A stretch of DNA of 64,000 nucleotides from [Eubacterium] cellulosolvens LD2006 (lineage in GTDB: Bacteria; Bacillota; Clostridia; Lachnospirales; Lachnospiraceae), in contig NZ_JHXY01000007.1 of NCBI RefSeq assembly GCF_000621585.1, positions 124,001 to 188,000 of the forward strand. Reading direction: 5' to 3'. The notes beneath the pieces were generated by a model. That model was not told where the DNA came from, made no database searches, and was given only the letters and a program-made list of their open reading frames with translations. Shown here piece by piece: positions 1 to 64,000 of the stretch (the first letter of the stretch is position 1; every line of letters starts with the position of its first letter). A program made the position numbers and the translations under genes.

Positions 1-455
1 GTCGGAATACAGAGGGTAGCTCCGCCCTCATCCTGACGTACAAAGGCCGGTGACGTGCAGTCCCAGGCCGTGTAGCCTCTGGCCTCGAAAGTCGCGCGAA
101 GTCCTCCGGAAGGGAAGGATGAAGCATCCGGCTCACCCTTGATCAGCTCTTTTCCGGAAAAGCTCATCAGCGTTTTTCCAGAAGAGAGAGGAGCCGAAAT
201 AAAGGAATCATGCTTCTCTGCCGTCAGGCCGTTCAAAGGCTGGAACCAGTGGGTGTAATGGGTCGCGCCCTTCTCGATGGCCCACTCCTTCATCTCATGT
301 GCAATGACATCCGCTGTGGCGAGATCCAGATCTCCGCCCTCGTTGATGATCTTCTTCAGTGTCGCATAAACTTTCTTTGGGAGACGCTCCTGCATGGTCT
401 CGTCATTAAATACAAGTTCGCCAAAGATATCCGCTGGATTAATGTATTCTGCCAT
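1..455 (-). CDS. glnN: Type III glutamine synthetase, N-terminal part (runs off the window)
   Basis: These are the first 151 codons of a type III glutamine synthetase, the large (about 700-residue) ATP-dependent enzyme that makes glutamine from glutamate and ammonia. The protein begins [14 protein letters not shown], and the type III landmarks [11 protein letters not shown] (residues 66-76) and [12 protein letters not shown] (107-118) are present; the rest lies beyond position 1. The ATG at 455 is chosen because a TAA precedes it in frame three codons upstream. The obvious ribosome binding site AAAGGAGG (481-488) sits 25 nt upstream, an unusually long spacing; a closer purine stretch may be used instead. 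Family assignment is secure from the N-terminus alone, but catalytic residues cannot be checked. Confidence 0.9.
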
Positions 456-521
456 TCTTCTTTACCGGGATCAACCGGTGCCTCCTTTGTAAATATTTGG
501 AAGAGGTTTCTGTTATATATC

Positions 522-632
522 GAATGCCGCTTGCGACATTCGGCGCCACGCGTATGCGAAGCATTTATGCATTGCGCAAGTGCGCATCCCGCGTCGCGGG
601 TTTATGTCACAGGATTTTCCTGTGACATAAAC
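522..632 (-). repeat. Interspersed 3'-end palindromic repeat, copy 1
   Basis: All modules of the repeat family are present. The outer palindrome is GAATGCCGC/GCGACATTC (522-541). The core at 571-599 includes GTGCGCATCCCGCG. The long stem is GTTTATGTCACAGGA (600-614) paired with its exact complement at 618-632, 15 bp with a 3-nt loop. It begins at the U-tract of the terminator that follows fba. Confidence 0.75.
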
Positions 633-657
633 AAAGGGCGCCCCTTTTGGACGCCCT
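632..657 (-). terminator. Intrinsic terminator of fba
   Basis: On the minus strand the stem AGGGCG...CGCCCT encloses a CCAAAAGG-containing loop and is followed by TTTGTTT. It lies about 70 nt after the aldolase stop codon and runs directly into the palindrome of repeat copy 1. Confidence 0.8.
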
Positions 658-728
658 GACTGTAAATCGCTCTTTTATTTCCGGAAAGACCAGACGTTTC
701 TCCGGAGCAAAAACAAGCTCTCTTCGGC

Positions 729-1592
729 TCAGGCTTTGTTAACAGAACCGAAAAGCTCCATTTTCTCTTTCACTTTCGCCTTGATTGCCTCTGTACCAGG
801 AGCAAGAAGTTTTCTCGGATCGAAGCCCTTGCCCTGCTGATCCTTTCCTGCCTCGATGTACTCACGAGTAGCCTCAGCGAATACGAGCTGGCACTCTGTG
901 TTTACGTTGATCTTGGATACGCCAAGGGAGATTGCCTTTGCGATCTGATCATCCGGGATACCTGTACCGCCGTGAAGAACGAGCGGCATATCGCCTGTTT
1001 TATCTTTGATAGCTGCAAGTGTATCGAAGGAAAGTCCTGCCCAGTTAGCCGGATAAACACCGTGGATGTTACCGATTCCTGCTGCGAGGAAGTCAACGCC
1101 GAGATCAGCAATCTTCTTGCACTCTTCCGGATCTGCGCACTCGCCGGCACCTACAACACCGTCTTCCTCACCACCGATGGAACCAACCTCAGCCTCGATG
1201 GAAAGACCAAGCTTATGAGCAACAGCTACGAGCTCTGTTGTCTTCGCGAAGTTCTCCTCGAACGGAAGGTGGGAACCGTCGAACATGATGGATGTGAAAC
1301 CTGCTTTGATGCAGTCATAGCATGCGTCGTACTCGCCGTGATCCAGGTGAAGAGCAACCGGAACCGTGATTCCAAGGCTCTCATCCATTGCTTTAACCAT
1401 TGCTGCAACTGTCTTGTAGCCTGTCATATACTTTCCGGCACCCATGGAGACACCGAGAATAACCGGAGAGTTAAGCTCCTGTGCTGTAAGAAGAACAGCT
1501 TTTGTCCACTCAAGGTTGTTGATGTTGAACTGTCCAACTGCGTAATGTCCAGCCTGTGCTTTCTGAAGCATTTCTGCTGCGTTAACTAACAT
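729..1592 (-). CDS. fba: Class II fructose-1,6-bisphosphate aldolase
   Basis: The 287-residue protein is a zinc-dependent class II aldolase that splits fructose-1,6-bisphosphate into dihydroxyacetone phosphate and glyceraldehyde-3-phosphate in glycolysis. The metal and substrate motifs are visible: HLDHG at residues 82-86, an EAEVGSIGGEEDG segment, NIHGVYP, LHGGTGIPDD and the phosphate-binding INVNTE near residue 230. The start ATG has an AGGAGG site seven bases upstream. The gene appears monocistronic, with a strong promoter at 1689-1718 and a terminator at 632-657. A tagatose-bisphosphate aldolase of the same family cannot be fully excluded, but length and motifs fit the glycolytic enzyme. 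Confidence 0.95.
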   Translation of the reverse strand: MLVNAAEMLQKAQAGHYAVGQFNINNLEWTKAVLLTAQELNSPVILGVSMGAGKYMTGYKTVAAMVKAMDESLGITVPVALHLDHGEYDACYDCIKAGFTSIMFDGSHLPFEENFAKTTELVAVAHKLGLSIEAEVGSIGGEEDGVVGAGECADPEECKKIADLGVDFLAAGIGNIHGVYPANWAGLSFDTLAAIKDKTGDMPLVLHGGTGIPDDQIAKAISLGVSKINVNTECQLVFAEATREYIEAGKDQQGKGFDPRKLLAPGTEAIKAKVKEKMELFGSVNKA

Positions 1593-1688
1593 TTGATTTT
1601 CCTCCTGTTTGGAACTGAAATGATACAGCTAAATATATACATAAAAGCCGACCCGTAAACTGTTAAAAAGTCTACGAAATCAGTTCTC

Positions 1689-1718
1689 ATTATATACTAT
1701 ATGCTCGTAGATTGGCAA
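1689..1718 (-). promoter_or_regulatory. Promoter of fba
   Basis: TTGCCA and TATAAT are separated by 18 nt on the minus strand. The -10 box is about 97 nt upstream of the aldolase start, leaving a leader of roughly 90 nt. Confidence 0.7.
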
Positions 1719-1728
1719 GTGTCAGATA

Positions 1729-2649
1729 TCAGTTGTTCGGAGACACGAGTTTTACGGGTTTTCTTCTGTTGAGGAAAAGCTGTAATTCTTTATGCCGGTT
1801 CTCAATCTCGACATAGGTGTGCGCGTCGCCGTACTCGCCGTCCAGCGTCCAGGCGATCTCCTCCGCGGACTCGATCGTCACCTTCTTCGCCTTGAACTTC
1901 TCGACAAGTGCTGTCGGTGCGCCGTTCAGAAGTGCCTGAATGATTTCGTTCACCTCGATCGGATTGGTCGGCGTGTGAACCAGCGTCACTTCAAAGAGAC
2001 CGTCGTTCATATCCACCGCCCTTCCGGTGATGTTTTTCATACCGCCCACCAGACGGCTGTTGGTGATCATGCCGTAGGCGTAATTGCCCTCGACCTTTCT
2101 TCCGTCTGCGTTTACCATGATGTGGTAGCTCGGTATATTGAAGAGCTGCTTGCCGGCCTCAAGCACGTATGCCAGATGACCGAGGTTATTCTTCAGGGTC
2201 TGATCCGTCTCGTAGGACACATTGGTGAACATACCGAAGGCAGCTACATATATAAAGTGTTTATCGTTAAAGGAGCCGACGTCGCACTGATAGATGTCTC
2301 CCACGACAATATCCTCCGCCGCCTCGACCATGTTCTTCGAGATGGCAAGGCTGTTTGCGAAGTCGTTCGTGCTTCCGGCAGGGATATAGCCGACAGCCAT
2401 ATTCGGAGAATATTTCATGACAGCATCGACAACCTCATCCATGGTGCCGTCGCCTCCGCTGCAGACCACCGTGTCCACCTCTCCGGCCATCCGCGCAATC
2501 GTCTCCCGCGCGTCTCCCGCCGCCTGGGTCGGATGAATCAGGACATCATATCCTCCCTTCGTCAGCACATCGACGATCTCGGCAAGATTCTGTTTGATCA
2601 GACCACGCCCCGAGCGCGGATTGTAAACAAATAAAAGCTTCTTTCCCAT
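1729..2649 (-). CDS. Diacylglycerol kinase family lipid kinase (YegS/BmrU type)
   Basis: The 306-residue protein belongs to the DAGK/sphingosine kinase-like family that phosphorylates lipid substrates at the inner face of the membrane. It shows the family nucleotide-binding landmarks NPRSG (residues 10-14), SGGDGTMDEV (64-73) and PAGSTNDFA (90-98), then the C-terminal beta-rich half with DGLFEV. In Firmicutes these proteins recycle diacylglycerol or act on related lipids; the exact substrate cannot be read from sequence. The start has an AAGGAG site nine bases upstream. The gene has its own promoter (2727-2755) after the rplQ terminator and reads toward fba without an obvious terminator between them. 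Confidence 0.88.
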   Translation of the reverse strand: MGKKLLFVYNPRSGRGLIKQNLAEIVDVLTKGGYDVLIHPTQAAGDARETIARMAGEVDTVVCSGGDGTMDEVVDAVMKYSPNMAVGYIPAGSTNDFANSLAISKNMVEAAEDIVVGDIYQCDVGSFNDKHFIYVAAFGMFTNVSYETDQTLKNNLGHLAYVLEAGKQLFNIPSYHIMVNADGRKVEGNYAYGMITNSRLVGGMKNITGRAVDMNDGLFEVTLVHTPTNPIEVNEIIQALLNGAPTALVEKFKAKKVTIESAEEIAWTLDGEYGDAHTYVEIENRHKELQLFLNRRKPVKLVSPNN

Positions 2650-2726
2650 ATATAATCTTTACTCCTTGTGAGTTCCCATTCGCTCCGGCATTCACTTTCG
2701 AAAAAAGCGCAACCAAAGCATATGTA

Positions 2727-2755
2727 ATGATACAGCTTTTTCCTGCAACTTGCAA
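2727..2755 (-). promoter_or_regulatory. Promoter of the lipid kinase gene
   Basis: TTGCAA and TATCAT are spaced 17 nt on the minus strand, just downstream of the rplQ terminator and about 78 nt upstream of the start codon. Confidence 0.6.
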
Positions 2756-2761
2756 ACAGAG

Positions 2762-2791
2762 AAAAAAAGAAGACTGCCGAAGCAGTCTTCT
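2762..2791 (-). terminator. Intrinsic terminator of the alpha operon
   Basis: A perfect 10-bp stem, AGAAGACTGC with its complement around the tetraloop TTCG, is followed by a run of Ts on the minus strand. It lies 24 nt after the rplQ stop codon. Confidence 0.92.
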
Positions 2792-2814
2792 CTATATGTG
2801 TGATCAAGCAGAAA

Positions 2815-3351
2815 TTATACAAGCTCGATAAGAACTTCCATAGCTGCGTCACCTTTTCTCTGTCCGATCTTAACGATACGTGTATAACCACCGTTACGGT
2901 TCGCGTACTTCGGTGCGATCTCGTCGAACATCTTGGCAACCATGTCAACTTTCTTTGTGTTTGCTTTTCTTCCCTTGTTCTCAGCCGGAACCTCAGTTAC
3001 CGGGTAGAAAACCTTGAGCATCTGACGACGAGCGTGCAGTCTGGACGGTTTGTCCTTCTTGATCTCTCTGTCCTGCTCTGTGTACTTGGTAACTTTCTTA
3101 CCGTCTACAACCTCTTTTACACGTTTGCCGTTTGCATCCTTCTCCGGAACTTTAACTTTAACAGTCTCCGTCTCGAAGTTGTCAGCCTCACGTACAGCGA
3201 GTGCGATCAGGCCCTCAGCGATCTTCTTGATCTCTTTCGCCTTTGTCTCTGTTGTACGGATGGATCCGTGATAGAGAAGGTTTGTAACCTGGTTTCTAAG
3301 TAATGCTTTTCTCTGGGAAGCTGTTCTTCCAAGCTTTCTGTATTTTGCCAT
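2815..3351 (-). CDS. rplQ: 50S ribosomal protein L17, with internal insertions
   Basis: L17 is a structural protein of the large ribosomal subunit and the last gene of the alpha operon. The start MAKYRKLGRT is preceded by GGAGG eight bases upstream; the five extra codons of the longer open frame are non-coding. The protein is 178 residues, about 50 longer than E. coli L17. The conserved N-terminal half and the GGYTRIVKIGQRKGD end are intact, and the extra length is two charged insertions at about residues 62-107 and 118-137. Such insertions are probably a lineage feature; their role is unknown. Confidence 0.96.
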   Translation of the reverse strand: MAKYRKLGRTASQRKALLRNQVTNLLYHGSIRTTETKAKEIKKIAEGLIALAVREADNFETETVKVKVPEKDANGKRVKEVVDGKKVTKYTEQDREIKKDKPSRLHARRQMLKVFYPVTEVPAENKGRKANTKKVDMVAKMFDEIAPKYANRNGGYTRIVKIGQRKGDAAMEVLIELV

Positions 3352-3537
3352 TTCTTTATCCTCCAATTGTGGAACGGACAGTCACGCATCTTCGGACTTA
3401 CTGACTGTTCGCTGTTTGTCCATAATCTGTTATGCTGCGGTCCGCTCGTAGGTCTTACGACCGCGGCGTTTGTAATCTGCGGCTGTCCGCAGAATAAATC
3501 TTGATCTGTTCGGGCTTATCACAAGCAGCAGCAAAAA

Positions 3538-4500
3538 TTACTGCTCCTCGCTCGGGCTTAAGGAAAGTCCAAGCTCGTTGAGTTTTGCAAGTACCTCTTC
3601 GAGGGATTTGCGACCAAGGTTCCTAACCTTCATCATATCCTCGGAAGTCTTGTTGCAGAGCTCTTCGACTGTATTGATACCTGCGCGTTTCAGGCAGTTA
3701 TAGGAACGAACGGAAAGCTCAAGCTCATCGATGTTCATCTCAAGAACTTTCTCTTTCTCGTCATCCTGATGCTCGATCATAACTTCTGCTGTCTTCGCGT
3801 TCTCAGAGAGATCGATGAACAGCTTCAGGTGCTCGCTCAGAACCTTTGCCGCAAGGCTGACTGCCTCATCCGGGCCAAGTGTTCTGTTGGTATATACATC
3901 AAGTGTCAGCTTGTCGAAATCTGTGATCTGGCCGACACGAGTATTCTCTACAGTCATATTTACGCGCTCAACCGGTGTGTAGATTGCATCAACCGCAATT
4001 ACGCCGATCGGCAGGTCTTCCGGTTTTCCCTTGTCAGCGCCTACATAGCCGCGTCCGTTGGTAATTGTCAGCTCCATATAAAGCTTACAGTCAGGACCAC
4101 CATTCAGATGCGCAATGATCTGATCCGGATTCATGATTTCGATATCCTGATCAACCTGAATATCAGAAGCGCGAACGATACCCTCTCCATCATACTCAAT
4201 GTATGCCACTTTCGGTTCGTCAGAGCTGCTGCTGTTCTTAATGGAAAGGTTTTTGAGATTCATGATGATCTCAGTTACATCCTCTTTTACTCCAGGGATG
4301 GAACTGAACTCATGAAGAACGCCCTCAATCTTTACCTGGCTGACTGCTGAACCCGGAAGTGAAGAAAGCATGATTCTTCTGAGAGAATTTCCGAGCGTGG
4401 TACCATAACCACGTTCCAGAGGCTCAACAACAAATCTGCCGAACTTCTTATCTTCTGAAATCTCGGTAATCTCAATTTTGGGTTTGTTAAAATCAAACAC
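3538..4500 (-). CDS. rpoA: RNA polymerase alpha subunit
   Basis: The alpha subunit dimerises to nucleate RNA polymerase assembly, and its C-terminal domain contacts UP elements and activators. At 320 residues it has the N-terminal domain motifs [14 protein letters not shown] and LSSLPG, and a helix-hairpin-helix alpha-CTD from about residue 255 ([15 protein letters not shown]). The start is taken as the GTG at 4500 (protein VFDFNKP), which lies nine bases after AAAGGAGG; the longer open frame upstream has no such support. The position between rpsD and rplQ is the classical alpha-operon order. Confidence 0.95.
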
Positions 4501-4593
4501 CTGCAAGTCCCTCCTTTTAGGATGCTCATCAAGTTGCAAAGCCGCATGGGCCACCCAGCGGTGAACCATGCAGTCAAAAAATTCAAACTATAA

Positions 4594-5187
4594 TTATTTG
4601 GAGTACAACTCGACGATAGACATGTCATCAACCGGAACGTCGATCATATCACGTGCAGGAACCTGCTTAACTGTTCCCTGCAGTGCGTCTGCGTTTACAT
4701 CCAGCCATGCCGGAACTACACGTCCTGCTGTTGCGTCAGCAACATCTTTCATTCTCTGTGTAGTCTTCTTGCTCTCTTTGATCTCGATTACGTCACCAGG
4801 TTTTACCTGATAGGACGGAATGTTTACAACTTTGCCGTTGACTGTAACGAACTTGTGGTCAACGATCTGTCTTGCCTCTTTTCTTGTTCTTGCGAATGCA
4901 AGACGGAAAATTACATTGTCCAGACGCATCTCAAGGAGTGCCATCAGGTTGTCACCTGTCTGTCCTTTCATGCGGTCTGCCTTTGCGTAATAGTTACGGA
5001 AAGGTTTCTCCAGAACTCCGTAAATGAATTTCGCTTTCTGTTTCTCGCGAAGCTGCATTCCGTACTCGGAAATTTTGCGGCGATTGTTTCTAAGCTGACG
5101 TCTGGATTTCTTGTCAATACCCAGATATGTAGGATCCAGTCCAAGGCTTCTGCATCTCTTAAGTACCGGTACTCTATCTACTGCCAT
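4594..5187 (-). CDS. rpsD: 30S ribosomal protein S4
   Basis: S4 is a primary 16S rRNA-binding protein that starts 30S assembly; in many bacteria it also represses its own operon. The 197-residue protein opens with an S4 N-terminal domain carrying a single cysteine, so it is the variant without a zinc knuckle, followed by the S4 RNA-binding domain from about residue 88 (RLDNVIFRLAFARTR). It lies between rpsK and rpoA. Confidence 0.97.
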   Translation of the reverse strand: MAVDRVPVLKRCRSLGLDPTYLGIDKKSRRQLRNNRRKISEYGMQLREKQKAKFIYGVLEKPFRNYYAKADRMKGQTGDNLMALLEMRLDNVIFRLAFARTRKEARQIVDHKFVTVNGKVVNIPSYQVKPGDVIEIKESKKTTQRMKDVADATAGRVVPAWLDVNADALQGTVKQVPARDMIDVPVDDMSIVELYSK

Positions 5188-5219
5188 TATCTATGACCTC
5201 CTGTTTAATATTTGTAAAA

Positions 5220-5612
5220 TCAGACTCTTCTGCGTTTTGGCGGACGGCAGCCGTTGTGCGGTACCGGTGTCACATCGCAGATGCTAGTTACTTCAAGTCC
5301 GGCTGCAGCCAGTGCACGGATCGCAGCCTCACGACCTGAACCAGGTCCTTTTACAAATACCTCAACGCTCTTTAAACCATGAACCAGAGCTGCCTTTGTT
5401 GCAGTCTCTGCTGCCATCTGTGCAGCGTAAGGAGTAGATTTTCTTGAACCTTTGAATCCAAGGCCACCGGCACTTGCCCAAGACAGTGCGTTACCCTCTG
5501 TATCAGTCAGAGTAACGATTGTGTTGTTGAAAGATGCCTGAATATGTGCCTGTCCACGTTCAACGTTTTTCTTTACACGACGTTTTGTCGTTTTCTTAGT
5601 AGCTTTTGGCAT
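5220..5612 (-). CDS. rpsK: 30S ribosomal protein S11
   Basis: S11 is a 130-residue protein of the 30S platform. It shows the basic N-terminus [15 protein letters not shown] and the conserved C-terminal end [16 protein letters not shown]. It sits between rpsM and rpsD in the alpha operon. Confidence 0.97.
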
Positions 5613-5654
5613 AATAAAAACTAACCTACCTTTTCCTTTAAATGTGCTTTGTCA

Positions 5655-6026
5655 TTATTTCTTCTTGTTAGCAACTGTTCTTCTAGGACCCTTACGAGTT
5701 CTGGCGTTTGTCTTTGTCTTCTGTCCACGAACAGGAAGTCCTACTCTGTGACGTTTGCCACGGTAGCAGCCGATCTCCTGAAGACGTTTGATGTTCATAG
5801 CAATCTCACGTCTGAGATCACCCTCTACAGTAACCTGAAGCTCCTCGATTGCGTTTGTGAGGCTCTTTACTTCGTCATCTGTGAGGTCTCTAACACGTGT
5901 ATCCGGATTTACTCCAGCCTGTGCAAGAAGCTTTGTGGAAGTTGTTCTTCCGATTCCGTAGATATAGGTAAGACCTATCTCTACACGTTTGTCTCTTGGT
6001 AAATCTACACCAGCTATACGAGCCAT
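5655..6026 (-). CDS. rpsM: 30S ribosomal protein S13
   Basis: S13 is a 123-residue protein of the 30S head that contacts the 50S subunit and the P-site tRNA. It begins [20 protein letters not shown] and ends with the basic tail [12 protein letters not shown] 278-bp gap separates it from rpmJ upstream; that gap contains an unusual inverted-repeat element at 6189-6272. Confidence 0.97.
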
Positions 6027-6188
6027 GTGCGTTTTCCTCCTTTTGTTGCGATCGGTCTGAAAGTGCTGCTTTTTTCGCCGATCAATTTAATACCATCTTA
6101 AATGGGATGCAGGTATATGCATCCAGCCGCCAACATCTGTGTCGGCCTTTCCTCCCCTCTTTTTTTCGAATCCCGGGAAGGTTTTAAG

Positions 6189-6272
6189 TAATATTATAAG
6201 GGATCTCCGTTTGCGCGGATCTCCGCCGGAGGTTACCTGACGCAGCATGTCAGGTCTCACTTTATAATATTA
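6189..6272. repeat. Inverted-repeat-bounded element between rpmJ and rpsM
   Basis: TAATATTATAA (6189-6199) and its exact complement (6262-6272) bracket an 84-bp stretch. Inside are a direct repeat GGATCTCCG (6201-6209 and 6217-6225) and a perfect 7-bp hairpin ACCTGAC/GTCAGGT (6235-6255). It could be a folded mRNA spacer or a small inserted element; nothing in it codes. Confidence 0.5.
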
Positions 6273-6304
6273 GTTCGCATAAGCAGTGATGAGTTGTCTG
6301 ATTA

Positions 6305-6418
6305 TCAACCCTGTCTCTGTTTATGCTTTGGATTCTCACAAATGATACGAATACTGCCTTTTCTCTTGATAACCTTGCACTTCTCGCACATCGGTTTTAC
6401 AGAAGATCTTACCTTCAT
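6305..6418 (-). CDS. rpmJ: 50S ribosomal protein L36
   Basis: This 37-residue protein is the smallest 50S protein. It reads [20 protein letters not shown] and continues to the end NPKHKQRQG; Cys11, Cys14, Cys27 and His32 form the zinc-binding set of the C+ type. The start has a perfect AAAGGAGG site. Here rpmJ is the first gene of a unit separate from infA, with its own promoter at 6530-6558 and a leader of about 105 nt. Confidence 0.95.
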
Positions 6419-6529
6419 GAGTATCCTCCTTTCCTGTAATGAAAAGCATAAGTAGATTGCAATGTATCCTGCGTCTGCAACGCTTCCGGGTGGGTTGATC
6501 CTCAGAAGACACGCAAAGATACAGCTATC

Positions 6530-6558
6530 ATTCTAACACTGTGATTCCTATAACGCAA
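6530..6558 (-). promoter_or_regulatory. Promoter of the rpmJ-rpsM-rpsK-rpsD-rpoA-rplQ unit
   Basis: TTGCGT and TAGAAT are spaced exactly 17 nt on the minus strand. The -35 box overlaps the small palindrome AACGCTTGCGTT. It lies downstream of the infA terminator, so the alpha-operon genes are transcribed independently of adk-map-infA. Confidence 0.7.
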
Positions 6559-6608
6559 GCGTTATTTACAAAATTTATACGTGAATTTTGTCATATATGA
6601 GCATTGAA

Positions 6609-6678
6609 CATCTGCGAGTTGCCCATCCCGGCGAAGCGTTTGTGTTATACGACTGCCGGAGGAAATTCCTGTAACACA
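6609..6678 (-). repeat. Interspersed 3'-end palindromic repeat, copy 2 (partly decayed stem)
   Basis: The core CATCTGCGAGTTGCCCATCC with GCGAAGCGTT (6609-6640) is clear. The stem keeps only TGTGTTA/TAACACA (6641-6647, 6672-6678); the right arm GGAAATTCCTGTAACACA is intact but the left arm has diverged. It abuts the infA terminator. Confidence 0.65.
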
Positions 6679-6706
6679 TAAAAGCAGGAGCCTTTCGGCT
6701 CCTGCG
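6679..6706 (-). terminator. Intrinsic terminator of the adk-map-infA unit
   Basis: The 9-bp perfect stem GCAGGAGCC/GGCTCCTGC with a 4-nt loop is followed by TTTT on the minus strand, starting eight bases after the infA stop codon. Confidence 0.88.
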
Positions 6707-6712
6707 CTGTTT

Positions 6713-6931
6713 TTATTTATCTCTCCAGATGATACGTCCTTTTTCAAGATCGTACGGGGAAAGTTCAAGAGTAACTTTGTCTCCCGGGAGAATACGAATG
6801 AAATTCATTCTGAGCTTTCCGCTGATATGCGCCAGCACCACGTGCTTGTTCTCAAGCTCTACACGGAACATCGCGTTCGGAAGCTTCTCCAGTACGATTC
6901 CTTCTACTTCGATTACATCAGACTTTGACAT
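6713..6931 (-). CDS. infA: Translation initiation factor IF-1
   Basis: IF-1 is a 72-residue OB-fold protein that occupies the A site during initiation. The sequence [20 protein letters not shown] and the later [15 protein letters not shown] and WRDK ending are typical. It follows the KOW-domain gene by three bases and is the last gene before a strong terminator. Confidence 0.97.
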
Positions 6932-6934
6932 GTA

Positions 6935-7198
6935 TTATTTCCTCCTTGCATGAATAGCATCTGCTATGTCTTGATTATTCAGGGCCTGCTGTCCCATGAT
7001 TTTATCTGCCAGACAGTCGGCTGTTTTGTACTCCGGCTGTATATGAATCCTCTTTTTCTTCTTCGGACGTTCCAGCGGATGACTTCTGCCATCTGACAGT
7101 ATAACATACTTTTCGTTTTCTTCTATAATAATATACAGCCTGCCCTTATCGTGACCCGCAAGGCTTGTCGCATACATGCCTTTTTCGAGCCGTCTCAT
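6935..7198 (-). CDS. KOW-domain RNA-binding protein (L14e-like)
   Basis: This 87-residue protein has an N-terminal KOW-like segment (TSLAGHDKGRLYIIIEEN, about residues 12-29) resembling the small L14e/KOW proteins that Clostridia encode between map and infA. A lysine-rich middle (PKKKKRIHI) suggests RNA binding. The start overlaps the map stop codon by the four bases ATGA, so translation is coupled. The function is unproven; the position inside the spc-derived cluster suggests a ribosome- or RNA-related job. Confidence 0.8.
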   Translation of the reverse strand: MRRLEKGMYATSLAGHDKGRLYIIIEENEKYVILSDGRSHPLERPKKKKRIHIQPEYKTADCLADKIMGQQALNNQDIADAIHARRK

Positions 7199-7971
7199 AC
7201 GCCCTCTCCTGCTTCCTGCGCAGACAGTGTCAGGATTTCCGGTTCTCCTTCTGTAATGAGGATCGTATTCTCATAGTGAGCGGCAAGCGAACCGTCCGCC
7301 GTCACGACTGTCCAGTTGTCGTCCAGCCATCTGACTTTGTACGTGCCGGCCGTGATCATCGGCTCGACAGCAAGCGTCATGCCCGGCTGCAGGCAGATTC
7401 CCTTGCTCTTCTGGGCATAATTCGGGATCTGGGGATCCTCGTGAAGTTTCGTGCCGATTCCGTGTCCGACGAGATCCCGCACCACGCCGTAGCCGAAACT
7501 CTCGCAGTAGTTCCCGATGGCGGCTGAGATCTCATGGAGATGACAGCCCGCCTTCGCGTACTTCATTCCCTCGAAAAAGCTCTGTCTTGTGACGTCGATC
7601 AGTTTCTGCGCCCTGGCGCTGATCTGACCCACCGCAAAGGTTCTCGCGGCGTCGGAGTGATAACCGTCGTAAATCAGTCCCATGTCGAGAGAGATGATAT
7701 CACCCTCTTTCAGGATCCGCTTCTCACTCGGGATCCCGTGCACGACCTCCTCATTCACAGAGGTACAGACCGTGGCCGGATATCCGCCGTAGTGAAGGAA
7801 GTTTGGCACTCCTCCGAGAGACCGCACCACCCGCTCCGCCTCCTCGTTAATCTCCATCGTGGAGATACCCGGACGGATCATGTCGCGAAGCGCGGCAAAA
7901 ACCTCCTGAAGAAGCCGGTTAGACGTTCTCATCTTTTCAATTTCACTTGCGCTCTTTATTGTTACTGACAT
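7195..7971 (-). CDS. map: Methionine aminopeptidase, type I
   Basis: The enzyme removes the initiator methionine from new proteins. At 258 residues it is a minimal type Ia form with no zinc-finger extension. The dinuclear-metal ligands lie in SLDMGLIYDGYHSDAARTF (two Asp), GHGIGTKLHEDPQIPN (His), VEPMIT (Glu) and ENTILIT (Glu). The start is supported by GGAG seven bases upstream. It lies 23 bases after adk and overlaps the KOW gene. Confidence 0.96.
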   Translation of the reverse strand: MSVTIKSASEIEKMRTSNRLLQEVFAALRDMIRPGISTMEINEEAERVVRSLGGVPNFLHYGGYPATVCTSVNEEVVHGIPSEKRILKEGDIISLDMGLIYDGYHSDAARTFAVGQISARAQKLIDVTRQSFFEGMKYAKAGCHLHEISAAIGNYCESFGYGVVRDLVGHGIGTKLHEDPQIPNYAQKSKGICLQPGMTLAVEPMITAGTYKVRWLDDNWTVVTADGSLAAHYENTILITEGEPEILTLSAQEAGEGV

Positions 7972-7994
7972 GTATGAACTCCATTCAAAGCTGA

Positions 7995-8636
7995 TCAGCC
8001 AAGCTTCTCTGTGATATCCGTGAACACTTTGTCGATATCCTGCGTTCCGTCCACAGCGAAGAGAACGCCGGCAGCTGTATAGTAATCGATCAGCGGCTGA
8101 GTCTGTGCGTGATAAACGTCGAGACGTTTCTTTACTGTCTCCGGCTTGTCATCCTCGCGAAGAACCAGCTCGGATCCGCAGGCATCGCATACGCCCTCTT
8201 TTGCCGGAGCATTGTATACAAGATGATACGTAGCGCCGCATTTCAGACATGCGCGTCTGCCGGACATACGATTGATGATATTATCATCCGGAACTGTTAC
8301 ATCGATTGCATAGTCGATGGACTCACCTCTTGCCTTCAGTGCATTTGTAAGTGCCTCTGCCTGAGGAATTGTTCTCGGGAATCCGTCAAGTACATAACCG
8401 TTCGCAGCGTCAGGCTGTGAAATACGATCTACGACCAGATCGCAGGTAAGCTCATCCGGAACAAGAAGTCCCTGATCCATATACTCTTTTGCTTTCTTTC
8501 CGAGGTCTGTTCCGTTCTTAATATTTGCACGGAAAATATCACCTGTTGAAATATGCGGAATGTTGTACTTCTCGGCAATTCTCTTTGCCTGTGTTCCTTT
8601 TCCTGCACCCGGTGCACCTAACATGATAATTTTCAT
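7995..8636 (-). CDS. adk: Adenylate kinase, zinc-binding LID type
   Basis: Adenylate kinase interconverts ATP, ADP and AMP. The 213-residue protein has the P-loop GAPGAGKGTQ (residues 7-16), the AMP-binding DGFPRT and a long LID with four cysteines (CLKC near 130 and CDAC near 150), the structural-zinc form found in many Gram-positives. AAGGAGG precedes the start. Unlike the usual arrangement it is not joined to secY; a 517-bp gap with a terminator and a new promoter intervenes. Confidence 0.97.
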   Translation of the reverse strand: MKIIMLGAPGAGKGTQAKRIAEKYNIPHISTGDIFRANIKNGTDLGKKAKEYMDQGLLVPDELTCDLVVDRISQPDAANGYVLDGFPRTIPQAEALTNALKARGESIDYAIDVTVPDDNIINRMSGRRACLKCGATYHLVYNAPAKEGVCDACGSELVLREDDKPETVKKRLDVYHAQTQPLIDYYTAAGVLFAVDGTQDIDKVFTDITEKLG

Positions 8637-8725
8637 TATCGTTCCTCCTTAATCATTATATGTCATTTCAAATATGCCATACCCTTCGGTCCGGAGACAT
8701 GCTTGTGTCCCAATCCGACTTTTTA

Positions 8726-8754
8726 ATTTTATACATTCTTGAATTTACAGTCAA
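8726..8754 (-). promoter_or_regulatory. Promoter of adk-map-KOW-infA
   Basis: TTGACT and TAAAAT are spaced 17 nt on the minus strand, about 90 nt upstream of the adk start; an alternative TATAAA overlaps the -10 box with 15-nt spacing. Confidence 0.7.
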
Positions 8755-8805
8755 GAACAAAGTCCGCAAGCGGACTTCATCTCCCCCCATCCCCTCACTC
8801 CTCCC

Positions 8806-9098
8806 GGTGAGGAATCCCGCGGAGCAGGGATATGACCTCGAACGATAGGAAACCGAGGACAGAAGCGCGAGCATAGCGGCGCCGTTGGAGGACTGTCTGA
8901 GCGCACGTAACGCATGAAGCCATTGTTGTCATCCGATCAGCGTGCGCGAGTTTTCCGGAAACGGCGTCAATAGGCGGCGCAGCGCTGACGACGAGGTGAC
9001 GCGTTCGCGGGCATATTTCTGCTCCGTGGACAATTCTCTCATCTGCGAGCTGTGCATCCCGCTGAGCAGGGATATGAAATATCAAAGAAATTTCATGA
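8806..9098 (-). repeat. Composite degenerate repeat region between secY and adk
   Basis: The gap 8637-9153 holds no credible gene. It contains two related copies of ATCCCGC-(G/T)-GAGCAGGGATATGA, at about 8813-8834 and 9057-9077. The second belongs to a degenerate copy of the 3'-end repeat: its core CATCTGCGAGCTGTGCATCC begins at 9040, with a weak stem TGAAAT/ATTTCA at 9075-9095. The GC-rich sequence between them (8835-9038) has further short inverted repeats but no recognised function. Confidence 0.5.
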
Positions 9099-9102
9099 CA
9101 CG

Positions 9103-9133
9103 AAAAAGAACGCATGTCGAAACACGCGTTCTC
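9103..9133 (-). terminator. Intrinsic terminator after secY
   Basis: The stem AGAACGC/GCGTTCT with a 12-nt loop is followed by TTTTTC on the minus strand, 21 nt after the secY stop. It marks the end of the S10-spc transcription unit. Confidence 0.75.
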
Positions 9134-9153
9134 TTTTCTTCGTATATTGTTCC

Positions 9154-10467
9154 TTATGCGGAAAGGAATCCTTTATAATTACGCACGAGCATCATGGACT
9201 CGATCTGCTTAAGCGTCTCGAGGATGACGGATACGATAATGATAAGGGATGTTCCGCCGAAGGAAACATTTGCACTGAAGAGACCATTGAAAATGTAAGG
9301 AATTACACAAACAATGATCAGTCCTGCAGCACCGATGAAGATCACGTACTTCAGAACGGCGTTGAGGTAATCTTCAGTAGATTTACCAGGTCTGATACCC
9401 GGTATAAATCCTCCCTGTTTCTTCAGGTTATCTGCTACTTCCATCGGATTGAATGTGATGGATGTGTAGAAATAAGCGAAGAATACAACGAGAAGAATGT
9501 AAATAAGCAGACCTAATGTTGAGAACCAGTCAGCCGGCTTAAACCAGTTGCTGGAGCTCAGCATACTGATGATCTTGCCACCCCATCCTCCAGGCTGTTT
9601 GCCTGTGAAGGCAACGATAATGCCCGGGAAGGACATAAGCGAAGAAGCAAAGATAATCGGGATTACACCACCGGTGTTGACCTTCAGCGGGATATTGGAT
9701 GACTGTCCGCCGATCAGACGACGTCCAACCATCTTCTGTGAATACTGAACCGGGATTCTTCTCTCTGCTCCGTTGAGGATCAGAGTAAGAACTACGACTG
9801 CCAGTATCACGGCCGCGATCACAACCCAGGCCAAAGTAGCCTTTGCAATAGTCTTGCCCTTTACAAGGTTCTCATAAAGAGTAAGCATGTCCTGCGGAAT
9901 ACGGGAAAGGATGTTGATCAGAAGGATGATGGAGATACCGTTTCCGATACCTTTCTCATTGATCTGGTCACCCATCCACATAAGCAGACAGGAACCTGCT
10001 GTAAGGCTCGCTACAACAACAATGACATTAACGACTGTCAGGTTGATAATCAACTGGTTCTTGAAACCGATGCACATTGCACTGGCCTCGAAGATCGACA
10101 GACCTACGTTAAGCCATCTGGTAATATTATTGAGCTTTTTGCGTCCCTCTTCTCCATCACGGGACATCTCCTCCAGCTTCGGGAACGCAATGGTCAGAAG
10201 CTGAACGATAATGGATCCTGTGATGTACGGAGTAATGCTCAGCGCCAGGATCGAAAAGTTTGTAAAACCGCCGCCAGTGAACGCATTCAGGAAACTGAAT
10301 GCGTCCGATGAGTTATTTTTCTGAAAGAATTCCTTAAAGAAGTCAGTGTCTACTCCTGGAACCGGGATCTGTGAAGCTAATCGGATGATGACGAGCATGA
10401 TTAAGAGATAAAAAAGTCTCCGTCTTATTTCCTTGATTCGGAAAGCATCACGCATTGTTTTAATCAT
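9154..10467 (-). CDS. secY: Protein translocase subunit SecY
   Basis: SecY is the pore subunit of the SecYEG translocon in the cytoplasmic membrane. The 437-residue protein has about ten hydrophobic helices and the family landmarks ITPYITGSIIVQLL near residue 80, an RRIPVQYSQK segment and the C-terminal ESMMLVRNYKGFLSA. Its ATG shares one base with the rplO stop codon. In most bacteria adk follows directly; here transcription ends after secY. Confidence 0.97.
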   Translation of the reverse strand: MIKTMRDAFRIKEIRRRLFYLLIMLVIIRLASQIPVPGVDTDFFKEFFQKNNSSDAFSFLNAFTGGGFTNFSILALSITPYITGSIIVQLLTIAFPKLEEMSRDGEEGRKKLNNITRWLNVGLSIFEASAMCIGFKNQLIINLTVVNVIVVVASLTAGSCLLMWMGDQINEKGIGNGISIILLINILSRIPQDMLTLYENLVKGKTIAKATLAWVVIAAVILAVVVLTLILNGAERRIPVQYSQKMVGRRLIGGQSSNIPLKVNTGGVIPIIFASSLMSFPGIIVAFTGKQPGGWGGKIISMLSSSNWFKPADWFSTLGLLIYILLVVFFAYFYTSITFNPMEVADNLKKQGGFIPGIRPGKSTEDYLNAVLKYVIFIGAAGLIIVCVIPYIFNGLFSANVSFGGTSLIIIVSVILETLKQIESMMLVRNYKGFLSA

Positions 10468-10907
10468 CAGATCACCTCGATCGTTCCACCAGCTGCTTCA
10501 ATCTTTTCTTTAGCACTAGCACTTGCTGCAGTTACTTTGACATTGAGTTTCTTTGTAAGCTCGCCGTTGCCGAGAATCTTTACGCCGTCTCTCGGATTGG
10601 AGATGATTCCGCTCTCAACGAGTGCTGCGATTGTTACCTCAGCGCCATCCTCGAATCTGTTGAGCTCGTCAACATTGATTGCAACGATCTCTTTGGAGTT
10701 TCTGCATTTGAAACCTCTCTTCGGGATACGTCTGTAAAGTGGCATCTGACCACCCTCGAAACCAGGTCTCGGTGCTCCGGAACGGGCTTTCTGTCCCTTG
10801 TGACCAAAACCGGCTGTTTTACCATTTCCGGAACCGTGTCCACGGCCTCTGCGGAAGTTATCACTGTGCTTGGATCCCTCTGCAGGGCTAAGATTTGATA
10901 AATCCAT
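10467..10907 (-). CDS. rplO: 50S ribosomal protein L15
   Basis: L15 is a 146-residue late-assembly protein of the large subunit. The glycine- and arginine-rich N-terminus ([20 protein letters not shown], residues 19-38) and the C-terminal alternating fold are typical. The stop codon overlaps the secY start. Confidence 0.97.
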
Positions 10908-10926
10908 TTGGTACCTCCTCTAAAAA

Positions 10927-11109
10927 TTACTCTTCAACCTTAAGCAGATAACCTACCTGACGGATGATGCTTCTTGTGGAAGCGTTGTCAGGAAGCTCTA
11001 CGGTACGGTTTAATTTTCTAAGTCCGATTCCCTCAACAATTTTTCTGTGTTTCGGTACGCAGCCGATTGTGGAATGAACCAATGTAACTTTTAACTTCTT
11101 ATCAGCCAT
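10927..11109 (-). CDS. rpmD: 50S ribosomal protein L30
   Basis: L30 is a 60-residue 50S protein: KLKVTLVHSTIGCVPKHRKI, then GLRKLNRTVELPDN. It lies between rpsE and rplO in standard spc-operon order. Confidence 0.96.
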   Translation of the reverse strand: MADKKLKVTLVHSTIGCVPKHRKIVEGIGLRKLNRTVELPDNASTRSIIRQVGYLLKVEE

Positions 11110-11123
11110 TTCTCAAACCCTCC

Positions 11124-11633
11124 TTATGCCAGGATCTCATCTACTGATTTGCCGCGAAGTCTTGCAACCTCTTCCGGTGTCTTCAGTGCTTTGAGTCCCT
11201 CAAGTGTAGCAAGAACTACGTTCTGCTTATTGTTTGATCCAAGGCATTTTGTACGGATATTCTGGATACCTGCGAGCTCTACAACTGCACGAGCTGTACC
11301 GCCGGCGATGATACCGGTTCCTTCAGGAGCTCTCTTAAGAAGAACAGATGCGCTTCCGTATTTGCCGATGAAATCATGAGTAATCGAGTTGTTCTCATCT
11401 CTTGCAACGGAGATCAGATGCTTTACAGCGTCCTCTTTTCCCTTGCGGATAGCTTCCGGAATCTCAACTGCTTTTCCAAGGCCGGCACCAACATGACCAT
11501 TGCGGTCTCCAACGATTACGAGCGCGGTAAAACGGGAGGTACGACCACCTTTTACAGTCTTGGAGACTCTCTTGATGGCTACTACATTATCTTCCAGCTC
11601 CAGCTGGCTGGCATCAATGATTACGTGTCTCAT
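11124..11633 (-). CDS. rpsE: 30S ribosomal protein S5
   Basis: S5 (169 residues) sits at the mRNA entry side of the 30S subunit and affects accuracy. The N-terminal double-stranded-RNA-binding-like domain begins at [18 protein letters not shown], with [17 protein letters not shown] following and a conserved GTGIIAGG in the C-terminal domain. Confidence 0.97.
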
Positions 11634-11651
11634 GTACTATTTCTCCTTCCA

Positions 11652-12020
11652 TTAGAATTCCAGGCCGGCTTCGCGGGCTGCGTCTGCCAGTGCCTGAACT
11701 TTACCGTGATAGATGTAACCGCCGCGATCGAAAACTACAGCTTTGATTCCTGCCTCAACTGCCTTCTTGCCGATAACGGAACCAAGATACTTAGCAGCCT
11801 CAACGTCGTTTGTCTTCTCAAGGTTTGCTTTTACGTCTTTCTCAAGAGTAGAAGCAGCTACAAGAGTTTTTGCTGTAGAGTCATCAATGATCTGCGCGTA
11901 CATATGATTGTTGCTGCGGAATACGGAAAGACGCGGTCTCTCGGAGGTACCTGCAATATGATTGCGCATTCTTCTATGTTTTTTCTGGCGAACCTGTGCT
12001 CTAGATACTTTACTAATCAT
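11652..12020 (-). CDS. rplR: 50S ribosomal protein L18
   Basis: L18 binds 5S rRNA together with L5. The start [18 protein letters not shown] at 12020 is chosen because AAGGAG lies at good spacing; a GTG six bases earlier is too close to that site. The 122-residue protein carries the basic N-terminus and the C-terminal [11 protein letters not shown]. Confidence 0.95.
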
Positions 12021-12039
12021 AATCACACTCTCCTTTTAA

Positions 12040-12579
12040 TTATTTCTTACCGGTCTTGCCGACTTTACGTCTGATTACTTCATCAGCATACTTGATACCC
12101 TTGCCCTTGTACGGTTCCGGTGCTCTCTTTCCTCTGATCTCTGCTGCGTACTGTCCGACTTTCTCTTTGGAGATACCTTTAACAGTGATCTTGTTACCTT
12201 CTACAACAGTCTCAAGACCTTCCGGGTCCTCCATCTCAACCGGGTGAGAGTAGCCAAGGTTCAGAACAAGCTTCTTACCCTGCTTTGCAGCACGGTAACC
12301 AACACCGTTAACCTCAAGCTCTTTTGCGTATCCGTCGGATACACCTGTTACCATGTTCTGGATCAGTGAACGGGTAAGGCCGTGAAGAGCCTTGATGCGC
12401 TTGATGTCGTTCGGTCTTGTTACGATTACTTCTGTTCCCTCAAGCTTGATTGTAAGTTCCGGAGCAAGTGCTCTCTCAAGGGTACCTTTCGGTCCCTTGA
12501 CAGTAACAACGTTGCCATCAGCAATAGTTACAGTTACACCAGCCGGTACTGTAACTGGCATTCTACCAATTCGTGACAT
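12040..12579 (-). CDS. rplF: 50S ribosomal protein L6
   Basis: L6 (179 residues) has two similar domains near the sarcin-ricin loop. It begins [15 protein letters not shown] and ends with [19 protein letters not shown] and a lysine tail. The 132-bp spacer from rpsH carries two small hairpins, GTCAGCA/TGCTGAC and GGCTC/GAGCC. Confidence 0.97.
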
Positions 12580-12711
12580 TATTATGTCCTCCTGTTAACT
12601 TAGATTTTCGGGAAGCATTTTTTACAGCCCCCTGTTTTCAGTTATATGATGCGGCTCTTTCGAGCCAAATTTATCTGTTTGAACGCTATGTCAGCAAAAC
12701 TGCTGACGGAT

Positions 12712-13113
12712 TTACCATACGAATGCGAGAACTTCGCCGCCGACCTGAAGCTTTCTTGCCTCTTTGTCAGTGATTACACCCTGGTTTGTGGAAAGGATAG
12801 CGATACCCAGTCCTCCGAGAACCTTAGGAAGCTCATCTTTGTTTACGTATACACGAAGACCAGGTTTAGAGATTCTCTTAAGACCTGTGATGATTTTCTC
12901 GTTCTTGTCAGCACCGTATTTCAGTACGATGTGCAGGTTCTTGAAAGCGCCTGCGTCTACAAGATCGTATTTCTCAATGTATCCTTCGTTAACGAGAATA
13001 TCAGCGATAGCAATTTTCATCTTGGATGCGGAAACATCTACAGTGTCATGCTTTGCTGTATTAGCGTTACGAATTCTTGTAAGCATATCTGCAATCGGAT
13101 CGCTCATAGACAT
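12712..13113 (-). CDS. rpsH: 30S ribosomal protein S8
   Basis: S8 is a 133-residue central-domain 16S rRNA-binding protein and the classical spc-operon translational repressor in E. coli. It begins [20 protein letters not shown] and ends GGEVLAFVW, both typical. Confidence 0.97.
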
Positions 13114-13132
13114 AGTAAAATTCCTCCTTTCT

Positions 13133-13318
13133 TTACCAGCTTGCTTTCTTTACGCCCGGGATTTCACCCTTGTATGCCAACTCACGGAAACAGATACGGC
13201 AGATACCGTATTTTTTCAGTACAGAATGCGGACGTCCACAGATTCTGCAGCGTGTATAAGCTCTGGTAGAGAATTTCGGCTTACGAGCCTGTTTGATTTT
13301 CATTGACGTTTTAGCCAT
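13133..13318 (-). CDS. rpsN: 30S ribosomal protein S14, zinc type
   Basis: This is the short 61-residue S14 with two CxxC pairs (CRIC at about 24-27 and CRIC at about 40-43) that bind zinc, the form common in Firmicutes. It lies between rplE and rpsH. Confidence 0.97.
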
Positions 13319-13338
13319 TGAATTTTCTTCCTCCTATA

Positions 13339-13878
13339 TTACTTAGCGAAAGGCATGTTGAACTGTGCCAGTAACTCACGTGCCTCTTCATCTGTCTTAG
13401 CAGTTGTAACAAAGATGATATCCATACCTCTTACCTTGTCGATCTTGTCGTACTCGATCTCAGGGAAGATGAGCTGCTCTTTGATTCCAAGTGCATAGTT
13501 ACCACGGCCGTCAAATGCGTTCGGGTTTACACCGCGGAAGTCACGTACTCGAGGAAGTGAAAGGTTGATGAGACGATCTGCGAACTCATACATACGCTCT
13601 CCGCGAAGTGTAACTTTGCATCCGATTGCCTGACCCTCACGGATCTTGAAGTTAGCAACAGATTTCTTTGCTTTTGTAATAACAGGCTTCTGTCCACAGA
13701 TCTTCTCGAGATCTGCAATAGCTGAGTCGAGAACCTTAGCGTTCTCTTTTGCCTCACCTACACCCATGTTGATAACGATCTTAGCGAGTTTCGGCACTTC
13801 CATGACGTTCTTGTAACCGAACTTCTTTGTCAGAGCATCAACAATAGTATCGTTATATAATTCTCTATATCTGCTCAT
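13339..13878 (-). CDS. rplE: 50S ribosomal protein L5
   Basis: L5 (179 residues) binds 5S rRNA and bridges to the 30S head. [20 protein letters not shown] and [20 protein letters not shown] are diagnostic. It lies between rplX and rpsN. Confidence 0.97.
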
Positions 13879-13895
13879 TTGTTATGCCTCCTCTC

Positions 13896-14204
13896 TCAAT
13901 CGATTGTCTTTCCGGATTTCTTAGAAACGCGGACTTTCTTGTCTCCGTCGAATGTGTATCCGAGGCGGGTAACTTTTCCGTCCTCTACATACATTACGTT
14001 GGATACATCGATCGGAGCCTCTTTGTTTACAATACCACCCTGCTGATTTGCAGCGTTCGGCTTAACAGACTTTGTGATCATGTTTACGCCTTCAACGAGA
14101 ACTTTTCTCTTCTGCACATCAACGGAAAGTACTTTACCCTCTTTGTCTTTATCCTTACCGGCGATTACACGGACGGTATCGCCTTTTCTAATCTTAACTG
14201 ACAT
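13896..14204 (-). CDS. rplX: 50S ribosomal protein L24
   Basis: L24 is a 102-residue assembly initiator with a KOW domain (KIRKGDTVRVIAGKDKDKEG, residues 4-23). It is 11 bases downstream of rplN. Confidence 0.97.
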   Translation of the reverse strand: MSVKIRKGDTVRVIAGKDKDKEGKVLSVDVQKRKVLVEGVNMITKSVKPNAANQQGGIVNKEAPIDVSNVMYVEDGKVTRLGYTFDGDKKVRVSKKSGKTID

Positions 14205-14215
14205 CGATATCCTCC

Positions 14216-14584
14216 TTATAATACTTCCGGAGCTAAGGATACGATCTTCATGAATTTTTTATCACGAAGCTCTCTGGCAACCGGTCCAAAAATACGAGTT
14301 CCTTTTGGAGTGTTATCATCTTTGATGATTACTGCAGCATTCTCATCGAACTTGATGTAAGAACCATCTTTACGATGTGCGCCCTTTACGGAACGAACAA
14401 CTACAGCCTTAACTACGTCGCCTTTCTTAACAACGCCGCCTGGTGTTGCATCTTTAACAGACGCAACGATAACGTCGCCGATATTCGCATATCTTCTTGT
14501 AGAGCCACCCATAACGCGGATGCAAAGGATCTCTTTGGCACCGGTGTTATCAGCAACTTTAAGTCTGGTTTCCTGCTGAACCAT
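14216..14584 (-). CDS. rplN: 50S ribosomal protein L14
   Basis: L14 (122 residues) lies at the subunit interface. It begins [20 protein letters not shown] and contains [15 protein letters not shown] and the C-terminal [12 protein letters not shown]. Confidence 0.98.
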
Positions 14585-14611
14585 TCTGGTATACCTCCTT
14601 TACAGCCCTGA

Positions 14612-14869
14612 TTATTTCGCTCTCTCGATGATCTCAACCAGTCTCCATCTCTTGTCCTTGGACAGCGGTCTGGTCTCCATTACACGAACCTTATCACCGA
14701 TTTTGCACTCATTGTTCTCGTCGTGAGCTTTCAGTTTATATGTTTTCTTTACGATCTTGTGGTAAAGAGGATGCTCAACGTGATCTTCGATTGCAACAAC
14801 AACAGTCTTGTCCATCTTGTCGCTGACAACCTTGCCGACACGTGTTTTTCTTAAATTACGTTCTTCCAC
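14612..14869 (-). CDS. rpsQ: 30S ribosomal protein S17
   Basis: S17 is an 85-residue OB-fold 16S rRNA-binding protein. Translation is read from a GTG (14867-14869) preceded by [27 protein letters not shown] and [20 protein letters not shown] are typical. Confidence 0.96.
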
Positions 14870-14913
14870 GATCTGTCTCCTTTCAATCGTTACGGATATA
14901 TCCTGCGCGTGAA

Positions 14914-15123
14914 TCAGTCAGCAGACTTAGCACTCTGCGCGATGATAGTAGAAATTCTAGCAATGTTCTTACGTACCTCGTTGATACGTGCTGTGTTATC
15001 CAGCTGATTTGTTGCATTCTGGAATCTCAGGTTGAAAAGCTCTTTCTTTGCAGCAACGAGCTCGTCGTTAAGCTCTGCTGCAGATTTAGCCTTCATATCT
15101 TCAACGAATTTTTTACTTTTCAT
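14914..15123 (-). CDS. rpmC: 50S ribosomal protein L29
   Basis: L29 is a 69-residue two-helix protein near the exit tunnel; the [20 protein letters not shown] motif is diagnostic. Its start overlaps the rplP stop by one base. Confidence 0.96.
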
Positions 15124-15551
15124 TATGCTTCACCGCCTTCTAAATCTTCACGGGCAACGATCTTACACTTGCAAGGCAGTTTGTGCATTGCAAGACGAAG
15201 AGCCTCACGTGCAGTCTCCTCCGGAACGCCGTCGATCTCGAAGAGAACGCGGCCCGGCTTAACAACAGATACCCAGTACTCTACAGATCCTTTTCCGGAA
15301 CCCATTCGAGTCTCAGCAGGTTTTGCTGTGATCGGCTTGTCAGGGAAAATCTTGATCCATACCTTACCACCACGTTTGATGTAACGTGTAAGCGCGATAC
15401 GGGCAGCCTCGATCTGGTTGGATCTGATCCAGCACGGCTCGAGTGCCACAAGTCCATACTGTCCGTTGGAAATTGTATTTCCTCTGAGGGCTTTACCTCT
15501 CATAGAACCACGGAACTGTTTTCTATGTTTAACTCTCTTAGGCATTAACAT
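15123..15551 (-). CDS. rplP: 50S ribosomal protein L16
   Basis: L16 (142 residues) helps shape the A site. The start [15 protein letters not shown] at 15551 matches the usual family N-terminus; its ribosome binding site lies inside the end of rps[21 protein letters not shown] and RMGSGKG are conserved. Confidence 0.96.
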
Positions 15552-15553
15552 AA

Positions 15554-16210
15554 TTATTTATCGCTCCCTTCCTTATTTGCTTTGGTTGGAAGTACTTCAC
15601 CATTGTAGATCCATGTCTTAACGCCGACTTTACCATAAGTTGTGTCAGCCTCAGCAAAACCGTAATCAATGTCAGCACGAAGAGTCTGAAGCGGGATGTT
15701 GCCCTCGCTGTAGAACTCTCTACGAGCCATATCGGCACCGCCGATACGTCCGGATACGCTTGTCTTGATTCCCTTAGCACCTGCGCGCATTGTTCTCTGC
15801 ATAGCAGATTTCATTGCACGACGGTAAGACATACGGTTCTCAAGCTGAAGTGCGATGTTCTCTGCAACAAGCTGAGCATCACGGTCAGGTCTCTTAACCT
15901 CTTTGATGTCAACAACAAGCTTCTTCTCTGTGAACTGTTTCAGCTCTTTCTTTACTTTCTCGATCTCGGATCCGCCCTTACCGATAACTACGCCCGGCTT
16001 GGAAGTGAAGATTGTGATCTTCACGCGATCAGATGCTCTCTCGATCTCAATCTGGGAAACACCAGATGTGTAAAGTCTCTTTTTCAGATATGTACGGATC
16101 TTGTAATCCTCAACGAGGTTGTCTGCGAAATCAGCCTCGGCATACCACTTGGAATCCCAATCCTTAATAATACCGACTCTTAAGCCGTGTGGATTTACTT
16201 TCTGTCCCAT
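15554..16210 (-). CDS. rpsC: 30S ribosomal protein S3
   Basis: S3 (218 residues) forms part of the mRNA entry tunnel. The KH domain with [13 protein letters not shown] (about residues 75-87) and the C-terminal [13 protein letters not shown] are clear. Only two bases separate it from rplP. Confidence 0.98.
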
Positions 16211-16221
16211 GATTGACCTCC

Positions 16222-16608
16222 TTACCGCTCATCCAGGACTACAGAGATGTGACTTGTCAGATGCTCGATTCTGTACGCACGTCCCTGAGCTCTAGGGTGA
16301 ATTCTCTTCATTGTCGGTGCCTTGTTTGCGTAGCACTCAGCTACATAAAGGTTGTTTCTGGAAAGTCCGTTGTTGTTCTCAGCGTTAGCGATTGCAGACT
16401 CCAGAAGTTTCTTAACAATAGAGGAAGCATATCTTGGGCTGTATGTAAGAATACCAAGAGCAGTCTCTACATCTTTTCCACGGATTGCATCCAGTACATA
16501 GCAGGCCTTCTGAACTGATACTCTTGCATAAGACAGCTTTGCAGACGGTCTGTTATCTTTATTCTCGTTTCTCTCACGTTTAATCTGGCTTCTATGTCCT
16601 TTTGCCAT
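16222..16608 (-). CDS. rplV: 50S ribosomal protein L22
   Basis: L22 lines the peptide exit tunnel. At 128 residues it includes a lysine- and arginine-rich N-terminal extension ([18 protein letters not shown]) before the conserved [14 protein letters not shown] start of the domain, and ends HISVVLDER. Confidence 0.97.
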
Positions 16609-16635
16609 TACGAATTACCTCCTTTCGCTCTACAA

Positions 16636-16917
16636 TTATCGTACAGATGACTTCTTCTCTGTCTTGTCATGTCCTCTGTAGGTTCTGGTTGCTACGAACT
16701 CTCCGAGTTTGTGTCCAACCATATCCTCTGTTACGTATACCGGGACATGTTTTCTTCCGTCGTGAACTGCAATTGTCAGTCCAACGAACTCAGGAAATAT
16801 TGTAGAACGACGAGACCAGGTCTTGATAACAGTCTTGTCACCAGACTTAACGGCTGCATCGACTTTTTTCAGTAAGCTGGCATCAGCAAACGGGCCTTTT
16901 TTCAATGAACGAGCCAT
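16636..16917 (-). CDS. rpsS: 30S ribosomal protein S19
   Basis: S19 (93 residues) is a 30S head protein next to S13. [20 protein letters not shown] and the later [16 protein letters not shown] are diagnostic. Confidence 0.98.
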
Positions 16918-16933
16918 CGTTTATCCTCCTTAA

Positions 16934-17773
16934 TTATAACGTCTTACCGTTTCTTCTACGAACGATCAGTTTATTAGATGCTTTGTTTTTCTTTCTGGTC
17001 TTAAGACCCATCGCAGGTTTGCCCCAAGGTGTGCAAGGACCAGGACGTCCAACCGGAGCTTTACCTTCACCACCACCGTGCGGATGGTCGTTCGGGTTCA
17101 TGACAGAACCACGTACTGTAGGACGGATGCCCATGTGACGTTTTCTACCAGCTTTACCAATGTTTACCAGATTGTGATCTCCGTTACCGATGACTCCGAT
17201 GGAAGCACGGCACTCCAGAGATACCATACGCATCTCGCCAGAAGGAAGACGAAGTGTTGCGTAAGCTCCCTCCTTAGCCATTAACTGAGCGCTTACACCG
17301 GCGGAACGAACGAGCTGTCCGCCTTTGCCCTTGTGAAGCTCAACGTTATGTACCATTGTACCAACCGGGATGTCTTTGAGCGGCAGGCAGTTTCCGGGAC
17401 GAACCTCTGCGTTGGATCCGTTCATGATCTTCATACCTACTTTAAGACCTTCCGGAGCAAGGATATATGCTTTCTCGCCGTCTGCGTAGCAGATCAGTGC
17501 GATGTTCGCTGTACGGTTCGGATCGTACTCGATGCTCTTTACTACTGCCGGAACATCGTCTTTGAATCTTCTGAAGTCGATGATTCTATATTTTCTGCGG
17601 TTTCCGCCGCCGTGATGTCTTACAGTGATTTTTCCCTGGTTATTACGTCCAGCTGTCTTCTTAAGAGAAACTACAAGAGATTTCTCAGGAGTTGTCTTTG
17701 TGATCTCAGCGAAATCAGAACCAGACATGTTTCTTCTGGACGGTGTATATGGGTTATATGTTTTAATTCCCAT
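16934..17773 (-). CDS. rplB: 50S ribosomal protein L2
   Basis: L2 is needed for subunit association and peptidyl transfer. The start [15 protein letters not shown] at 17773 follows AAAGGAG, whereas the 16 codons upstream in the open frame are non-coding. The 279-residue protein has [20 protein letters not shown], which carries the conserved histidine region. Confidence 0.97.
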
Positions 17774-17831
17774 TACAGTTATTTCTCCTTTCGATGTTTG
17801 GTATCGTGCGTCGCCGCACATAATTTGTTAA

Positions 17832-18131
17832 TTACAGACCCTCGAAGATCTCGATCTCTTTGCTGTCCTCTGTAAGAGTAACGATCGCCTTCTTTGTCTC
17901 GGCTGTGCGTCCGTATTTCATTCCGCGGCGTTTCAGTTTGCCATCGCTGTTCATTGTGTTGACTTTGGCAACCTTAACACCCTCGAACATCTTCTCTACA
18001 GCCTCTTTGATCATGGACTTGTTTGCCTCTGTATGAACAAGGAATGTATATTTCTTCTCTGCCATAGCGCCCATGGATTTCTCTGTAATTACAGGACGAA
18101 TGATTACGTCATAATACTGAACTGCTGCCAT
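17832..18131 (-). CDS. rplW: 50S ribosomal protein L23
   Basis: L23 (99 residues) docks trigger factor and SRP at the tunnel exit. [14 protein letters not shown] at the N-terminus is typical. The first base is shared with the rplD stop. Confidence 0.97.
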
Positions 18132-18751
18132 TATGCGTACACCTCCTCAATTGCTGCTACAGAACTCTTTGTAGCGATTACGGTGTTGTATTTCAGAAGG
18201 TCGTATACGTTGATTGTCTCAGCGGATGCTGTTGCAACGCCTGCAAGGTTACGTGCGGAAAGAACTGCGTTGTCGCTGTCTTTTCCAACGATTACAAGTG
18301 CGTTCTCAACCTTGAGTGCATCGATAACCTTCTTCATCTCTTTTGTCTTCGGTGCATCGAACTTCAGCTCATCAAGAACCAGGAATTTGTTCTCCTGAAC
18401 CTTGCTTGTAAGAACGGACTTCAGTGCAGCCTGTTTCTCTTTTCTGTTCATCTTGAAAGAATAATCACGTGGTGTCGGTGCGAATACTACGCCGCCGCCT
18501 GTCCACTGCGGAGCTCTTGTTGAACCCTGTCTTGCATGACCGGTTCCTTTCTGTCTCCAAGGTTTTCTTCCACCGCCTCTGACCTCAGCACGGGTTTTGG
18601 CTTTCTGTGTACCCTGACGGTTGTTTGCGAGCTGCAGTACAACTGCCTGATGTACAAGATTCTCTTTTATCTCAACGCCGAATACGGCATCAGAAAGCTC
18701 CATCTTGCCGACTTCTGCGCCTTCCATATTGTAAACAGATACGTTTGCCAT
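18131..18751 (-). CDS. rplD: 50S ribosomal protein L4
   Basis: L4 (206 residues) reaches into the exit tunnel and represses the S10 operon in E. coli. The loop segment [20 protein letters not shown] (about residues 59-78) is diagnostic. Confidence 0.98.
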
Positions 18752-18779
18752 CTGTAAGTTCCTCCTTTCCTGTTAAAGA

Positions 18780-19415
18780 TTACCGAACTGCCTTGACGGA
18801 CTCTTTGATCGTGATCAGAGATTTCTTCGGTCCCGGAACAGAGCCTTTAACAAGTAACAGATTGTTTTCAGCGTCAACTTTTACGATCTCAAGGTTCTGT
18901 ACAGTAACCTTTACATGTCCCATATGTCCAGGCATGCGTTTACCCTTGAATACCTTGGAAGGATCGGAACAGGAACCGTTGGAACCTGCGTGACGATGAT
19001 ACTTGGAACCGTGAGCCATAGGTCCTCTGGACTGACCATGTCTCTTGATGGCACCCTGGAATCCTTTACCTTTGCTGATTGCTGTTGCGTCGATGTGATC
19101 ACCGTCAGCGAAGATATCGGCCTTGATCTCCTGTTTTACTTCATATTCAGCAGCGTTATCAAAGCGGAACTCCTGAAGATATCTCTTTACCGGAACCTCT
19201 GCTTTGTCAAACTGTCCTTTTTTCGGTTTGTTGACGAGTTTCTCACGAATCTCACCAAATCCTACCTGTACGGCTGCGTAGCCGTCATTCTCCTCAGTTT
19301 TAACCTGTGTTACTACACAAGGTCCGGCCTGAAGAACGGTTACCGGGATGGAAGCACCAGTCTCATCGAAGATCTGAGTCATTCCAACTTTTGTAGCTAA
19401 AATAGCTTTCTTCAT
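18780..19415 (-). CDS. rplC: 50S ribosomal protein L3
   Basis: L3 (211 residues) nucleates 50S assembly near the peptidyl-transferase centre. [20 protein letters not shown] and [20 protein letters not shown] are diagnostic. A 158-bp spacer separates it from rpsJ, longer than elsewhere in the operon, and contains a tandem repeat at 19430-19482. Confidence 0.98.
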
Positions 19416-19429
19416 GTTTAACCTCTTTT

Positions 19430-19482
19430 CTACAGCGGAGCACCTGATTGATGCTCATGTTAGCCTACAGCGGAGCAACCTG
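19430..19482 (-). repeat. Tandem 17/18-bp repeat just upstream of rplC
   Basis: CTACAGCGGAGCACCTG (19430-19446) and CTACAGCGGAGCAACCTG (19465-19482) are direct repeats with a 35-bp period. They lie in the rplC 5' region, the first copy 15 nt from the start codon. They may be a protein-binding or autoregulatory site; nothing else supports a role. Confidence 0.55.
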
Positions 19483-19573
19483 TCATATAGGAAGCTCATA
19501 CTAGTGTTACGTTGGTGTTGCCTTTTGTTGTGCTGTTCTGTCTGACTGACTTACAGCGTGTCATGAAGCAGAA

Positions 19574-19891
19574 TTACTTTGTCTTCATCTTGATGTCAAT
19601 GTAGACACCAGCCGGCATCTCCAGACGGGACAGTGCATCGACTGTCTTCTGTGTTGGAGTCATGATGTCGATCAGTCTCTTGTGTGTTCTCTGCTCGAAC
19701 TGCTCGCGGGAGTCTTTGTACTTATGTACTGCTCGCAGAATAGTTACAACTTCCTTCTTTGTAGGAAGCGGAACCGGTCCGCTGACAACCGCACCTGTCT
19801 TCTTAACAGTGTCGATGATTTTTGCCGCAGATGCATCAACCAACTGATGATCATACGCCTTCAAAGTGATTCTCATTACCTGACTTGCCAT
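19574..19891 (-). CDS. rpsJ: 30S ribosomal protein S10 (NusE)
   Basis: S10 is a 30S head protein and also the NusE transcription antitermination factor. The start [20 protein letters not shown] at 19891 follows AAGGAGG by 11 bases; the 33 codons upstream in the open frame lie in the leader. The protein is 105 residues and has the usual [18 protein letters not shown] end. It is the first gene of the S10-spc array. Confidence 0.97.
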
Positions 19892-20108
19892 AAAAAAAGT
19901 CGCCTCCTTTTCGTACTTTTGATAGCACGACGAGTGGTGACTGTACACATTTCCGTGTGTGTCCTGAAAACGCACACGTTGTTTCCACACAGTGGTGGAC
20001 CATTCAGTTGTACAGTGACGTTTCGCCTGTATCTTGACTAGACATTCGCTCCACGGAGTTACCAGCTCTTCGCTGCAATCTCTCGCTTCATAGCTTTCAT
20101 GTCACAAC
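19892..20108 (-). promoter_or_regulatory. S10 operon leader RNA (about 215 nt)
   Basis: Between the predicted transcription start near 20108 and rpsJ lies an untranslated leader with several potential stems, including CGTGTG/CACACG around 19952-19980. Leaders of this length on S10 operons are commonly sites of ribosomal-protein feedback; I cannot match this one to a described class. Confidence 0.45.
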
Positions 20109-20114
20109 AGTTAC

Positions 20115-20143
20115 ATTATAGTCACGCATTGTAGAAAATGCAA
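20115..20143 (-). promoter_or_regulatory. Promoter of the S10-spc operon
   Basis: TTGCAT and a perfect TATAAT are spaced 17 nt on the minus strand, preceded by an A/T-rich UP-element-like stretch (20144-20180). Confidence 0.82.
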
Positions 20144-20200
20144 GAACTTTGTAAAACTTTTTTGTAAAGGTTTTTTATACAGAAAAATGTATAAACCGGA

Positions 20201-20270
20201 ATGCGAGCTGCGCATCCCGCGGAGCGTTTTGTCTCATAGGGAATGCGAAGCAATTTCCTATGAGACAAAA
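20201..20270 (-). repeat. Interspersed 3'-end palindromic repeat, copy 3
   Basis: The core is GCGAGCTGCGCATCCCGC followed by GGAGCG (20203-20226). The stem TTTTGTCTCATAGG (20227-20240) pairs exactly with 20257-20270 (14 bp). The A/T end of the stem forms the U-tract of the terminator beside it. Confidence 0.78.
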
Positions 20271-20296
20271 AACGATCCGGTATTTCTACCGGATCG
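20267..20296 (-). terminator. Intrinsic terminator of the S26-like membrane protein gene
   Basis: The 10-bp perfect stem CGATCCGGTA with its complement and a GAAA loop is followed by six Ts on the minus strand, about 60 nt after the stop codon. Confidence 0.9.
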
Positions 20297-20355
20297 CCTC
20301 TTCTTTCTTATTATATTAACAGATCGATTCTCCTGCCCGACCTTCGCGAAAAGGA

Positions 20356-21393
20356 TCAGATGCAGTCGCTGTAATCCACAAGCTTGATTCCCGTGATGAC
20401 ATCATCCTCCACAACAGGATCAAGTCCCTGCGCATAGGCTTTTTCCAGAAGTTCGTCCGCCGTGCGAACCGGTATGGCCAGTTCGATCTCGCCATCCTCA
20501 TTCACCTGCGGCTCTGTGTCCTCCTCCGGAAGCACCGCGGAAAACTGCGCCGTCTCTCCCGTTCTTCCAAGAGGCTGACTCTCCAGCGCGGCTTCCAGCG
20601 CAGCCTGAACATCCGGCAGAGCCTCTCCCGTGAGTCCTTCTCTGGATTCTTCCTCAACCAAAGCAGCCGGCTCATCTTCCTCTTCGATCTCTGCGGAAAT
20701 CTCCGTCATATCATCTACGGCCGGATCCGGCTCTCCGGAAGGCAGTGCATCAACGACATTCTCCGCATCCTCTTCGCCTTCTTCATCATGACCGCGCTCC
20801 GCTTTCTTTTTGGATTTCTTTGCCCTCAGAGCTTCCCGCTCTGCTTTTGCGGCCTCTTTTTCTTTTTTCTTCTTCTTTTCAAGAAGTTCTTTGTAGACGT
20901 TATCATCTTTGTCGTCGTCCTCTTCCTCTCCGTCATCACCGGAGCGAATCAGCTCGGACACTATATAGATAAAGATAACAAATACAAGAAGTATTCCGAG
21001 AAGGAGAAGCCCGCCGGACGACTGCGTCGCGATCATCAGATATCCGATCAACGGAACCATGCCCACCATACGCTGATAATTGTCCGACAGTGAAAAGGAT
21101 GCATTCTCCTCACCGTCAACGGTTATCGTCTCATTCTTCTCATCATATGCCACAACGGTATAGACATTCATTCTGTCCCCGTCCTGCACAAAAATCTTCT
21201 CACCTTCGGTGATCTCCGAAGAGCTGACTTTCTTTGAATAAACAACCGTACCGACCGGCACGTCACCCTTTGTTTCCTGTTCCGCAACCGTCGCGTCAAT
21301 TCCCATGAATTGCTGCGGAATAACCAGCGCGGCTCCTGCGGCGATAAAAATCGCCAGGATCAATGCATCGAATAGCTTTAATATCTTAGACAT
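20356..21393 (-). CDS. Membrane protein with a signal-peptidase (S26)-like extracytoplasmic domain
   Basis: The 345-residue protein has a transmembrane helix at about 8-28 and an external domain of about 80 residues whose segment GDVPVGTVVYSKKVSSSEIT resembles the beta-structured core of SipW-type signal peptidases. A second helix lies at about 113-145. A long cytoplasmic tail follows, first lysine/glutamate-rich (coiled-coil-like), then strongly acidic, with a folded-looking end (TADELLEKAYAQGLDPVVED). The catalytic Ser-Met motif expected between helix 1 and the core is absent, so it is probably not a peptidase. It has its own promoter (21435-21463) and terminator. Function unknown. Confidence 0.75.
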   Translation of the reverse strand: MSKILKLFDALILAIFIAAGAALVIPQQFMGIDATVAEQETKGDVPVGTVVYSKKVSSSEITEGEKIFVQDGDRMNVYTVVAYDEKNETITVDGEENASFSLSDNYQRMVGMVPLIGYLMIATQSSGGLLLLGILLVFVIFIYIVSELIRSGDDGEEEDDDKDDNVYKELLEKKKKKEKEAAKAEREALRAKKSKKKAERGHDEEGEEDAENVVDALPSGEPDPAVDDMTEISAEIEEEDEPAALVEEESREGLTGEALPDVQAALEAALESQPLGRTGETAQFSAVLPEEDTEPQVNEDGEIELAIPVRTADELLEKAYAQGLDPVVEDDVITGIKLVDYSDCI

Positions 21394-21434
21394 ACGAGTT
21401 CTCCCCTGTTCATATCACCATTCATACAGGACTG

Positions 21435-21463
21435 ATTATACCCCATGTTATTTTCCATTGCAA
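21435..21463 (-). promoter_or_regulatory. Promoter of the S26-like membrane protein gene
   Basis: TTGCAA and TATAAT are spaced 17 nt on the minus strand, 42 nt upstream of the start, in the region shared with the divergent acetyltransferase gene. Confidence 0.78.
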
Positions 21464-21533
21464 GAATAGGACAAAATTAGGTCAAAAGTGATACAATGGT
21501 GAAATGATATCGAGAAGTTAAGGAAGTAGTTTT

Positions 21534-22286
21534 ATGAACAGCCTGATCAAAACAATCGAAGACCTTTCCCTGAACGCATGGCCCTCCCACCAGATTCAGA
21601 TCTATGACGGGTGGCTCCTGCGCTTTTCTTATTTTTATACACACAGAACAAACTGCGTCGAGCAGATCGGTGCATCTACTCTGCCTGTTCCGGAAAAACT
21701 TCTATACACAGAGGACATTTACCGGCAGTGGGGAACGCCGTGCATCTTCAAAATCTCACCGCTTGTGGATCCGGCTTTTGACCGGATGCTGGACGAGAAC
21801 AACTATGTCGTGGAGCACATCACTCACAACATGGTACTCAACTTCGACACCGACAATCTTTTTCCGGTGACCGCGCCCGTCGACGTCAGCCGGTACATCC
21901 CTTCGTCGTGGATCGATGACCTCTTCAGCCTGAAGGGAACCACCAATGTGATGCACCGCCAGATTGTCCCGTCCATGTATCGGGCAATCCCGAAAGAGAC
22001 CATCTGCGTCTCCATCCGGGAGGACGGAAAAACCGTCGGCACCGGACTCGGCATCCTGGACAGGGATTACGTCGGCGTATACGCCATCCATGTCCACCCA
22101 TCCCGCCGTGGCCGCCATTATGCCAGGAGCATCGTCAGCGCCATTCTGAACGAGGGGCGTGCCAGCGGAGCAAAACACGCCTACCTCCAGGTCGTGGAAG
22201 GAAACGCCGCTGCGATTGCGCTTTACCGATCTCTCGGTTTCCGCTACGTCTATCGCGACTTCTTCCGGGTACGACGGCTCTTCTGA
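21534..22286 (+). CDS. GNAT-family N-acetyltransferase
   Basis: This is the only plus-strand gene in the window. The 250-residue protein has an N-terminal half of about 130 residues without recognised motifs (INAWPS-type start, YDGWLLRFS) and a C-terminal GNAT domain. Acetyl-CoA-binding motif A reads VHPSRRGRHYARSIVSAIL (about 190-208), and motif B includes EGNAAAIALYRSLGFRY (about 222-238). It resembles the two-part acetyltransferases of Firmicutes; the acceptor substrate is unknown. A purine-rich AAGGA site precedes the ATG. It converges with the DUF1858 gene on a shared hairpin terminator. Confidence 0.88.
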   Translation: MNSLIKTIEDLSLNAWPSHQIQIYDGWLLRFSYFYTHRTNCVEQIGASTLPVPEKLLYTEDIYRQWGTPCIFKISPLVDPAFDRMLDENNYVVEHITHNMVLNFDTDNLFPVTAPVDVSRYIPSSWIDDLFSLKGTTNVMHRQIVPSMYRAIPKETICVSIREDGKTVGTGLGILDRDYVGVYAIHVHPSRRGRHYARSIVSAILNEGRASGAKHAYLQVVEGNAAAIALYRSLGFRYVYRDFFRVRRLF

Positions 22287-22313
22287 GGAGCCATTTCCAC
22301 CTGAAAAACACAC

Positions 22314-22361
22314 AGACGACGGAATCGCCGACAATGCAGTGTTTCCGTCGTCTTCTTTTTT
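22314..22361 (+). terminator. Intrinsic terminator after the acetyltransferase gene
   Basis: AGACGACGGAA pairs with TTTCCGTCGTCT (one bulge) across a loop of about 17 nt and is followed by TCTTTTTT on the plus strand. The minus-strand side ends near the DUF1858 stop and may also stop transcription there. Confidence 0.82.
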
Positions 22362-22596
22362 ACTCTGCTTTTACCGACGCCTCTTCAGGCACTCCAAGGA
22401 AATCGTTGATCTGCGCGACAAGCAGATCGATGCGCTCACCTTCGATTCCGTGAACCAGGCAGGCTTCTTCCAGCGTCTCGTTCACTGCAGCGCCGCAGAA
22501 CAGACAGTTCATCCCCTGCCCGCTCAGGATATTGGCAATCATCGGATCCACGCCGAGAATCTCGGTCACCGTCATGTGTTTGTCTATTCTCTTCAT
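22360..22596 (-). CDS. DUF1858 (hybrid-cluster-associated redox disulfide) protein
   Basis: The 78-residue protein has the DUF1858 pattern: MTVTEILGVDPMIANILSGQ, then GMNCLFCGAAVNETLEEAC. The CxxC pair (NCLFC) is the proposed redox-active disulfide. These small proteins often occur near hybrid-cluster or iron-sulfur proteins, and a ferredoxin gene lies next door. The start MKRIDKHM at 22596 has a GGGGAAG-type site; the longer frame upstream lacks one. The biochemical role is unproven in the family. Confidence 0.85.
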   Translation of the reverse strand: MKRIDKHMTVTEILGVDPMIANILSGQGMNCLFCGAAVNETLEEACLVHGIEGERIDLLVAQINDFLGVPEEASVKAE

Positions 22597-22679
22597 TTCG
22601 CTTCCCCTTCCCCCTGATAAATTATTACGTCCCGGCTTTTTGCTTCTGGAAACGCTTCGCATTTCCTGAGATCGAGCAG

Positions 22680-22767
22680 GATCGCGTCAGCGATCTACAC
22701 ATCTGCGAGCCAGGCATCCCGCGGAGCGTTGCGTCATGGAAATTCTGAAAGAATTTCCATGACGCAA
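22680..22767 (-). repeat. Interspersed 3'-end palindromic repeat, copy 4
   Basis: The outer palindrome is GATCGCGTCAGCGATC (22680-22695) and the core (22701-22730) includes ATCTGCGAGC and GGCATCCCGCGGAGCG. The stem TTGCGTCATGGAAATTC (22729-22745) pairs exactly with 22751-22767 (17 bp, 5-nt loop). It lies next to the ferredoxin terminator. Confidence 0.8.
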
Positions 22768-22792
22768 AAAACCGGCACCCGAAGGCGCCGGC
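22765..22792 (-). terminator. Intrinsic terminator of the ferredoxin gene
   Basis: CCGGCGCC/GGTGCCGG (one mismatch) with a TTCG loop is followed by six Ts on the minus strand, about 28 nt after the ferredoxin stop. Confidence 0.85.
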
Positions 22793-22818
22793 GTGTATTC
22801 ATACGGATCGTATTCTGA

Positions 22819-22989
22819 TTATGCCTCAGCGATAGCTCCTGTCGGGCAGGCAGCCTCACATGCTCCACAATCTACGCAAGAATCTGCATCGATCACAAAT
22901 TTTCCATCTCCCTGGGAGATAGCGCCAACCGGGCACTCACCCTCGCATGTTCCACAAGATACACAATCATCAGAAATAACACGTGCCAT
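22819..22989 (-). CDS. 2[4Fe-4S] ferredoxin
   Basis: This 56-residue clostridial-type ferredoxin carries two CxxCxxCxxxCP motifs: CVSCGTCEGECP (residues 9-20) and CVDCGACEAACP (38-49 region). Each binds a [4Fe-4S] cluster. It is the likely electron carrier for pyruvate:ferredoxin oxidoreductase and the Rnf complex encoded elsewhere in the window. The start MARVISDDCV has AAAGGAGG upstream; the upstream extension of the frame is non-coding. It is a single-gene unit with a promoter at 23061-23089. Confidence 0.96.
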   Translation of the reverse strand: MARVISDDCVSCGTCEGECPVGAISQGDGKFVIDADSCVDCGACEAACPTGAIAEA

Positions 22990-23060
22990 TTCAAATTCCT
23001 CCTTTGAATTAACTGAATAGATCCAGCGAATAAGCCCATCACCCATTCGCATCTAAGTGT

Positions 23061-23089
23061 ATTCTATACTATGTAGATTGCAAACACAA
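23061..23089 (-). promoter_or_regulatory. Promoter of the ferredoxin gene
   Basis: TTGTGT and TAGAAT are spaced 17 nt on the minus strand, about 70 nt upstream of the start codon. Confidence 0.55.
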
Positions 23090-23172
23090 GTACAAAATGA
23101 AATACAAAAAGTTAGAAAGTTCTTACAAATCCTACCTTTTTCATCCGATATTTCTGTGCATTTTTCAGAGAA

Positions 23173-24531
23173 TTATCCAGCCGGATGATCACGCATTTCT
23201 ACATTCGCGAACTTTGTGTATTCCGGCAGCCACGCCAGGTTGACGGTTCCGATCGGGCCGTTTCTCTGCTTCGCGATAATCAGCTCACAGATTCCCTTGT
23301 TCTCGGAATCCTTGTGGTAATAGTCGTCTCTGTACAGGAACATCACGACGTCGGCGTCCTGCTCGATCGCTCCGGATTCTCGAAGATCCGAGAGCATCGG
23401 GCGGTGATCCGGACGGCTCTCCACTGCTCGGCTGAGCTGGGAAAGCGCAATCACCGGCACGTTAAGTTCACGCGCCAGTCCCTTGAGAGATCTGGAGATT
23501 TCAGAAATCTCCTGCTGTCTGGACTCGGAGCTCTTTCCGCCGCTTCCGCTCATCAGCTGGAGGTAGTCGATCATAATGATGTCGAGACCATGTTCCAGTT
23601 TGTACTTTCTGCACTTCGACCGCATCTCGCGAATCGTAATTCCCGGCGTATCGTCGATAATCAGATTCGACTCTCCGATCACTCCGGCCGTCTCGATGAG
23701 CTGTTTCCACTCATCATCCTTCAGGTTTCCGTTCCGCAGAGACTGTGAACCGACATGGGACTCCATGGACATCATACGAGTAACAAGCTGCTGCTTGGAC
23801 ATCTCGAGACTGAAGATCGCGACATGTTTTCCGTGATGAAACGCCATGTACTGCGCGATGTTGAGCACGAAGGCCGTCTTTCCCATAGACGGACGGGCCG
23901 CGATCAGAATCAGATCGGAGGGCTGCATCCCGGAGGTCTTAAAATCAAGGTCTGTGAAACCGGTGGCGAGACCGGTGACATTTCCGCTCGTGTGCGAAGC
24001 CTTTTCAATCGTATCGAGCGTCTTCATGACTATGCTCCGGATCGATTCAAAATCCGTGGCGTTCTTCTGCTGGAAGACCTGAAACATCTTTTTTTCCGAT
24101 TCCTCCATCAGCTGTTCGAGGGGCTGATCGTCCATATAGCAGTTGTTCGTCACCTCTTCCGCAGCGTGAATCAGACGCCGCAGCGCCGCCTTCTCGGCGA
24201 CTATCTCCGCGTAATGTTTGATATTGGCGGAAGTCGGGACAACCTTAAGGAGATCCCGGACATATTCCATGTCCGAGATCTCCTTCGGAACCTTTTTCTC
24301 CCTGAGGTGGTTCTGCAGCGTTACCGGATCGACTTCCTTGCCCGCATTGTAGAGCTCCACCATTGCTTCAAACAGGATTCCGTACTGCTGCTGATAGAAG
24401 TCCTCCCGGGTCACGATCTCCGAAGCGGTCAGGATCGCCTGCTTATCCATCATCATCGATCCGATGACCGATTGTTCCGCAGCTTCGCTGTGCGGCAGTA
24501 TTCTTTTGATTACAGCATCATCGTTTGCCAT
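23173..24531 (-). CDS. dnaB: Replicative DNA helicase DnaB
   Basis: DnaB is the hexameric helicase at the replication fork. The 452-residue protein has the N-terminal primase-binding helical domain (PHSEAAEQSVIGSMM near residue 12) and a RecA-like ATPase domain with Walker A ARPSMGKTAF at about 207-216, Walker B IIMIDYLQLM near 315, and the DLRESGAIEQDADVV segment near 383. It follows rplI by two bases. Confidence 0.97.
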   Translation of the reverse strand: MANDDAVIKRILPHSEAAEQSVIGSMMMDKQAILTASEIVTREDFYQQQYGILFEAMVELYNAGKEVDPVTLQNHLREKKVPKEISDMEYVRDLLKVVPTSANIKHYAEIVAEKAALRRLIHAAEEVTNNCYMDDQPLEQLMEESEKKMFQVFQQKNATDFESIRSIVMKTLDTIEKASHTSGNVTGLATGFTDLDFKTSGMQPSDLILIAARPSMGKTAFVLNIAQYMAFHHGKHVAIFSLEMSKQQLVTRMMSMESHVGSQSLRNGNLKDDEWKQLIETAGVIGESNLIIDDTPGITIREMRSKCRKYKLEHGLDIIMIDYLQLMSGSGGKSSESRQQEISEISRSLKGLARELNVPVIALSQLSRAVESRPDHRPMLSDLRESGAIEQDADVVMFLYRDDYYHKDSENKGICELIIAKQRNGPIGTVNLAWLPEYTKFANVEMRDHPAG

Positions 24532-24533
24532 TT

Positions 24534-24983
24534 TTACTTCTCTTCCGTAACATTCACCGTGAGATCCGCGCTCACCTGCGGGTGAAGTTTCACGGTCACT
24601 TTATGTGTGCCAAGTTCTTTGATCGCGGAACCGAGCTGGATCTTTTTCTTGTCGAGCTCAAAGCCGAGCTGTTTCTTTGCGGCGTCAGCGATTTCTTTCG
24701 CGGAGATGGATCCGAAGACTTTTCCGTTTTCGCCGGTCTTGATCGTCAGATCCACATGGCTCTCGCTCACTTTTTTTCCAAATTCCCGCGCCGCCTCCAG
24801 CGCCTCTTTCGCGAGCTTCTCGTTGTGTTTGTTCTCGAGTTTGAGCGCGTTCAGATTGGCCGGTGTCGCCTCAACGCCGAGCTTCTTCGGAAGAAGCATG
24901 TTGCGGGCGTAGCCGTCGCTCACATTGACAATGTCGCCTTTTTTTCCATGCGCCTTTACATCTTCAAGCAAAATTACTTTCAT
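24534..24983 (-). CDS. rplI: 50S ribosomal protein L9
   Basis: L9 is a two-domain 149-residue protein linked by a long helix. The N-terminal domain starts [20 protein letters not shown]. The start overlaps the gdpP stop (ATGA). The gdpP-rplI-dnaB order is widespread in Firmicutes. Confidence 0.97.
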
Positions 24984-27034
24984 TCAAATTCTCCTCCCTC
25001 AATGGTGGCGTCGAGCACTCTCTTCAGTCTCCGGATGGCCTCATCCACAGAGACCTTCGGCAACTGCGCGCCGGCCATATTCAGATGGCCGCCTCCACCC
25101 ATTCGTTCCATAATAATCTGTACATTTATCTCGTCGATGGCGCGCGCGCTGATGTAGATGACATTCTTGTACTCTGTCAGCACAAACGACGCCTTGACTC
25201 CCTTGATATTCAGCAGCTGGTTTGCAGCCTGGGAACCCACAATGGTAGGGCTCTCCAGATTCTCACTCGGACATACGGAGATGATGAAGTGCTCGCGGTA
25301 CAATTCCGCATTGCTGAGCGCCTCTCCTTTTGCCCGGTAATCGTCCACATTCTCGCGGAACATCTTCCGCACGCGGGTGACATCCGCCCCGCCTCTTCTC
25401 AGATAGGCGCAGGCCTCAAAGGTGCGGACGCCGGTCTTGGACATAAAATTGTCCGTATCGATCATAATTCCCGCGTAGAGCGCGTCCGCCTCAATGCTCT
25501 TGAGTTTTACGCCCTCCGCAAAATACTGCAGGATCTCCGCAACCATCTCACAGGCCGAGGAAGCATACGGCTCAATATAGGAAAGAACCGCATTACGGAT
25601 GTAATTGTTCCCCTGTCTGTGGTGATCGAGCACGACGATCGTTCCGGTGCGGTGAAGCAGTTCTTCGCATTCTGTGTAGTCCGGTTTGTTCGTATCCACA
25701 ACGACAAGAAGCGTCCTGTCGTCTACCATCTCTTTTGCCTCATGGACATCCAGAAGCATCTTGGAATCATAGTCCGGATTGTTTTCAAATTCATCGATGA
25801 ACGGCTTCGTGGTGATTGTCGGGCTGTCCACCACGATATAGGCTCTCTTGTTCAGTGTCCGGGATGCCCTGTAGATTCCGATGGCCGATCCGAACGCATC
25901 GATGTCCATCATCTTGTGTCCCATGATCACAACTTTCTCACTGGACTCGATAAACTCCTGAAGAGCATGTGCCTTGACTCTCGCCTTTACACGGGTGCTC
26001 TTCTCAACAGCCTGCGATTTTCCGCCGAAGTAGGTAATGCTGTCGCCGTCCCGCAGTACGACCTGATCACCGCCGCGTCCCAGGGCGAGATCGATCGCCA
26101 TTCTGGCGCACTCATAGTTCCGGTTGTAGGAACCGTTGTTCGCTCCGATTCCGATACTCAGCGTGACCGCCATGTCGTTTCCGATATTGACTGTTTTTAC
26201 ATCGTCCAGAATATTGAAGCGGAGCGTCTTGAGCTCGTTCAGCGTTCTTGTCCGCATCGCAATCAGATACTTGTCCTTGTCGAACTTCTTGACAATTCCG
26301 TCCAGATCCTGAAAATACTTGTTGATCTTCCGGTCCACCAGCGCGGTGAGCAGGGAGCGTCTGACCTCGTCGACGCTCTCCATCGCCTCGTCGTAATTGT
26401 CCATATAGATCATTCCGCAGACCATGGTCTCGTCTTCGTATTTCTGGATGTAGTTGTTCAGTTCTGTCTCATCAAAGAGAAGAAAAGCGTAGAGCATACT
26501 GCTCTCATCCTCATCCTCCCTCTCGAGAATCTGAGAGTTATCGATCAGATCGTCCAGAACGACGCTTTTGATCTGAATCCGGTAGTCCCTCCGGTTGTAG
26601 ACCGTCTCGTACTCGATCTCCTGATCCCTCGCCGGAAATTTGTCCGGTGACATTCCGTTGAAGATGCTCGCGATAGATTTCCGGAAGCTCTTTCTGTCTT
26701 TTCCGGTCAGTTCCGCAAACGCGTCGTTAAACCAGAGAAGTCTTCCACGCTCATCTGTAATCGCATACGGAAGCGCGAGATCCATCATCAGTTTGCGCTG
26801 CACCTGTCCGTACTGGGTCGCGAACGTCACAAGATCGTTCAGCATCGCCTCTTTCTGACGCCCGTAGATAACGATGATCAGTATAATATAGATCACAAGT
26901 CCGCCGCTCACCAGAATGCCGGCGCGCGTATTCAGCAGGTAGACTCCCGCGTTGATCAGTACAAAAACCACCGTCAAAACCAAAGGCAGATGGAGATACT
27001 TGTTCAATGGTCCTGCCGTCTTTACTCTGCTCAT
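24980..27034 (-). CDS. gdpP: Cyclic-di-AMP phosphodiesterase GdpP (DHH family)
   Basis: GdpP hydrolyses c-di-AMP, controlling osmotic balance and wall homeostasis. The 684-residue protein has two N-terminal membrane helices (about 12-58), a PAS domain (about 80-130), a degenerate GGDEF domain (about 165-335), then the DHH domain with [13 protein letters not shown] (about 372-384) and VLDHHRQG, and the DHHA1 domain with [10 protein letters not shown] near the C-terminus. The start at 27034 ([12 protein letters not shown]) follows GAGGG by nine bases; an upstream ATG lacks spacing. Promoter at 27136-27164. Confidence 0.95.
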
Positions 27035-27135
27035 AAACACTTTCCCTCTTAACATTCCCCGGCACCAGTTTTTGTATACCGGATTTTGATTATTCGGTGT
27101 ACAGGCGCTTCAAATTTGGAAAAATACCTTACGAT

Positions 27136-27164
27136 ATTGTACTCATTTTCAGAGATACCGTCAA
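27136..27164 (-). promoter_or_regulatory. Promoter of gdpP-rplI-dnaB
   Basis: TTGACG and TACAAT are spaced 17 nt on the minus strand, about 100 nt upstream of gdpP. Confidence 0.75.
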
Positions 27165-27186
27165 CTGCGGGAAATACGGACAGCGT

Positions 27187-27993
27187 TTACTGTACTCTTC
27201 CCAGAACCTGTCCGATGCTCTCATGGAACACAAGGTCCGCTGATTTATCGCGGCTTGTCGCGTCCCTGTTAATGACAACAAGGTATTTGCCGCGAAAATA
27301 ATCAATCAGCGAAGCCGCCGGATAGACCGAGAGCGAGGTTCCGCCGATGATCAGCATATCCGCCCGGGAAACTGCCTGTTCCGACTCTCTCCAGGCTGCG
27401 CCGGGCAGGGACTCTCCATACAGCGTGACATCCGGCCGGATCTGCCCCCCGCACTCCGGGCATCTCGGAATCGGATCCTTGCAGGAAAAAATATAGTCCT
27501 CCGGATAGGTTTTTCCGCAGTCCGAGCAGTAGTTCCGGAGCGTCGAACCGTGGATTTCGTACACGCGCCGGCTGCCAGCCTTCTGGTGAAGCCCGTCGAT
27601 GTTCTGCGTGATCACACAGTCCAGTTTCCCTCTCTGCTCCAGTTCCGCCAGCTTCCTGTGCGCGGTGTTCGGCTCAATCCCGTCGACATTCAGCTTCTGA
27701 CGGTAGAACTCATAGAACACTTTTGGCTGCCGGTACAGACAGTCGTCACTCAGAAGATACTCCGGAGAATACCGGTCGAACTGCACATCATGCTGATTGT
27801 AAAGTCCGTCCTTGCTTCGAAAATCCGGGATTCCGCTCTCCGTGGACACGCCGGCTCCTCCGAAGAAGACGATGTGCGCGGAGGCATCCACCATTTCATT
27901 GAGCGCGGCATACTTCTCCTCACCCAAAAGGCTGTGCAGGTATTCCAGCCGCTCGCTTCTCTGTTCGTATTTATCAATAAACAATTTTTCCAC
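27187..27993 (-). CDS. NAD-dependent protein deacylase (sirtuin)
   Basis: The 268-residue protein is a Sir2-family enzyme that removes acyl groups from lysine using NAD. Motifs in order are GGAGVSTESGIPDFRS, CVITQNIDGLHQKAGS, the catalytic His in YEIHGS, two zinc pairs (CSDCGK and CPECGG), and IIGGTSLSVYPAASLI. The start is taken as the GTG at 27993 (VEKLFIDKYEQ), which follows GAAGGAAGG; the longer open frame upstream has no site and overlaps an intergenic repeat. An extended -10 box lies 30 nt upstream. Confidence 0.92.
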   Translation of the reverse strand: MEKLFIDKYEQRSERLEYLHSLLGEEKYAALNEMVDASAHIVFFGGAGVSTESGIPDFRSKDGLYNQHDVQFDRYSPEYLLSDDCLYRQPKVFYEFYRQKLNVDGIEPNTAHRKLAELEQRGKLDCVITQNIDGLHQKAGSRRVYEIHGSTLRNYCSDCGKTYPEDYIFSCKDPIPRCPECGGQIRPDVTLYGESLPGAAWRESEQAVSRADMLIIGGTSLSVYPAASLIDYFRGKYLVVINRDATSRDKSADLVFHESIGQVLGRVQ

Positions 27994-28023
27994 CGCCCTT
28001 CCTTCACAAAATCTGCACCATTT

Positions 28024-28032
28024 ATTATACCA
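28024..28032 (-). promoter_or_regulatory. Extended -10 promoter element of the sirtuin gene
   Basis: TGGTATAAT fits the extended -10 consensus TGnTATAAT on the minus strand; no good -35 box is seen. The predicted start is about 24 nt before the GTG codon. Confidence 0.55.
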
Positions 28033-28115
28033 CCTGCCCGGATTCCGCGTACAGTTTCTGTTCCGTGAGTAACAGACGTTCTCGCACCGAGCCCGGGATG
28101 CGAAACATCTACCCA

Positions 28116-28186
28116 TCGCGCGAGTTGCGCATCCCGCGGAGCGTTTTGTGTTATAGAAATTTCGGAGGAATTTCCTATAACACAAA
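28116..28186 (-). repeat. Interspersed 3'-end palindromic repeat, copy 5
   Basis: The core is GCGCGAGTTGCGCATCCCGC followed by GGAGCG (28118-28143). The stem TTTGTGTTATAG (28145-28156) pairs exactly with 28175-28186 and continues, after one bulge, with AAATT/AATTT. It lies beside the ssb terminator. Confidence 0.8.
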
Positions 28187-28222
28187 GAGAGGGGCTGCGC
28201 AATTCTATATGCGACAACCCCT
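28184..28222 (-). terminator. Probable terminator of ssb
   Basis: AGGGGTTGTCGC and GCGCAGCCCCT form an imperfect GC-rich stem on the minus strand, followed by TCTTTGTGTT. The U-tract is weak. Confidence 0.6.
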
Positions 28223-28245
28223 CCTGTACGGATCCTGTTAATCAA

Positions 28246-28710
28246 TTATTGAAACGGAAGCTCCTCATCGAGTCCGTCCGGAATATTCATGAAGCCGTCC
28301 GTGCTTCCGGAAGCCGGCTCTGCCGGAGCCATTCCAGCTGCAGGAGCAGACTGTGCAAATGCAGCTGCATTCTGCTGGCTTGCGGCTTTGCTCTCGACAA
28401 ATTCCTGATTCTCCACAACGACATCCGTTGTGTAGACCTTTGTGCCGTCCTGCTTTGTGTAGCTGCCGGTCTGGATTCTTCCGTCGATGGCGATCTTCGT
28501 TCCCTGATGGAGGTACTTCTCGGCAAACTCTGCGGACTTTCCGAACGCAACACAGCCGATGAAATCAGCGCTCTGCTCTCCGTCCTGTCTGCGGAATCTG
28601 CGGTCAACAGCTAATGTATATCTGGCAATCGCCTGTGGATTATCCCCGCTCTGGCTGTAACGGATGTCCGGGTCTCTTGTCAGTCTTCCTACAAGAATAA
28701 CTTTATTCAT
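28246..28710 (-). CDS. ssb: Single-stranded DNA-binding protein
   Basis: SSB coats single-stranded DNA in replication and repair. The 154-residue protein has the OB fold (MNKVILVGRLTRDPDIRYSQ through about residue 105), an Ala/Pro/Gln-rich flexible linker and the acidic partner-binding tip DEELPFQ. The start at 28710 is preceded by GAGGAT; the longer frame is not supported. It is not flanked by rpsF and rpsR as is usual, so it may be one of two SSBs in the genome. Confidence 0.95.
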   Translation of the reverse strand: MNKVILVGRLTRDPDIRYSQSGDNPQAIARYTLAVDRRFRRQDGEQSADFIGCVAFGKSAEFAEKYLHQGTKIAIDGRIQTGSYTKQDGTKVYTTDVVVENQEFVESKAASQQNAAAFAQSAPAAGMAPAEPASGSTDGFMNIPDGLDEELPFQ

Positions 28711-28768
28711 GATTGATCCTCTTTTCTTTATTAACCACTCAGTCTGTATCAACACTTATACTCTGAGA

Positions 28769-28797
28769 ATTTTATCATAGTGCCTGATCAAATTCAA
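28769..28797 (-). promoter_or_regulatory. Promoter of ssb
   Basis: TTGAAT and TAAAAT are spaced 17 nt on the minus strand, about 60 nt upstream of the start. Confidence 0.65.
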
Positions 28798-28814
28798 GCC
28801 GTGCGCAGCTATGC

Positions 28815-28994
28815 TCATGCGCGCCTGATCTCACGGATACTCTTCTCGACAAGTTTTCTCGGCACCATGATCAGATGGCCGCAGCCGCAGCACTTCAGTT
28901 TGAAATCCGCGCCTGTGCGCAGGATTTCCCACTCCTGACTTCCACAGGGGTGTTTTTTTTTCATGGTAATGATATCTCCCACGTATAAATCCAT
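28815..28994 (-). CDS. DUF951 family small protein
   Basis: This 59-residue protein begins MDLYVGDIITMKKKHPCGSQ, continues EWEILRTGADFKLKCCGCGH and ends LIMVPRKLVEKSIREIRRA. It matches the DUF951 pattern: a KKxHPCG motif and a CxxC-type knuckle, here CCGCGH, probably metal-binding. The start has AGGAGGGG upstream. It lies 12 bases after the sortase stop, so it is the last gene of the coaX-sortase unit. No function is known for the family. Confidence 0.85.
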   Translation of the reverse strand: MDLYVGDIITMKKKHPCGSQEWEILRTGADFKLKCCGCGHLIMVPRKLVEKSIREIRRA

Positions 28995-29006
28995 ATTCCC
29001 CTCCTG

Positions 29007-30002
29007 TCAGCCGTTTTCCGCGCCGGCGTCCGGCGTCTGTGCATCTCCCGCCGTCTGTTCTCCGCCGGATTCCCCCGCGGACTCCGCCGGTCTGTCCGGA
29101 ATACCGGGATCCGCGATGCCTTGCACGACAAAACGGTGTCCCGGATCATTCGTACAGGTGGACAGCGTGACGATCTTGCTGTCGAGCTGAAAGTCCGGCT
29201 GCTTCAGCGGTACTTCCGATCCCTGATACATTTTGTCGCACCACTCGGAAAAGACTTCATCCGTTCCGTTAAAAATCGTGTAGGTATCATCCTCGACGGC
29301 CGCCGTTTTCATACCGAACATCTGATAGCGGTAATTTCCGCCCGGCGTCAGAATCCAGAAATACGGGTCGACCATATACCTTTTTTCGGTCGACAGATGC
29401 GAGAGCTTACCGAACATGGAGCCATTCAGCATATTGTGTCCGTAGACAATGGTGTTCGGGTCTTTGAAATCACCCTTGTTCTTGCACTCGACAAAGATCG
29501 TTCCCGCAAAGTTGTACTGTTTCTCAAACGTTCTGTGAAGATAAAAATCATTGTCCTTCGTCTGCACGACCGGATAGCTCAGCTCCAGCGCTCCGATATA
29601 AAGCCAGCCGACGATATCCGGGTTGATCTTCTGAAGGGACTCCCAGTCAACATGAATCGGCGGAGTCAGCGGAACGCCCTCGGCAGAGAGTGCGTTCACG
29701 GCTTCCAGCGAAGTAGCCTCCGTCTCCTCGGTATACTGACGGATCTTGTTGTACTCGTCCGTCCCCTTCTTGTAGTCAATCAGTGTGCTGATCAGACGAA
29801 AACCCGCATAGGCCATGATGATCAGACAGATCACGATCGCGACCGTGAGCAGATTGGCAGTTCTCTTTCTCTTCTGTTTCCGGAGTTCTCGCTGGCGGTC
29901 TGCCTCGCTCATTTTTGTTTTCTCCGCTCCTCCCGCCTGCTTCGGGCTCTCTGCCTTTCCGGTTTTTTCCTTCCGTTGTTCTTCCAGCTTTTTATCCGGC
30001 AT
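29007..30002 (-). CDS. srtB: Class B sortase
   Basis: Sortases cleave sorting signals and link proteins to the cell wall. The 331-residue protein has a lysine-rich cytoplasmic start, one membrane helix (about 49-70), and an extracellular catalytic domain with NPDIVGWLYI, the catalytic His in YGHNM, Cys in LSTCTND and Arg in GHRFVVQG. This arrangement and the spacing match class B. A 35-residue Gly/Ala/Glu-rich tail follows the domain. No LPxTG-like substrate is seen nearby. It starts four bases after coaX. Confidence 0.92.
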   Translation of the reverse strand: MPDKKLEEQRKEKTGKAESPKQAGGAEKTKMSEADRQRELRKQKRKRTANLLTVAIVICLIIMAYAGFRLISTLIDYKKGTDEYNKIRQYTEETEATSLEAVNALSAEGVPLTPPIHVDWESLQKINPDIVGWLYIGALELSYPVVQTKDNDFYLHRTFEKQYNFAGTIFVECKNKGDFKDPNTIVYGHNMLNGSMFGKLSHLSTEKRYMVDPYFWILTPGGNYRYQMFGMKTAAVEDDTYTIFNGTDEVFSEWCDKMYQGSEVPLKQPDFQLDSKIVTLSTCTNDPGHRFVVQGIADPGIPDRPAESAGESGGEQTAGDAQTPDAGAENG

Positions 30003-30005
30003 AAC

Positions 30006-30791
30006 TTACCTGCTCCCCTTGTGATGTAAGTTCTTTAAATAGATAATTCTCAGCCCCTTCAGCAGAAGGTTCCTGTCAAGAATAACCTCCCTGCCGCAAT
30101 ACGGCGTGATCATCTCCGCGGTCTTTCCCGTCAGGACAACCGTTAGTTTCTGTTCAAACTCCTTCTGCATCCGGTCGATAACCCCGTCGATCATCGCCGC
30201 TGTCCCGAACGCAAAGCCGCTGCGCATACAGTCAACGGTATTGCTTCCGATCAGTCGGTCCACTTTGTCCGCAAAACTGATCTCCGGCAGCTGACTCGTC
30301 CGGTTGCTGAGCGCGTCAAGTCCAAGAAGCGCTCCCGGCATGATCATGCCTCCAATGTATTCCGTATTTTCATTGATCACAGAGACGGTCGTCGCTGTTC
30401 CCATGTCAAAAACGAGCAGCGGCTTCGGATACTCTGCGATCGCCGCGACCGCATCCGCCACCTGATCACTTCCGAGCTGTGCCGGATTGTCGATCCGTAT
30501 CTTCAATCCGTTCTTCACTCCCGGCCCGACAATCATACAGGTTCTTCCCGTGACGGAGTAAACCGCGTCGCGGAGCACCGCCTTCATCGAAGGAACTACC
30601 GACGAGATGATTCCTCCGGAGATCTGCTCCGGCGGAGTATGATGCATGATCAGAAGTTCCCGGATCATAACCGAGTATTCGTCGCTTGTTTTGTTTCTGT
30701 CCGTAGAGAACCTGCATGAAAAAAACAGCCTCTCCTCGTCCAGCACCCCAAGAACCGTATGCGTATTTCCTACATCCAACGCCAGAAACAT
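30006..30791 (-). CDS. coaX: Type III pantothenate kinase
   Basis: CoaX phosphorylates pantothenate in the first step of coenzyme A synthesis. The 261-residue protein has the ASKHA-fold motifs LALDVGNTHTVLGVL (residues 3-17), VGPGVKNGLKIRIDNPAQLG with the following DQVADAVAAI, and LVFDMGTATTVSV. The start has AAAGG upstream. It heads a unit with the sortase and DUF951 genes; the 230-bp gap before it shows no convincing promoter or terminator. Confidence 0.94.
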   Translation of the reverse strand: MFLALDVGNTHTVLGVLDEERLFFSCRFSTDRNKTSDEYSVMIRELLIMHHTPPEQISGGIISSVVPSMKAVLRDAVYSVTGRTCMIVGPGVKNGLKIRIDNPAQLGSDQVADAVAAIAEYPKPLLVFDMGTATTVSVINENTEYIGGMIMPGALLGLDALSNRTSQLPEISFADKVDRLIGSNTVDCMRSGFAFGTAAMIDGVIDRMQKEFEQKLTVVLTGKTAEMITPYCGREVILDRNLLLKGLRIIYLKNLHHKGSR

Positions 30792-31021
30792 AACCGAAAA
30801 ACCTTTCTAAATCTAAACTCCCGGACGCCAGCCGCGTCGCACTTTCCCTTTGCTTCAAATCCGCAGGCAAATCCGGTACACTGTTCGAAAAAAAAACCAG
30901 CTGACTTCGAAGAACGCTCGCCCGAATAGCACGTATCAAAACGTCTCGACGCCGGTTCACATTTTTCAAAAAGCAGACCAGACCATTCCCCTATGAAGTA
31001 TGTAGCAAAACCGCCGGAATA

Positions 31022-32583
<1,562 letters not shown>

Positions 32584-32621
32584 ACGAGGCAATATTATAA
32601 CTTTTCATTTTTTTTGCAGAT

Positions 32622-35393
32622 TTACGCCCGTTTCCTCTGCGACGAATAGACCGCTCTGCTCTCATGACAGGCAAAATAAAGGATCTGATACTCCGATGAG
32701 GCGCCTCGCAAAAATGCCAGCGCTTTTTCCAGTTTCGCGTCGTCCAGATTCACAAACGGATCGTCCAGAACAATGAACGGTTTCTCGTCCGTATACATCG
32801 CCTCAATCATGGACATCCTCCTGCACAGCCCGATCAGATCCTGCCATCCCTCGCTCAGGAGCTCCGTCTCCCTCTGAAGGCCGGCTCTTCGCACCGTCAC
32901 GTTCAGATCGGCATCCATCCGGAAATCGCCGGACACGGATCCCGTCAGCATTTCCTCATACTTTTCAAGGGACTCCTGCATCGGCGCCATGTATTTCCCG
33001 GAAAATTTGACTTTTGCCCTTCGGAGATATCCGCTCGTCCGCCGAAGGACTTCATACCTGTGAAGAGCTTCCTGCTGTTCCTCCTGCAGCCGCTCAAGCC
33101 CGGCCTGTGCCTCCGCAAGGCGCGACAGCTTTTCCTCCGAAGCCGCAAGCGTATTCTTAAGCTCCTTGAGCTGTTCCGTCAGTTCTTCCGACCGGCTCTG
33201 CGCAAAGCGATACGCCGCCGTCAGTTCCTCCAGAGATTTGGTCGGGAACTTTGATGAGGCGTCGATTTTTCCACGGAGGTTTCCAAGCTTCAGGGACTGC
33301 TCACAGGCATCCCTCTCCGCCTTTCTCCGTCCATACTCCGCCTCAGCCCGCTCGAGCGCGCTCCTCTTCTCACTGATCTCCGCAATCTGCATCCGCAGAT
33401 CCGCCCTCGGCACGAACGAAAAACTTCTCAATTCTTCCAGCAGGGCGGCCGCATCCCCGTCGCCTGCATTTTCCGCACTCTTTGCCCTGAGCAGCATGTT
33501 GCTGTACGTCCGGAATTTCTCAGTGTCATACCGGAGTTTCTGCATACCGGCCTCTGCCACCATCTGTCCTTCGGCCGCCTCCGGATAGTATCTCCCCAGA
33601 AAATCCCGCATCTCCCGCTCGAGTTCTTCTTTCTGCTCTACATAATGCGTATTCCTGAGCGACTGAACTCTCTTTCCCAGTCGCCGATACTCGGATGCGT
33701 CGCCCCGGATGCGGTGTAAAAGACCAGCGACCTCACCCTCTTCGACTTCGAGATTCAGGCTTCCTATAAAATCGGAGATCTTCTGTTCAATCTCCGCAGC
33801 GTAGGCGTCATCCGCCCGCATCCCCTTCAGAATCGCCTTGTACTGTTCCCTCGCGGTGGTATTCGCATTCTCCTCCGGCTTTTTCTCTTCCTTCTTTTCC
33901 GCCTTCTTCTCACGTCCTTCGGCCACCATCGCCGAAAGTCCCCAGGCAAGCAGAAGAAAGCCGCTGACAACAAGTCCAATGCCGGGCAGTCCGTCATGGT
34001 CGATCAACAGATAAATCAGCGCCGCGGTCAGAAGCACGCCGCCCGCCTTGATCCGTTTCATACCGACCCTCGGTTTCTTCTCCTCCTCTTCCGCAGGCTC
34101 CTCTGCCGGCGGTTCATCGGGAATTCCGGCCTCCTCGCTCATTTTGATCATGGTCTTCAGCGCCCGCAGATTCTTCTTGCGGTCCGACATGCCTCTCCGG
34201 ATGGTACATCTCTCCTCCCATTCGCGAATCAGCTGATCCATCTGACGTTCCTCCGGCGCGTTCCAGAGAAACAGTTCCCGCTCCATCTCATACGCCTTCC
34301 GCTCGGATGCGGAGAGTTCCATCTCGCCGATCCTCTCGCTGAGATCCCGGATCTGCTCCGCCTTGTTCCGGTACTCCTCAAGCGTCTCGTCAGAGGGCGT
34401 CACACTGTGAAAAATTCCGCGGAGCCTTTCGTATTCTTTTTCCTCTTCCGGACGGAGCGTGTAGCCGGCCGACGCCATCGCATTTCGGTCAAGCGTCGAT
34501 GCTCTCGACGCCCAGTTTTCCGCGACATCTGCGGGCGGAATCTCTCCTGGAAAAAACGCGCGCAGCCGTTCCACTTCCTCACCGGCCCGCTGCATTTCCA
34601 TCTTCAGTGAGCGGAACTTTTCGAGTTCCGTCTGCCTGTCCTTCAAGAGCCCCGCCTCGTGGATATGTCCCTGTAATTCTTCAATTTCCGCACGGCAGTC
34701 CCTGATGCGCCCCCGTGTCTGTTCAAGCTCTGCGCGAAGGTTCTCCGCACGCTCTTCTTCTGCCGTCTTCCGGGACAGTTCCGCCTCCACGGCGGCAATC
34801 TCGTCACGGAGTTTTGCGAGTTTTCCGGTCTTGCGGTCCGGCGTAAGGCTCAGCATCTCCTTTCGGATTCTGTCCTGCGCGTCCGTATAACCGCCCATAT
34901 CCGCGTTCTCGGAACTCACATCACCGATTTTCGCGCTGATCCCTGCCGTCACATACGTTCTGCAGTCATGCTGGGCCAGGAAAACCGTCCGTCGGAAGGA
35001 TTCCGCGTCCACAGAAAAGATCTCCTCGCCGGGAACATCTCCGAATCTGTCCGTCTGCAGATTTGACCCGGCCTCATAGACCAGAAGCTTATCTTCTCGT
35101 GGACTCTCCGCGCCGAAACATCTCTCGATCCGCCACAGCTTTCCCTCATATTCAAATGTCAACGTTCCGCCGTAAATTCCTCCCTGCCAGGGAGCAAAAC
35201 GCGTCCTCGGTCTCTCCGCGGGGTTCTTTTTCTTGTCATTGTCAAAGCCGTAGAACATCGCAAGCAAAAAATGAGCGAATGTACTCTTCCCCCAGCCATT
35301 CTCCTTCAGCACCGTATTCAATCCCCGGACAAAACGGATCCGGTTTTCATGAAGACAGCCGAAGTTACTGATATAACACTCCACAAGTCTCAA
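32622..35393 (-). CDS. yhaN: YhaN-like SMC/Rad50-type ATPase with central membrane helices
   Basis: The 923-residue protein has an ABC-type split ATPase. Walker A is ENGWGKSTF (residues 31-39); near the C-terminus are a signature-like LSEGWQDLI and Walker B FIVLDDPFVNLDDAKL. Between them are long heptad-like coiled coils, interrupted at about 450-495 by two hydrophobic segments (LLTAALIYLLI and GLVVSGFLLLAWGLSAMV). This layout matches B. subtilis YhaN rather than SbcC. With the adjacent nuclease it would act in DNA-end processing; the membrane helices would tether the coil to the membrane. The start overlaps the yhaO stop (ATGA). Confidence 0.86.
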   Translation of the reverse strand: MRLVECYISNFGCLHENRIRFVRGLNTVLKENGWGKSTFAHFLLAMFYGFDNDKKKNPAERPRTRFAPWQGGIYGGTLTFEYEGKLWRIERCFGAESPREDKLLVYEAGSNLQTDRFGDVPGEEIFSVDAESFRRTVFLAQHDCRTYVTAGISAKIGDVSSENADMGGYTDAQDRIRKEMLSLTPDRKTGKLAKLRDEIAAVEAELSRKTAEEERAENLRAELEQTRGRIRDCRAEIEELQGHIHEAGLLKDRQTELEKFRSLKMEMQRAGEEVERLRAFFPGEIPPADVAENWASRASTLDRNAMASAGYTLRPEEEKEYERLRGIFHSVTPSDETLEEYRNKAEQIRDLSERIGEMELSASERKAYEMERELFLWNAPEERQMDQLIREWEERCTIRRGMSDRKKNLRALKTMIKMSEEAGIPDEPPAEEPAEEEEKKPRVGMKRIKAGGVLLTAALIYLLIDHDGLPGIGLVVSGFLLLAWGLSAMVAEGREKKAEKKEEKKPEENANTTAREQYKAILKGMRADDAYAAEIEQKISDFIGSLNLEVEEGEVAGLLHRIRGDASEYRRLGKRVQSLRNTHYVEQKEELEREMRDFLGRYYPEAAEGQMVAEAGMQKLRYDTEKFRTYSNMLLRAKSAENAGDGDAAALLEELRSFSFVPRADLRMQIAEISEKRSALERAEAEYGRRKAERDACEQSLKLGNLRGKIDASSKFPTKSLEELTAAYRFAQSRSEELTEQLKELKNTLAASEEKLSRLAEAQAGLERLQEEQQEALHRYEVLRRTSGYLRRAKVKFSGKYMAPMQESLEKYEEMLTGSVSGDFRMDADLNVTVRRAGLQRETELLSEGWQDLIGLCRRMSMIEAMYTDEKPFIVLDDPFVNLDDAKLEKALAFLRGASSEYQILYFACHESRAVYSSQRKRA

Positions 35394-36691
35394 AACTCAA
35401 ATTCCTCCCCGGACAACGCCTGCAAACCACACCGCACAATCTCCGCTTTCTCATCCTCCGAGAGAACCGGATCCTTCTGCAGAAGGCGCACAAGCTCTCC
35501 CTTCAGCGACGCATCGTGCTCAAAACTCAGATAATTGACGTCAAGCGACGTCTCATCCCGCAGCTGAAAAAGTTCAAATCGGTCCCTGAAATGTGTGAGG
35601 ATCTGGGTCATGTTCTTCTCGGCACAGACATCAATCCTGCCGGTCAGAACAACTCTCACCATGTCTTCCGCTCGAATCTTCTCAGCTGCCGCAATCACAG
35701 CTTCCATCTTTTCAATTATTTCAATCGTCGAGGCCGCTCCGCCGATCTCTACCGAAAGTTCCCACAGATTTCTCGACGCAAACGGAATAAAGGTGTCCGA
35801 ACAGTTTCCGCTCGCCTCGTCGATATCCAGAAGCACAAAACCGTGCTCCCCGCATTCATCAAAACCTCTTCCCTCGAGGGCGCCCGGATAACACCAGATT
35901 CCCCTCGGCTCAAGCGCGCCCTTTTTGTATGCGTGAATATGTCCGAGGGCAAGATAATCAATCCCCCTGTTTCGAAGCAGCTGTAAATTCAGCGTCTCCG
36001 GGTCAGCCCCGCCGTATTCCGTGAGCTGGCCATGAAGGGCAACAATTCGAAACGTGTCGACACGTATAGTCTTCTCCGCTCCCGCACTTTCCGAATCATC
36101 GTTTCCTCTCTCCTCAGCGCTTTCGTCCGGATCGCGGAAATTCACGAATGCCGGAGCTTCTGTCGAAGCCTCCTTTAAATGCTCCTGGTTTCCAAAGCAC
36201 TTCGCCGCGAATACCGGTGCTTCTGCCGAAGCCGCCTTTTTATCCGTTGCCTCTTCCTTCAAGGGAACCGGAACTTCCTTGACATTTGAAGCCTGCGGCA
36301 CTTCCGTGAAATGATTTGTTCCTTCGATCAGCACTGTTCCCAACCGGTAGGCTGTCCACTCCGATCCGAAAATCTTCAGGTTCTCCGGAACAGACGGGAG
36401 AGCATCGACAAAAGCCCCCTCCTCATGGTTGCCCGTAAGATAAAAGAATACGATCCCCGGATGTCTGCGGATCGTCTCATAGACTGTATTCACGGCCTGT
36501 GCCGAAATATTCTTTGAATCAAACAGATCTCCGCAGATAAGGATAGCCCTCACATCCTGTTCCGCCGCATAGTCCGCCATACGTGTAAATGTGTGCAGCA
36601 GCTCCGCCCGCCTGCGGCGAAGTTGCTCCCCGCTCAGATGTGTTGTCATCTTCGAATCCAGATGAAGATCCGCGCAATGTATTATTTTCAC
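35390..36691 (-). CDS. yhaO: YhaO/SbcD-like metallophosphoesterase (DNA repair nuclease), with an internal insertion
   Basis: This is the nuclease partner of the YhaN-like ATPase, comparable to Mre11/SbcD. The metal-binding motifs are DLHLDS (8-13), GDLFDS (54-59), TGNHE (86-90), HGQL (220-223) and GHIH (250-253). Between GNHE and HGQL the protein carries a low-complexity segment of about 85 residues (roughly 126-212) rich in Glu, Ala and Ser, with a partial internal repeat (ASAEAPVF and ASTEAPAF). Homologues normally bridge these motifs with a short linker. The start overlaps the Gx transporter stop by four bases. Confidence 0.88.
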   Translation of the reverse strand: MKIIHCADLHLDSKMTTHLSGEQLRRRRAELLHTFTRMADYAAEQDVRAILICGDLFDSKNISAQAVNTVYETIRRHPGIVFFYLTGNHEEGAFVDALPSVPENLKIFGSEWTAYRLGTVLIEGTNHFTEVPQASNVKEVPVPLKEEATDKKAASAEAPVFAAKCFGNQEHLKEASTEAPAFVNFRDPDESAEERGNDDSESAGAEKTIRVDTFRIVALHGQLTEYGGADPETLNLQLLRNRGIDYLALGHIHAYKKGALEPRGIWCYPGALEGRGFDECGEHGFVLLDIDEASGNCSDTFIPFASRNLWELSVEIGGAASTIEIIEKMEAVIAAAEKIRAEDMVRVVLTGRIDVCAEKNMTQILTHFRDRFELFQLRDETSLDVNYLSFEHDASLKGELVRLLQKDPVLSEDEKAEIVRCGLQALSGEEFEF

Positions 36692-37215
36692 CGGGTATCC
36701 CGTCCTTTCTCAGGCAGTCGTATGTAGACCGCATAAACCACAAAGCCATTGACTATACCGGTCAGCGTTCCCGCGATCAGAAGTATGGGAAGATACCAGA
36801 AAAACGGGATCGAAGGCATATATATACAGGCCACAAGAATCTGACCGACGTTGTGTGCCGCGCCTCCTGCTGCGGAAATTCCGACTGCGCCGAATTTTCC
36901 GGTACGTATTAACACGGACATGACAACCATGCTAAACACCGCCCCCGCCATTCCGTACTGTATACTGAACAGATTTCCAAACATAAAACCGATCACGACA
37001 ACCCTCGCCGCCGAGATCACAATCGCCTCCCGCCAGCTGTAGAGATAAATCGAAATCAGTATGACGATATTGGAGAGGCCGATTTTCATCCCCGGAACGC
37101 CAAAGTTCACCGGAATCAGTGTCTCCACATAACCCACCAGTATAGCCAGTGCCGTGAGCATTCCCATATATGCGGTTTTCCTGCCGATACTTCTCTTTGC
37201 CACTCGCTCCATCAT
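36688..37215 (-). CDS. Gx transporter family membrane protein (HepS-like, COG4769)
   Basis: The 175-residue protein has about five or six hydrophobic helices and the family pattern of glycines and charged residues: LVGYVETLIPVNFGVPGMKI, then GLSNIVILISIYLYSWREAI, and GGAAHNVGQILVA. The family was named for heptaprenyl diphosphate synthase component I but looks like an energy-coupling-type membrane transporter. It typically neighbours NusG-II proteins and ApbE in Firmicutes, as here. The substrate is unknown. It lies one base after the NusG-II gene. Confidence 0.82.
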   Translation of the reverse strand: MMERVAKRSIGRKTAYMGMLTALAILVGYVETLIPVNFGVPGMKIGLSNIVILISIYLYSWREAIVISAARVVVIGFMFGNLFSIQYGMAGAVFSMVVMSVLIRTGKFGAVGISAAGGAAHNVGQILVACIYMPSIPFFWYLPILLIAGTLTGIVNGFVVYAVYIRLPEKGRDTR

Positions 37216-37216
37216 C

Positions 37217-37852
37217 TCATCCCGCTATTGTGTCCGGGCGGCGATGATCCGCCCCGCTTCCGTTTTCACTTGTTGAACTTGTATCACCTGTATCGCCCCT
37301 GCTGCCGGACTGATTCTTTGAACGGCTGTTGACCCTGCTGTTTGTTTCGCTCTCCGACCCCGTATTATTCCCGCCGTCACCGGTCTTTGCGCGCTTCGTG
37401 CTTTCGCCGTCCGACCCTCTCTCCGAATCCGCATGGCTCCTGCTGCCGTCCGGCGAAGGCTTCGCTTCTTCCGACGAGGCATCCCACCAGTTGTCCTCCC
37501 CGTCGTCCGTCTCCTTCGCGTTGATAACGTGAAGAATCACCTGATTCGGTAGGCAGATGATACTTCCGCCTCTCTCATCAATCGGGAGAAACTGCATACA
37601 GAGGTGATCCGGACAGGTCGCTTCCTTCATCCGGACCTTTCCGTCCTTGATTTCGCACACGTTTGTGTGTCCGATCCGGATCTCCTGATCCCGGTCCAGA
37701 TCATAGACGCCATACTGCTCATTGTTGACGAGGATTTCCAACTGCGGCCTTTTCAGATCCACCACAAGAGATCTCACCAGCAGGATCAGTCCTGCCACAA
37801 GAAGAATCGAGGCGATCAGTATGATGTCATTTCTTCCCGCCGTCTTTTTCAT
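37217..37852 (-). CDS. NusG domain II-containing membrane-anchored protein
   Basis: The 211-residue protein has one N-terminal membrane helix (about 11-30) followed by a NusG domain II fold (about 35-115: VYDLDRDQEIRIGHTNVCEI, then ATCPDHLCMQF and GGSIICLPNQVILHV). Its conserved Cys-containing CPDHLC motif is typical of the extracytoplasmic NusG-II proteins found with ApbE. The last 90 residues are Ser/Gly/Asn/Asp-rich low complexity. The ATG at 37852 overlaps the apbE stop (ATGA) and is preferred to a GTG 15 bases upstream. Function unknown. Confidence 0.82.
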   Translation of the reverse strand: MKKTAGRNDIILIASILLVAGLILLVRSLVVDLKRPQLEILVNNEQYGVYDLDRDQEIRIGHTNVCEIKDGKVRMKEATCPDHLCMQFLPIDERGGSIICLPNQVILHVINAKETDDGEDNWWDASSEEAKPSPDGSRSHADSERGSDGESTKRAKTGDGGNNTGSESETNSRVNSRSKNQSGSRGDTGDTSSTSENGSGADHRRPDTIAG

Positions 37853-38907
37853 TTTGTCGGATACCACTCCAGTTCATTATTCTGACCGGTGAAAAGAATT
37901 TCAACCGGCATCTCCAGCCTGTCTGTCAGTTCCTTCATTTTTTCCCGTCCGAGAACAATTCCGATCGTTGCCAGCGCGTCACAGGCCGTGTCATCTCCTC
38001 CGATGATCGTCACCTGATTCAGATCCGTCTCTGCCGGATATCCGGTCTTCGGATCCAGAATGTGATGATAGAACTGTCCGTTCGCCCGGAAATACCGCTC
38101 GTAGATCCCAGAAGAAATCACCGCCTGATCCTCTGCCTCCACCGTCGTAAGAATCTCACCGCGATCCGAAAACGGCTTCTGAATCCCGACAACCCAGGAC
38201 TTTCCGCCCGGTTTTGTTCCGAGAGCGCTGACATTGCCGCCGAGATTGATCATGGCGGAAGTACAGCCTTCACCTTTCAGATACTTCCTCAATCGTTCGG
38301 AAATATAACCCTTGGCGATTCCTCCGAGATCAATCATGGTATCCGCTGCATCGAAGGTGACCGTCTGCCCGTCGATGTGCACCTTCCGGTAATCCACGCG
38401 TTCCAGTTCCCGTTTAATCTCCTCTTCCTTCGGCACAGCCGACACGTGATCTTCTGTCTCAAAATCCCAGAGTTCTCTGACCGGAAGAATCGTGATGTCG
38501 AAGGCGCCTTCCGACAGCTCACAGAACTCCAGCCCTCTCCGGATACAGTCCGCCAGAGGTTCCGAAACTTCCACCGCCTGCTCACTTCTGTGATTGAGAC
38601 GGTACAGTTCGCTGCCTTCCTTCTGTGCCGAGAGTGTACTTTCCATTTCCTCGCAGAGCTCAAAACAGCCGTCCAGAAGTTCTTCCGCCCGCTCATCATT
38701 GATGCGAATCCCGATCACCGTATCAAAAAACGTGCCGCTTCGCTCCGCTCCCGCCGCCTGCACGTCTGTGCCGTCTCTCCCCTGCACGTCCGGCCCGGAA
38801 GTGCTCTGCGTATTTGCCACGTTTCCTGCACATCCGGATGCCGCCAGCCCGAGGCTGAGCATGAGCGCAACTAAGGGTGCTCTCCACCCGCGTCTTGTCT
38901 TCTTCAC
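37849..38907 (-). CDS. apbE: FAD:protein FMN transferase (ApbE lipoprotein)
   Basis: ApbE takes FMN from FAD and attaches it to a Ser/Thr in flavinylation motifs of exported or membrane proteins. The 352-residue precursor starts with a GTG at 38907 seven bases after GGGGAG; it has a signal peptide with lipobox LAASGC. Motifs include FDITILPVRELWDF, IDLGGIAKGYISERL, INLGGNVSALG and LDPKTGYPA with CDALAT. Likely substrates in this window are RnfG, RnfD and the exported reductase at 39304-41232. It is the first gene of a five-gene coupled operon. Confidence 0.94.
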   Translation of the reverse strand: MKKTRRGWRAPLVALMLSLGLAASGCAGNVANTQSTSGPDVQGRDGTDVQAAGAERSGTFFDTVIGIRINDERAEELLDGCFELCEEMESTLSAQKEGSELYRLNHRSEQAVEVSEPLADCIRRGLEFCELSEGAFDITILPVRELWDFETEDHVSAVPKEEEIKRELERVDYRKVHIDGQTVTFDAADTMIDLGGIAKGYISERLRKYLKGEGCTSAMINLGGNVSALGTKPGGKSWVVGIQKPFSDRGEILTTVEAEDQAVISSGIYERYFRANGQFYHHILDPKTGYPAETDLNQVTIIGGDDTACDALATIGIVLGREKMKELTDRLEMPVEILFTGQNNELEWYPTK

Positions 38908-39011
38908 AAGATCACTCCCCTCTGTTTTCCATGTGAAGCATATTTCACAGGGTCGATGCCGTTCCATTTCCGCGGACACCGCCTGATACGTTCATTTTCC
39001 CACTTCTTCTG

Positions 39012-39040
39012 ATTATACATGATCCTGTTCCCAGTCACAA
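39012..39040 (-). promoter_or_regulatory. Promoter of apbE operon
   Basis: TTGTGA and TATAAT are spaced 17 nt on the minus strand, about 105 nt upstream of the apbE start. The 396-bp gene-free stretch 38908-39303 otherwise contains repeat copy 6 and the reductase terminator. Confidence 0.75.
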
Positions 39041-39084
39041 GATTTTGCCGCTCGGTTCACACACCATCGGAATGTCTGTAAAAA

Positions 39085-39209
39085 AGAATGTCGCTAGCGA
39101 CATTCTCGCGCCGAGCGCGGATGCAACGCATCTACATATCGCGCGAGTGCGCATGTAAGCGGAGCGTTTTATGTTATAGAAATTTCGGAGAAATTTCTAT
39201 AACATAAAA
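39085..39209 (-). repeat. Interspersed 3'-end palindromic repeat, copy 6 (longest stem)
   Basis: All modules are present: outer palindrome AGAATGTCGC/GCGACATTCT (39085-39106, followed on the minus strand by a T-run), core GCGCGAGTGCGCATGTAAGC followed by GGAGCG (39141-39166), and a perfect 20-bp stem TTTTATGTTATAGAAATTTC (39167-39186) with its complement at 39190-39209. Confidence 0.82.
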
Positions 39210-39250
39210 AACACAGCCCCGCCGTCCGGACACTGCCGGACAGCGGGGCT
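39203..39250 (-). terminator. Intrinsic terminator of the exported flavin reductase gene
   Basis: AGCCCCGC pairs with GCGGGGCT, with an inner TCCGG/CCGGA helix, followed by TGTGTTTTTT on the minus strand. Confidence 0.88.
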
Positions 39251-39303
39251 GCCAGTTTACATTCTAAGATATTCGTTTCTTGTAAAGGAATGCTGAATCC
39301 CTC

Positions 39304-41232
39304 TTACTTCAGATCTTCCACATACTCCGCCGCGTTGATACCGGAGATTCTTCCGTATACTACGAAATCGGTGACAGCAGTACCGCCGAGACGGTTTCCG
39401 CCGTGTACGCCTCCGGTAACCTCACCGGACGCGAAGAGTCCCGGAATGGCTTCCCCGTTCTCTTTGAGAACTTCTGTCTTCGGATTGATCTTCAGCCCGC
39501 CCATGGTGTGATGAACGCCAGGCGTAACTTTCAGTGCGTAGTATGGAGCTGTGTCCAGAGCATTCGCAAAGCTGGTACGTCCGAACTCCGGATCGCTCTT
39601 ATTTGCGACACACTGGTTCCAGTCTTTGATCGTCTGATCCAGCGTATCCGGATCGACGCCGATCTGCTCTGCAAGTTCTTTCGCATCTTTTCCGGTCAGT
39701 GTGTAACCCGCATTGATGTAGCCCTCGATAACCGCAGACTCATCGACCATCTTCTGATCGATGATCAGCCATGCAAAACTCTCCGGCTGCTCGATCTCTG
39801 CCGCGGATACACGGTCTCTGGTCTGTACCTCATCATAGAAGCGCTTTCCGTTGACATTGACAAGGATCGCTCCGTCTCCGCGGAGTCCCTCGGTAATCAG
39901 ATGTCCGGAGTTGTACTCTACCGTCGGATGAATCTGGATCTGCTCCATATCCACGGTGGCCGCTCCGACTTCTTCACCCATCTGGATTCCGATTCCCTGC
40001 GCGCCCGAGGCGTTGGTTGTCATGAAGCCCTTGAGCTCCGGTCTGTACTTCTCAACCATCTCGGAATTTGCTCCGAAACCGCCGGATGCGATGATGACAG
40101 CCTTTGCCTTCACCGTAACATTCTCACCGGTCGAACCGATCGCGTGAACACCGACCGCTTTTCCGTCTTCCATGAGAACCTTGTCCGCTGTTGTGGAATA
40201 AAAGAGGCGGATCTTTCCGCTTCTCGTCTCAATGTTCTCCTGAAGGATCGGAACCGTGTAGGCGCCGACCGCCTCGGTCTTGCCCTCTGCATTGACCGGA
40301 CTGTGGATTCGCTTTACGGAAGCGCCTCCGGCAGCTCCCACTCTGTGAAGCTTTGCGCCGACGGAATCGAGCCAGTCGATACTCTCCGCGCTTCGCTCAC
40401 ACATTTCTTTTACAAGAGCGGGATCATTGATTCCGTGTCCGCCCATGATGGTGTTCAGCTCCATGAGCTCTGCCGTATCAAAATATCCTTCCGGATTTTT
40501 CAGATACTCGTCGTACTGTTTCCTCACGGTTGCCGCAAGTTCTGTGACCGTCTCATTGTCCGCGAATTCCTCAGCGGCGGACTTCAGTGATTTTTCAACA
40601 CCGTCGCCCTCGTTAAATTCATTCTGATCCTGCCATTTTGTATTGGCGGCGTTCATTCCGCCCGTCGCGCGAATGGAATTTCCGCCGACCATCGTCTGGC
40701 TCTCGAGAATGATGACTTTGTGTCCCTTGTCGGCCGCCTCGATGGCAGCTGTCATTCCTGCGCCTCCGGCTCCGACAATAACAATATCTGCCTTGTAGAC
40801 AGCGTCCCTCGCTTTTGTAGTGGTCATCACCGGCGCTGTTCCGAACTTCTCTGTTGAAATTCCGCCGGATTCCAGTGCTGCCCTGACCGCGTTTTTGATC
40901 GCGTCGGATGTGATCGTGGCTCCGGAAATGGAGTCCACTTCGTAACTCTGATAATTGTAGATCTGAGACGGAATCTGGGCTACGGCAATCGTTCCGATCC
41001 CCTCCGTCTCATGATGGTCTGTGACCTCAACAGAATAAATATAATCCTGATCTGCCACAATCTGTACAGAGACATCTCCATCCATTCCCTGCGCAGCACC
41101 GGTCAGTGTCTGTGCTTCTGCCGAAGGTCCTCCCGACGGAGCCTTGCTCGGCGGTTTCATCGGTGAAAACACCATAGGAATTGCAGTTCCTGCTGCCAGC
41201 AGCAGGTATGGAATTGCTTTTAATGCTTTCAT
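39304..41232 (-). CDS. Exported FMN-binding, FAD-dependent fumarate reductase-type oxidoreductase
   Basis: The 642-residue protein begins with a signal or anchor helix (MKALKAIPYLLLAAGTAIPM). An FMN-binding domain (about 45-125) ends in the ApbE flavinylation motif DSISGATIT. A flavocytochrome c-type catalytic domain follows, with the FAD motif VGAGGAGMTAAIEAADKGHK (about 153-172), VGGNSIRATGGMNAA, a QIHPT-type segment and FYDEVQTRDRVS. Homologues reduce fumarate, urocanate, methacrylate or related enoates; the acceptor here is unknown, and no haem motif is present. The ATG at 41232 has AAGGAG at seven bases, better than the one six bases upstream. It is monocistronic, between apbE and rnfB. 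Confidence 0.9.
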   Translation of the reverse strand: MKALKAIPYLLLAAGTAIPMVFSPMKPPSKAPSGGPSAEAQTLTGAAQGMDGDVSVQIVADQDYIYSVEVTDHHETEGIGTIAVAQIPSQIYNYQSYEVDSISGATITSDAIKNAVRAALESGGISTEKFGTAPVMTTTKARDAVYKADIVIVGAGGAGMTAAIEAADKGHKVIILESQTMVGGNSIRATGGMNAANTKWQDQNEFNEGDGVEKSLKSAAEEFADNETVTELAATVRKQYDEYLKNPEGYFDTAELMELNTIMGGHGINDPALVKEMCERSAESIDWLDSVGAKLHRVGAAGGASVKRIHSPVNAEGKTEAVGAYTVPILQENIETRSGKIRLFYSTTADKVLMEDGKAVGVHAIGSTGENVTVKAKAVIIASGGFGANSEMVEKYRPELKGFMTTNASGAQGIGIQMGEEVGAATVDMEQIQIHPTVEYNSGHLITEGLRGDGAILVNVNGKRFYDEVQTRDRVSAAEIEQPESFAWLIIDQKMVDESAVIEGYINAGYTLTGKDAKELAEQIGVDPDTLDQTIKDWNQCVANKSDPEFGRTSFANALDTAPYYALKVTPGVHHTMGGLKINPKTEVLKENGEAIPGLFASGEVTGGVHGGNRLGGTAVTDFVVYGRISGINAAEYVEDLK

Positions 41233-41285
41233 ACTCATACTCCTTCCGGCTACACCCTAAACTGAAAACCTTTACAGAAACCTTT

Positions 41286-41320
41286 GTGTTATGGAAATTC
41301 CGAATGAATTTCCATAACAC
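41286..41320 (-). repeat. Interspersed 3'-end palindromic repeat, stem-only copy 7
   Basis: Only the palindrome is present: GTGTTATGGAAATTC (41286-41300) pairs exactly with 41306-41320 (15 bp, 5-nt loop). It starts 13 nt downstream of the rnfB stop and is preceded by CGTTTTC on the minus strand; no core or separate terminator stem is seen. Confidence 0.75.
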
Positions 41321-41332
41321 GAAAACGCACCC

Positions 41333-42118
41333 TTATACAATACACTTTCTCGGACAGTCGACCTTACATGTTCCGCAGTTGGTACATTTCTCGTAGTCGA
41401 TCACCGGATAACCGCTGTCGATGGAGATCGCGTTCTCCGGACAGTTTCTCACACACTTCTGACAGGAGATACAGCCGACTTTACAGTTCTCCATAACCGG
41501 TTTACCTTTGTCCGGGTTTACACAGCCGATGTGTGATACATACTTGTAAGGCACCTCGGAGATGAGTCCCTTCGGGCAGGCCTTGCGGCACTTACCGCAG
41601 TTGACACATTTCTCTTCGTCCACCTTCGCAACGCCCTGCACAATGTGAATCGCATCAAATTCGCAGGCAGAGACGCACTCGCCAAGACCGAGACAGCCGT
41701 AGCGGCAGGATTTCGGACCGCCGGCCGGTGCCATGTGTACGTTTGTACAGGTCATCGGACCGCTGTACTCATAAATCTCCGTCGTCTTCTCGCAGTCACC
41801 GACGCAGCGCACAAAGGCCACTTTCCGCTCGCCCTCGGCAGCTGTTGTTCCGAGGATCTTCGCGATTTCATCGGCCACCGGTTTCTGTCCTACCACGCAG
41901 GCATTTACCGCAGCCTCTCCTCTTGCCATAGCTGCGGCGCAGGCTGCACAGCCCGAATATCCGCAACCGCCGCAGTTCGCACCCGGAAGTGCCTCGTTGA
42001 TCGCCGCCTCTTTCTCATCCACCGGCACCGCAAATACCTTGCTCGCCACGGAAAGGAAGATTCCGACTACCAGTCCGACACCACCGACTACCAGTGTCGC
42101 TATTAAAATTCCGTTCAT
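41333..42118 (-). CDS. rnfB: Rnf complex subunit RnfB (iron-sulfur protein)
   Basis: RnfB is the ferredoxin-side entry of the Rnf complex. The 261-residue protein has an N-terminal membrane helix (about 5-25), a 4Fe-4S motif CGGCGYSGCAACAAAM near residue 50, and four ferredoxin-type Cys groups in the rest, the last being CTNCGTCKVDCPRKC near the end. This multi-cluster form is typical of Clostridia. It is the last gene of rnfCDGEAB, 18 bases after rnfA. Confidence 0.95.
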   Translation of the reverse strand: MNGILIATLVVGGVGLVVGIFLSVASKVFAVPVDEKEAAINEALPGANCGGCGYSGCAACAAAMARGEAAVNACVVGQKPVADEIAKILGTTAAEGERKVAFVRCVGDCEKTTEIYEYSGPMTCTNVHMAPAGGPKSCRYGCLGLGECVSACEFDAIHIVQGVAKVDEEKCVNCGKCRKACPKGLISEVPYKYVSHIGCVNPDKGKPVMENCKVGCISCQKCVRNCPENAISIDSGYPVIDYEKCTNCGTCKVDCPRKCIV

Positions 42119-42136
42119 AGTTCCCTCCTGTTCCGC

Positions 42137-42718
42137 TTACTTCAGAGCTGAGAATCCGAAGAAAGCAATTGACATCAGCGCCGCTGTAATCATAACGATC
42201 GGGAAACCGCGGAACGGCTTCGGAATTTCGTTGAATACAATCTTCTCTCGGATATAGGAGAGAATGACGATTGCGATCCAGAATCCGATCGCTGTTGCAA
42301 GTCCGTAGATTGTACCTGTAAGAATATCGTACTCTTTCTGAACATTCAGAAGAGCAACGCCGAGAACTGCACAGTTTGTAGTGATCAGCGGAAGATAAAT
42401 TCCGAGAGCATCGTACAGACTCTTTACGAATTTTTTCAGGAACATCTCAACGAACTGAACAAGAGCAGCAACGATCACGATAAACACGATCGTTTTCATG
42501 TACTGAAGTCCTGTCGGAACCAACAGGAACTTGTAGATAATTCCACAGACAAGGGATGCCAGCGTAAGAACGAAGGTTACAGCCGCACCCATTCCCTTTG
42601 ACGCACTGCTCTTCTGAGAAACGCCGAGGAACGCACAGATTCCGAGGAACTGACTCAATACTACGTTATTGATAAGACATGCATTGATTGCAAGCAAAAG
42701 AATCGCTGTCACACTCAT
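42137..42718 (-). CDS. rnfA: Rnf complex subunit RnfA
   Basis: RnfA is an integral membrane subunit (193 residues, about six helices) related to NqrE and RnfE. It begins MSVTAILLLAINACLINNVV and contains LPLITTNCAVLGVALLN, carrying the membrane cysteine thought to help hold an Fe-S cluster with RnfE. The start shares a base with the rnfE stop. Confidence 0.95.
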   Translation of the reverse strand: MSVTAILLLAINACLINNVVLSQFLGICAFLGVSQKSSASKGMGAAVTFVLTLASLVCGIIYKFLLVPTGLQYMKTIVFIVIVAALVQFVEMFLKKFVKSLYDALGIYLPLITTNCAVLGVALLNVQKEYDILTGTIYGLATAIGFWIAIVILSYIREKIVFNEIPKPFRGFPIVMITAALMSIAFFGFSALK

Positions 42719-43509
42719 TACTGATCTCCTCCTTTCTTGCCGGATGCAATTGCCTCATCTACAGTTCCTTTATTCTTTGCGATCGTCTGTGCCGCAGTTT
42801 CGCCGCAATTCTCCGGTTTCTGTCCGCACATGCCGACCTTCATACATTTGAAGCACTCACCGCAGATTTTCTCTGTCGGATCCCACTCTTTCTTCGGACG
42901 TCTTCCCGCACCGATCTTGAGCGCGTTCATGGCCGCGATCAGGAATCCATAGACAAGGAAAGCTCCCGGCGCAAGGATGAATGTGCTGATCGGCACATAG
43001 CCGGACGGCATCACCTGCGCTCCGAAAATTGTTCCGGCTCCGAGAAGCTCACGGAAGGAAGCGATCAGGGTGAGCGCCACCGTAAAGCCGACACCCATTC
43101 CGATTCCGTCGAAGAACGAAGAGATGATCGGTTTCTTTCCCGCGTATGCTTCCGCACGTCCCATGATGATACAGTTAACAACAATCAGCGGAATATAAAT
43201 TCCGAGCGTCTTGTAAAGTCCCGGTGTGAAGCCCTCCATAAGGAAGTCAACCATCGTAACGAACGATGCAATTACGACAATGTAGGCCGGCATTCTCATT
43301 CTGTCCGGAATAATCTTGCGAAGCAGAGAGATGATGAGGTTGGACATCATCAGAACCGCCGTCGTGGAAAGTCCCATACCGATCGCATTTGTCGCAGATG
43401 TCGAAGTGGCCAGTGTCGGACAGGTACCGAGTACCAGAACGAAAACCGGGTTTTCAACAAACAATCCATTCCATAATCTCTCTATCGGAGTATCTTTTTT
43501 CAAACTCAT
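42718..43509 (-). CDS. rnfE: Rnf complex subunit RnfE, with Cys-rich C-terminal tail
   Basis: RnfE is the partner of RnfA in the membrane. Residues 1-200 form the usual six-helix subunit, with FVLVLGTCPTLATSTSATNA (about 23-42) and IPLIVVNCIIMGRAEAYA (about 106-123). It is extended by about 60 residues containing five cysteines at 216, 219, 222, 228 and 235 (CGECFKCMKVGMCGQKPENC). The helices alone would already make a normal-length RnfE. The tail could bind zinc or an iron-sulfur cluster; this is unverified. Confidence 0.93.
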   Translation of the reverse strand: MSLKKDTPIERLWNGLFVENPVFVLVLGTCPTLATSTSATNAIGMGLSTTAVLMMSNLIISLLRKIIPDRMRMPAYIVVIASFVTMVDFLMEGFTPGLYKTLGIYIPLIVVNCIIMGRAEAYAGKKPIISSFFDGIGMGVGFTVALTLIASFRELLGAGTIFGAQVMPSGYVPISTFILAPGAFLVYGFLIAAMNALKIGAGRRPKKEWDPTEKICGECFKCMKVGMCGQKPENCGETAAQTIAKNKGTVDEAIASGKKGGDQ

Positions 43510-44148
43510 TTATTCAGCCTCCTCTAGAAATGATACGGCAGTGATCGCACCGTTTACCGCCTTGGTAACCGCATTTGTTGTCACCGTACAGCCGGAGATC
43601 GCGTCGATCTCGTTTGCGCTCTGTTTGCCGTTCTTTGTATATTTGACAAGTTCCTCACCACTGAGTGTGATCGTCTTGAACTGATCCTTGAACGTGTCCT
43701 CATCCGCCTTCATTCCCATTCCGGCAGTCTCCGGAAGATTCAGGAAGGAAATGCCGTATACGTTCTTCGCACCCTCAGCTGTTCCGATGCCGACCATCAG
43801 TTCCACGTCGCCGCCGTATCCCTCTTTGTTTGCGGCAGTGACAACGTAACCGATTTTCGCGCCGGATGCATCCTGTGCCTCCGATACAGCACTCACGGTT
43901 GTCTGATCGATGCCAGCCTCCTCGAGCGCTTTCGCGAAACCGGCATCCGAAGCATTCCAGTCTACCGCGCTGAATGATTTCGCATCCGGAAATACCTGTT
44001 TCTGCGCTGCTTCCTGTGTCGCTTTCTGCTGCCTCTCAATCGGCGCCGCAGTAATGTGATGTACACCGCCAAGAACAAGACCGGCGGCAAGTGTAATAAT
44101 CGTCAGAATAATCGTGTCATGAACTACGCCTTTATCTTTCTTGCTCAT
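43510..44148 (-). CDS. rnfG: Rnf complex subunit RnfG (FMN-binding)
   Basis: RnfG (212 residues) has one membrane helix (about 13-32) and an extracytoplasmic FMN-binding domain. The covalent FMN site is DAISGCTVTT (about 183-192), where the usual SGAT is SGCT; the acceptor Thr is kept. GMGMKADEDTFKDQFK is typical of the domain. Its start overlaps the rnfD stop by four bases. Confidence 0.93.
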   Translation of the reverse strand: MSKKDKGVVHDTIILTIITLAAGLVLGGVHHITAAPIERQQKATQEAAQKQVFPDAKSFSAVDWNASDAGFAKALEEAGIDQTTVSAVSEAQDASGAKIGYVVTAANKEGYGGDVELMVGIGTAEGAKNVYGISFLNLPETAGMGMKADEDTFKDQFKTITLSGEELVKYTKNGKQSANEIDAISGCTVTTNAVTKAVNGAITAVSFLEEAE

Positions 44149-45146
44149 GCCTGCTTCGCCTCCTTCCCTTCTTTCTTCATGCCGAAGGCTCTCGGACGCG
44201 TATAGGCCTCAATCATCGGTGTAATGCAATTGCCGAGGATGATCGCATAGGATACGCCCTCCGAACCGCTTCCGATCATACGGAAGAGCCATGTCATTAC
44301 GCCGAGGAAGAGTCCGAAGATCACCTGACCGGCCGGAGTAACCGGCGAAGTCACATAATCCGTAGCCATGAACAGCGCGCCGAGCAGGATACCGCCTGCA
44401 CAGAGTTCCTCCGCGGTAAAAATAATCGGATCGTCAAAACCCTTGACCGCTGCCGTGATGCAAACCAGGACAGCAAAGCTTCCCAGGTAGAATACCGGGA
44501 TCTTCCAGTCAATGATCTTGAGAAGAAGAAGGAAGAGTCCGCCTGCAAGAAGCGCAATCGCGGATGTCTCTCCGATGACTCCCGCAACGTTTCCGAAGAA
44601 AAGCGCGTGAAGATCAAAATGATACCCCAGCTTCAGGTAAGCAAGAGGTGTCGCGCCGGAAAGAGCATCCGGTGTACCCGGCATGGTATTCACAAGAGAA
44701 GTGAATCCGCTCGGCGCGGCATAGGTTGTCATCTGGCTGGAAAACGCGATCAGAAGGAAACATCTCGCTCCGAGCGCGGGATTCATGAAGTTCTCACCCA
44801 GACCGCCGTAAATCATCTTGATGACGACAATGGCAAATACAGATCCGAGTACAGGAATCCACCAGATGATTTCCGGCGGCATGTTCATACCGATCAAAAG
44901 TCCGGTTACTACTGCGGACAGATCGTTAATCGATGACTTCTTGCCGAAAATCAGATTGTAAAGTGCCTCGGAGATCACTGCAGATGCCGTTGACAGGCAC
45001 AGGATCAGAAGCGCATGGAATCCAAAGTTAAACACTCCGTAGATACATGCCGGCATGAGCGCCAGAATCACACAGAGCATAATTTTCGTCGTTGTAATGC
45101 TGTCTCTGACATGAGGAGAGACAGAAACCTGATACTTTTTACTCAT
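44145..45146 (-). CDS. rnfD: Rnf complex subunit RnfD (FMN-binding membrane protein)
   Basis: RnfD (333 residues) is a polytopic subunit with a covalently bound FMN. About nine or ten helices are seen; PDALSGATPLAYLKLG (about 156-171) holds the flavinylated Thr, and GGLGENFMNPALGARCFLL is conserved. It lies 12 bases after rnfC. Confidence 0.95.
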   Translation of the reverse strand: MSKKYQVSVSPHVRDSITTTKIMLCVILALMPACIYGVFNFGFHALLILCLSTASAVISEALYNLIFGKKSSINDLSAVVTGLLIGMNMPPEIIWWIPVLGSVFAIVVIKMIYGGLGENFMNPALGARCFLLIAFSSQMTTYAAPSGFTSLVNTMPGTPDALSGATPLAYLKLGYHFDLHALFFGNVAGVIGETSAIALLAGGLFLLLLKIIDWKIPVFYLGSFAVLVCITAAVKGFDDPIIFTAEELCAGGILLGALFMATDYVTSPVTPAGQVIFGLFLGVMTWLFRMIGSGSEGVSYAIILGNCITPMIEAYTRPRAFGMKKEGKEAKQA

Positions 45147-45158
45147 CTTCTACCTCCC

Positions 45159-46478
45159 TCACTTTTTCTTCTTTGCTGCCAGAACCTGCTGACGCATCGC
45201 ATTGATTTCACCGGCCAGAGACCGCTTGGCAGGACAGGAGAAGCTGCAGGAACCGCAGTTCACGCACTCCAGACCGTCGTACGCTTCAAAGGATTCCGCA
45301 TCGCCGAACTTCGCAAAATCGGCAAGCTTGTTCGGCATCAGACGCGCCGGACATCCCTTCATACAACGTCCGCAGTTGATACATTTTCCTGTTTTGTTTG
45401 CGGCAACTTCGTCCTTCAAAAAACATGTCAGCGCTCCGGAAGTTTTTGTCACCGGAATCTCTGTGTCCGCAAGGGCAAAGCCCATCATCGGTCCGCCGGA
45501 AATAAGCTTCTCCGGCTCGGCCTTGAAACCGCCGCCGAGTTCAACGATCTCGCTGTAGCTCATGCCGACCGGAACCAGATAATTCTTCGGATCGGAAGGG
45601 GCGTCACCGGTCAGAGTGAACACTCTCTTCGTGAGCGGTTTTCCGTTTACAACGGCATCATAGACAGCCATAACGGTGCCTACGTTATCGACGATACAGC
45701 CCGCATCCGCAGGAAGCATCTTCGAAGTGACGTATCTTCCGGTAATGGCATTGATCAGGCAGCGCTCCGCGCCCTCCGGGTACTTCGTCTTCACAACCTT
45801 CACGGACATGTTCTTTTTGCCGCGGATGGCCTCTTCCATTACCTTGACCGCCTTCGGCTTGTTGTTCTCGATACAAATCACACCCTGACAGTTTGCGCCG
45901 AAGAGGCTGAGAATGATCTCCAGACCGGCTACGATTTTCTCCGGTTTTTCGATCATGCATCTGTAATCGGATGTAAGGTACGGCTCGCACTCGGATCCAT
46001 TCACGAGAATATAATCCACCTTGGACGGATCCTTCGGCGCAAGTTTCACTGCGGTCGGGAATCCAGCTCCACCCATACCAACAACTCCGGCCTCGCGAAT
46101 GCGCTCCAGAATCTGCTCTTTCGAGAGAGATGCCGGATCTGCGGAAGTGAATTCTACACTTTCATACTGCTCATCGTTCTCCACGATAATCGCATCAACG
46201 TAAGCCCCGGTTGCGTTTTTACGCTTTTCAAGTTTCGTTACTGTTCCTGATACAGAAGCGTGAATCGGCGCGGAAACAAAACCGCCCGCCTCAGCAATTT
46301 TCTGACCAGCAAGTACGCGATCCCCCTTTTTCACAAGGGCTTTCGCCGGTGCACCAATGTGCTGTGATAGCAGATAGACCAGTTCTTTTCCGGGGGTGAG
46401 GCTCTCCACAGGTTTCTCCGCAGAAAGTTCCTTGCCCTCGAAGGGATGAACTCCGCCTTTAAAGGTTAATAATCCCAT
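45159..46478 (-). CDS. rnfC: Rnf complex subunit RnfC (NADH-binding)
   Basis: RnfC (439 residues) is the peripheral subunit that exchanges electrons with NAD. It resembles the NuoF fold (GMGGAGFPTAVKL near 135) and carries two 4Fe-4S motifs, CINCGRCMKGCP (about 368-379) and CVNCGSCSFSCP (about 407-418). AGGAGG precedes the start. It is the first gene of the rnf operon. Confidence 0.96.
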   Translation of the reverse strand: MGLLTFKGGVHPFEGKELSAEKPVESLTPGKELVYLLSQHIGAPAKALVKKGDRVLAGQKIAEAGGFVSAPIHASVSGTVTKLEKRKNATGAYVDAIIVENDEQYESVEFTSADPASLSKEQILERIREAGVVGMGGAGFPTAVKLAPKDPSKVDYILVNGSECEPYLTSDYRCMIEKPEKIVAGLEIILSLFGANCQGVICIENNKPKAVKVMEEAIRGKKNMSVKVVKTKYPEGAERCLINAITGRYVTSKMLPADAGCIVDNVGTVMAVYDAVVNGKPLTKRVFTLTGDAPSDPKNYLVPVGMSYSEIVELGGGFKAEPEKLISGGPMMGFALADTEIPVTKTSGALTCFLKDEVAANKTGKCINCGRCMKGCPARLMPNKLADFAKFGDAESFEAYDGLECVNCGSCSFSCPAKRSLAGEINAMRQQVLAAKKKK

Positions 46479-46518
46479 CTCCTATCCTCCTTCCTTAAAT
46501 GTATGCAAATCATCCAAC

Positions 46519-46524
46519 ATTATA
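46519..46524 (-). promoter_or_regulatory. -10 element of the rnf operon promoter
   Basis: A perfect TATAAT lies 40 nt upstream of rnfC on the minus strand, in an A/T-rich region; the best -35 match (TTTAAA at 17-nt spacing) is weak, so an activator may be needed. Confidence 0.5.
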
Positions 46525-46620
46525 CGACAGTTTCATATCTTTTTAAATATAAACAATCGCATAAACTGTTGTTTTTTTGTTATTAAACATAATAATAACG
46601 GCAATAATCTGTCATCAAAC

Positions 46621-46666
46621 AAAAAAGAGGCAGTTTTCCCCGCTTTGCCGCAAAGAAATCTGCCTC
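46621..46666 (-). terminator. Intrinsic terminator of the V-type ATPase operon
   Basis: AGGCAGATTTC pairs with GAAAACTGCCT (one mismatch) on the minus strand and is followed by CTTTTTTG. It is about 190 nt after the ntpD stop. The gene-free stretch 46479-46857 otherwise holds only the rnf promoter and a short GGATGCCGATGCCTCGGCAT inverted repeat near 46738-46759. Confidence 0.82.
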
Positions 46667-46857
46667 CTATGTAACATATTCGTCGCGCAGATACACCGAT
46701 ACGTTTCCCTTTCCATAACCAAATAAGCGGATCCCTTAGGGATGCCGATGCCTCGGCATTCCGCAAATCGCCGCCTCCTCAATTACACAATTTCCGTAGT
46801 CTAAACGTACCGGTCATTCGTCAAAATCATGAATGTTCGCAGCTTATGAATCCAAAC

Positions 46858-47514
46858 TTATTTTTCATCATAGTGATGTGCTTCGTTCAACATCATGTCC
46901 TTAACCTTCATCAGTCGTACCTGCGTACTTCTCTCATTTTCATCCAGCTTCATCGTGATATATCGGATGCCCTGCTGTGTCTCAGGAATGATGACATGCT
47001 CGAGTGCGTTTACTCTTCGTCTGGTCTTCTCGATCTCAGACGCCATCAGCTGACAGGATTTCTCCACTTCGGCAAGCTTCAGCATATCCGGCAGCGTATC
47101 GGAGAGGGACTGAACCGCCCCGTCCAGATCACTGGACGTGTAGGCGAAACCGTATGCAAAGATGTCGTTCTTGTCGGCCGTTCTCGTCGTGTAATCGAAG
47201 ACCGGAATATCGACACTCATAACATTCTTTGTATCCTTTTTCAGATATACCTCCTGTTTCGGCGCCATCATCGCAGCCTGAAGAATTTCCTCAGACATAC
47301 CTGCTTTCGCGAGCACGAAGTTTCTGTTCGCATCCTGAATCTCTCTCTCTACTTTTTTCCGGAGCTCCATGTTCTCACGGACAAGATCGAGAAATTCTCT
47401 CATCAGCTCATCACGTTTATCCTTCAGAAGTCGATGGCCCTTGATCGCTGTCGCAAGTTTACGTTTCAGCCTGGTCAGTTCCATTCGGGTAGGATTGACC
47501 TGTGTAGCAGCCAT
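46858..47514 (-). CDS. ntpD: V-type ATP synthase subunit D
   Basis: Subunit D is the coiled-coil central rotor shaft. The 218-residue protein begins MAATQVNPTRMELTRLKRKL, with AAGGAGG seven bases before the ATG; the 22 codons upstream in the frame are non-coding. Long N- and C-terminal helices flank a short middle. It is the last gene of the operon. Confidence 0.95.
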   Translation of the reverse strand: MAATQVNPTRMELTRLKRKLATAIKGHRLLKDKRDELMREFLDLVRENMELRKKVEREIQDANRNFVLAKAGMSEEILQAAMMAPKQEVYLKKDTKNVMSVDIPVFDYTTRTADKNDIFAYGFAYTSSDLDGAVQSLSDTLPDMLKLAEVEKSCQLMASEIEKTRRRVNALEHVIIPETQQGIRYITMKLDENERSTQVRLMKVKDMMLNEAHHYDEK

Positions 47515-47626
47515 TGCATAACCTCCTTCATAAACTCCGCTCCGGTACATCGTCCACGAAACAACCGGCCGGATTCGCAAAGCGTTTGGTCCGGTTATTC
47601 AGGGACGATGCATGAACCCTTGCGGA

Positions 47627-49000
47627 TCAGTCTTTTTCGTAGTGCTCGTCGAGCATTGCATCCGAGATACGTTTCAGCTCGGATCTCGGAAGGATTCTCA
47701 GCAGATCCCAGCCGGTCTCCAGCGTCTCCGTGATACTGCGGTCTGTCGAATATCCCTGAGATACGTATGTCTTCTCGAACTCATCGGCGAATTTCGCGTA
47801 GACAAGGTCAATATCCGTAAGAGCAGCTTCACCGAGGATGACCATAAGCTCCTTCGCGTCCTTACCTCTGGCATAGGCTGCAAAGAGCTGGTTCATCGTC
47901 GCCGCGTGATCCTTTCTGGTCTTTCCTTCACCGATTCCCTTATCTTTGAGTCGGGACAGAGACGGAAGAACATCGATCGGCGGTGTAATTCCCTTTCTGT
48001 AGAGTTCTCGGCTCAGGATGATCTGACCCTCGGTGATATATCCGGTAAGGTCAGGGATCGGGTGCGTCTTGTCGTCCTCAGGCATGGTCAGGATCGGCAC
48101 CATGGTGATGGATCCTTTCTTTCCTTTCAGACGTCCAGCACGCTCGTAGAGGGTTGCAAGGTCGGTGTACATATATCCCGGATATCCACGACGTCCGGGA
48201 ACTTCCTTACGGGCTGCGGATACCTCACGGAGAGCATCCGCGTAGTTTGTGATATCCGTAAGGATAACCAGTACGTGCATGTCTTTCTCAAAGGCGAGAT
48301 ACTCGGCAGCTGTCAGCGCCATACGAGGGGTGGAGATACGCTCTACCGCCGGATCGTTGGCAAGGTTGATAAACAGAACCGTTCGGTCAATCGCGCCGGT
48401 CTCCTTGAAGGACTCCTGGAAGTAGTTCGCCTCCTCGTAGGTAATACCCATGGCTGCAAAAACTACCGCGAACGGCTCGTCTGTTCCGACTACCTTCGCC
48501 TGTCTCGCGATCTGCGCCGCCAGCTGCGCATGCGGAAGACCGGAGGCGGAGAAGATCGGAAGTTTCTGTCCACGAACCAGTGTGTTCAGACCGTCGATGG
48601 CCGAAACACCGGTCTGAATGAACTCAGACGGATAGGCACGGGCTGCCGGATTCATCGGGAGACCGTTGATGTCGAGACGGGCATCCGGAAGAATATCCGG
48701 TCCGCCGTCGATTGTACGTCCCATTCCGTCGAAGACACGTCCCAGCATATCCTCGGATACGCCGAGCTGCTGCGCGTGGCCAAGGAATCTGACTTTGCTG
48801 TCCGAGAGGTTGATTCCGGTGGAATCCTCGAAGAGCTGAACGAGCGCGTTCCCTCCGTCGATCTCAAGAACCTTGCATCGTCTCACTTCCCCGTTGGAGA
48901 GCTCGATCTCACCGAGCTCGTTGTATTTTACATCCTCTACGCCCTGAACCAGCATCAGAGGACCGGCAACTTCTTTTATCGTACGATATTCTTTTGCCAT
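47627..49000 (-). CDS. ntpB: V-type ATP synthase subunit B
   Basis: Subunit B (457 residues) is the non-catalytic partner of A in the hexameric head. It has [20 protein letters not shown] and [20 protein letters not shown]-like sequences (here [20 protein letters not shown]) and no P-loop. It is four bases after ntpA. Confidence 0.97.
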
Positions 49001-49004
49001 AAGA

Positions 49005-50771
49005 TCAGTCCTCCTTTCCCGTCAGGCTTTCGGTTTCTGCGGCAATCTCTTCTTTGATCTTGTCATACTGATCATCGATATCCGCTTCCAGTGTGTATTT
49101 GAATCGACCGATCTTCTCACGGACTTCCATCTTGACGAGGTCATTGATCGAAGCGCCGTGCTCGAGTGCCTTCGTACCCTGCTCGTAGAACTCGAATACG
49201 AGCTTCATCATATAGTACTGCTTCTTCAGAGAAGTATAGGTATCGATCTCATCGAAGGAGTTCTGATGGAGGAAGTCCTCTCGAATGGATCTTGCCGCTT
49301 CCATCTTCAGACGGTCGGCCGGTGACAGGGCATCCATACCTACCATCTTAACGATCTCGTTCAGCGATGACTCATCCTGAAGAAGGCTCATCAGGCTCTG
49401 TCTGGTGGACATCCAGTCATTCTCGACATTGCTGTCAAACCACTGTTTCAGTGTATCGAGATACAGACTGTAACTGGTCAGCCAGTTGATCGCCGGGAAG
49501 TGTCTCTGATATGCAAGCGATGCATCGAGAGCCCAGAATACTTTTACAATTCGAAGGGTCGCCTGTGATACCGGCTCGGAGATATCACCTCCGGGAGGCG
49601 ATACGGCACCGATCGCGGAAAGGGCACCCTCTCTTCTCTCATGTCCGAGAGAAATGACACGGCCGGCACGCTCATAGAACTGAGCCAGACGGGAACCGAG
49701 GTATGCCGGGTAACCTTCCTCACCGGGCATCTCCTCCAGACGTCCCGACATCTCTCGAAGAGCCTCGGCCCAACGGGATGTGGAGTCTGCCATAAGCGCT
49801 ACGGAATACCCCATGTCGCGGAAGTACTCGGCGATGGTAATACCTGTATAAATGGAAGCCTCACGGGCTGCAACAGGCATATCCGATGTGTTCGCAATCA
49901 GAACAGTTCGCTTCATCAGGGACTCGCCCGTGCGCGGATCCTTCAGCTCAGGGAACTCGTTCAGTACGTCGGTCATCTCGTTTCCACGCTCACCGCAACC
50001 GATATATACGACGATATCCGCGTCTGCCCACTTCGCGAGCTGATGCTGGGTAACGGTCTTTCCCGAACCGAAAGGTCCCGGAATCGCCGCAACACCTCCC
50101 TTTGCAATCGGGAAGAAGGCGTCAACGACACGCTGACCTGTAACGAGCGGCTCATCCGGCGGAAGTTTCTCCGCGTACGGACGGCCTTTTCGAACCGGCC
50201 ATTTCTGGAGCATGGTGAGATCCACATCCCCCTTGTCTGTTGTCACAACAGCAACCGTCTCATCAATATTGAAGGAGCCGGAGGTGATGGATTTGATCTT
50301 TCCTTTCACACCGTAGGGAACCATGATCTTCTGTGTAACAACCGGAGTCTCCTCGACCGTACCGATGACATCGCCGGACTCGACTTCGTCGCCCACGGAG
50401 GCAGTCGCCCGGAAGTCCCATTTCTTCTCATGATCGAGAGCAGAGACTTCGACACCGCGGTTCAGACGAGTGCTCTGTGTCGCATCCATAATCTTATTCA
50501 GCGGTCGCTGAATACCATCGTATATAGAACTGATCAGGCCAGGTCCCAACTCAACGGAAAGAGGAGCGCCGGTAGATTCCACCGGTTCGCCGGGTCCAAG
50601 ACCCTGTGTCTCCTCATATACCTGAATGGATGCCTGGTCTCCGTGCATCTCAATGATCTCGCCGATCAGACGCTCGCTGCTTACACGTACAACGTCGAAC
50701 ATATTCGCATCGCGCATTCCCTCGGCAATGACCAGAGGTCCCGCTACTTTTTTAATCGTACCTGTACTCAT
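49005..50771 (-). CDS. ntpA: V-type ATP synthase catalytic subunit A
   Basis: Subunit A (588 residues) is the catalytic nucleotide-binding subunit. The P-loop is [17 protein letters not shown] near residue 233, preceded by the long non-homologous insert typical of V-type A subunits and followed by [11 protein letters not shown]. It lies between ntpF and ntpB. Confidence 0.98.
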
Positions 50772-50804
50772 TTCTTAAACGGATCTCCTCTCTTTTGCCA
50801 TTGG

Positions 50805-51134
50805 TTACTCATCGTTACCGAACAGGATGTCACTGCCGACCGCCTGCTCGACGGACTTCTTCACTTGGAGGACACCGGCGCCGGTGTTACCTCTTACACC
50901 CGGAATCAGAATGATCGCCGGAGTGATTCTGCCCTCGTATCTGCTAATTTCCTTCTCGAGGTCAGCGGCAAGGCTCTCCGTGATGTAAATAACGCCGAAG
51001 TCGTTCTCGGCCAGATTACGGAGCGTCTTCGCTGCCTCTTCCGTCTTATCAGTATCAACAGGGAAGATCGTCAGCCCGAGTGCGGCAAAGCCGTAGATGC
51101 TGTCGTAATCCCCCATTACCGCTATCTTAACCAT
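50805..51134 (-). CDS. ntpF: V-type ATP synthase subunit F
   Basis: Subunit F (109 residues) attaches to the shaft subunit D. KIAVMGDYDSIYGFAALGLT at the start and the ITESLAADL segment are typical. It overlaps the end of ntpC by eight bases. Confidence 0.95.
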   Translation of the reverse strand: MVKIAVMGDYDSIYGFAALGLTIFPVDTDKTEEAAKTLRNLAENDFGVIYITESLAADLEKEISRYEGRITPAIILIPGVRGNTGAGVLQVKKSVEQAVGSDILFGNDE

Positions 51135-52098
51135 ATGTCTTCCTTACCCTTTCCCGGGTACTGTCCTCTGAAAAGCCGTTCGCCTTGGCTGTGACGATGA
51201 TTCGCACATTTTTCAGCTCGTTCTCCCTCGCGAGATAGTAGGCAATCACCGGTCCCGCAGATACACTGTTCATCTTCTGCGGAAGAATGGTGTCGATCAC
51301 ACGGTTGTCGCACCAGCGCTCAAAGGCGGATGGCGACTCCTTCAGTGCCTCGGAAGCCTCGCTGAAACCGTGTCCCTCCAGATACTCGTAAAGAGCCTCT
51401 CTTCCCTTTGTCGCCGCAAGCGCCAGCGCGTTCACGTCAAAGGCACCGCACGGAGCGAGCGCCTCCTTCAGGAATGCCATACTCTTTCCGGTAATCATGC
51501 AGCGGACCGCAATCTTGATATTCGTCACCGCAACCGTTGACTCCTCATAATCCTTCAGCAGCTTATTCTTCGACTTTCTGCCGGCCTCCAGACACGCGTT
51601 CATACACGCCCGGTCCACAATGACATCACACATCTGCCCGTCGTTCGTCGTAAGCATTACGTCGTACGCGCGCTCGGCAGCAGCTCTCATATGCACCGGA
51701 AGCGCGGCGAAATTCTTCTCCTCGAGAATCTTAACCATCTCGGCTCCGCCGAATTTCTCCATCTCATAGAAAATCGTTCCGTGCTTGTCGGAAGTGCAGA
51801 TTTCTTTGATGCCTGCTTTCAGATTATGGTACAGCTTCGGATAGGACAGGACTTCGAATACCTGCGGGCTGATCTTCAATTCGTGCATCAGCTTCCAGGT
51901 CTTCTCCTCCTCAGTCGCAAGCATCCGGTCTGCGTCCGGCGGAGTACTTCCGTCTCCCCAGCCGCGGTCCGACAGGAAGTTCAGAACCTCTCGCTCATCC
52001 TTCATGCCGGTCATCTGCCGGATATCCGCATCATTCAGAAGAGTTTTCTCTTTGACGCGGATCCTTGCAACCGCATATACATAATCCAGATCACTCAT
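51127..52098 (-). CDS. ntpC: V-type ATP synthase subunit C
   Basis: Subunit C (323 residues; family AC39/d) is the funnel that joins the rotor shaft to the membrane ring. It begins DLDYVYAVARIRVKEKTLLN and ends with LARENELKNVRIIVTAKANG. The position between E and F is usual. Confidence 0.95.
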   Translation of the reverse strand: MSDLDYVYAVARIRVKEKTLLNDADIRQMTGMKDEREVLNFLSDRGWGDGSTPPDADRMLATEEEKTWKLMHELKISPQVFEVLSYPKLYHNLKAGIKEICTSDKHGTIFYEMEKFGGAEMVKILEEKNFAALPVHMRAAAERAYDVMLTTNDGQMCDVIVDRACMNACLEAGRKSKNKLLKDYEESTVAVTNIKIAVRCMITGKSMAFLKEALAPCGAFDVNALALAATKGREALYEYLEGHGFSEASEALKESPSAFERWCDNRVIDTILPQKMNSVSAGPVIAYYLARENELKNVRIIVTAKANGFSEDSTRERVRKTYG

Positions 52099-52126
52099 GC
52101 GTTTGTTCTCCTAAATCACTCTGTGA

Positions 52127-52717
52127 TCACCACAGCGTGTGATGTACTGCGTCCTGCAGATCGTTCATGCGATCGTCAAAGATCGCTCGAAGAGAGCAGT
52201 TCTCGTCAATTCCGCCGTAGCGAAGGATAAATCCGTTCTCGATCTCCGCAGCATCTCTGGAGAGTGTCAGCTTACCCTTCTTCTCTTCGGCGATCTCCTT
52301 GATCTTCGTCTCGAAGTTTGCCGGAAGTCTCTTCAGATCTTTCTCTGTCATCAAAATCTCACCGTCATCCGGACGAACATTCGCCTTCAACAGTTTGATG
52401 ATCATTTCAAAATAAGATGCGTCATCCTGGGTGTCCAGTTTCCTGTACGCCTTCTCGATCACATCCGATATGATCTCCTGCCTCGCTTCCAGAAGCGCCT
52501 GTCTGCGCCGCAACCCGATCTGGGATTCAATCCTGGATGCATAGGCTTTTGCGTCCGCATCCGCCTTGTCGGCGAGTTTATCTGCGGATTTCTGACTGTC
52601 AGCCTTTGCCGCTTTCTTCAGCGCGTCGACGGCATTCGTCGCTTCTGCCAGAATAGAATCCGCCTTGTCTCTGGCTTCCTGCAGGATCTCTTTTGTAATA
52701 CTGTCTACTCCTGCCAT
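52127..52717 (-). CDS. ntpE: V-type ATP synthase subunit E
   Basis: Subunit E (196 residues) forms the peripheral stalk with G/H: a long N-terminal coiled coil (about 5-100, Ala/Lys/Asp-rich) and a small globular C-terminal domain ending SLRAIFDDRMNDLQDAVHHT. It follows ntpK. Confidence 0.93.
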   Translation of the reverse strand: MAGVDSITKEILQEARDKADSILAEATNAVDALKKAAKADSQKSADKLADKADADAKAYASRIESQIGLRRRQALLEARQEIISDVIEKAYRKLDTQDDASYFEMIIKLLKANVRPDDGEILMTEKDLKRLPANFETKIKEIAEEKKGKLTLSRDAAEIENGFILRYGGIDENCSLRAIFDDRMNDLQDAVHHTLW

Positions 52718-52757
52718 TTACGCTCTCCTTTTTTCTGAATGCTTAGGTCAGCTCCGA

Positions 52758-55258
<2,501 letters not shown>

Positions 55259-55272
55259 AGCTCCTCCTGCGC

Positions 55273-55581
55273 TTACAACAGCGTCTGAATAACCTTGTCA
55301 ACAGCCGATCCTTCGCGCTCTGCCGCAGCAGCCTTCAGAGCATCGACCTGCTTCTGTGTCTCAGAATCCGCTTCCGCAAGCTTCTTTTCTCCGATACTTC
55401 TGGCTTCCGCCATCCGCGCGTCGTACGCTTCCTGCGCCGCCTTCGCGGCATCGGAACGAATCGCGGAAACATCCGTCTCTGCCCGCTTCTGCAAATCAGC
55501 GGCCTTCAGCTTTGCCTCGGCGATAATGTTCTCTGCGCCGGCTTCTGCTTCTATTACCGCTTTCACTGTTTCTTCGATCAT
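55273..55581 (-). CDS. V-type ATP synthase subunit G/H
   Basis: The 102-residue protein is a single long Ala/Glu/Lys-rich coiled coil (MIEETVKAVIEAEAGAENII), the peripheral-stalk partner of subunit E. The start at 55581 follows AGGAGG; the frame upstream is in the leader. It is the first gene of the operon. Confidence 0.88.
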   Translation of the reverse strand: MIEETVKAVIEAEAGAENIIAEAKLKAADLQKRAETDVSAIRSDAAKAAQEAYDARMAEARSIGEKKLAEADSETQKQVDALKAAAAEREGSAVDKVIQTLL

Positions 55582-55722
55582 GAATTCACCACCCTCCTGT
55601 AATGGATTTTTTGCTGCTGAGTAATCCAACCGGATGATTCGTATGCATCTTCAGAAAAAACAAAAACCTTCAGCCTTTCCCCTGGGTTTACTGGTATATT
55701 CCCGGTCAGACTATATAGATTA

Positions 55723-55751
55723 ATTATACACACTTATGCTCAAAGTTACAA
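55723..55751 (-). promoter_or_regulatory. Promoter of the V-type ATPase operon
   Basis: TTGTAA and TATAAT are spaced 17 nt on the minus strand, giving a leader of about 135 nt. A second TTGTGTATAAT about 45 nt upstream (near 55770) may be another promoter. The gene-free stretch 55582-56110 also holds repeat copy 8 and the GH48 terminator. Confidence 0.72.
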
Positions 55752-55913
55752 TGTTTTTAGTAAATTATATGTGCATTATACACAAGTGGTTTCGCGATCC
55801 TTTCAATTTTGTTATGCATTTGGCCGTAGGTATTTGTTCTGCATTTTATATTTATCGTCAAAATTACCCGAAAAAATAAACTTTTAAAATACCTGACCGA
55901 AGGCGCAGGAGAA

Positions 55914-56045
55914 GAATCGCGCCAGCGATCTTCTCATCTGCGAGTTGCGCATGAAGCGGAGCGTTTTTTGTGTGACAACAAGCCAAAAAATGCGTCGTTT
56001 CAAGCAAGCTTGATGCCGCATTCCCGGCTCGCTGCCACACAAAAA
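55914..56045 (-). repeat. Interspersed 3'-end palindromic repeat, copy 8 (with a longer loop)
   Basis: The outer palindrome ATCGCGCCAGCGAT (55914-55927) and the core CATCTGCGAGTTGCGCATGA with AGCGGAGCG (55935-55963) are clear. The stem TTTTTGTGTG (55965-55974) pairs with CACACAAAAA (56036-56045), but the interior is expanded to about 60 nt. It abuts the GH48 terminator. Confidence 0.7.
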
Positions 56046-56072
56046 CGGGCACCGTATTTCTACGGTGCCCGT
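56039..56072 (-). terminator. Intrinsic terminator of the GH48 gene
   Basis: A perfect 12-bp stem ACGGGCACCGTA with its complement and a GAAA loop is followed by TTTTTGTG on the minus strand, 38 nt after the stop codon. Confidence 0.92.
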
Positions 56073-56110
56073 TCGGGATTGTCATTCAGCTTTCGCCGGA
56101 TCAACAAGCA

Positions 56111-59100
56111 TTATTTTTTGATGCTGTCGAAGTAAGCAACAGCTGCCTGATTGTATTTGAATACGGATTTAGCCATATCCTTCGTCTGCCTATCACCTTT
56201 GTTAGCTTTAAGTACAGAGCTGCTCCAGGAAAGTCCGGATGCAGTTACCTGGCAGTAAGCTGTTCCGTCTGCAACCTTGAATGTATGGTTCTTTCCAAGA
56301 TCCTGAGCTTTTACGCCTACAAGATCAAGGTAAGCATAGCTGCCTTCAATTGTTGCTTTTACTTTCTTGTTGTCGATGTAGTATGTGTAACCAGCTGCCT
56401 CATCCGGATCAACCCTGAATGCAACAGTAAGTGTTGTATCGGAAACGATGCTAAGACTTACTGAATAGGAAACATCCATTGTTCCGATCGATGTAGCTGC
56501 ATACTCCTCAACGTCGGAGTAATCAACGTCAGTAAGCTTATCCTTCGGAACGAGATCCCACTCTTTGTAACGAAGAAGTCTCTGAGCATAGATACCGTAA
56601 TCCTTGATCTGGGATGCAAGAAGTTTCAGCTCAGCAGAGTATGCCTTGTTGCTTGAATAAGTATCACAAACCTTTGCAACTGTGTACTGGTATGTCGGAA
56701 GTGCTACGCCGTCATCATCGTACAGTTTTGCACGACGTCCGTCAGAAAGGTATACCTTGAAGTCAATCTTGCTGTTTGTCTCTTTTGCTTTGCAGTTAAT
56801 CGGAACTACATAGACTGTTCTGCCCTTGCTCCAAGGCATCGTCTCGCAATCAGAGAACATTACTTTTGTCTCAACACCGTTAAGTGTGAAGATACCGTAT
56901 GCGTTTCCATCCTCTTTTACTGCCTCCGGAAGATCAACGTATACTACTGTACCGATCTTACCTTTGAGCTCGAGGTTACGTCCAACGACTTTAACAACCT
57001 CAGGGATGAATGTCGGAGCCGGCTCGTCTGTCGGTTCCGGTTTTACTGTAGGTGTAGGTTTCTTTGTAGGTGTAGGTGTAGCGTCCTCAACATCTCCGAA
57101 GAGCTGATCGTAAACACCCATAGCGATAGCTACATCGCAGTTAGCCCAGAAACGATGGTAAACGATTGTGGACTCTTTGCCATTCTCAGCATCTACCAGC
57201 TTCTGGTAGTCCGGATCATCCTTGTACTGGGAACGGATGGAAAGGAATGTAGAGTCGTGGTTGATCGGATCGCCAAGGGCTGTCTCTCCGCCGTCAAGCT
57301 CCTCCGGAATATCAATTCTGGACTTGAACCACTTATCTGCTGTCTCTTTGTCGATTACGGTAGGATCACCGATACCCTCGCCGTCTGTGTGCATCTCCCA
57401 AACTTTGTCGAGAAGCTCATCAGCGATTGCTCTGTAGTATTCGTAATCATGTCCGTCACCGTCTGTAGCATCATCAAGTTTCAGACCTGCTGCGTAGTAA
57501 GCAAGTGTGTTTGCCATAGAACCTGTAACACCGGCGTCATGGTTCCAAGCAACAACATCTACATGAAGGTCGCTGTTATCGGAAGAATGAGTCTTGCTGT
57601 TCCATGTTCCAGGCTGTCCGGACCAGTCAAGTGTTCCAGGCATCCATGTATCTGTGAGGTTGCCCTTCTTATCTCTCTGAAGCTGAGATGTAGCCCAGTT
57701 AGCCCACTTGTCCATAAGAGCCTTAGCCTGCTCATTGCCTGTCTCGTAGTAGAGTTCGGCAATACGCTGCATAGACCATGTCTGCATACCGAACCACTGG
57801 TTGGAATCCGGGTTGTGGTAAACAGGAGCCTCTGTGTATGCAAGTCCGTTGAATGTGGATACATTCTTCGGAGCCGGTGAGTAGTCACCGTTGTAGTTGT
57901 TGGAAGCACCACCGGCTACACCACCCTCTTCGGACTGCAGCCATGTGTAGAAGTCAAGCTGTGTATCGTAGGACTTATCCCAGTCTTCCTGAGCTGTTGC
58001 GGATCCCGGTACGAAGCTTGTGAATCCTGTGTTGTCACGGGAAAGAATCCAAGCAGCCAGCGGGTTCTGGTATCCGAAATGAGCGTGGGAAGAACCGATT
58101 CTCCAGCTCCAGCCATCATCCATTCCGCCGCCCCATGCGTAGTACCAGTTAAGCAGGTAATCGCAGGAGTCTTTCTTTGTTCCGTTAACTTTTCCGTTTC
58201 CGATCTTTCTGAAGTACTTATCGTACATGGAGTAACGGAGGAAGTCACCGAGTTTTGTTGTCTTAGAAATTGCAGAGGAGCTTACTTTGCCCTTTCCGTC
58301 AGCCTGAGACCACTTAACAGCATCGTAAACAGCCTGTACTACACGGGCATCAGCATCGGATGCTACTGTGTACTTCCACTGTTTGGAAGGTTTGTTGGCC
58401 TCTTTTGTGAAGTAGCTAAGGTAACCAGCGTTCGGAAGTCCACCCTTTGTGAAGTCCTCCTCAGAAGGCTGCGGGATAGTATTGAAACATCCCTCCATAC
58501 ATCCACGCTGATAAGTGTTGATGAATACCGGCTCACTTCCATCGCCGAAGCCGTAGAAGTTATCGCAGTCGATGAGCCAGTGCATACCGTAAACATTGGA
58601 ATCACCGTACTCTTTTACGAGCTCTTTGTAGATCGGGTCTTTTCCGGCTGTTCCGGAAAGTTCTGCCGGATACTGATCCGGTGTATCGTACTCGTTTGCC
58701 GGAGTAGCCGGGCTGTTCGGGTTGTACTTAGCATTTCCCTCTGTGGACTGATGTGTCTCATCCGGGATGAAGTATTTGTCAATGATCTTCCATGCTGTAT
58801 CTACACCTTTGTAGTTGCCGGTGTAGTATCCGTTCATAGCCTCGAGCCATACATAGTAGGAAGCTGCCTCAGATGTGGACTCATGTCCCTGATCCGGAGC
58901 CTCTGCCATAAGTGTCTCTACAGAGTGGTAAGGAACTCCGTGTTTGTCGAAGTATGTGAGATCACCGTTGTGCATATCGTTGTACAGCTGTTTGAATCTC
59001 TTTGCATACTTGGAATTCGGGTTCTTTGTGAAATCCTTTACGTTTGCACGGGATGTCTGATCCTTCTCGGATGCAGCCGGTGTAGGTGTAGCATCCGGAT

Positions 59101-59644
59101 TTGTTGTGATGGATTTGCCAACAGACCATGTGTCATCGCCGTTGTCCTGAACTTTTCCTGTAGCCCAGTCAGACGGATCGAAGTTGAATGTACCTGCCTG
59201 GATCACGAAATCTCCAGATACATTCGGATCTCCGCTCTTCAGCTCGATTGCACCGGCTGCGTCATCACTGCTGTCGTAGATCTTAACAGATGCATGATCC
59301 TGGATTGTGATGTCCTTGTTGATCTGGATGCTGTATCCGTTCAGGTCAACCTCAACGCTTGTGCCGTACCACATATTGATCGAATCGATCGAAATGTTGG
59401 CCATAAGTTTTACTTTGTTCTTAGCTGTGCCAGACTGGTCTCCACAGAATGGCTTCCAGACTGCGCCGTTGTCTGTGATGTTTTTGCCGTTAGCAACGAT
59501 CAGAGTCTCTGCTCCAACGACATCCTCGTCTGCTACAGATGCCTTCGGACCGCTAGTCTTAGCATCAGCTGCCATAGCAGGTGCTGCTGTTGTAGCGATC
59601 ATCGCCATCGAAAGCAGGCAAGCAAGAAACGCTTTCCTTTTCAT
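56111..59644 (-). CDS. Secreted multidomain GH48 cellulase (processive cellobiohydrolase family)
   Basis: The 1177-residue protein has a signal peptide (cleavage after about AMA, 25), an N-terminal beta-helix-like domain (about 40-177, VEVDLNGYSIQINKDITIQD), a short TPTP linker, and a GH48 catalytic domain (about 205-860). Diagnostic GH48 segments are GVPYHSVETLMAEAP, GHESTSEAASYYVWLEAMNG, PNSPATPANEYD, VYGMHWLIDCDNFYGFGDG and WSWRIGSSHAHFGYQNP. Glu259 (TSEA) probably corresponds to the catalytic acid of characterised GH48 enzymes. A PT-rich linker (about 872-905) leads to two further domains ending FKYNQAAVAYFDSIKK. No dockerin is seen. It has a long leader and no glycosidase neighbours. Confidence 0.93.
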   Translation of the reverse strand: MKRKAFLACLLSMAMIATTAAPAMAADAKTSGPKASVADEDVVGAETLIVANGKNITDNGAVWKPFCGDQSGTAKNKVKLMANISIDSINMWYGTSVEVDLNGYSIQINKDITIQDHASVKIYDSSDDAAGAIELKSGDPNVSGDFVIQAGTFNFDPSDWATGKVQDNGDDTWSVGKSITTNPDATPTPAASEKDQTSRANVKDFTKNPNSKYAKRFKQLYNDMHNGDLTYFDKHGVPYHSVETLMAEAPDQGHESTSEAASYYVWLEAMNGYYTGNYKGVDTAWKIIDKYFIPDETHQSTEGNAKYNPNSPATPANEYDTPDQYPAELSGTAGKDPIYKELVKEYGDSNVYGMHWLIDCDNFYGFGDGSEPVFINTYQRGCMEGCFNTIPQPSEEDFTKGGLPNAGYLSYFTKEANKPSKQWKYTVASDADARVVQAVYDAVKWSQADGKGKVSSSAISKTTKLGDFLRYSMYDKYFRKIGNGKVNGTKKDSCDYLLNWYYAWGGGMDDGWSWRIGSSHAHFGYQNPLAAWILSRDNTGFTSFVPGSATAQEDWDKSYDTQLDFYTWLQSEEGGVAGGASNNYNGDYSPAPKNVSTFNGLAYTEAPVYHNPDSNQWFGMQTWSMQRIAELYYETGNEQAKALMDKWANWATSQLQRDKKGNLTDTWMPGTLDWSGQPGTWNSKTHSSDNSDLHVDVVAWNHDAGVTGSMANTLAYYAAGLKLDDATDGDGHDYEYYRAIADELLDKVWEMHTDGEGIGDPTVIDKETADKWFKSRIDIPEELDGGETALGDPINHDSTFLSIRSQYKDDPDYQKLVDAENGKESTIVYHRFWANCDVAIAMGVYDQLFGDVEDATPTPTKKPTPTVKPEPTDEPAPTFIPEVVKVVGRNLELKGKIGTVVYVDLPEAVKEDGNAYGIFTLNGVETKVMFSDCETMPWSKGRTVYVVPINCKAKETNSKIDFKVYLSDGRRAKLYDDDGVALPTYQYTVAKVCDTYSSNKAYSAELKLLASQIKDYGIYAQRLLRYKEWDLVPKDKLTDVDYSDVEEYAATSIGTMDVSYSVSLSIVSDTTLTVAFRVDPDEAAGYTYYIDNKKVKATIEGSYAYLDLVGVKAQDLGKNHTFKVADGTAYCQVTASGLSWSSSVLKANKGDRQTKDMAKSVFKYNQAAVAYFDSIKK

Positions 59645-59817
59645 TTCTCGAAATTCCTCCTCATACTTTAATGATAAAACATGTGTATTTCATTAACGTT
59701 CATCCCGAATCCGGATCGCGTCCGTCTCTTTCGATCCGTCCTTTAGCAATTCAGGCCTGTCAAGGTTGCCCTCCCGATCCTGACCTGTCACCCGGGTTCC
59801 AAGATCAACGTTCATGA

Positions 59818-59866
59818 CAAAATAAATAAAAATCGGAAAAAACGTCCCCAATCTGCGTTTTTTCCT
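59818..59866 (-). terminator. Terminator-like hairpin inside the GH48 leader
   Basis: On the minus strand GGAAAAAACG and CGTTTTTTCC form a perfect 10-bp stem with an 11-nt loop, followed by GATTTTTATTTATTTTG. It lies midway between the predicted GH48 transcription start (about 60025) and the start codon (59644), so it could attenuate the gene; alternatively it ends a separate short RNA. Confidence 0.55.
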
Positions 59867-60031
59867 TTTACACCCCGGAAAGCTCCGGCCGGCTCTTTGC
59901 ACCACTCTGCACAAAAAGCCTTCGAATATTCGTTGCGATTAATGCAATATTCTCATCTACCACCGTTTTAGCGAAGAATAATTGGAAAAGATGCCTAATT
60001 ACCCCTCCCTAAATCGATTTCGGCTATATTC

Positions 60032-60060
60032 AATATACTATCACAGAATATAAATGTCAA
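60032..60060 (-). promoter_or_regulatory. Promoter of the GH48 gene
   Basis: Consensus TTGACA and TATATT are spaced exactly 17 nt on the minus strand. The implied 5' leader is about 380 nt and contains the terminator-like hairpin at 59818-59866. The surrounding region (59900-60780) is markedly A/T-rich. Confidence 0.8.
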
Positions 60061-60282
60061 ACTTCTCAAAACTTGTCGTTCGTTATGTCTGACGAAACAT
60101 TTTTCGAAAATTATTTGTACTGGCTTCTCCCAGTGTTTGCAAATATTATGTTATATTTTATACACAAATCCAACAATTATACAACGAATCCAATGTTTGT
60201 TTACATAAAACTGTTCTCGAAAACAAGTAAAATTTCGCCAAGGAATCAATTGTTCCACAGAATCGGTCTTCATTTTCGTCAT

Positions 60283-60304
60283 TTTCACAGTAAAGCCTGT
60301 GAAA
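60283..60304. repeat. Palindrome upstream of the GH48 promoter
   Basis: TTTCACAG (60283-60290) and CTGTGAAA (60297-60304) form a perfect 8-bp dyad with a 6-nt spacer, about 220 bp upstream of the GH48 promoter. It could be an operator; no regulator is assigned. Confidence 0.4.
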
Positions 60305-60376
60305 CAAAGGGTAACTTTCGTTTGAGTTTCGTAAACATGCAGGTTCATTGGAATCTCATAGAAATAACCTTCACGG

Positions 60377-60419
60377 CAAAAAAAACGGGCTGTTTCGCTT
60401 TCTCGTCACGAAACAGCCC
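60377..60419 (-). terminator. Strong terminator of the small transcription unit
   Basis: A perfect 11-bp stem GGGCTGTTTCG with its complement is followed by eight Ts on the minus strand. It lies one base after the stop of the 43-codon frame and has no annotated gene upstream other than that unit. Confidence 0.9.
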
Positions 60420-60420
60420 T

Positions 60421-60552
60421 TCAGGTATATTCTGTTAGTTTCACTTTATAACCTCCTTCTCTTTTCTTTTTATATAAACAAGATCCTTCTTCTACTTCTG
60501 GTTCTCTTAGAAGTGTGTACTTCTGTTCTTTCCTCTCCTTTTTTGAATTCAT
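60421..60552 (-). CDS. Candidate 43-residue small protein (or non-coding RNA)
   Basis: Between a consensus promoter (60652-60680) and the terminator at 60377-60419 lies a frame beginning MNSKKERKEQKYTLLREPEV and ending REGGYKVKLTEYT. It is strongly charged (Lys, Arg, Glu) with one Cys and matches nothing I recognise. Its own ATG has only a weak purine-rich site, whereas AGAAGGAGG precedes an in-frame GTG at 60444 that would give a 7-residue peptide (VKLTEYT, read as Met first). The transcript, about 270 nt and purine-rich, could equally be a regulatory RNA. What the sequence really supports is the transcription unit; the coding call is tentative. Confidence 0.35.
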   Translation of the reverse strand: MNSKKERKEQKYTLLREPEVEEGSCLYKKKREGGYKVKLTEYT

Positions 60553-60651
60553 TCTCTTTCGAAAGTTTTGAGCTTCAGAAAGTTTTCTCTTCTTAAAGAA
60601 GCGCGTCCTATGATTTCTGAAGTACGAAAAGGATTTCTTGTTGTTATTTCA

Positions 60652-60680
60652 TTTATATCATATCTTTTGGTTTCTGTCAA
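60652..60680 (-). promoter_or_regulatory. Promoter of the small transcription unit
   Basis: TTGACA and TATAAA are spaced exactly 17 nt on the minus strand. The nearest downstream gene, GH48, is separated from it by a strong terminator, so the promoter serves a transcript of about 270 nt. Confidence 0.75.
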
Positions 60681-60814
60681 TTGTTATTTGTATATTTGTC
60701 GTCTTGTCCCTAATTTTCAGAATATTTTGCAGTGTACTCTCAAAAATGCACAGTTCCGAGCAGCATCGGTGCAAAAGCAGTCTTCGACATGGCTAAAGTG
60801 AGGGGATGGGCGCG

Positions 60815-60836
60815 AGAATGTCGCGAGCGACATTCT
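60815..60836. repeat. Isolated outer palindrome of the repeat family
   Basis: AGAATGTCGC and GCGACATTCT separated by two bases are the same 22-bp palindrome as at 39085-39106, here six bases from the CbiT-like stop codon and without core or long stem. The flanking GCGCGAGAATGTCGC is also shared with that copy, in the opposite orientation. Confidence 0.6.
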
Positions 60837-60842
60837 TTTATC

Positions 60843-61757
60843 TCATCTTTTCCGCCCGGCTCTTCCGGTTATGATCCAGGGAGCCGGCTCCTGCGTGAAA
60901 AGATTCTTGTGCCCCAGCTTCGAGACGGAGATCTGGATCACCTCTTTGTCACGGATTCCGAGCGGTTCGAAGACCTTGTCGATATTTGCGGCCACACCGA
61001 TATCCAGCGTATAGATGACAACGCTGAGATTCGGGTTCAGTCTGGTCAGAAGATCCAGCTCCTGTTCCATGCTGGCGGACGCCACCAGCATGACTTTGTC
61101 CGGAACCGGAACGTTCTTCATCGCTTCCTCGTTCACCTGATCGATCACCTGAATGTTGTGAAGACCGAAGTGATCAATATTATCCTCCATGGTACTGCGG
61201 TCATCCGCACTGTACTCGACAGCCGTGACGGAGCCCGCCGTCGCAATCATTGCCGATTCCACCGCTATACTCTCGCCGCTGATTACCAGGACAGCATCGT
61301 GCGCCTCCACCTGCATCTTATTCAGGATGACAGAGCGGATCTCGCTGCCGACATAGTGAACAGAACCTCTGCGGAACAGATCATTGTCCATGCCGATTTT
61401 ATAGGTATTCCGCGCGTTTTTGTTGAGAACAAGCATGCCGGCGGACGCATTGATCCCCCTGTCAATCATGTTGGAGAGAAGGTCGTGTTTCACCTCTCCA
61501 ACCGGCTCGGAACCATCATTGTACCAGACCTCGCACTCGCCGAGACCGGCGTTCCACATGCGGTAAAAAATATCTTCGTCGCCCGCCGCCGTAAATACCA
61601 GAGTCGCCCGATGGGTCTCGACCGTCGGAATAACGCTCTTGCCCTTGCGTGTAATATCCAGCAGCTTCACTCTCTCCAGATCAAACGGTGCACTCTTCGC
61701 AAAGTACTGCAGCCAGGAAATAATGCTTTCATTATTAAACAACGATTCTTCGCTCAT
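60843..61757 (-). CDS. CbiT-like methyltransferase-fold protein with degenerate SAM motif
   Basis: The 304-residue protein has an uncharacterised N-terminal half and a C-terminal half resembling precorrin-6Y/cobalt-precorrin methyltransferase CbiT: VGSEIRSVILNKMQVEAHDA (about 140-159), AVEYSADDRSTMEDNIDHFG, then VPVPDKVMLVASASMEQELD. Where CbiT has a glycine-rich SAM loop (GxGxG), this protein has VISGESIAVESAMI, so methyl transfer is doubtful. The ATG at 61757 lies nine bases after AAGGGGG. No other cobalamin genes are near. It may be a regulatory or substrate-binding relative. Its promoter overlaps the LysR terminator. Confidence 0.65.
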   Translation of the reverse strand: MSEESLFNNESIISWLQYFAKSAPFDLERVKLLDITRKGKSVIPTVETHRATLVFTAAGDEDIFYRMWNAGLGECEVWYNDGSEPVGEVKHDLLSNMIDRGINASAGMLVLNKNARNTYKIGMDNDLFRRGSVHYVGSEIRSVILNKMQVEAHDAVLVISGESIAVESAMIATAGSVTAVEYSADDRSTMEDNIDHFGLHNIQVIDQVNEEAMKNVPVPDKVMLVASASMEQELDLLTRLNPNLSVVIYTLDIGVAANIDKVFEPLGIRDKEVIQISVSKLGHKNLFTQEPAPWIITGRAGRKR

Positions 61758-61865
61758 GTCGCTCATCCCCCTTGTGAGTTTTCTCCGCCCAGGACAGGCA
61801 GAAAGCAGGAAATATGTGTAAACCGACCATAACCCGCGCATTTGCGGAACTATTTTTATGCATAA

Positions 61866-61894
61866 ATTATATCATATAAAAAAGATCCTGTCGA
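61866..61894 (-). promoter_or_regulatory. Promoter of the CbiT-like gene
   Basis: TCGACA and TATAAT are spaced 17 nt on the minus strand; the -35 box lies in the downstream arm of the LysR terminator stem. Confidence 0.65.
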
Positions 61895-61925
61895 ACCGGA
61901 TACGATTCAGACAAGACCTTTTTCG
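61876..61925 (-). terminator. Intrinsic terminator of the LysR gene
   Basis: AAAGGTCTTGTC and GACAGGATCTTT form a 12-bp stem with two G-U type pairs on the minus strand, followed by TTTTTTATA, just after the LysR stop. Confidence 0.75.
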
Positions 61926-61940
61926 CTGTTTCTTTTGCAC

Positions 61941-62825
61941 TTATGTGTTGAAAATATTTGAATACTCTTTGATGACATGCTGGTAGAGGGTTCGCACGGC
62001 CGGCGCCATGAACGCAGGGTTCAGACAGGCAAGACCGATCTCGCGATAGGCCGGCGGATCCATATGGTACTGTTTGACATCGTAGGGGATGTCCCGCATG
62101 ACCAGCTCCGGCATGATACAGATTCCGAAACCGCTGGCCACCATGATGATCGTGGAGAGATCGTCCACAACATGATAACTTGTCTGAATGTCCAGCGAAT
62201 TGCTTCTCAGATAATTCTGAATATCCGCGTCGGTGGACTCACGCTGTACCACAAAATGCTGATCCTTCATCTCCTCGATCGTTATTTTTTCCTTCGACTC
62301 GTCCTTCTCAAAATCCGTCGGCGTGATGCAGAGAAGCGGATCCCGATAGAAGGTCTCGATCGGAAGGTCACCGGCACTTGAGACAGAGAGGAAGCCGAAA
62401 TCAACAATTCCATTCTTGATCCAGTATCGGACATCGTCATAGGTCCCCTCGAAAACCTCAATCTTGATTGCGGGGTACATCTCCTCAAACGACTTGATCA
62501 TGCCCGGAATCCAGGTCGTACACGCACTGGAAAAACAGCCGACTTTGACAGTTCCGGTCTTCAGCCCCTTGTACTCGGCCACAACCTGCTGCAGGCTCTC
62601 ATCGCTGTTCAGAACCGCATTGACATACGGGAGAATATGTTCGCCATAGTTTGTCAGCGCAACGCCGGACTTGTTTCTGGTGAGCACGGCAAACCCCAGT
62701 TCCTTCTCCATCGCAGAGATGGCATGACTGATCGCCGATGGTGTGAGACCGAGAACATCCGCCGCCTTATGAAAGCTACCCATCTCGGCTACTGTTTTGA
62801 ATACCTGGTAGGTGAGTAAAGTCAT
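61941..62825 (-). CDS. LysR family transcriptional regulator
   Basis: The 294-residue protein has an N-terminal winged helix-turn-helix (MTLLTYQVFKTVAEMGSFHK, then AADVLGLTPSAISHAISAME, residues 1-60) and a LysR effector domain (about 90-290) starting KTGTVKVGCFSSACTTWIPG. The start at 62825 follows AAAGGAG; the 12-codon extension is not supported. It lies between PFOR and the CbiT-like gene, each with its own signals. Effector and targets are unknown; regulation of a neighbour is a guess. Confidence 0.92.
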   Translation of the reverse strand: MTLLTYQVFKTVAEMGSFHKAADVLGLTPSAISHAISAMEKELGFAVLTRNKSGVALTNYGEHILPYVNAVLNSDESLQQVVAEYKGLKTGTVKVGCFSSACTTWIPGMIKSFEEMYPAIKIEVFEGTYDDVRYWIKNGIVDFGFLSVSSAGDLPIETFYRDPLLCITPTDFEKDESKEKITIEEMKDQHFVVQRESTDADIQNYLRSNSLDIQTSYHVVDDLSTIIMVASGFGICIMPELVMRDIPYDVKQYHMDPPAYREIGLACLNPAFMAPAVRTLYQHVIKEYSNIFNT

Positions 62826-62919
62826 ATCTGCTCCTTTCCCATTACACAATTTCATCCGCAAAAGGACGACTTAAGCGCTCGAACAGAGTCGAGTCTATGA
62901 TCCGTTTCTATCGTTTTAT

Positions 62920-62980
62920 TCTGCGAGCCTGTATCTAAGCGGAACGTGTGAGATCACAGGACTTTCGCGTGACATCACAA
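62920..62980 (-). repeat. Interspersed 3'-end palindromic repeat, degenerate copy 9
   Basis: The core has worn to CTGCGAGCCTGTATCTAAGC followed by GGAACG (62921-62946), and the stem TGTGAGATCAC (62947-62957) pairs imperfectly with GTGACATCACA (62969-62979). Position and order relative to the PFOR terminator are as in the good copies. Confidence 0.5.
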
Positions 62981-63003
62981 CAAGGCCGAGTTTCCCCGGC
63001 CTT
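62980..63003 (-). terminator. Intrinsic terminator of the PFOR operon
   Basis: AAGGCCG/CGGCCTT, a 7-bp stem with an 8-nt loop, is followed by GTTGTG on the minus strand, 15 nt after the porB stop. The U-tract is short. Confidence 0.65.
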
Positions 63004-63017
63004 CCATGTATTATGAA

Positions 63018-63962
63018 TCAGTTGCGCGCGCATCTGTACTGAAGATCTTCCCAGCGCTTATCCACTTCCTGCTGGAAGAGCTCAATGAGATGCTCATTGC
63101 CCGGCTTGAACAGATGTTTGAATCTGCCCTGAGGCTTCAGGAAATCCTCGATCGGAAGCTTGTGCTTCGGCTCATAGGAGAGTTTCCACTCGCCGTGATC
63201 CACTTCAAAGAGCGGCCAGTAGCAGGTCTCCACAGCCAGGCGGCAGATCTCCATGATATCCTCTGTCGCGTATCTCCATCCACGCGGGCACGGAGCCATC
63301 ACGTTCAGGAACGAGGATCCCTCTGTGTAGATCGCTTTCTCCGACTTCTTGTGGAGATCGCGGAAATCTCTGGTGAAGGTCGTCTGGGCGACGTACGGAA
63401 CATAGTGCTCCGCGATGATCGCAGCCAGATCCTTTCTGTACTGAATCTTACCGTCGGAACATTTTCCGGCAGGTGTTGTCGTCGTATCCGCGTACATCGG
63501 TGTCGCGGAAGATCTCTGAATTCCCGTATTCATGTACGCTCCGTTGTCGTAGCAGACATAGAGCATATCATGACCGCGCTCCATCGCTCCGGACAGGGAC
63601 TGGAAACCGATATCATAGGTACCGCCGTCACCACCGAAGGTGATGAATTTGAAATTATCTTTTTCGCCGAGTTTGCCTTTTCTCTTCAGAACTTTGTAGG
63701 CAGTCTCTACGCCGGCCATGGTCGCGCCGGCATTCTCAAACGCGTTGTGAATGTAGCTGTCCTCATAAGAAGTGTAAGGATACATAAAGGTGGAGACCTC
63801 CAGACAACCGGTCGCGTTTCCCACTACCGCCTGATCTTCCTCGTGAACAGCACGAAGAACCGCGCGAACTGCGATCGGCGCTCCGCATCCCGCACACATT
63901 CTGTGTCCCGGCGCAAGGCGCTCCGGTTTGCCAAGCATTGTTTTTAAACTGTAATCACTCAT
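63018..63962 (-). CDS. porB: Pyruvate:ferredoxin oxidoreductase, beta subunit (TPP-binding)
   Basis: The 314-residue subunit binds thiamine diphosphate and a 4Fe-4S cluster in the multi-subunit 2-oxoacid:ferredoxin oxidoreductase. Motifs are HRMCAGCGAPIAVRAV (about 20-35), GNATGCLEV, the TPP site GGDGGTYDIGFQSLSGAMER to DNGAYMNTG (about 110-147), and NVMAPCPRGW. It oxidises pyruvate (or a related 2-oxoacid) to acyl-CoA and reduces ferredoxin. AAAGGAG precedes the start. The alpha-subunit gene presumably continues beyond the window. Confidence 0.93.
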   Translation of the reverse strand: MSDYSLKTMLGKPERLAPGHRMCAGCGAPIAVRAVLRAVHEEDQAVVGNATGCLEVSTFMYPYTSYEDSYIHNAFENAGATMAGVETAYKVLKRKGKLGEKDNFKFITFGGDGGTYDIGFQSLSGAMERGHDMLYVCYDNGAYMNTGIQRSSATPMYADTTTTPAGKCSDGKIQYRKDLAAIIAEHYVPYVAQTTFTRDFRDLHKKSEKAIYTEGSSFLNVMAPCPRGWRYATEDIMEICRLAVETCYWPLFEVDHGEWKLSYEPKHKLPIEDFLKPQGRFKHLFKPGNEHLIELFQQEVDKRWEDLQYRCARN

Positions 63963-63980
63963 TTTTTGCGGTCTCCTTTA

Positions 63981-64000
63981 TTATCCTCTGAGTCCGACGT
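63981..64000 (-). CDS. Probable 3' end of the PFOR alpha-subunit gene (partial)
   Basis: The minus-strand bases upstream of porB can be read as VGLRG followed by TAA, ending 18 bases before the porB ATG with AAAGGAG between. That is the arrangement expected for porA then porB, but 20 bases are too few to be sure of the frame; an alternative frame overlaps the porB ATG as ATGA. Confidence 0.35.

Follow-up and report, generated by a model that had tools for sequence, protein, structure and literature searches.

The question raised by this locus is what kind of element recurs, almost always in one orientation, behind the genes of a 64,000-nt stretch of the [Eubacterium] cellulosolvens LD2006 genome (hereafter the window), and whether and how it moves. 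A sequence-only reading of the window had listed nine copies, a stem-only copy, a lone outer palindrome and a core fragment, all of which are present in the sequence. The order it gave (terminator, palindrome, core, outer palindrome) is correct, and the repeat itself is confirmed: at ≤3 mismatches the reader's 20-nt core matches 4 times in the window, whereas 100 shuffles average 0.01 matches.

The source of these copies is a dispersed non-coding element, with no genes inside any copy examined, whose full-length type A and type B forms measure 169 and 127 bp, respectively. Its parts follow in the order palindrome S1, core CGCTCCGCGGGATGCGCA, hairpin P2, and hairpin P3 with a T-tract. The features in the window are given below, T1 being the preceding terminator, together with the state of the corresponding site in the sister species G012.

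521-656, minus strand: copy 1, type B-like; T1 terminator 629-656, S1 601-631, core 581-598, P2 543-586, P3 521-542. The same terminator in G012 bears a different, A-like element.
6609-6705, minus strand: copy 2, 3' truncated or diverged; T1 6680-6705, S1 6641-6678, core and start of tail 6609-6638. G012 site without element.
8755-9131, minus strand: composite; T1 9102-9131, S1 9069-9101, core 9040-9068, a second piece of core with a type A end 8755-8834. The G012 site is cleanly empty.
20202-20295, minus strand: 3' truncated copy; T1 20267-20295, S1 20231-20266, core and GCTCGCA 20202-20226. Clean empty site in G012.
22673-22792, minus strand: copy; T1 22766-22792, S1 22731-22765, core 22700-22730, P2 22673-22710. 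G012 site with another long palindrome, without core.
28075-28223, minus strand: type B-like copy; T1 28184-28223, S1 28148-28183, core 28126-28143, P2 28084-28130. G012 site without element.
39079-39251, minus strand: full type B copy; T1 39206-39251, S1 39171-39205, core variant 39148-39166, P2 39108-39152, P3 and T-tract 39079-39107. In G012 this terminator is followed by a type A copy.
41286-41320, strand not assigned: lone S1-like palindrome, membership uncertain. Unrelated hairpin at the G012 site.
55903-56071, minus strand: copy; T1 56041-56071, long S1 55970-56040, core variant 55946-55963, P2 55903-55950. No syntenic counterpart in G012.
60809-60839, plus strand by its flanks: lone type B P3 piece, outer palindrome 60815-60836; BLAST aligns 31 nt with a type B copy at 96.8% identity. 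No syntenic counterpart in G012.
62920-63001, minus strand: copy with diverged core, unmatched in BLAST with four full copies; T1 62978-63001, S1 62949-62977, core 62920-62946. No syntenic counterpart in G012.

The density read earlier as about one per 6 kb fits (about 1 per 7 kb) provided that degenerate pieces are counted, while the presumed core fragment at 8813-8834 does exist but belongs to a longer composite, 8755-9101. As for the palindrome at 60815-60836, which had been taken to be oriented like the other copies, both its flanks and BLAST place it on the plus strand, a palindrome by itself being unable to settle orientation.

At ≤2 mismatches the whole genome contains 107 sites of an 18-nt core versus 0 of the reversed pattern, and BLAST with the four full copies (E ≤ 0.01) reports 26 piece groups, some of them weak, in 184 kb around the window. 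Copies are placed behind the gene's own terminator, right after the terminator T-tract. Sufficient flank is available for 125 of 129 sites, with L039, L058 and L084-L088 excluded before site collection. The left flank is T-rich in 79 of 86 copies versus 102 of 1720 controls and holds a hairpin in 62 of 86 versus 131 of 1720; these 86 are the copies whose left end has a listed form, other left ends being unrepresented. Given a strong T-tract, a hairpin accompanies 49 of 64 copies versus 131 of 551 intergenic tracts, the latter being a crude count that includes tracts beside copies. According to gene orientation, 71 of 84 sites agree with the upstream gene, 8 are opposite and 5 have no called upstream gene; the 84 retain L099(-) and probably L137, which are coding matches, and L029 is scored as opposite although, read in its own direction, it comes after a tRNA gene and a terminator. 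Where an upstream gene is called, 71 of 79 sites lie behind its 3' end and in its direction; genome-wide the rule of one orientation is thus strong, with exceptions. The upstream genes are unrelated to one another and include tRNA genes.

Within the genus the repeat is carried by 2 of 16 genomes (G000 and G012) and is missing from the other 14. A covariance model detects the repeat in 80 of 397 genomes of its family, one of gut and rumen bacteria taken to be Lachnospiraceae, and in 0 of 278 other genomes drawn across the phylum; copy numbers per family genome are lower bounds, with at most 13 candidates scored per genome. The proposed search for empty sites in a close relative yields clean ones in G012 opposite the 9040 and 20202 copies, and three further syntenic sites there are without the element, as judged by eye. 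No target duplication is seen by eye at the two clean empty sites. Several syntenic sites carry some element in both species, and part of the turnover may therefore represent conversion rather than insertion. Tandem copies also exist; at its 3' side the element itself finishes in a hairpin with a T-tract and so resembles its target, which would account for this head-to-tail arrangement. The patchy distribution in the genus, the empty sites in the sister species and the tandem copies indicate that the element is, or recently was, mobile. Of the earlier label "mobile MITE- or REP-like", mobility stands, given the genome-wide dispersal, the empty sites and the patchy species distribution; the element is not a usual MITE, its copies showing no terminal inverted repeat by eye, and the search for a linked RAYT-like gene, which would demonstrate a REP, found none. 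Occurrence only here, or random place or orientation relative to genes, had been set beforehand as refuting the reading, and neither was observed when checked.

The 18-nt core has matches in five viral contigs, none with the element layout by eye, and a viral vehicle was rejected; two matches in Methylobacterium also lack this layout and were taken as chance (layout was inspected by eye at 28 of 54 loci). A phage collection searched with one type A copy and a plasmid collection searched with one Reindeer-MAG copy gave no match.

The S1 arms covary strongly, with 87.7% of positions paired versus at most 67.2% in 1000 shuffles, where the 68 arm pairs tested include two spurious-looking ones, L147 (3 pairs) and L162 (7), and where the arms were picked for best pairing, which raises the paired fraction, the shuffles re-dealing those picked arms. 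Covariation of P2 is weaker and its support partial: shuffling gives as many doubly changed pairs as are observed (330/500).

On balance we lean slightly towards a short non-autonomous mobile family that inserts in fixed orientation 3' of terminator T-tracts and is moved in trans via folded single-stranded DNA. By analogy with IS200/IS605 elements, the mechanism we infer is single-strand transposition in trans. A candidate trans-acting enzyme would read the element as a folded single strand of DNA and would use the terminator hairpin and its T-tract as the target, which the A-run after S1 would face. Pairing in S1 and P2 would be kept because the moving strand must fold. Counted in favour were the core sites, flanks, orientation, empty sites, distribution, S1 pairing and the target of a resident Y1 element, whose relatives in other genera also lie behind such sites; counted against were the lack of a helper gene beside copies, Y1 not tracking the repeat, the partial P2 support and the possible conversion at shared sites.

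Other small bacterial repeats include ERIC, RUP, BOX and RU elements. They are likewise short, non-coding, dispersed and structured, and the present repeat differs from them in its terminator targeting and its core, in a sequence comparison limited to Rfam. REP/BIME sequences are described as numerous short palindromic intergenic repeats, regarded as non-autonomous and as mobilized by an enzyme of the IS200/IS605 type (PMC2817692). The repeat is also short, palindromic, intergenic and present in many copies; however, it is longer (127-169 bp), directional, composed of core, P2 and P3 and located behind terminators, its conserved core lacks the GT(A/G)G head of REPs, and no inverted pair of copies around a rayt gene is seen. 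IS200/IS605 elements, described in the same source as free of terminal inverted repeats and of larger target duplications (PMC2817692), share with it hairpins near the ends and a directed insertion 3' of a short target without duplication (seen here in the two clean empty sites and the T-tract at the left end), and IS200-like elements of this bacterial family insert behind the same T-tracts. In contrast, the repeat has no IS200 end hairpins, and none of the IS elements found here has ends similar to core, P2 or P3.

No consistent helper gene is revealed by Y1_Tnp and RVT_1 searches of the genus and of 397 family genomes, by a family-wide search for an IS200-like tnpA, by contingency tables, by open reading frames common to the flanks of copies in different genomes, or by one-by-one inspection of the Y1 regions of G012. 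In the Y1 loci compared, the core at ≤4 mismatches yields a single true copy (L209) and no flanking inverted pair, where draft assemblies may hide a rayt locus flanked by inverted copies. The correlation of enzyme gene and repeats that characterizes REP/BIME-RAYT systems is absent for PF01797, found in 47 of 80 carriers and 172 of 317 others (p 0.53; RAYTs being counted with Y1 in general), and 9 of 28 high-copy genomes have no Y1. Across the family, neither Y1 nor reverse transcriptase genes clearly follow the repeat. Five high-copy genomes have neither gene; a reading that is possible but less likely than not places the enzyme outside both families, where it would serve a family-wide terminator-homing element whose 3' end is a terminator-like hairpin and T-tract.

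RNA-mediated, SINE-like retrotransposition, in which a reverse transcriptase such as that of a group II intron would copy a transcript at a nick in the terminator T-tract, seems unlikely. The structured, RNA-like anatomy and the T-tract target agree with it, as do the 25 of 111 copies whose 3' end is shortened or diverged (L118 enters an N stretch and L099(-) is a coding match) and the presence of RVT_1 in 53 of 80 carriers versus 168 of 317 others (p 0.043, uncorrected). Among high-copy genomes, however, RVT_1 occurs in 19 of 28 versus 202 of 369 others (p 0.24) and is missing from 9, and the 7 of 16 genus genomes that have it are not tied to the repeat. Rfam 15 gives no group II intron or other match in the window and the 8 loci scanned, apart from a chance-like hit to mir-4679 that scores 26.9, far below the gathering score of 88.

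We likewise doubt that the repeat is a functional 3'-end RNA element (for end processing, read-through control or as an sRNA) spread by selection or recombination and not by transposition. Although an RNA role may exist, given the covariation of S1 and P2, and the almost constant place and orientation and two mutually exclusive pairings possible by eye in the type A tail are in line with one, the earlier suggestion of an RNA element at 3' ends has become less likely. Most of the genus lacks the repeat, as do syntenic positions in the sister species, and the genes before it are unrelated; its position behind a gene's own terminator and its absence from 14 of 16 genomes make target choice the better explanation of its place.

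That the resident IS200-like Y1 element is the repeat's direct helper in this genus is very unlikely. Its full-length-type match is restricted, among the 16 genus genomes, to the two carriers of the repeat, where 6 left ends lie behind the same kind of site, and its left tip GTGTCACAG is similar to some S1 tips; its subgroup occurs in 9 of 28 high-copy genomes versus 67 of 369 others (p 0.08). However, 19 of the 28 are without the subgroup and the value for all carriers is p 0.15, a comparison in which IS copies may be missed in draft genomes. The repeat also has no IS hairpin CCACCTGCTCTGCAGGTGG, and the S1 tip GTCACAGG is found in G297 as well, where no Y1 was detected.

A DDE-type MITE was rejected, as by eye the ends of full copies are not mutual inverted repeats and the two empty sites have no duplication. 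The stem-loops targeted by group IIC introns are often terminators. These introns are described as inserting beside a DNA stem-loop (PMC10190682), but the repeat is far too short for one, and a group II intron derivative is not supported, the window and the 8 loci scanned having no ribozyme or intron match in Rfam.

Terminators are abundant and almost harmless landing sites. If the element targets them in one orientation and recreates a similar target at its own end, its rise to more than 100 copies in a gene-dense genome would be explained, and through it a major family of gut and rumen bacteria would gain new 3' ends from a mobile source. The resident IS200 elements suggest single-stranded terminator hairpins as general transposition targets, a matter on which the identity of the helper would bear.

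The sequence-only reading had described an interspersed repeat family in the window, and the copies it had placed there are confirmed in the window sequence. The 20-nt core has 4 matches in the window at ≤3 mismatches versus 0.01 expected. Across the whole 3.33-Mb genome (G000), an 18-nt core allowing ≤2 mismatches occurs at 107 sites, 61 in forward and 46 in reverse orientation; reversing the pattern yields 0 at this cutoff. Full-length repeats measure 169 bp in type A and 127 bp in type B; one variant has 124 bp. Each starts at its 5' end with the S1 palindrome, placed after a T-tract (e.g., TCTCATAGG..CCTATGAGA or GTTATAGG..CCTATAAC). Next come an A-run and the core CGCTCCGC(G/A)GGATGCGCA; two hairpins complete the repeat, P2 and then P3, the latter with a T-tract. 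In G000 and the sister species G012, 86 of 111 sites are complete at the 3' end, 61 being of type A and 25 of type B; the remaining 25 are shorter or diverged. S1 forms combine with different tails in several combinations, and in tandem copies a second repeat can start at the end of the first (core spacing 127-168 bp). A second core form, CGCTCCGC(T/A)TAGATGCGCA, is the mark of another subfamily; it is seen at loci L112, L115, L035, L147, and L138, and its copies are often the downstream partner in a pair. A palindromic domain of greater length (GTGTGGCAACGAGCCA...) replaces S1 in some copies and is also found alone:

G012 site corresponding to window 22680: longer palindromic domain
Window 55970-56040: longer palindromic domain
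Locus L028: longer palindromic domain

Since this palindrome replaces S1 and also occurs alone, the 5' domain of the repeat looks exchangeable.

Across 68 distinct S1 arm pairs, 87.7% of cells in columns 2-7 pair. When the 3' arms were shuffled 1000 times, the paired fraction averaged 60.3% and never exceeded 67.2%. For P2 (20 sequences) 94.4% of cells pair, and paired fraction, covariation score, and number of both-side-changed cells each exceed all 500 shuffles; double changes occur in only 2 of 10 pairs, a count not beyond chance (330 of 500 shuffles). By eye, the core start varies in matched fashion between genera (CGC-TCC-GCG, CCC-TCC-GGG, and GCC-TCC-GGC). The type A 3' part (e.g., locus L002) offers two exclusive pairings that resemble an attenuator, one between GGACTTT and an upstream AAAGTCC, the other forming the local P3 hairpin; L239 has the same two in other letters.

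The left end has a recognised form in 86 copies. Of these, 79 have a T-rich left flank, with T at ≥5 of the 9 nt before the repeat (control 102 of 1720); a terminator-like hairpin precedes 62 (control 131 of 1720). Given a strong T-tract, the hairpin is present for 49 of 64 copies versus 131 of 551 intergenic T-tracts (184 kb). Because a minority of copies has no hairpin, the T-tract alone may suffice as a target. With genes called by codon usage at 84 sites, a gene 3' end lies upstream in the repeat's own direction for 71 of 79 copies and not for 8, no upstream gene being called at the other 5 sites. The downstream gene runs in the same direction at 57 of the 84, in the opposite one at 17, and is not called at 10. 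Some copies are also preceded by tRNA genes. S10-Clostridia and S4-Clostridia ribosomal protein leaders lie at window 20020-20099 and 6097-6151 (minus strand), respectively, with the copy at 20202 ~100 nt upstream of the former.

Among 16 genus genomes, the repeat is present in only G000 (98 sites) and G012 (59 sites, both at ≤1 mismatch), whose synteny has 75-97% identity across aligned blocks. G012 has clean empty sites, with no duplication, for the window copies at 9040 and 20202, and no element at the sites syntenic to 6609, 28075, and one outside the window. Three terminators (at 522, at 39085, and at one site outside the window) are followed by an element in each of the two species, with differing subtypes, and another syntenic site holds a strongly diverged B-like element in both. 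G012 also has copies of its own, e.g., one behind a tRNA terminator. Judging by these empty sites, subtype differences, and G012-own copies, the sites turn over quickly; repeated hits or conversion occurred at some terminators.

The repeat comes closest to REP/BIME repeats, which have RAYT enzymes (PMC2817692), and to gene-less IS200/IS605 derivatives, but membership in either fails on the features tested. Rfam 15 has no match to the repeat in the window and 8 loci, and the literature searched contains neither the 16-letter core string nor a description of the repeat. The main text of PMC8040213, which reports candidate RNAs of palindromic form, with 230 of 250 predicted to be terminators, does not name Lachnospiraceae; an unnamed entry for the repeat among these candidates is possible.

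No gene lies inside any copy read, and the shared-ORF comparison of the DNA beside copies revealed no conspicuous mobile-element ORF, its largest cluster touching 5 of the groups compared. Long matches to an IS200-like element with a Y1 (IS200/IS605-type) transposase are confined to two of the 16 genus genomes: G000 has 3, and G012 has 1 together with two left-end remnants (47-58 bp); in G008 and G011 the matches span just 30-38 bp. By eye, the six left ends of this element in G000 and G012 follow T-tracts behind hairpins, and relatives in other genera likewise lie directly behind hairpin and T-tract terminators:

L208, L209, L204, L251, L255, L257; L260-L271: IS200-like Y1 insertions and relatives behind terminators

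The A-rich stretch before the IS left hairpin could face the T-tract, as does the IS608 guide. In the repeat, T-tract, S1, A-run, and folded core follow one another in a similar arrangement, and by this analogy single-strand transposition is the preferred mechanism. That a simple Y1 helper moves the repeat, however, agrees poorly with the 397 family genomes, where Y1 is found in 47 of 80 carriers versus 172 of 317 others (p 0.53), and the IS200 subgroup in 20 versus 56 (p 0.15). Reverse transcriptase is found in 53 of 80 carriers versus 168 of 317 others (p 0.043, uncorrected), and 5 of 28 high-copy genomes (G205, G216, G251, G297, and G396) have neither it nor Y1. The helper may be lost, absent from draft assemblies, or of another kind.

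An exact 24-letter pattern occurs in 49 stretches of the genome collection, most from G012's own assembly. The others come from Butyrivibrio INlla16, WCD3002 and RGIG8012, Kandleria vitulina (outside Lachnospiraceae), RUI455, RGIG4909, a reindeer MAG, a rumen co-assembly MAG, bin.48, and Lapin-026; two Methylobacterium matches lack the repeat layout and were rejected. At E≤0.001, the model has 1 hit in Kandleria, 3 in INlla16, 8 in WCD3002, 3 in Lapin-026, 10 in RGIG8012, 41 in RUI455, and 3 in RGIG4909. Under stricter filters, the family draw has matches at E≤1e-4 in 80 of 397 genomes (79 of 334 genera), and the phylum draw in 0 of 278 besides the window's own. This distribution suggests long residence of the repeat in one family, punctuated by bursts and losses, together with some horizontal transfer.
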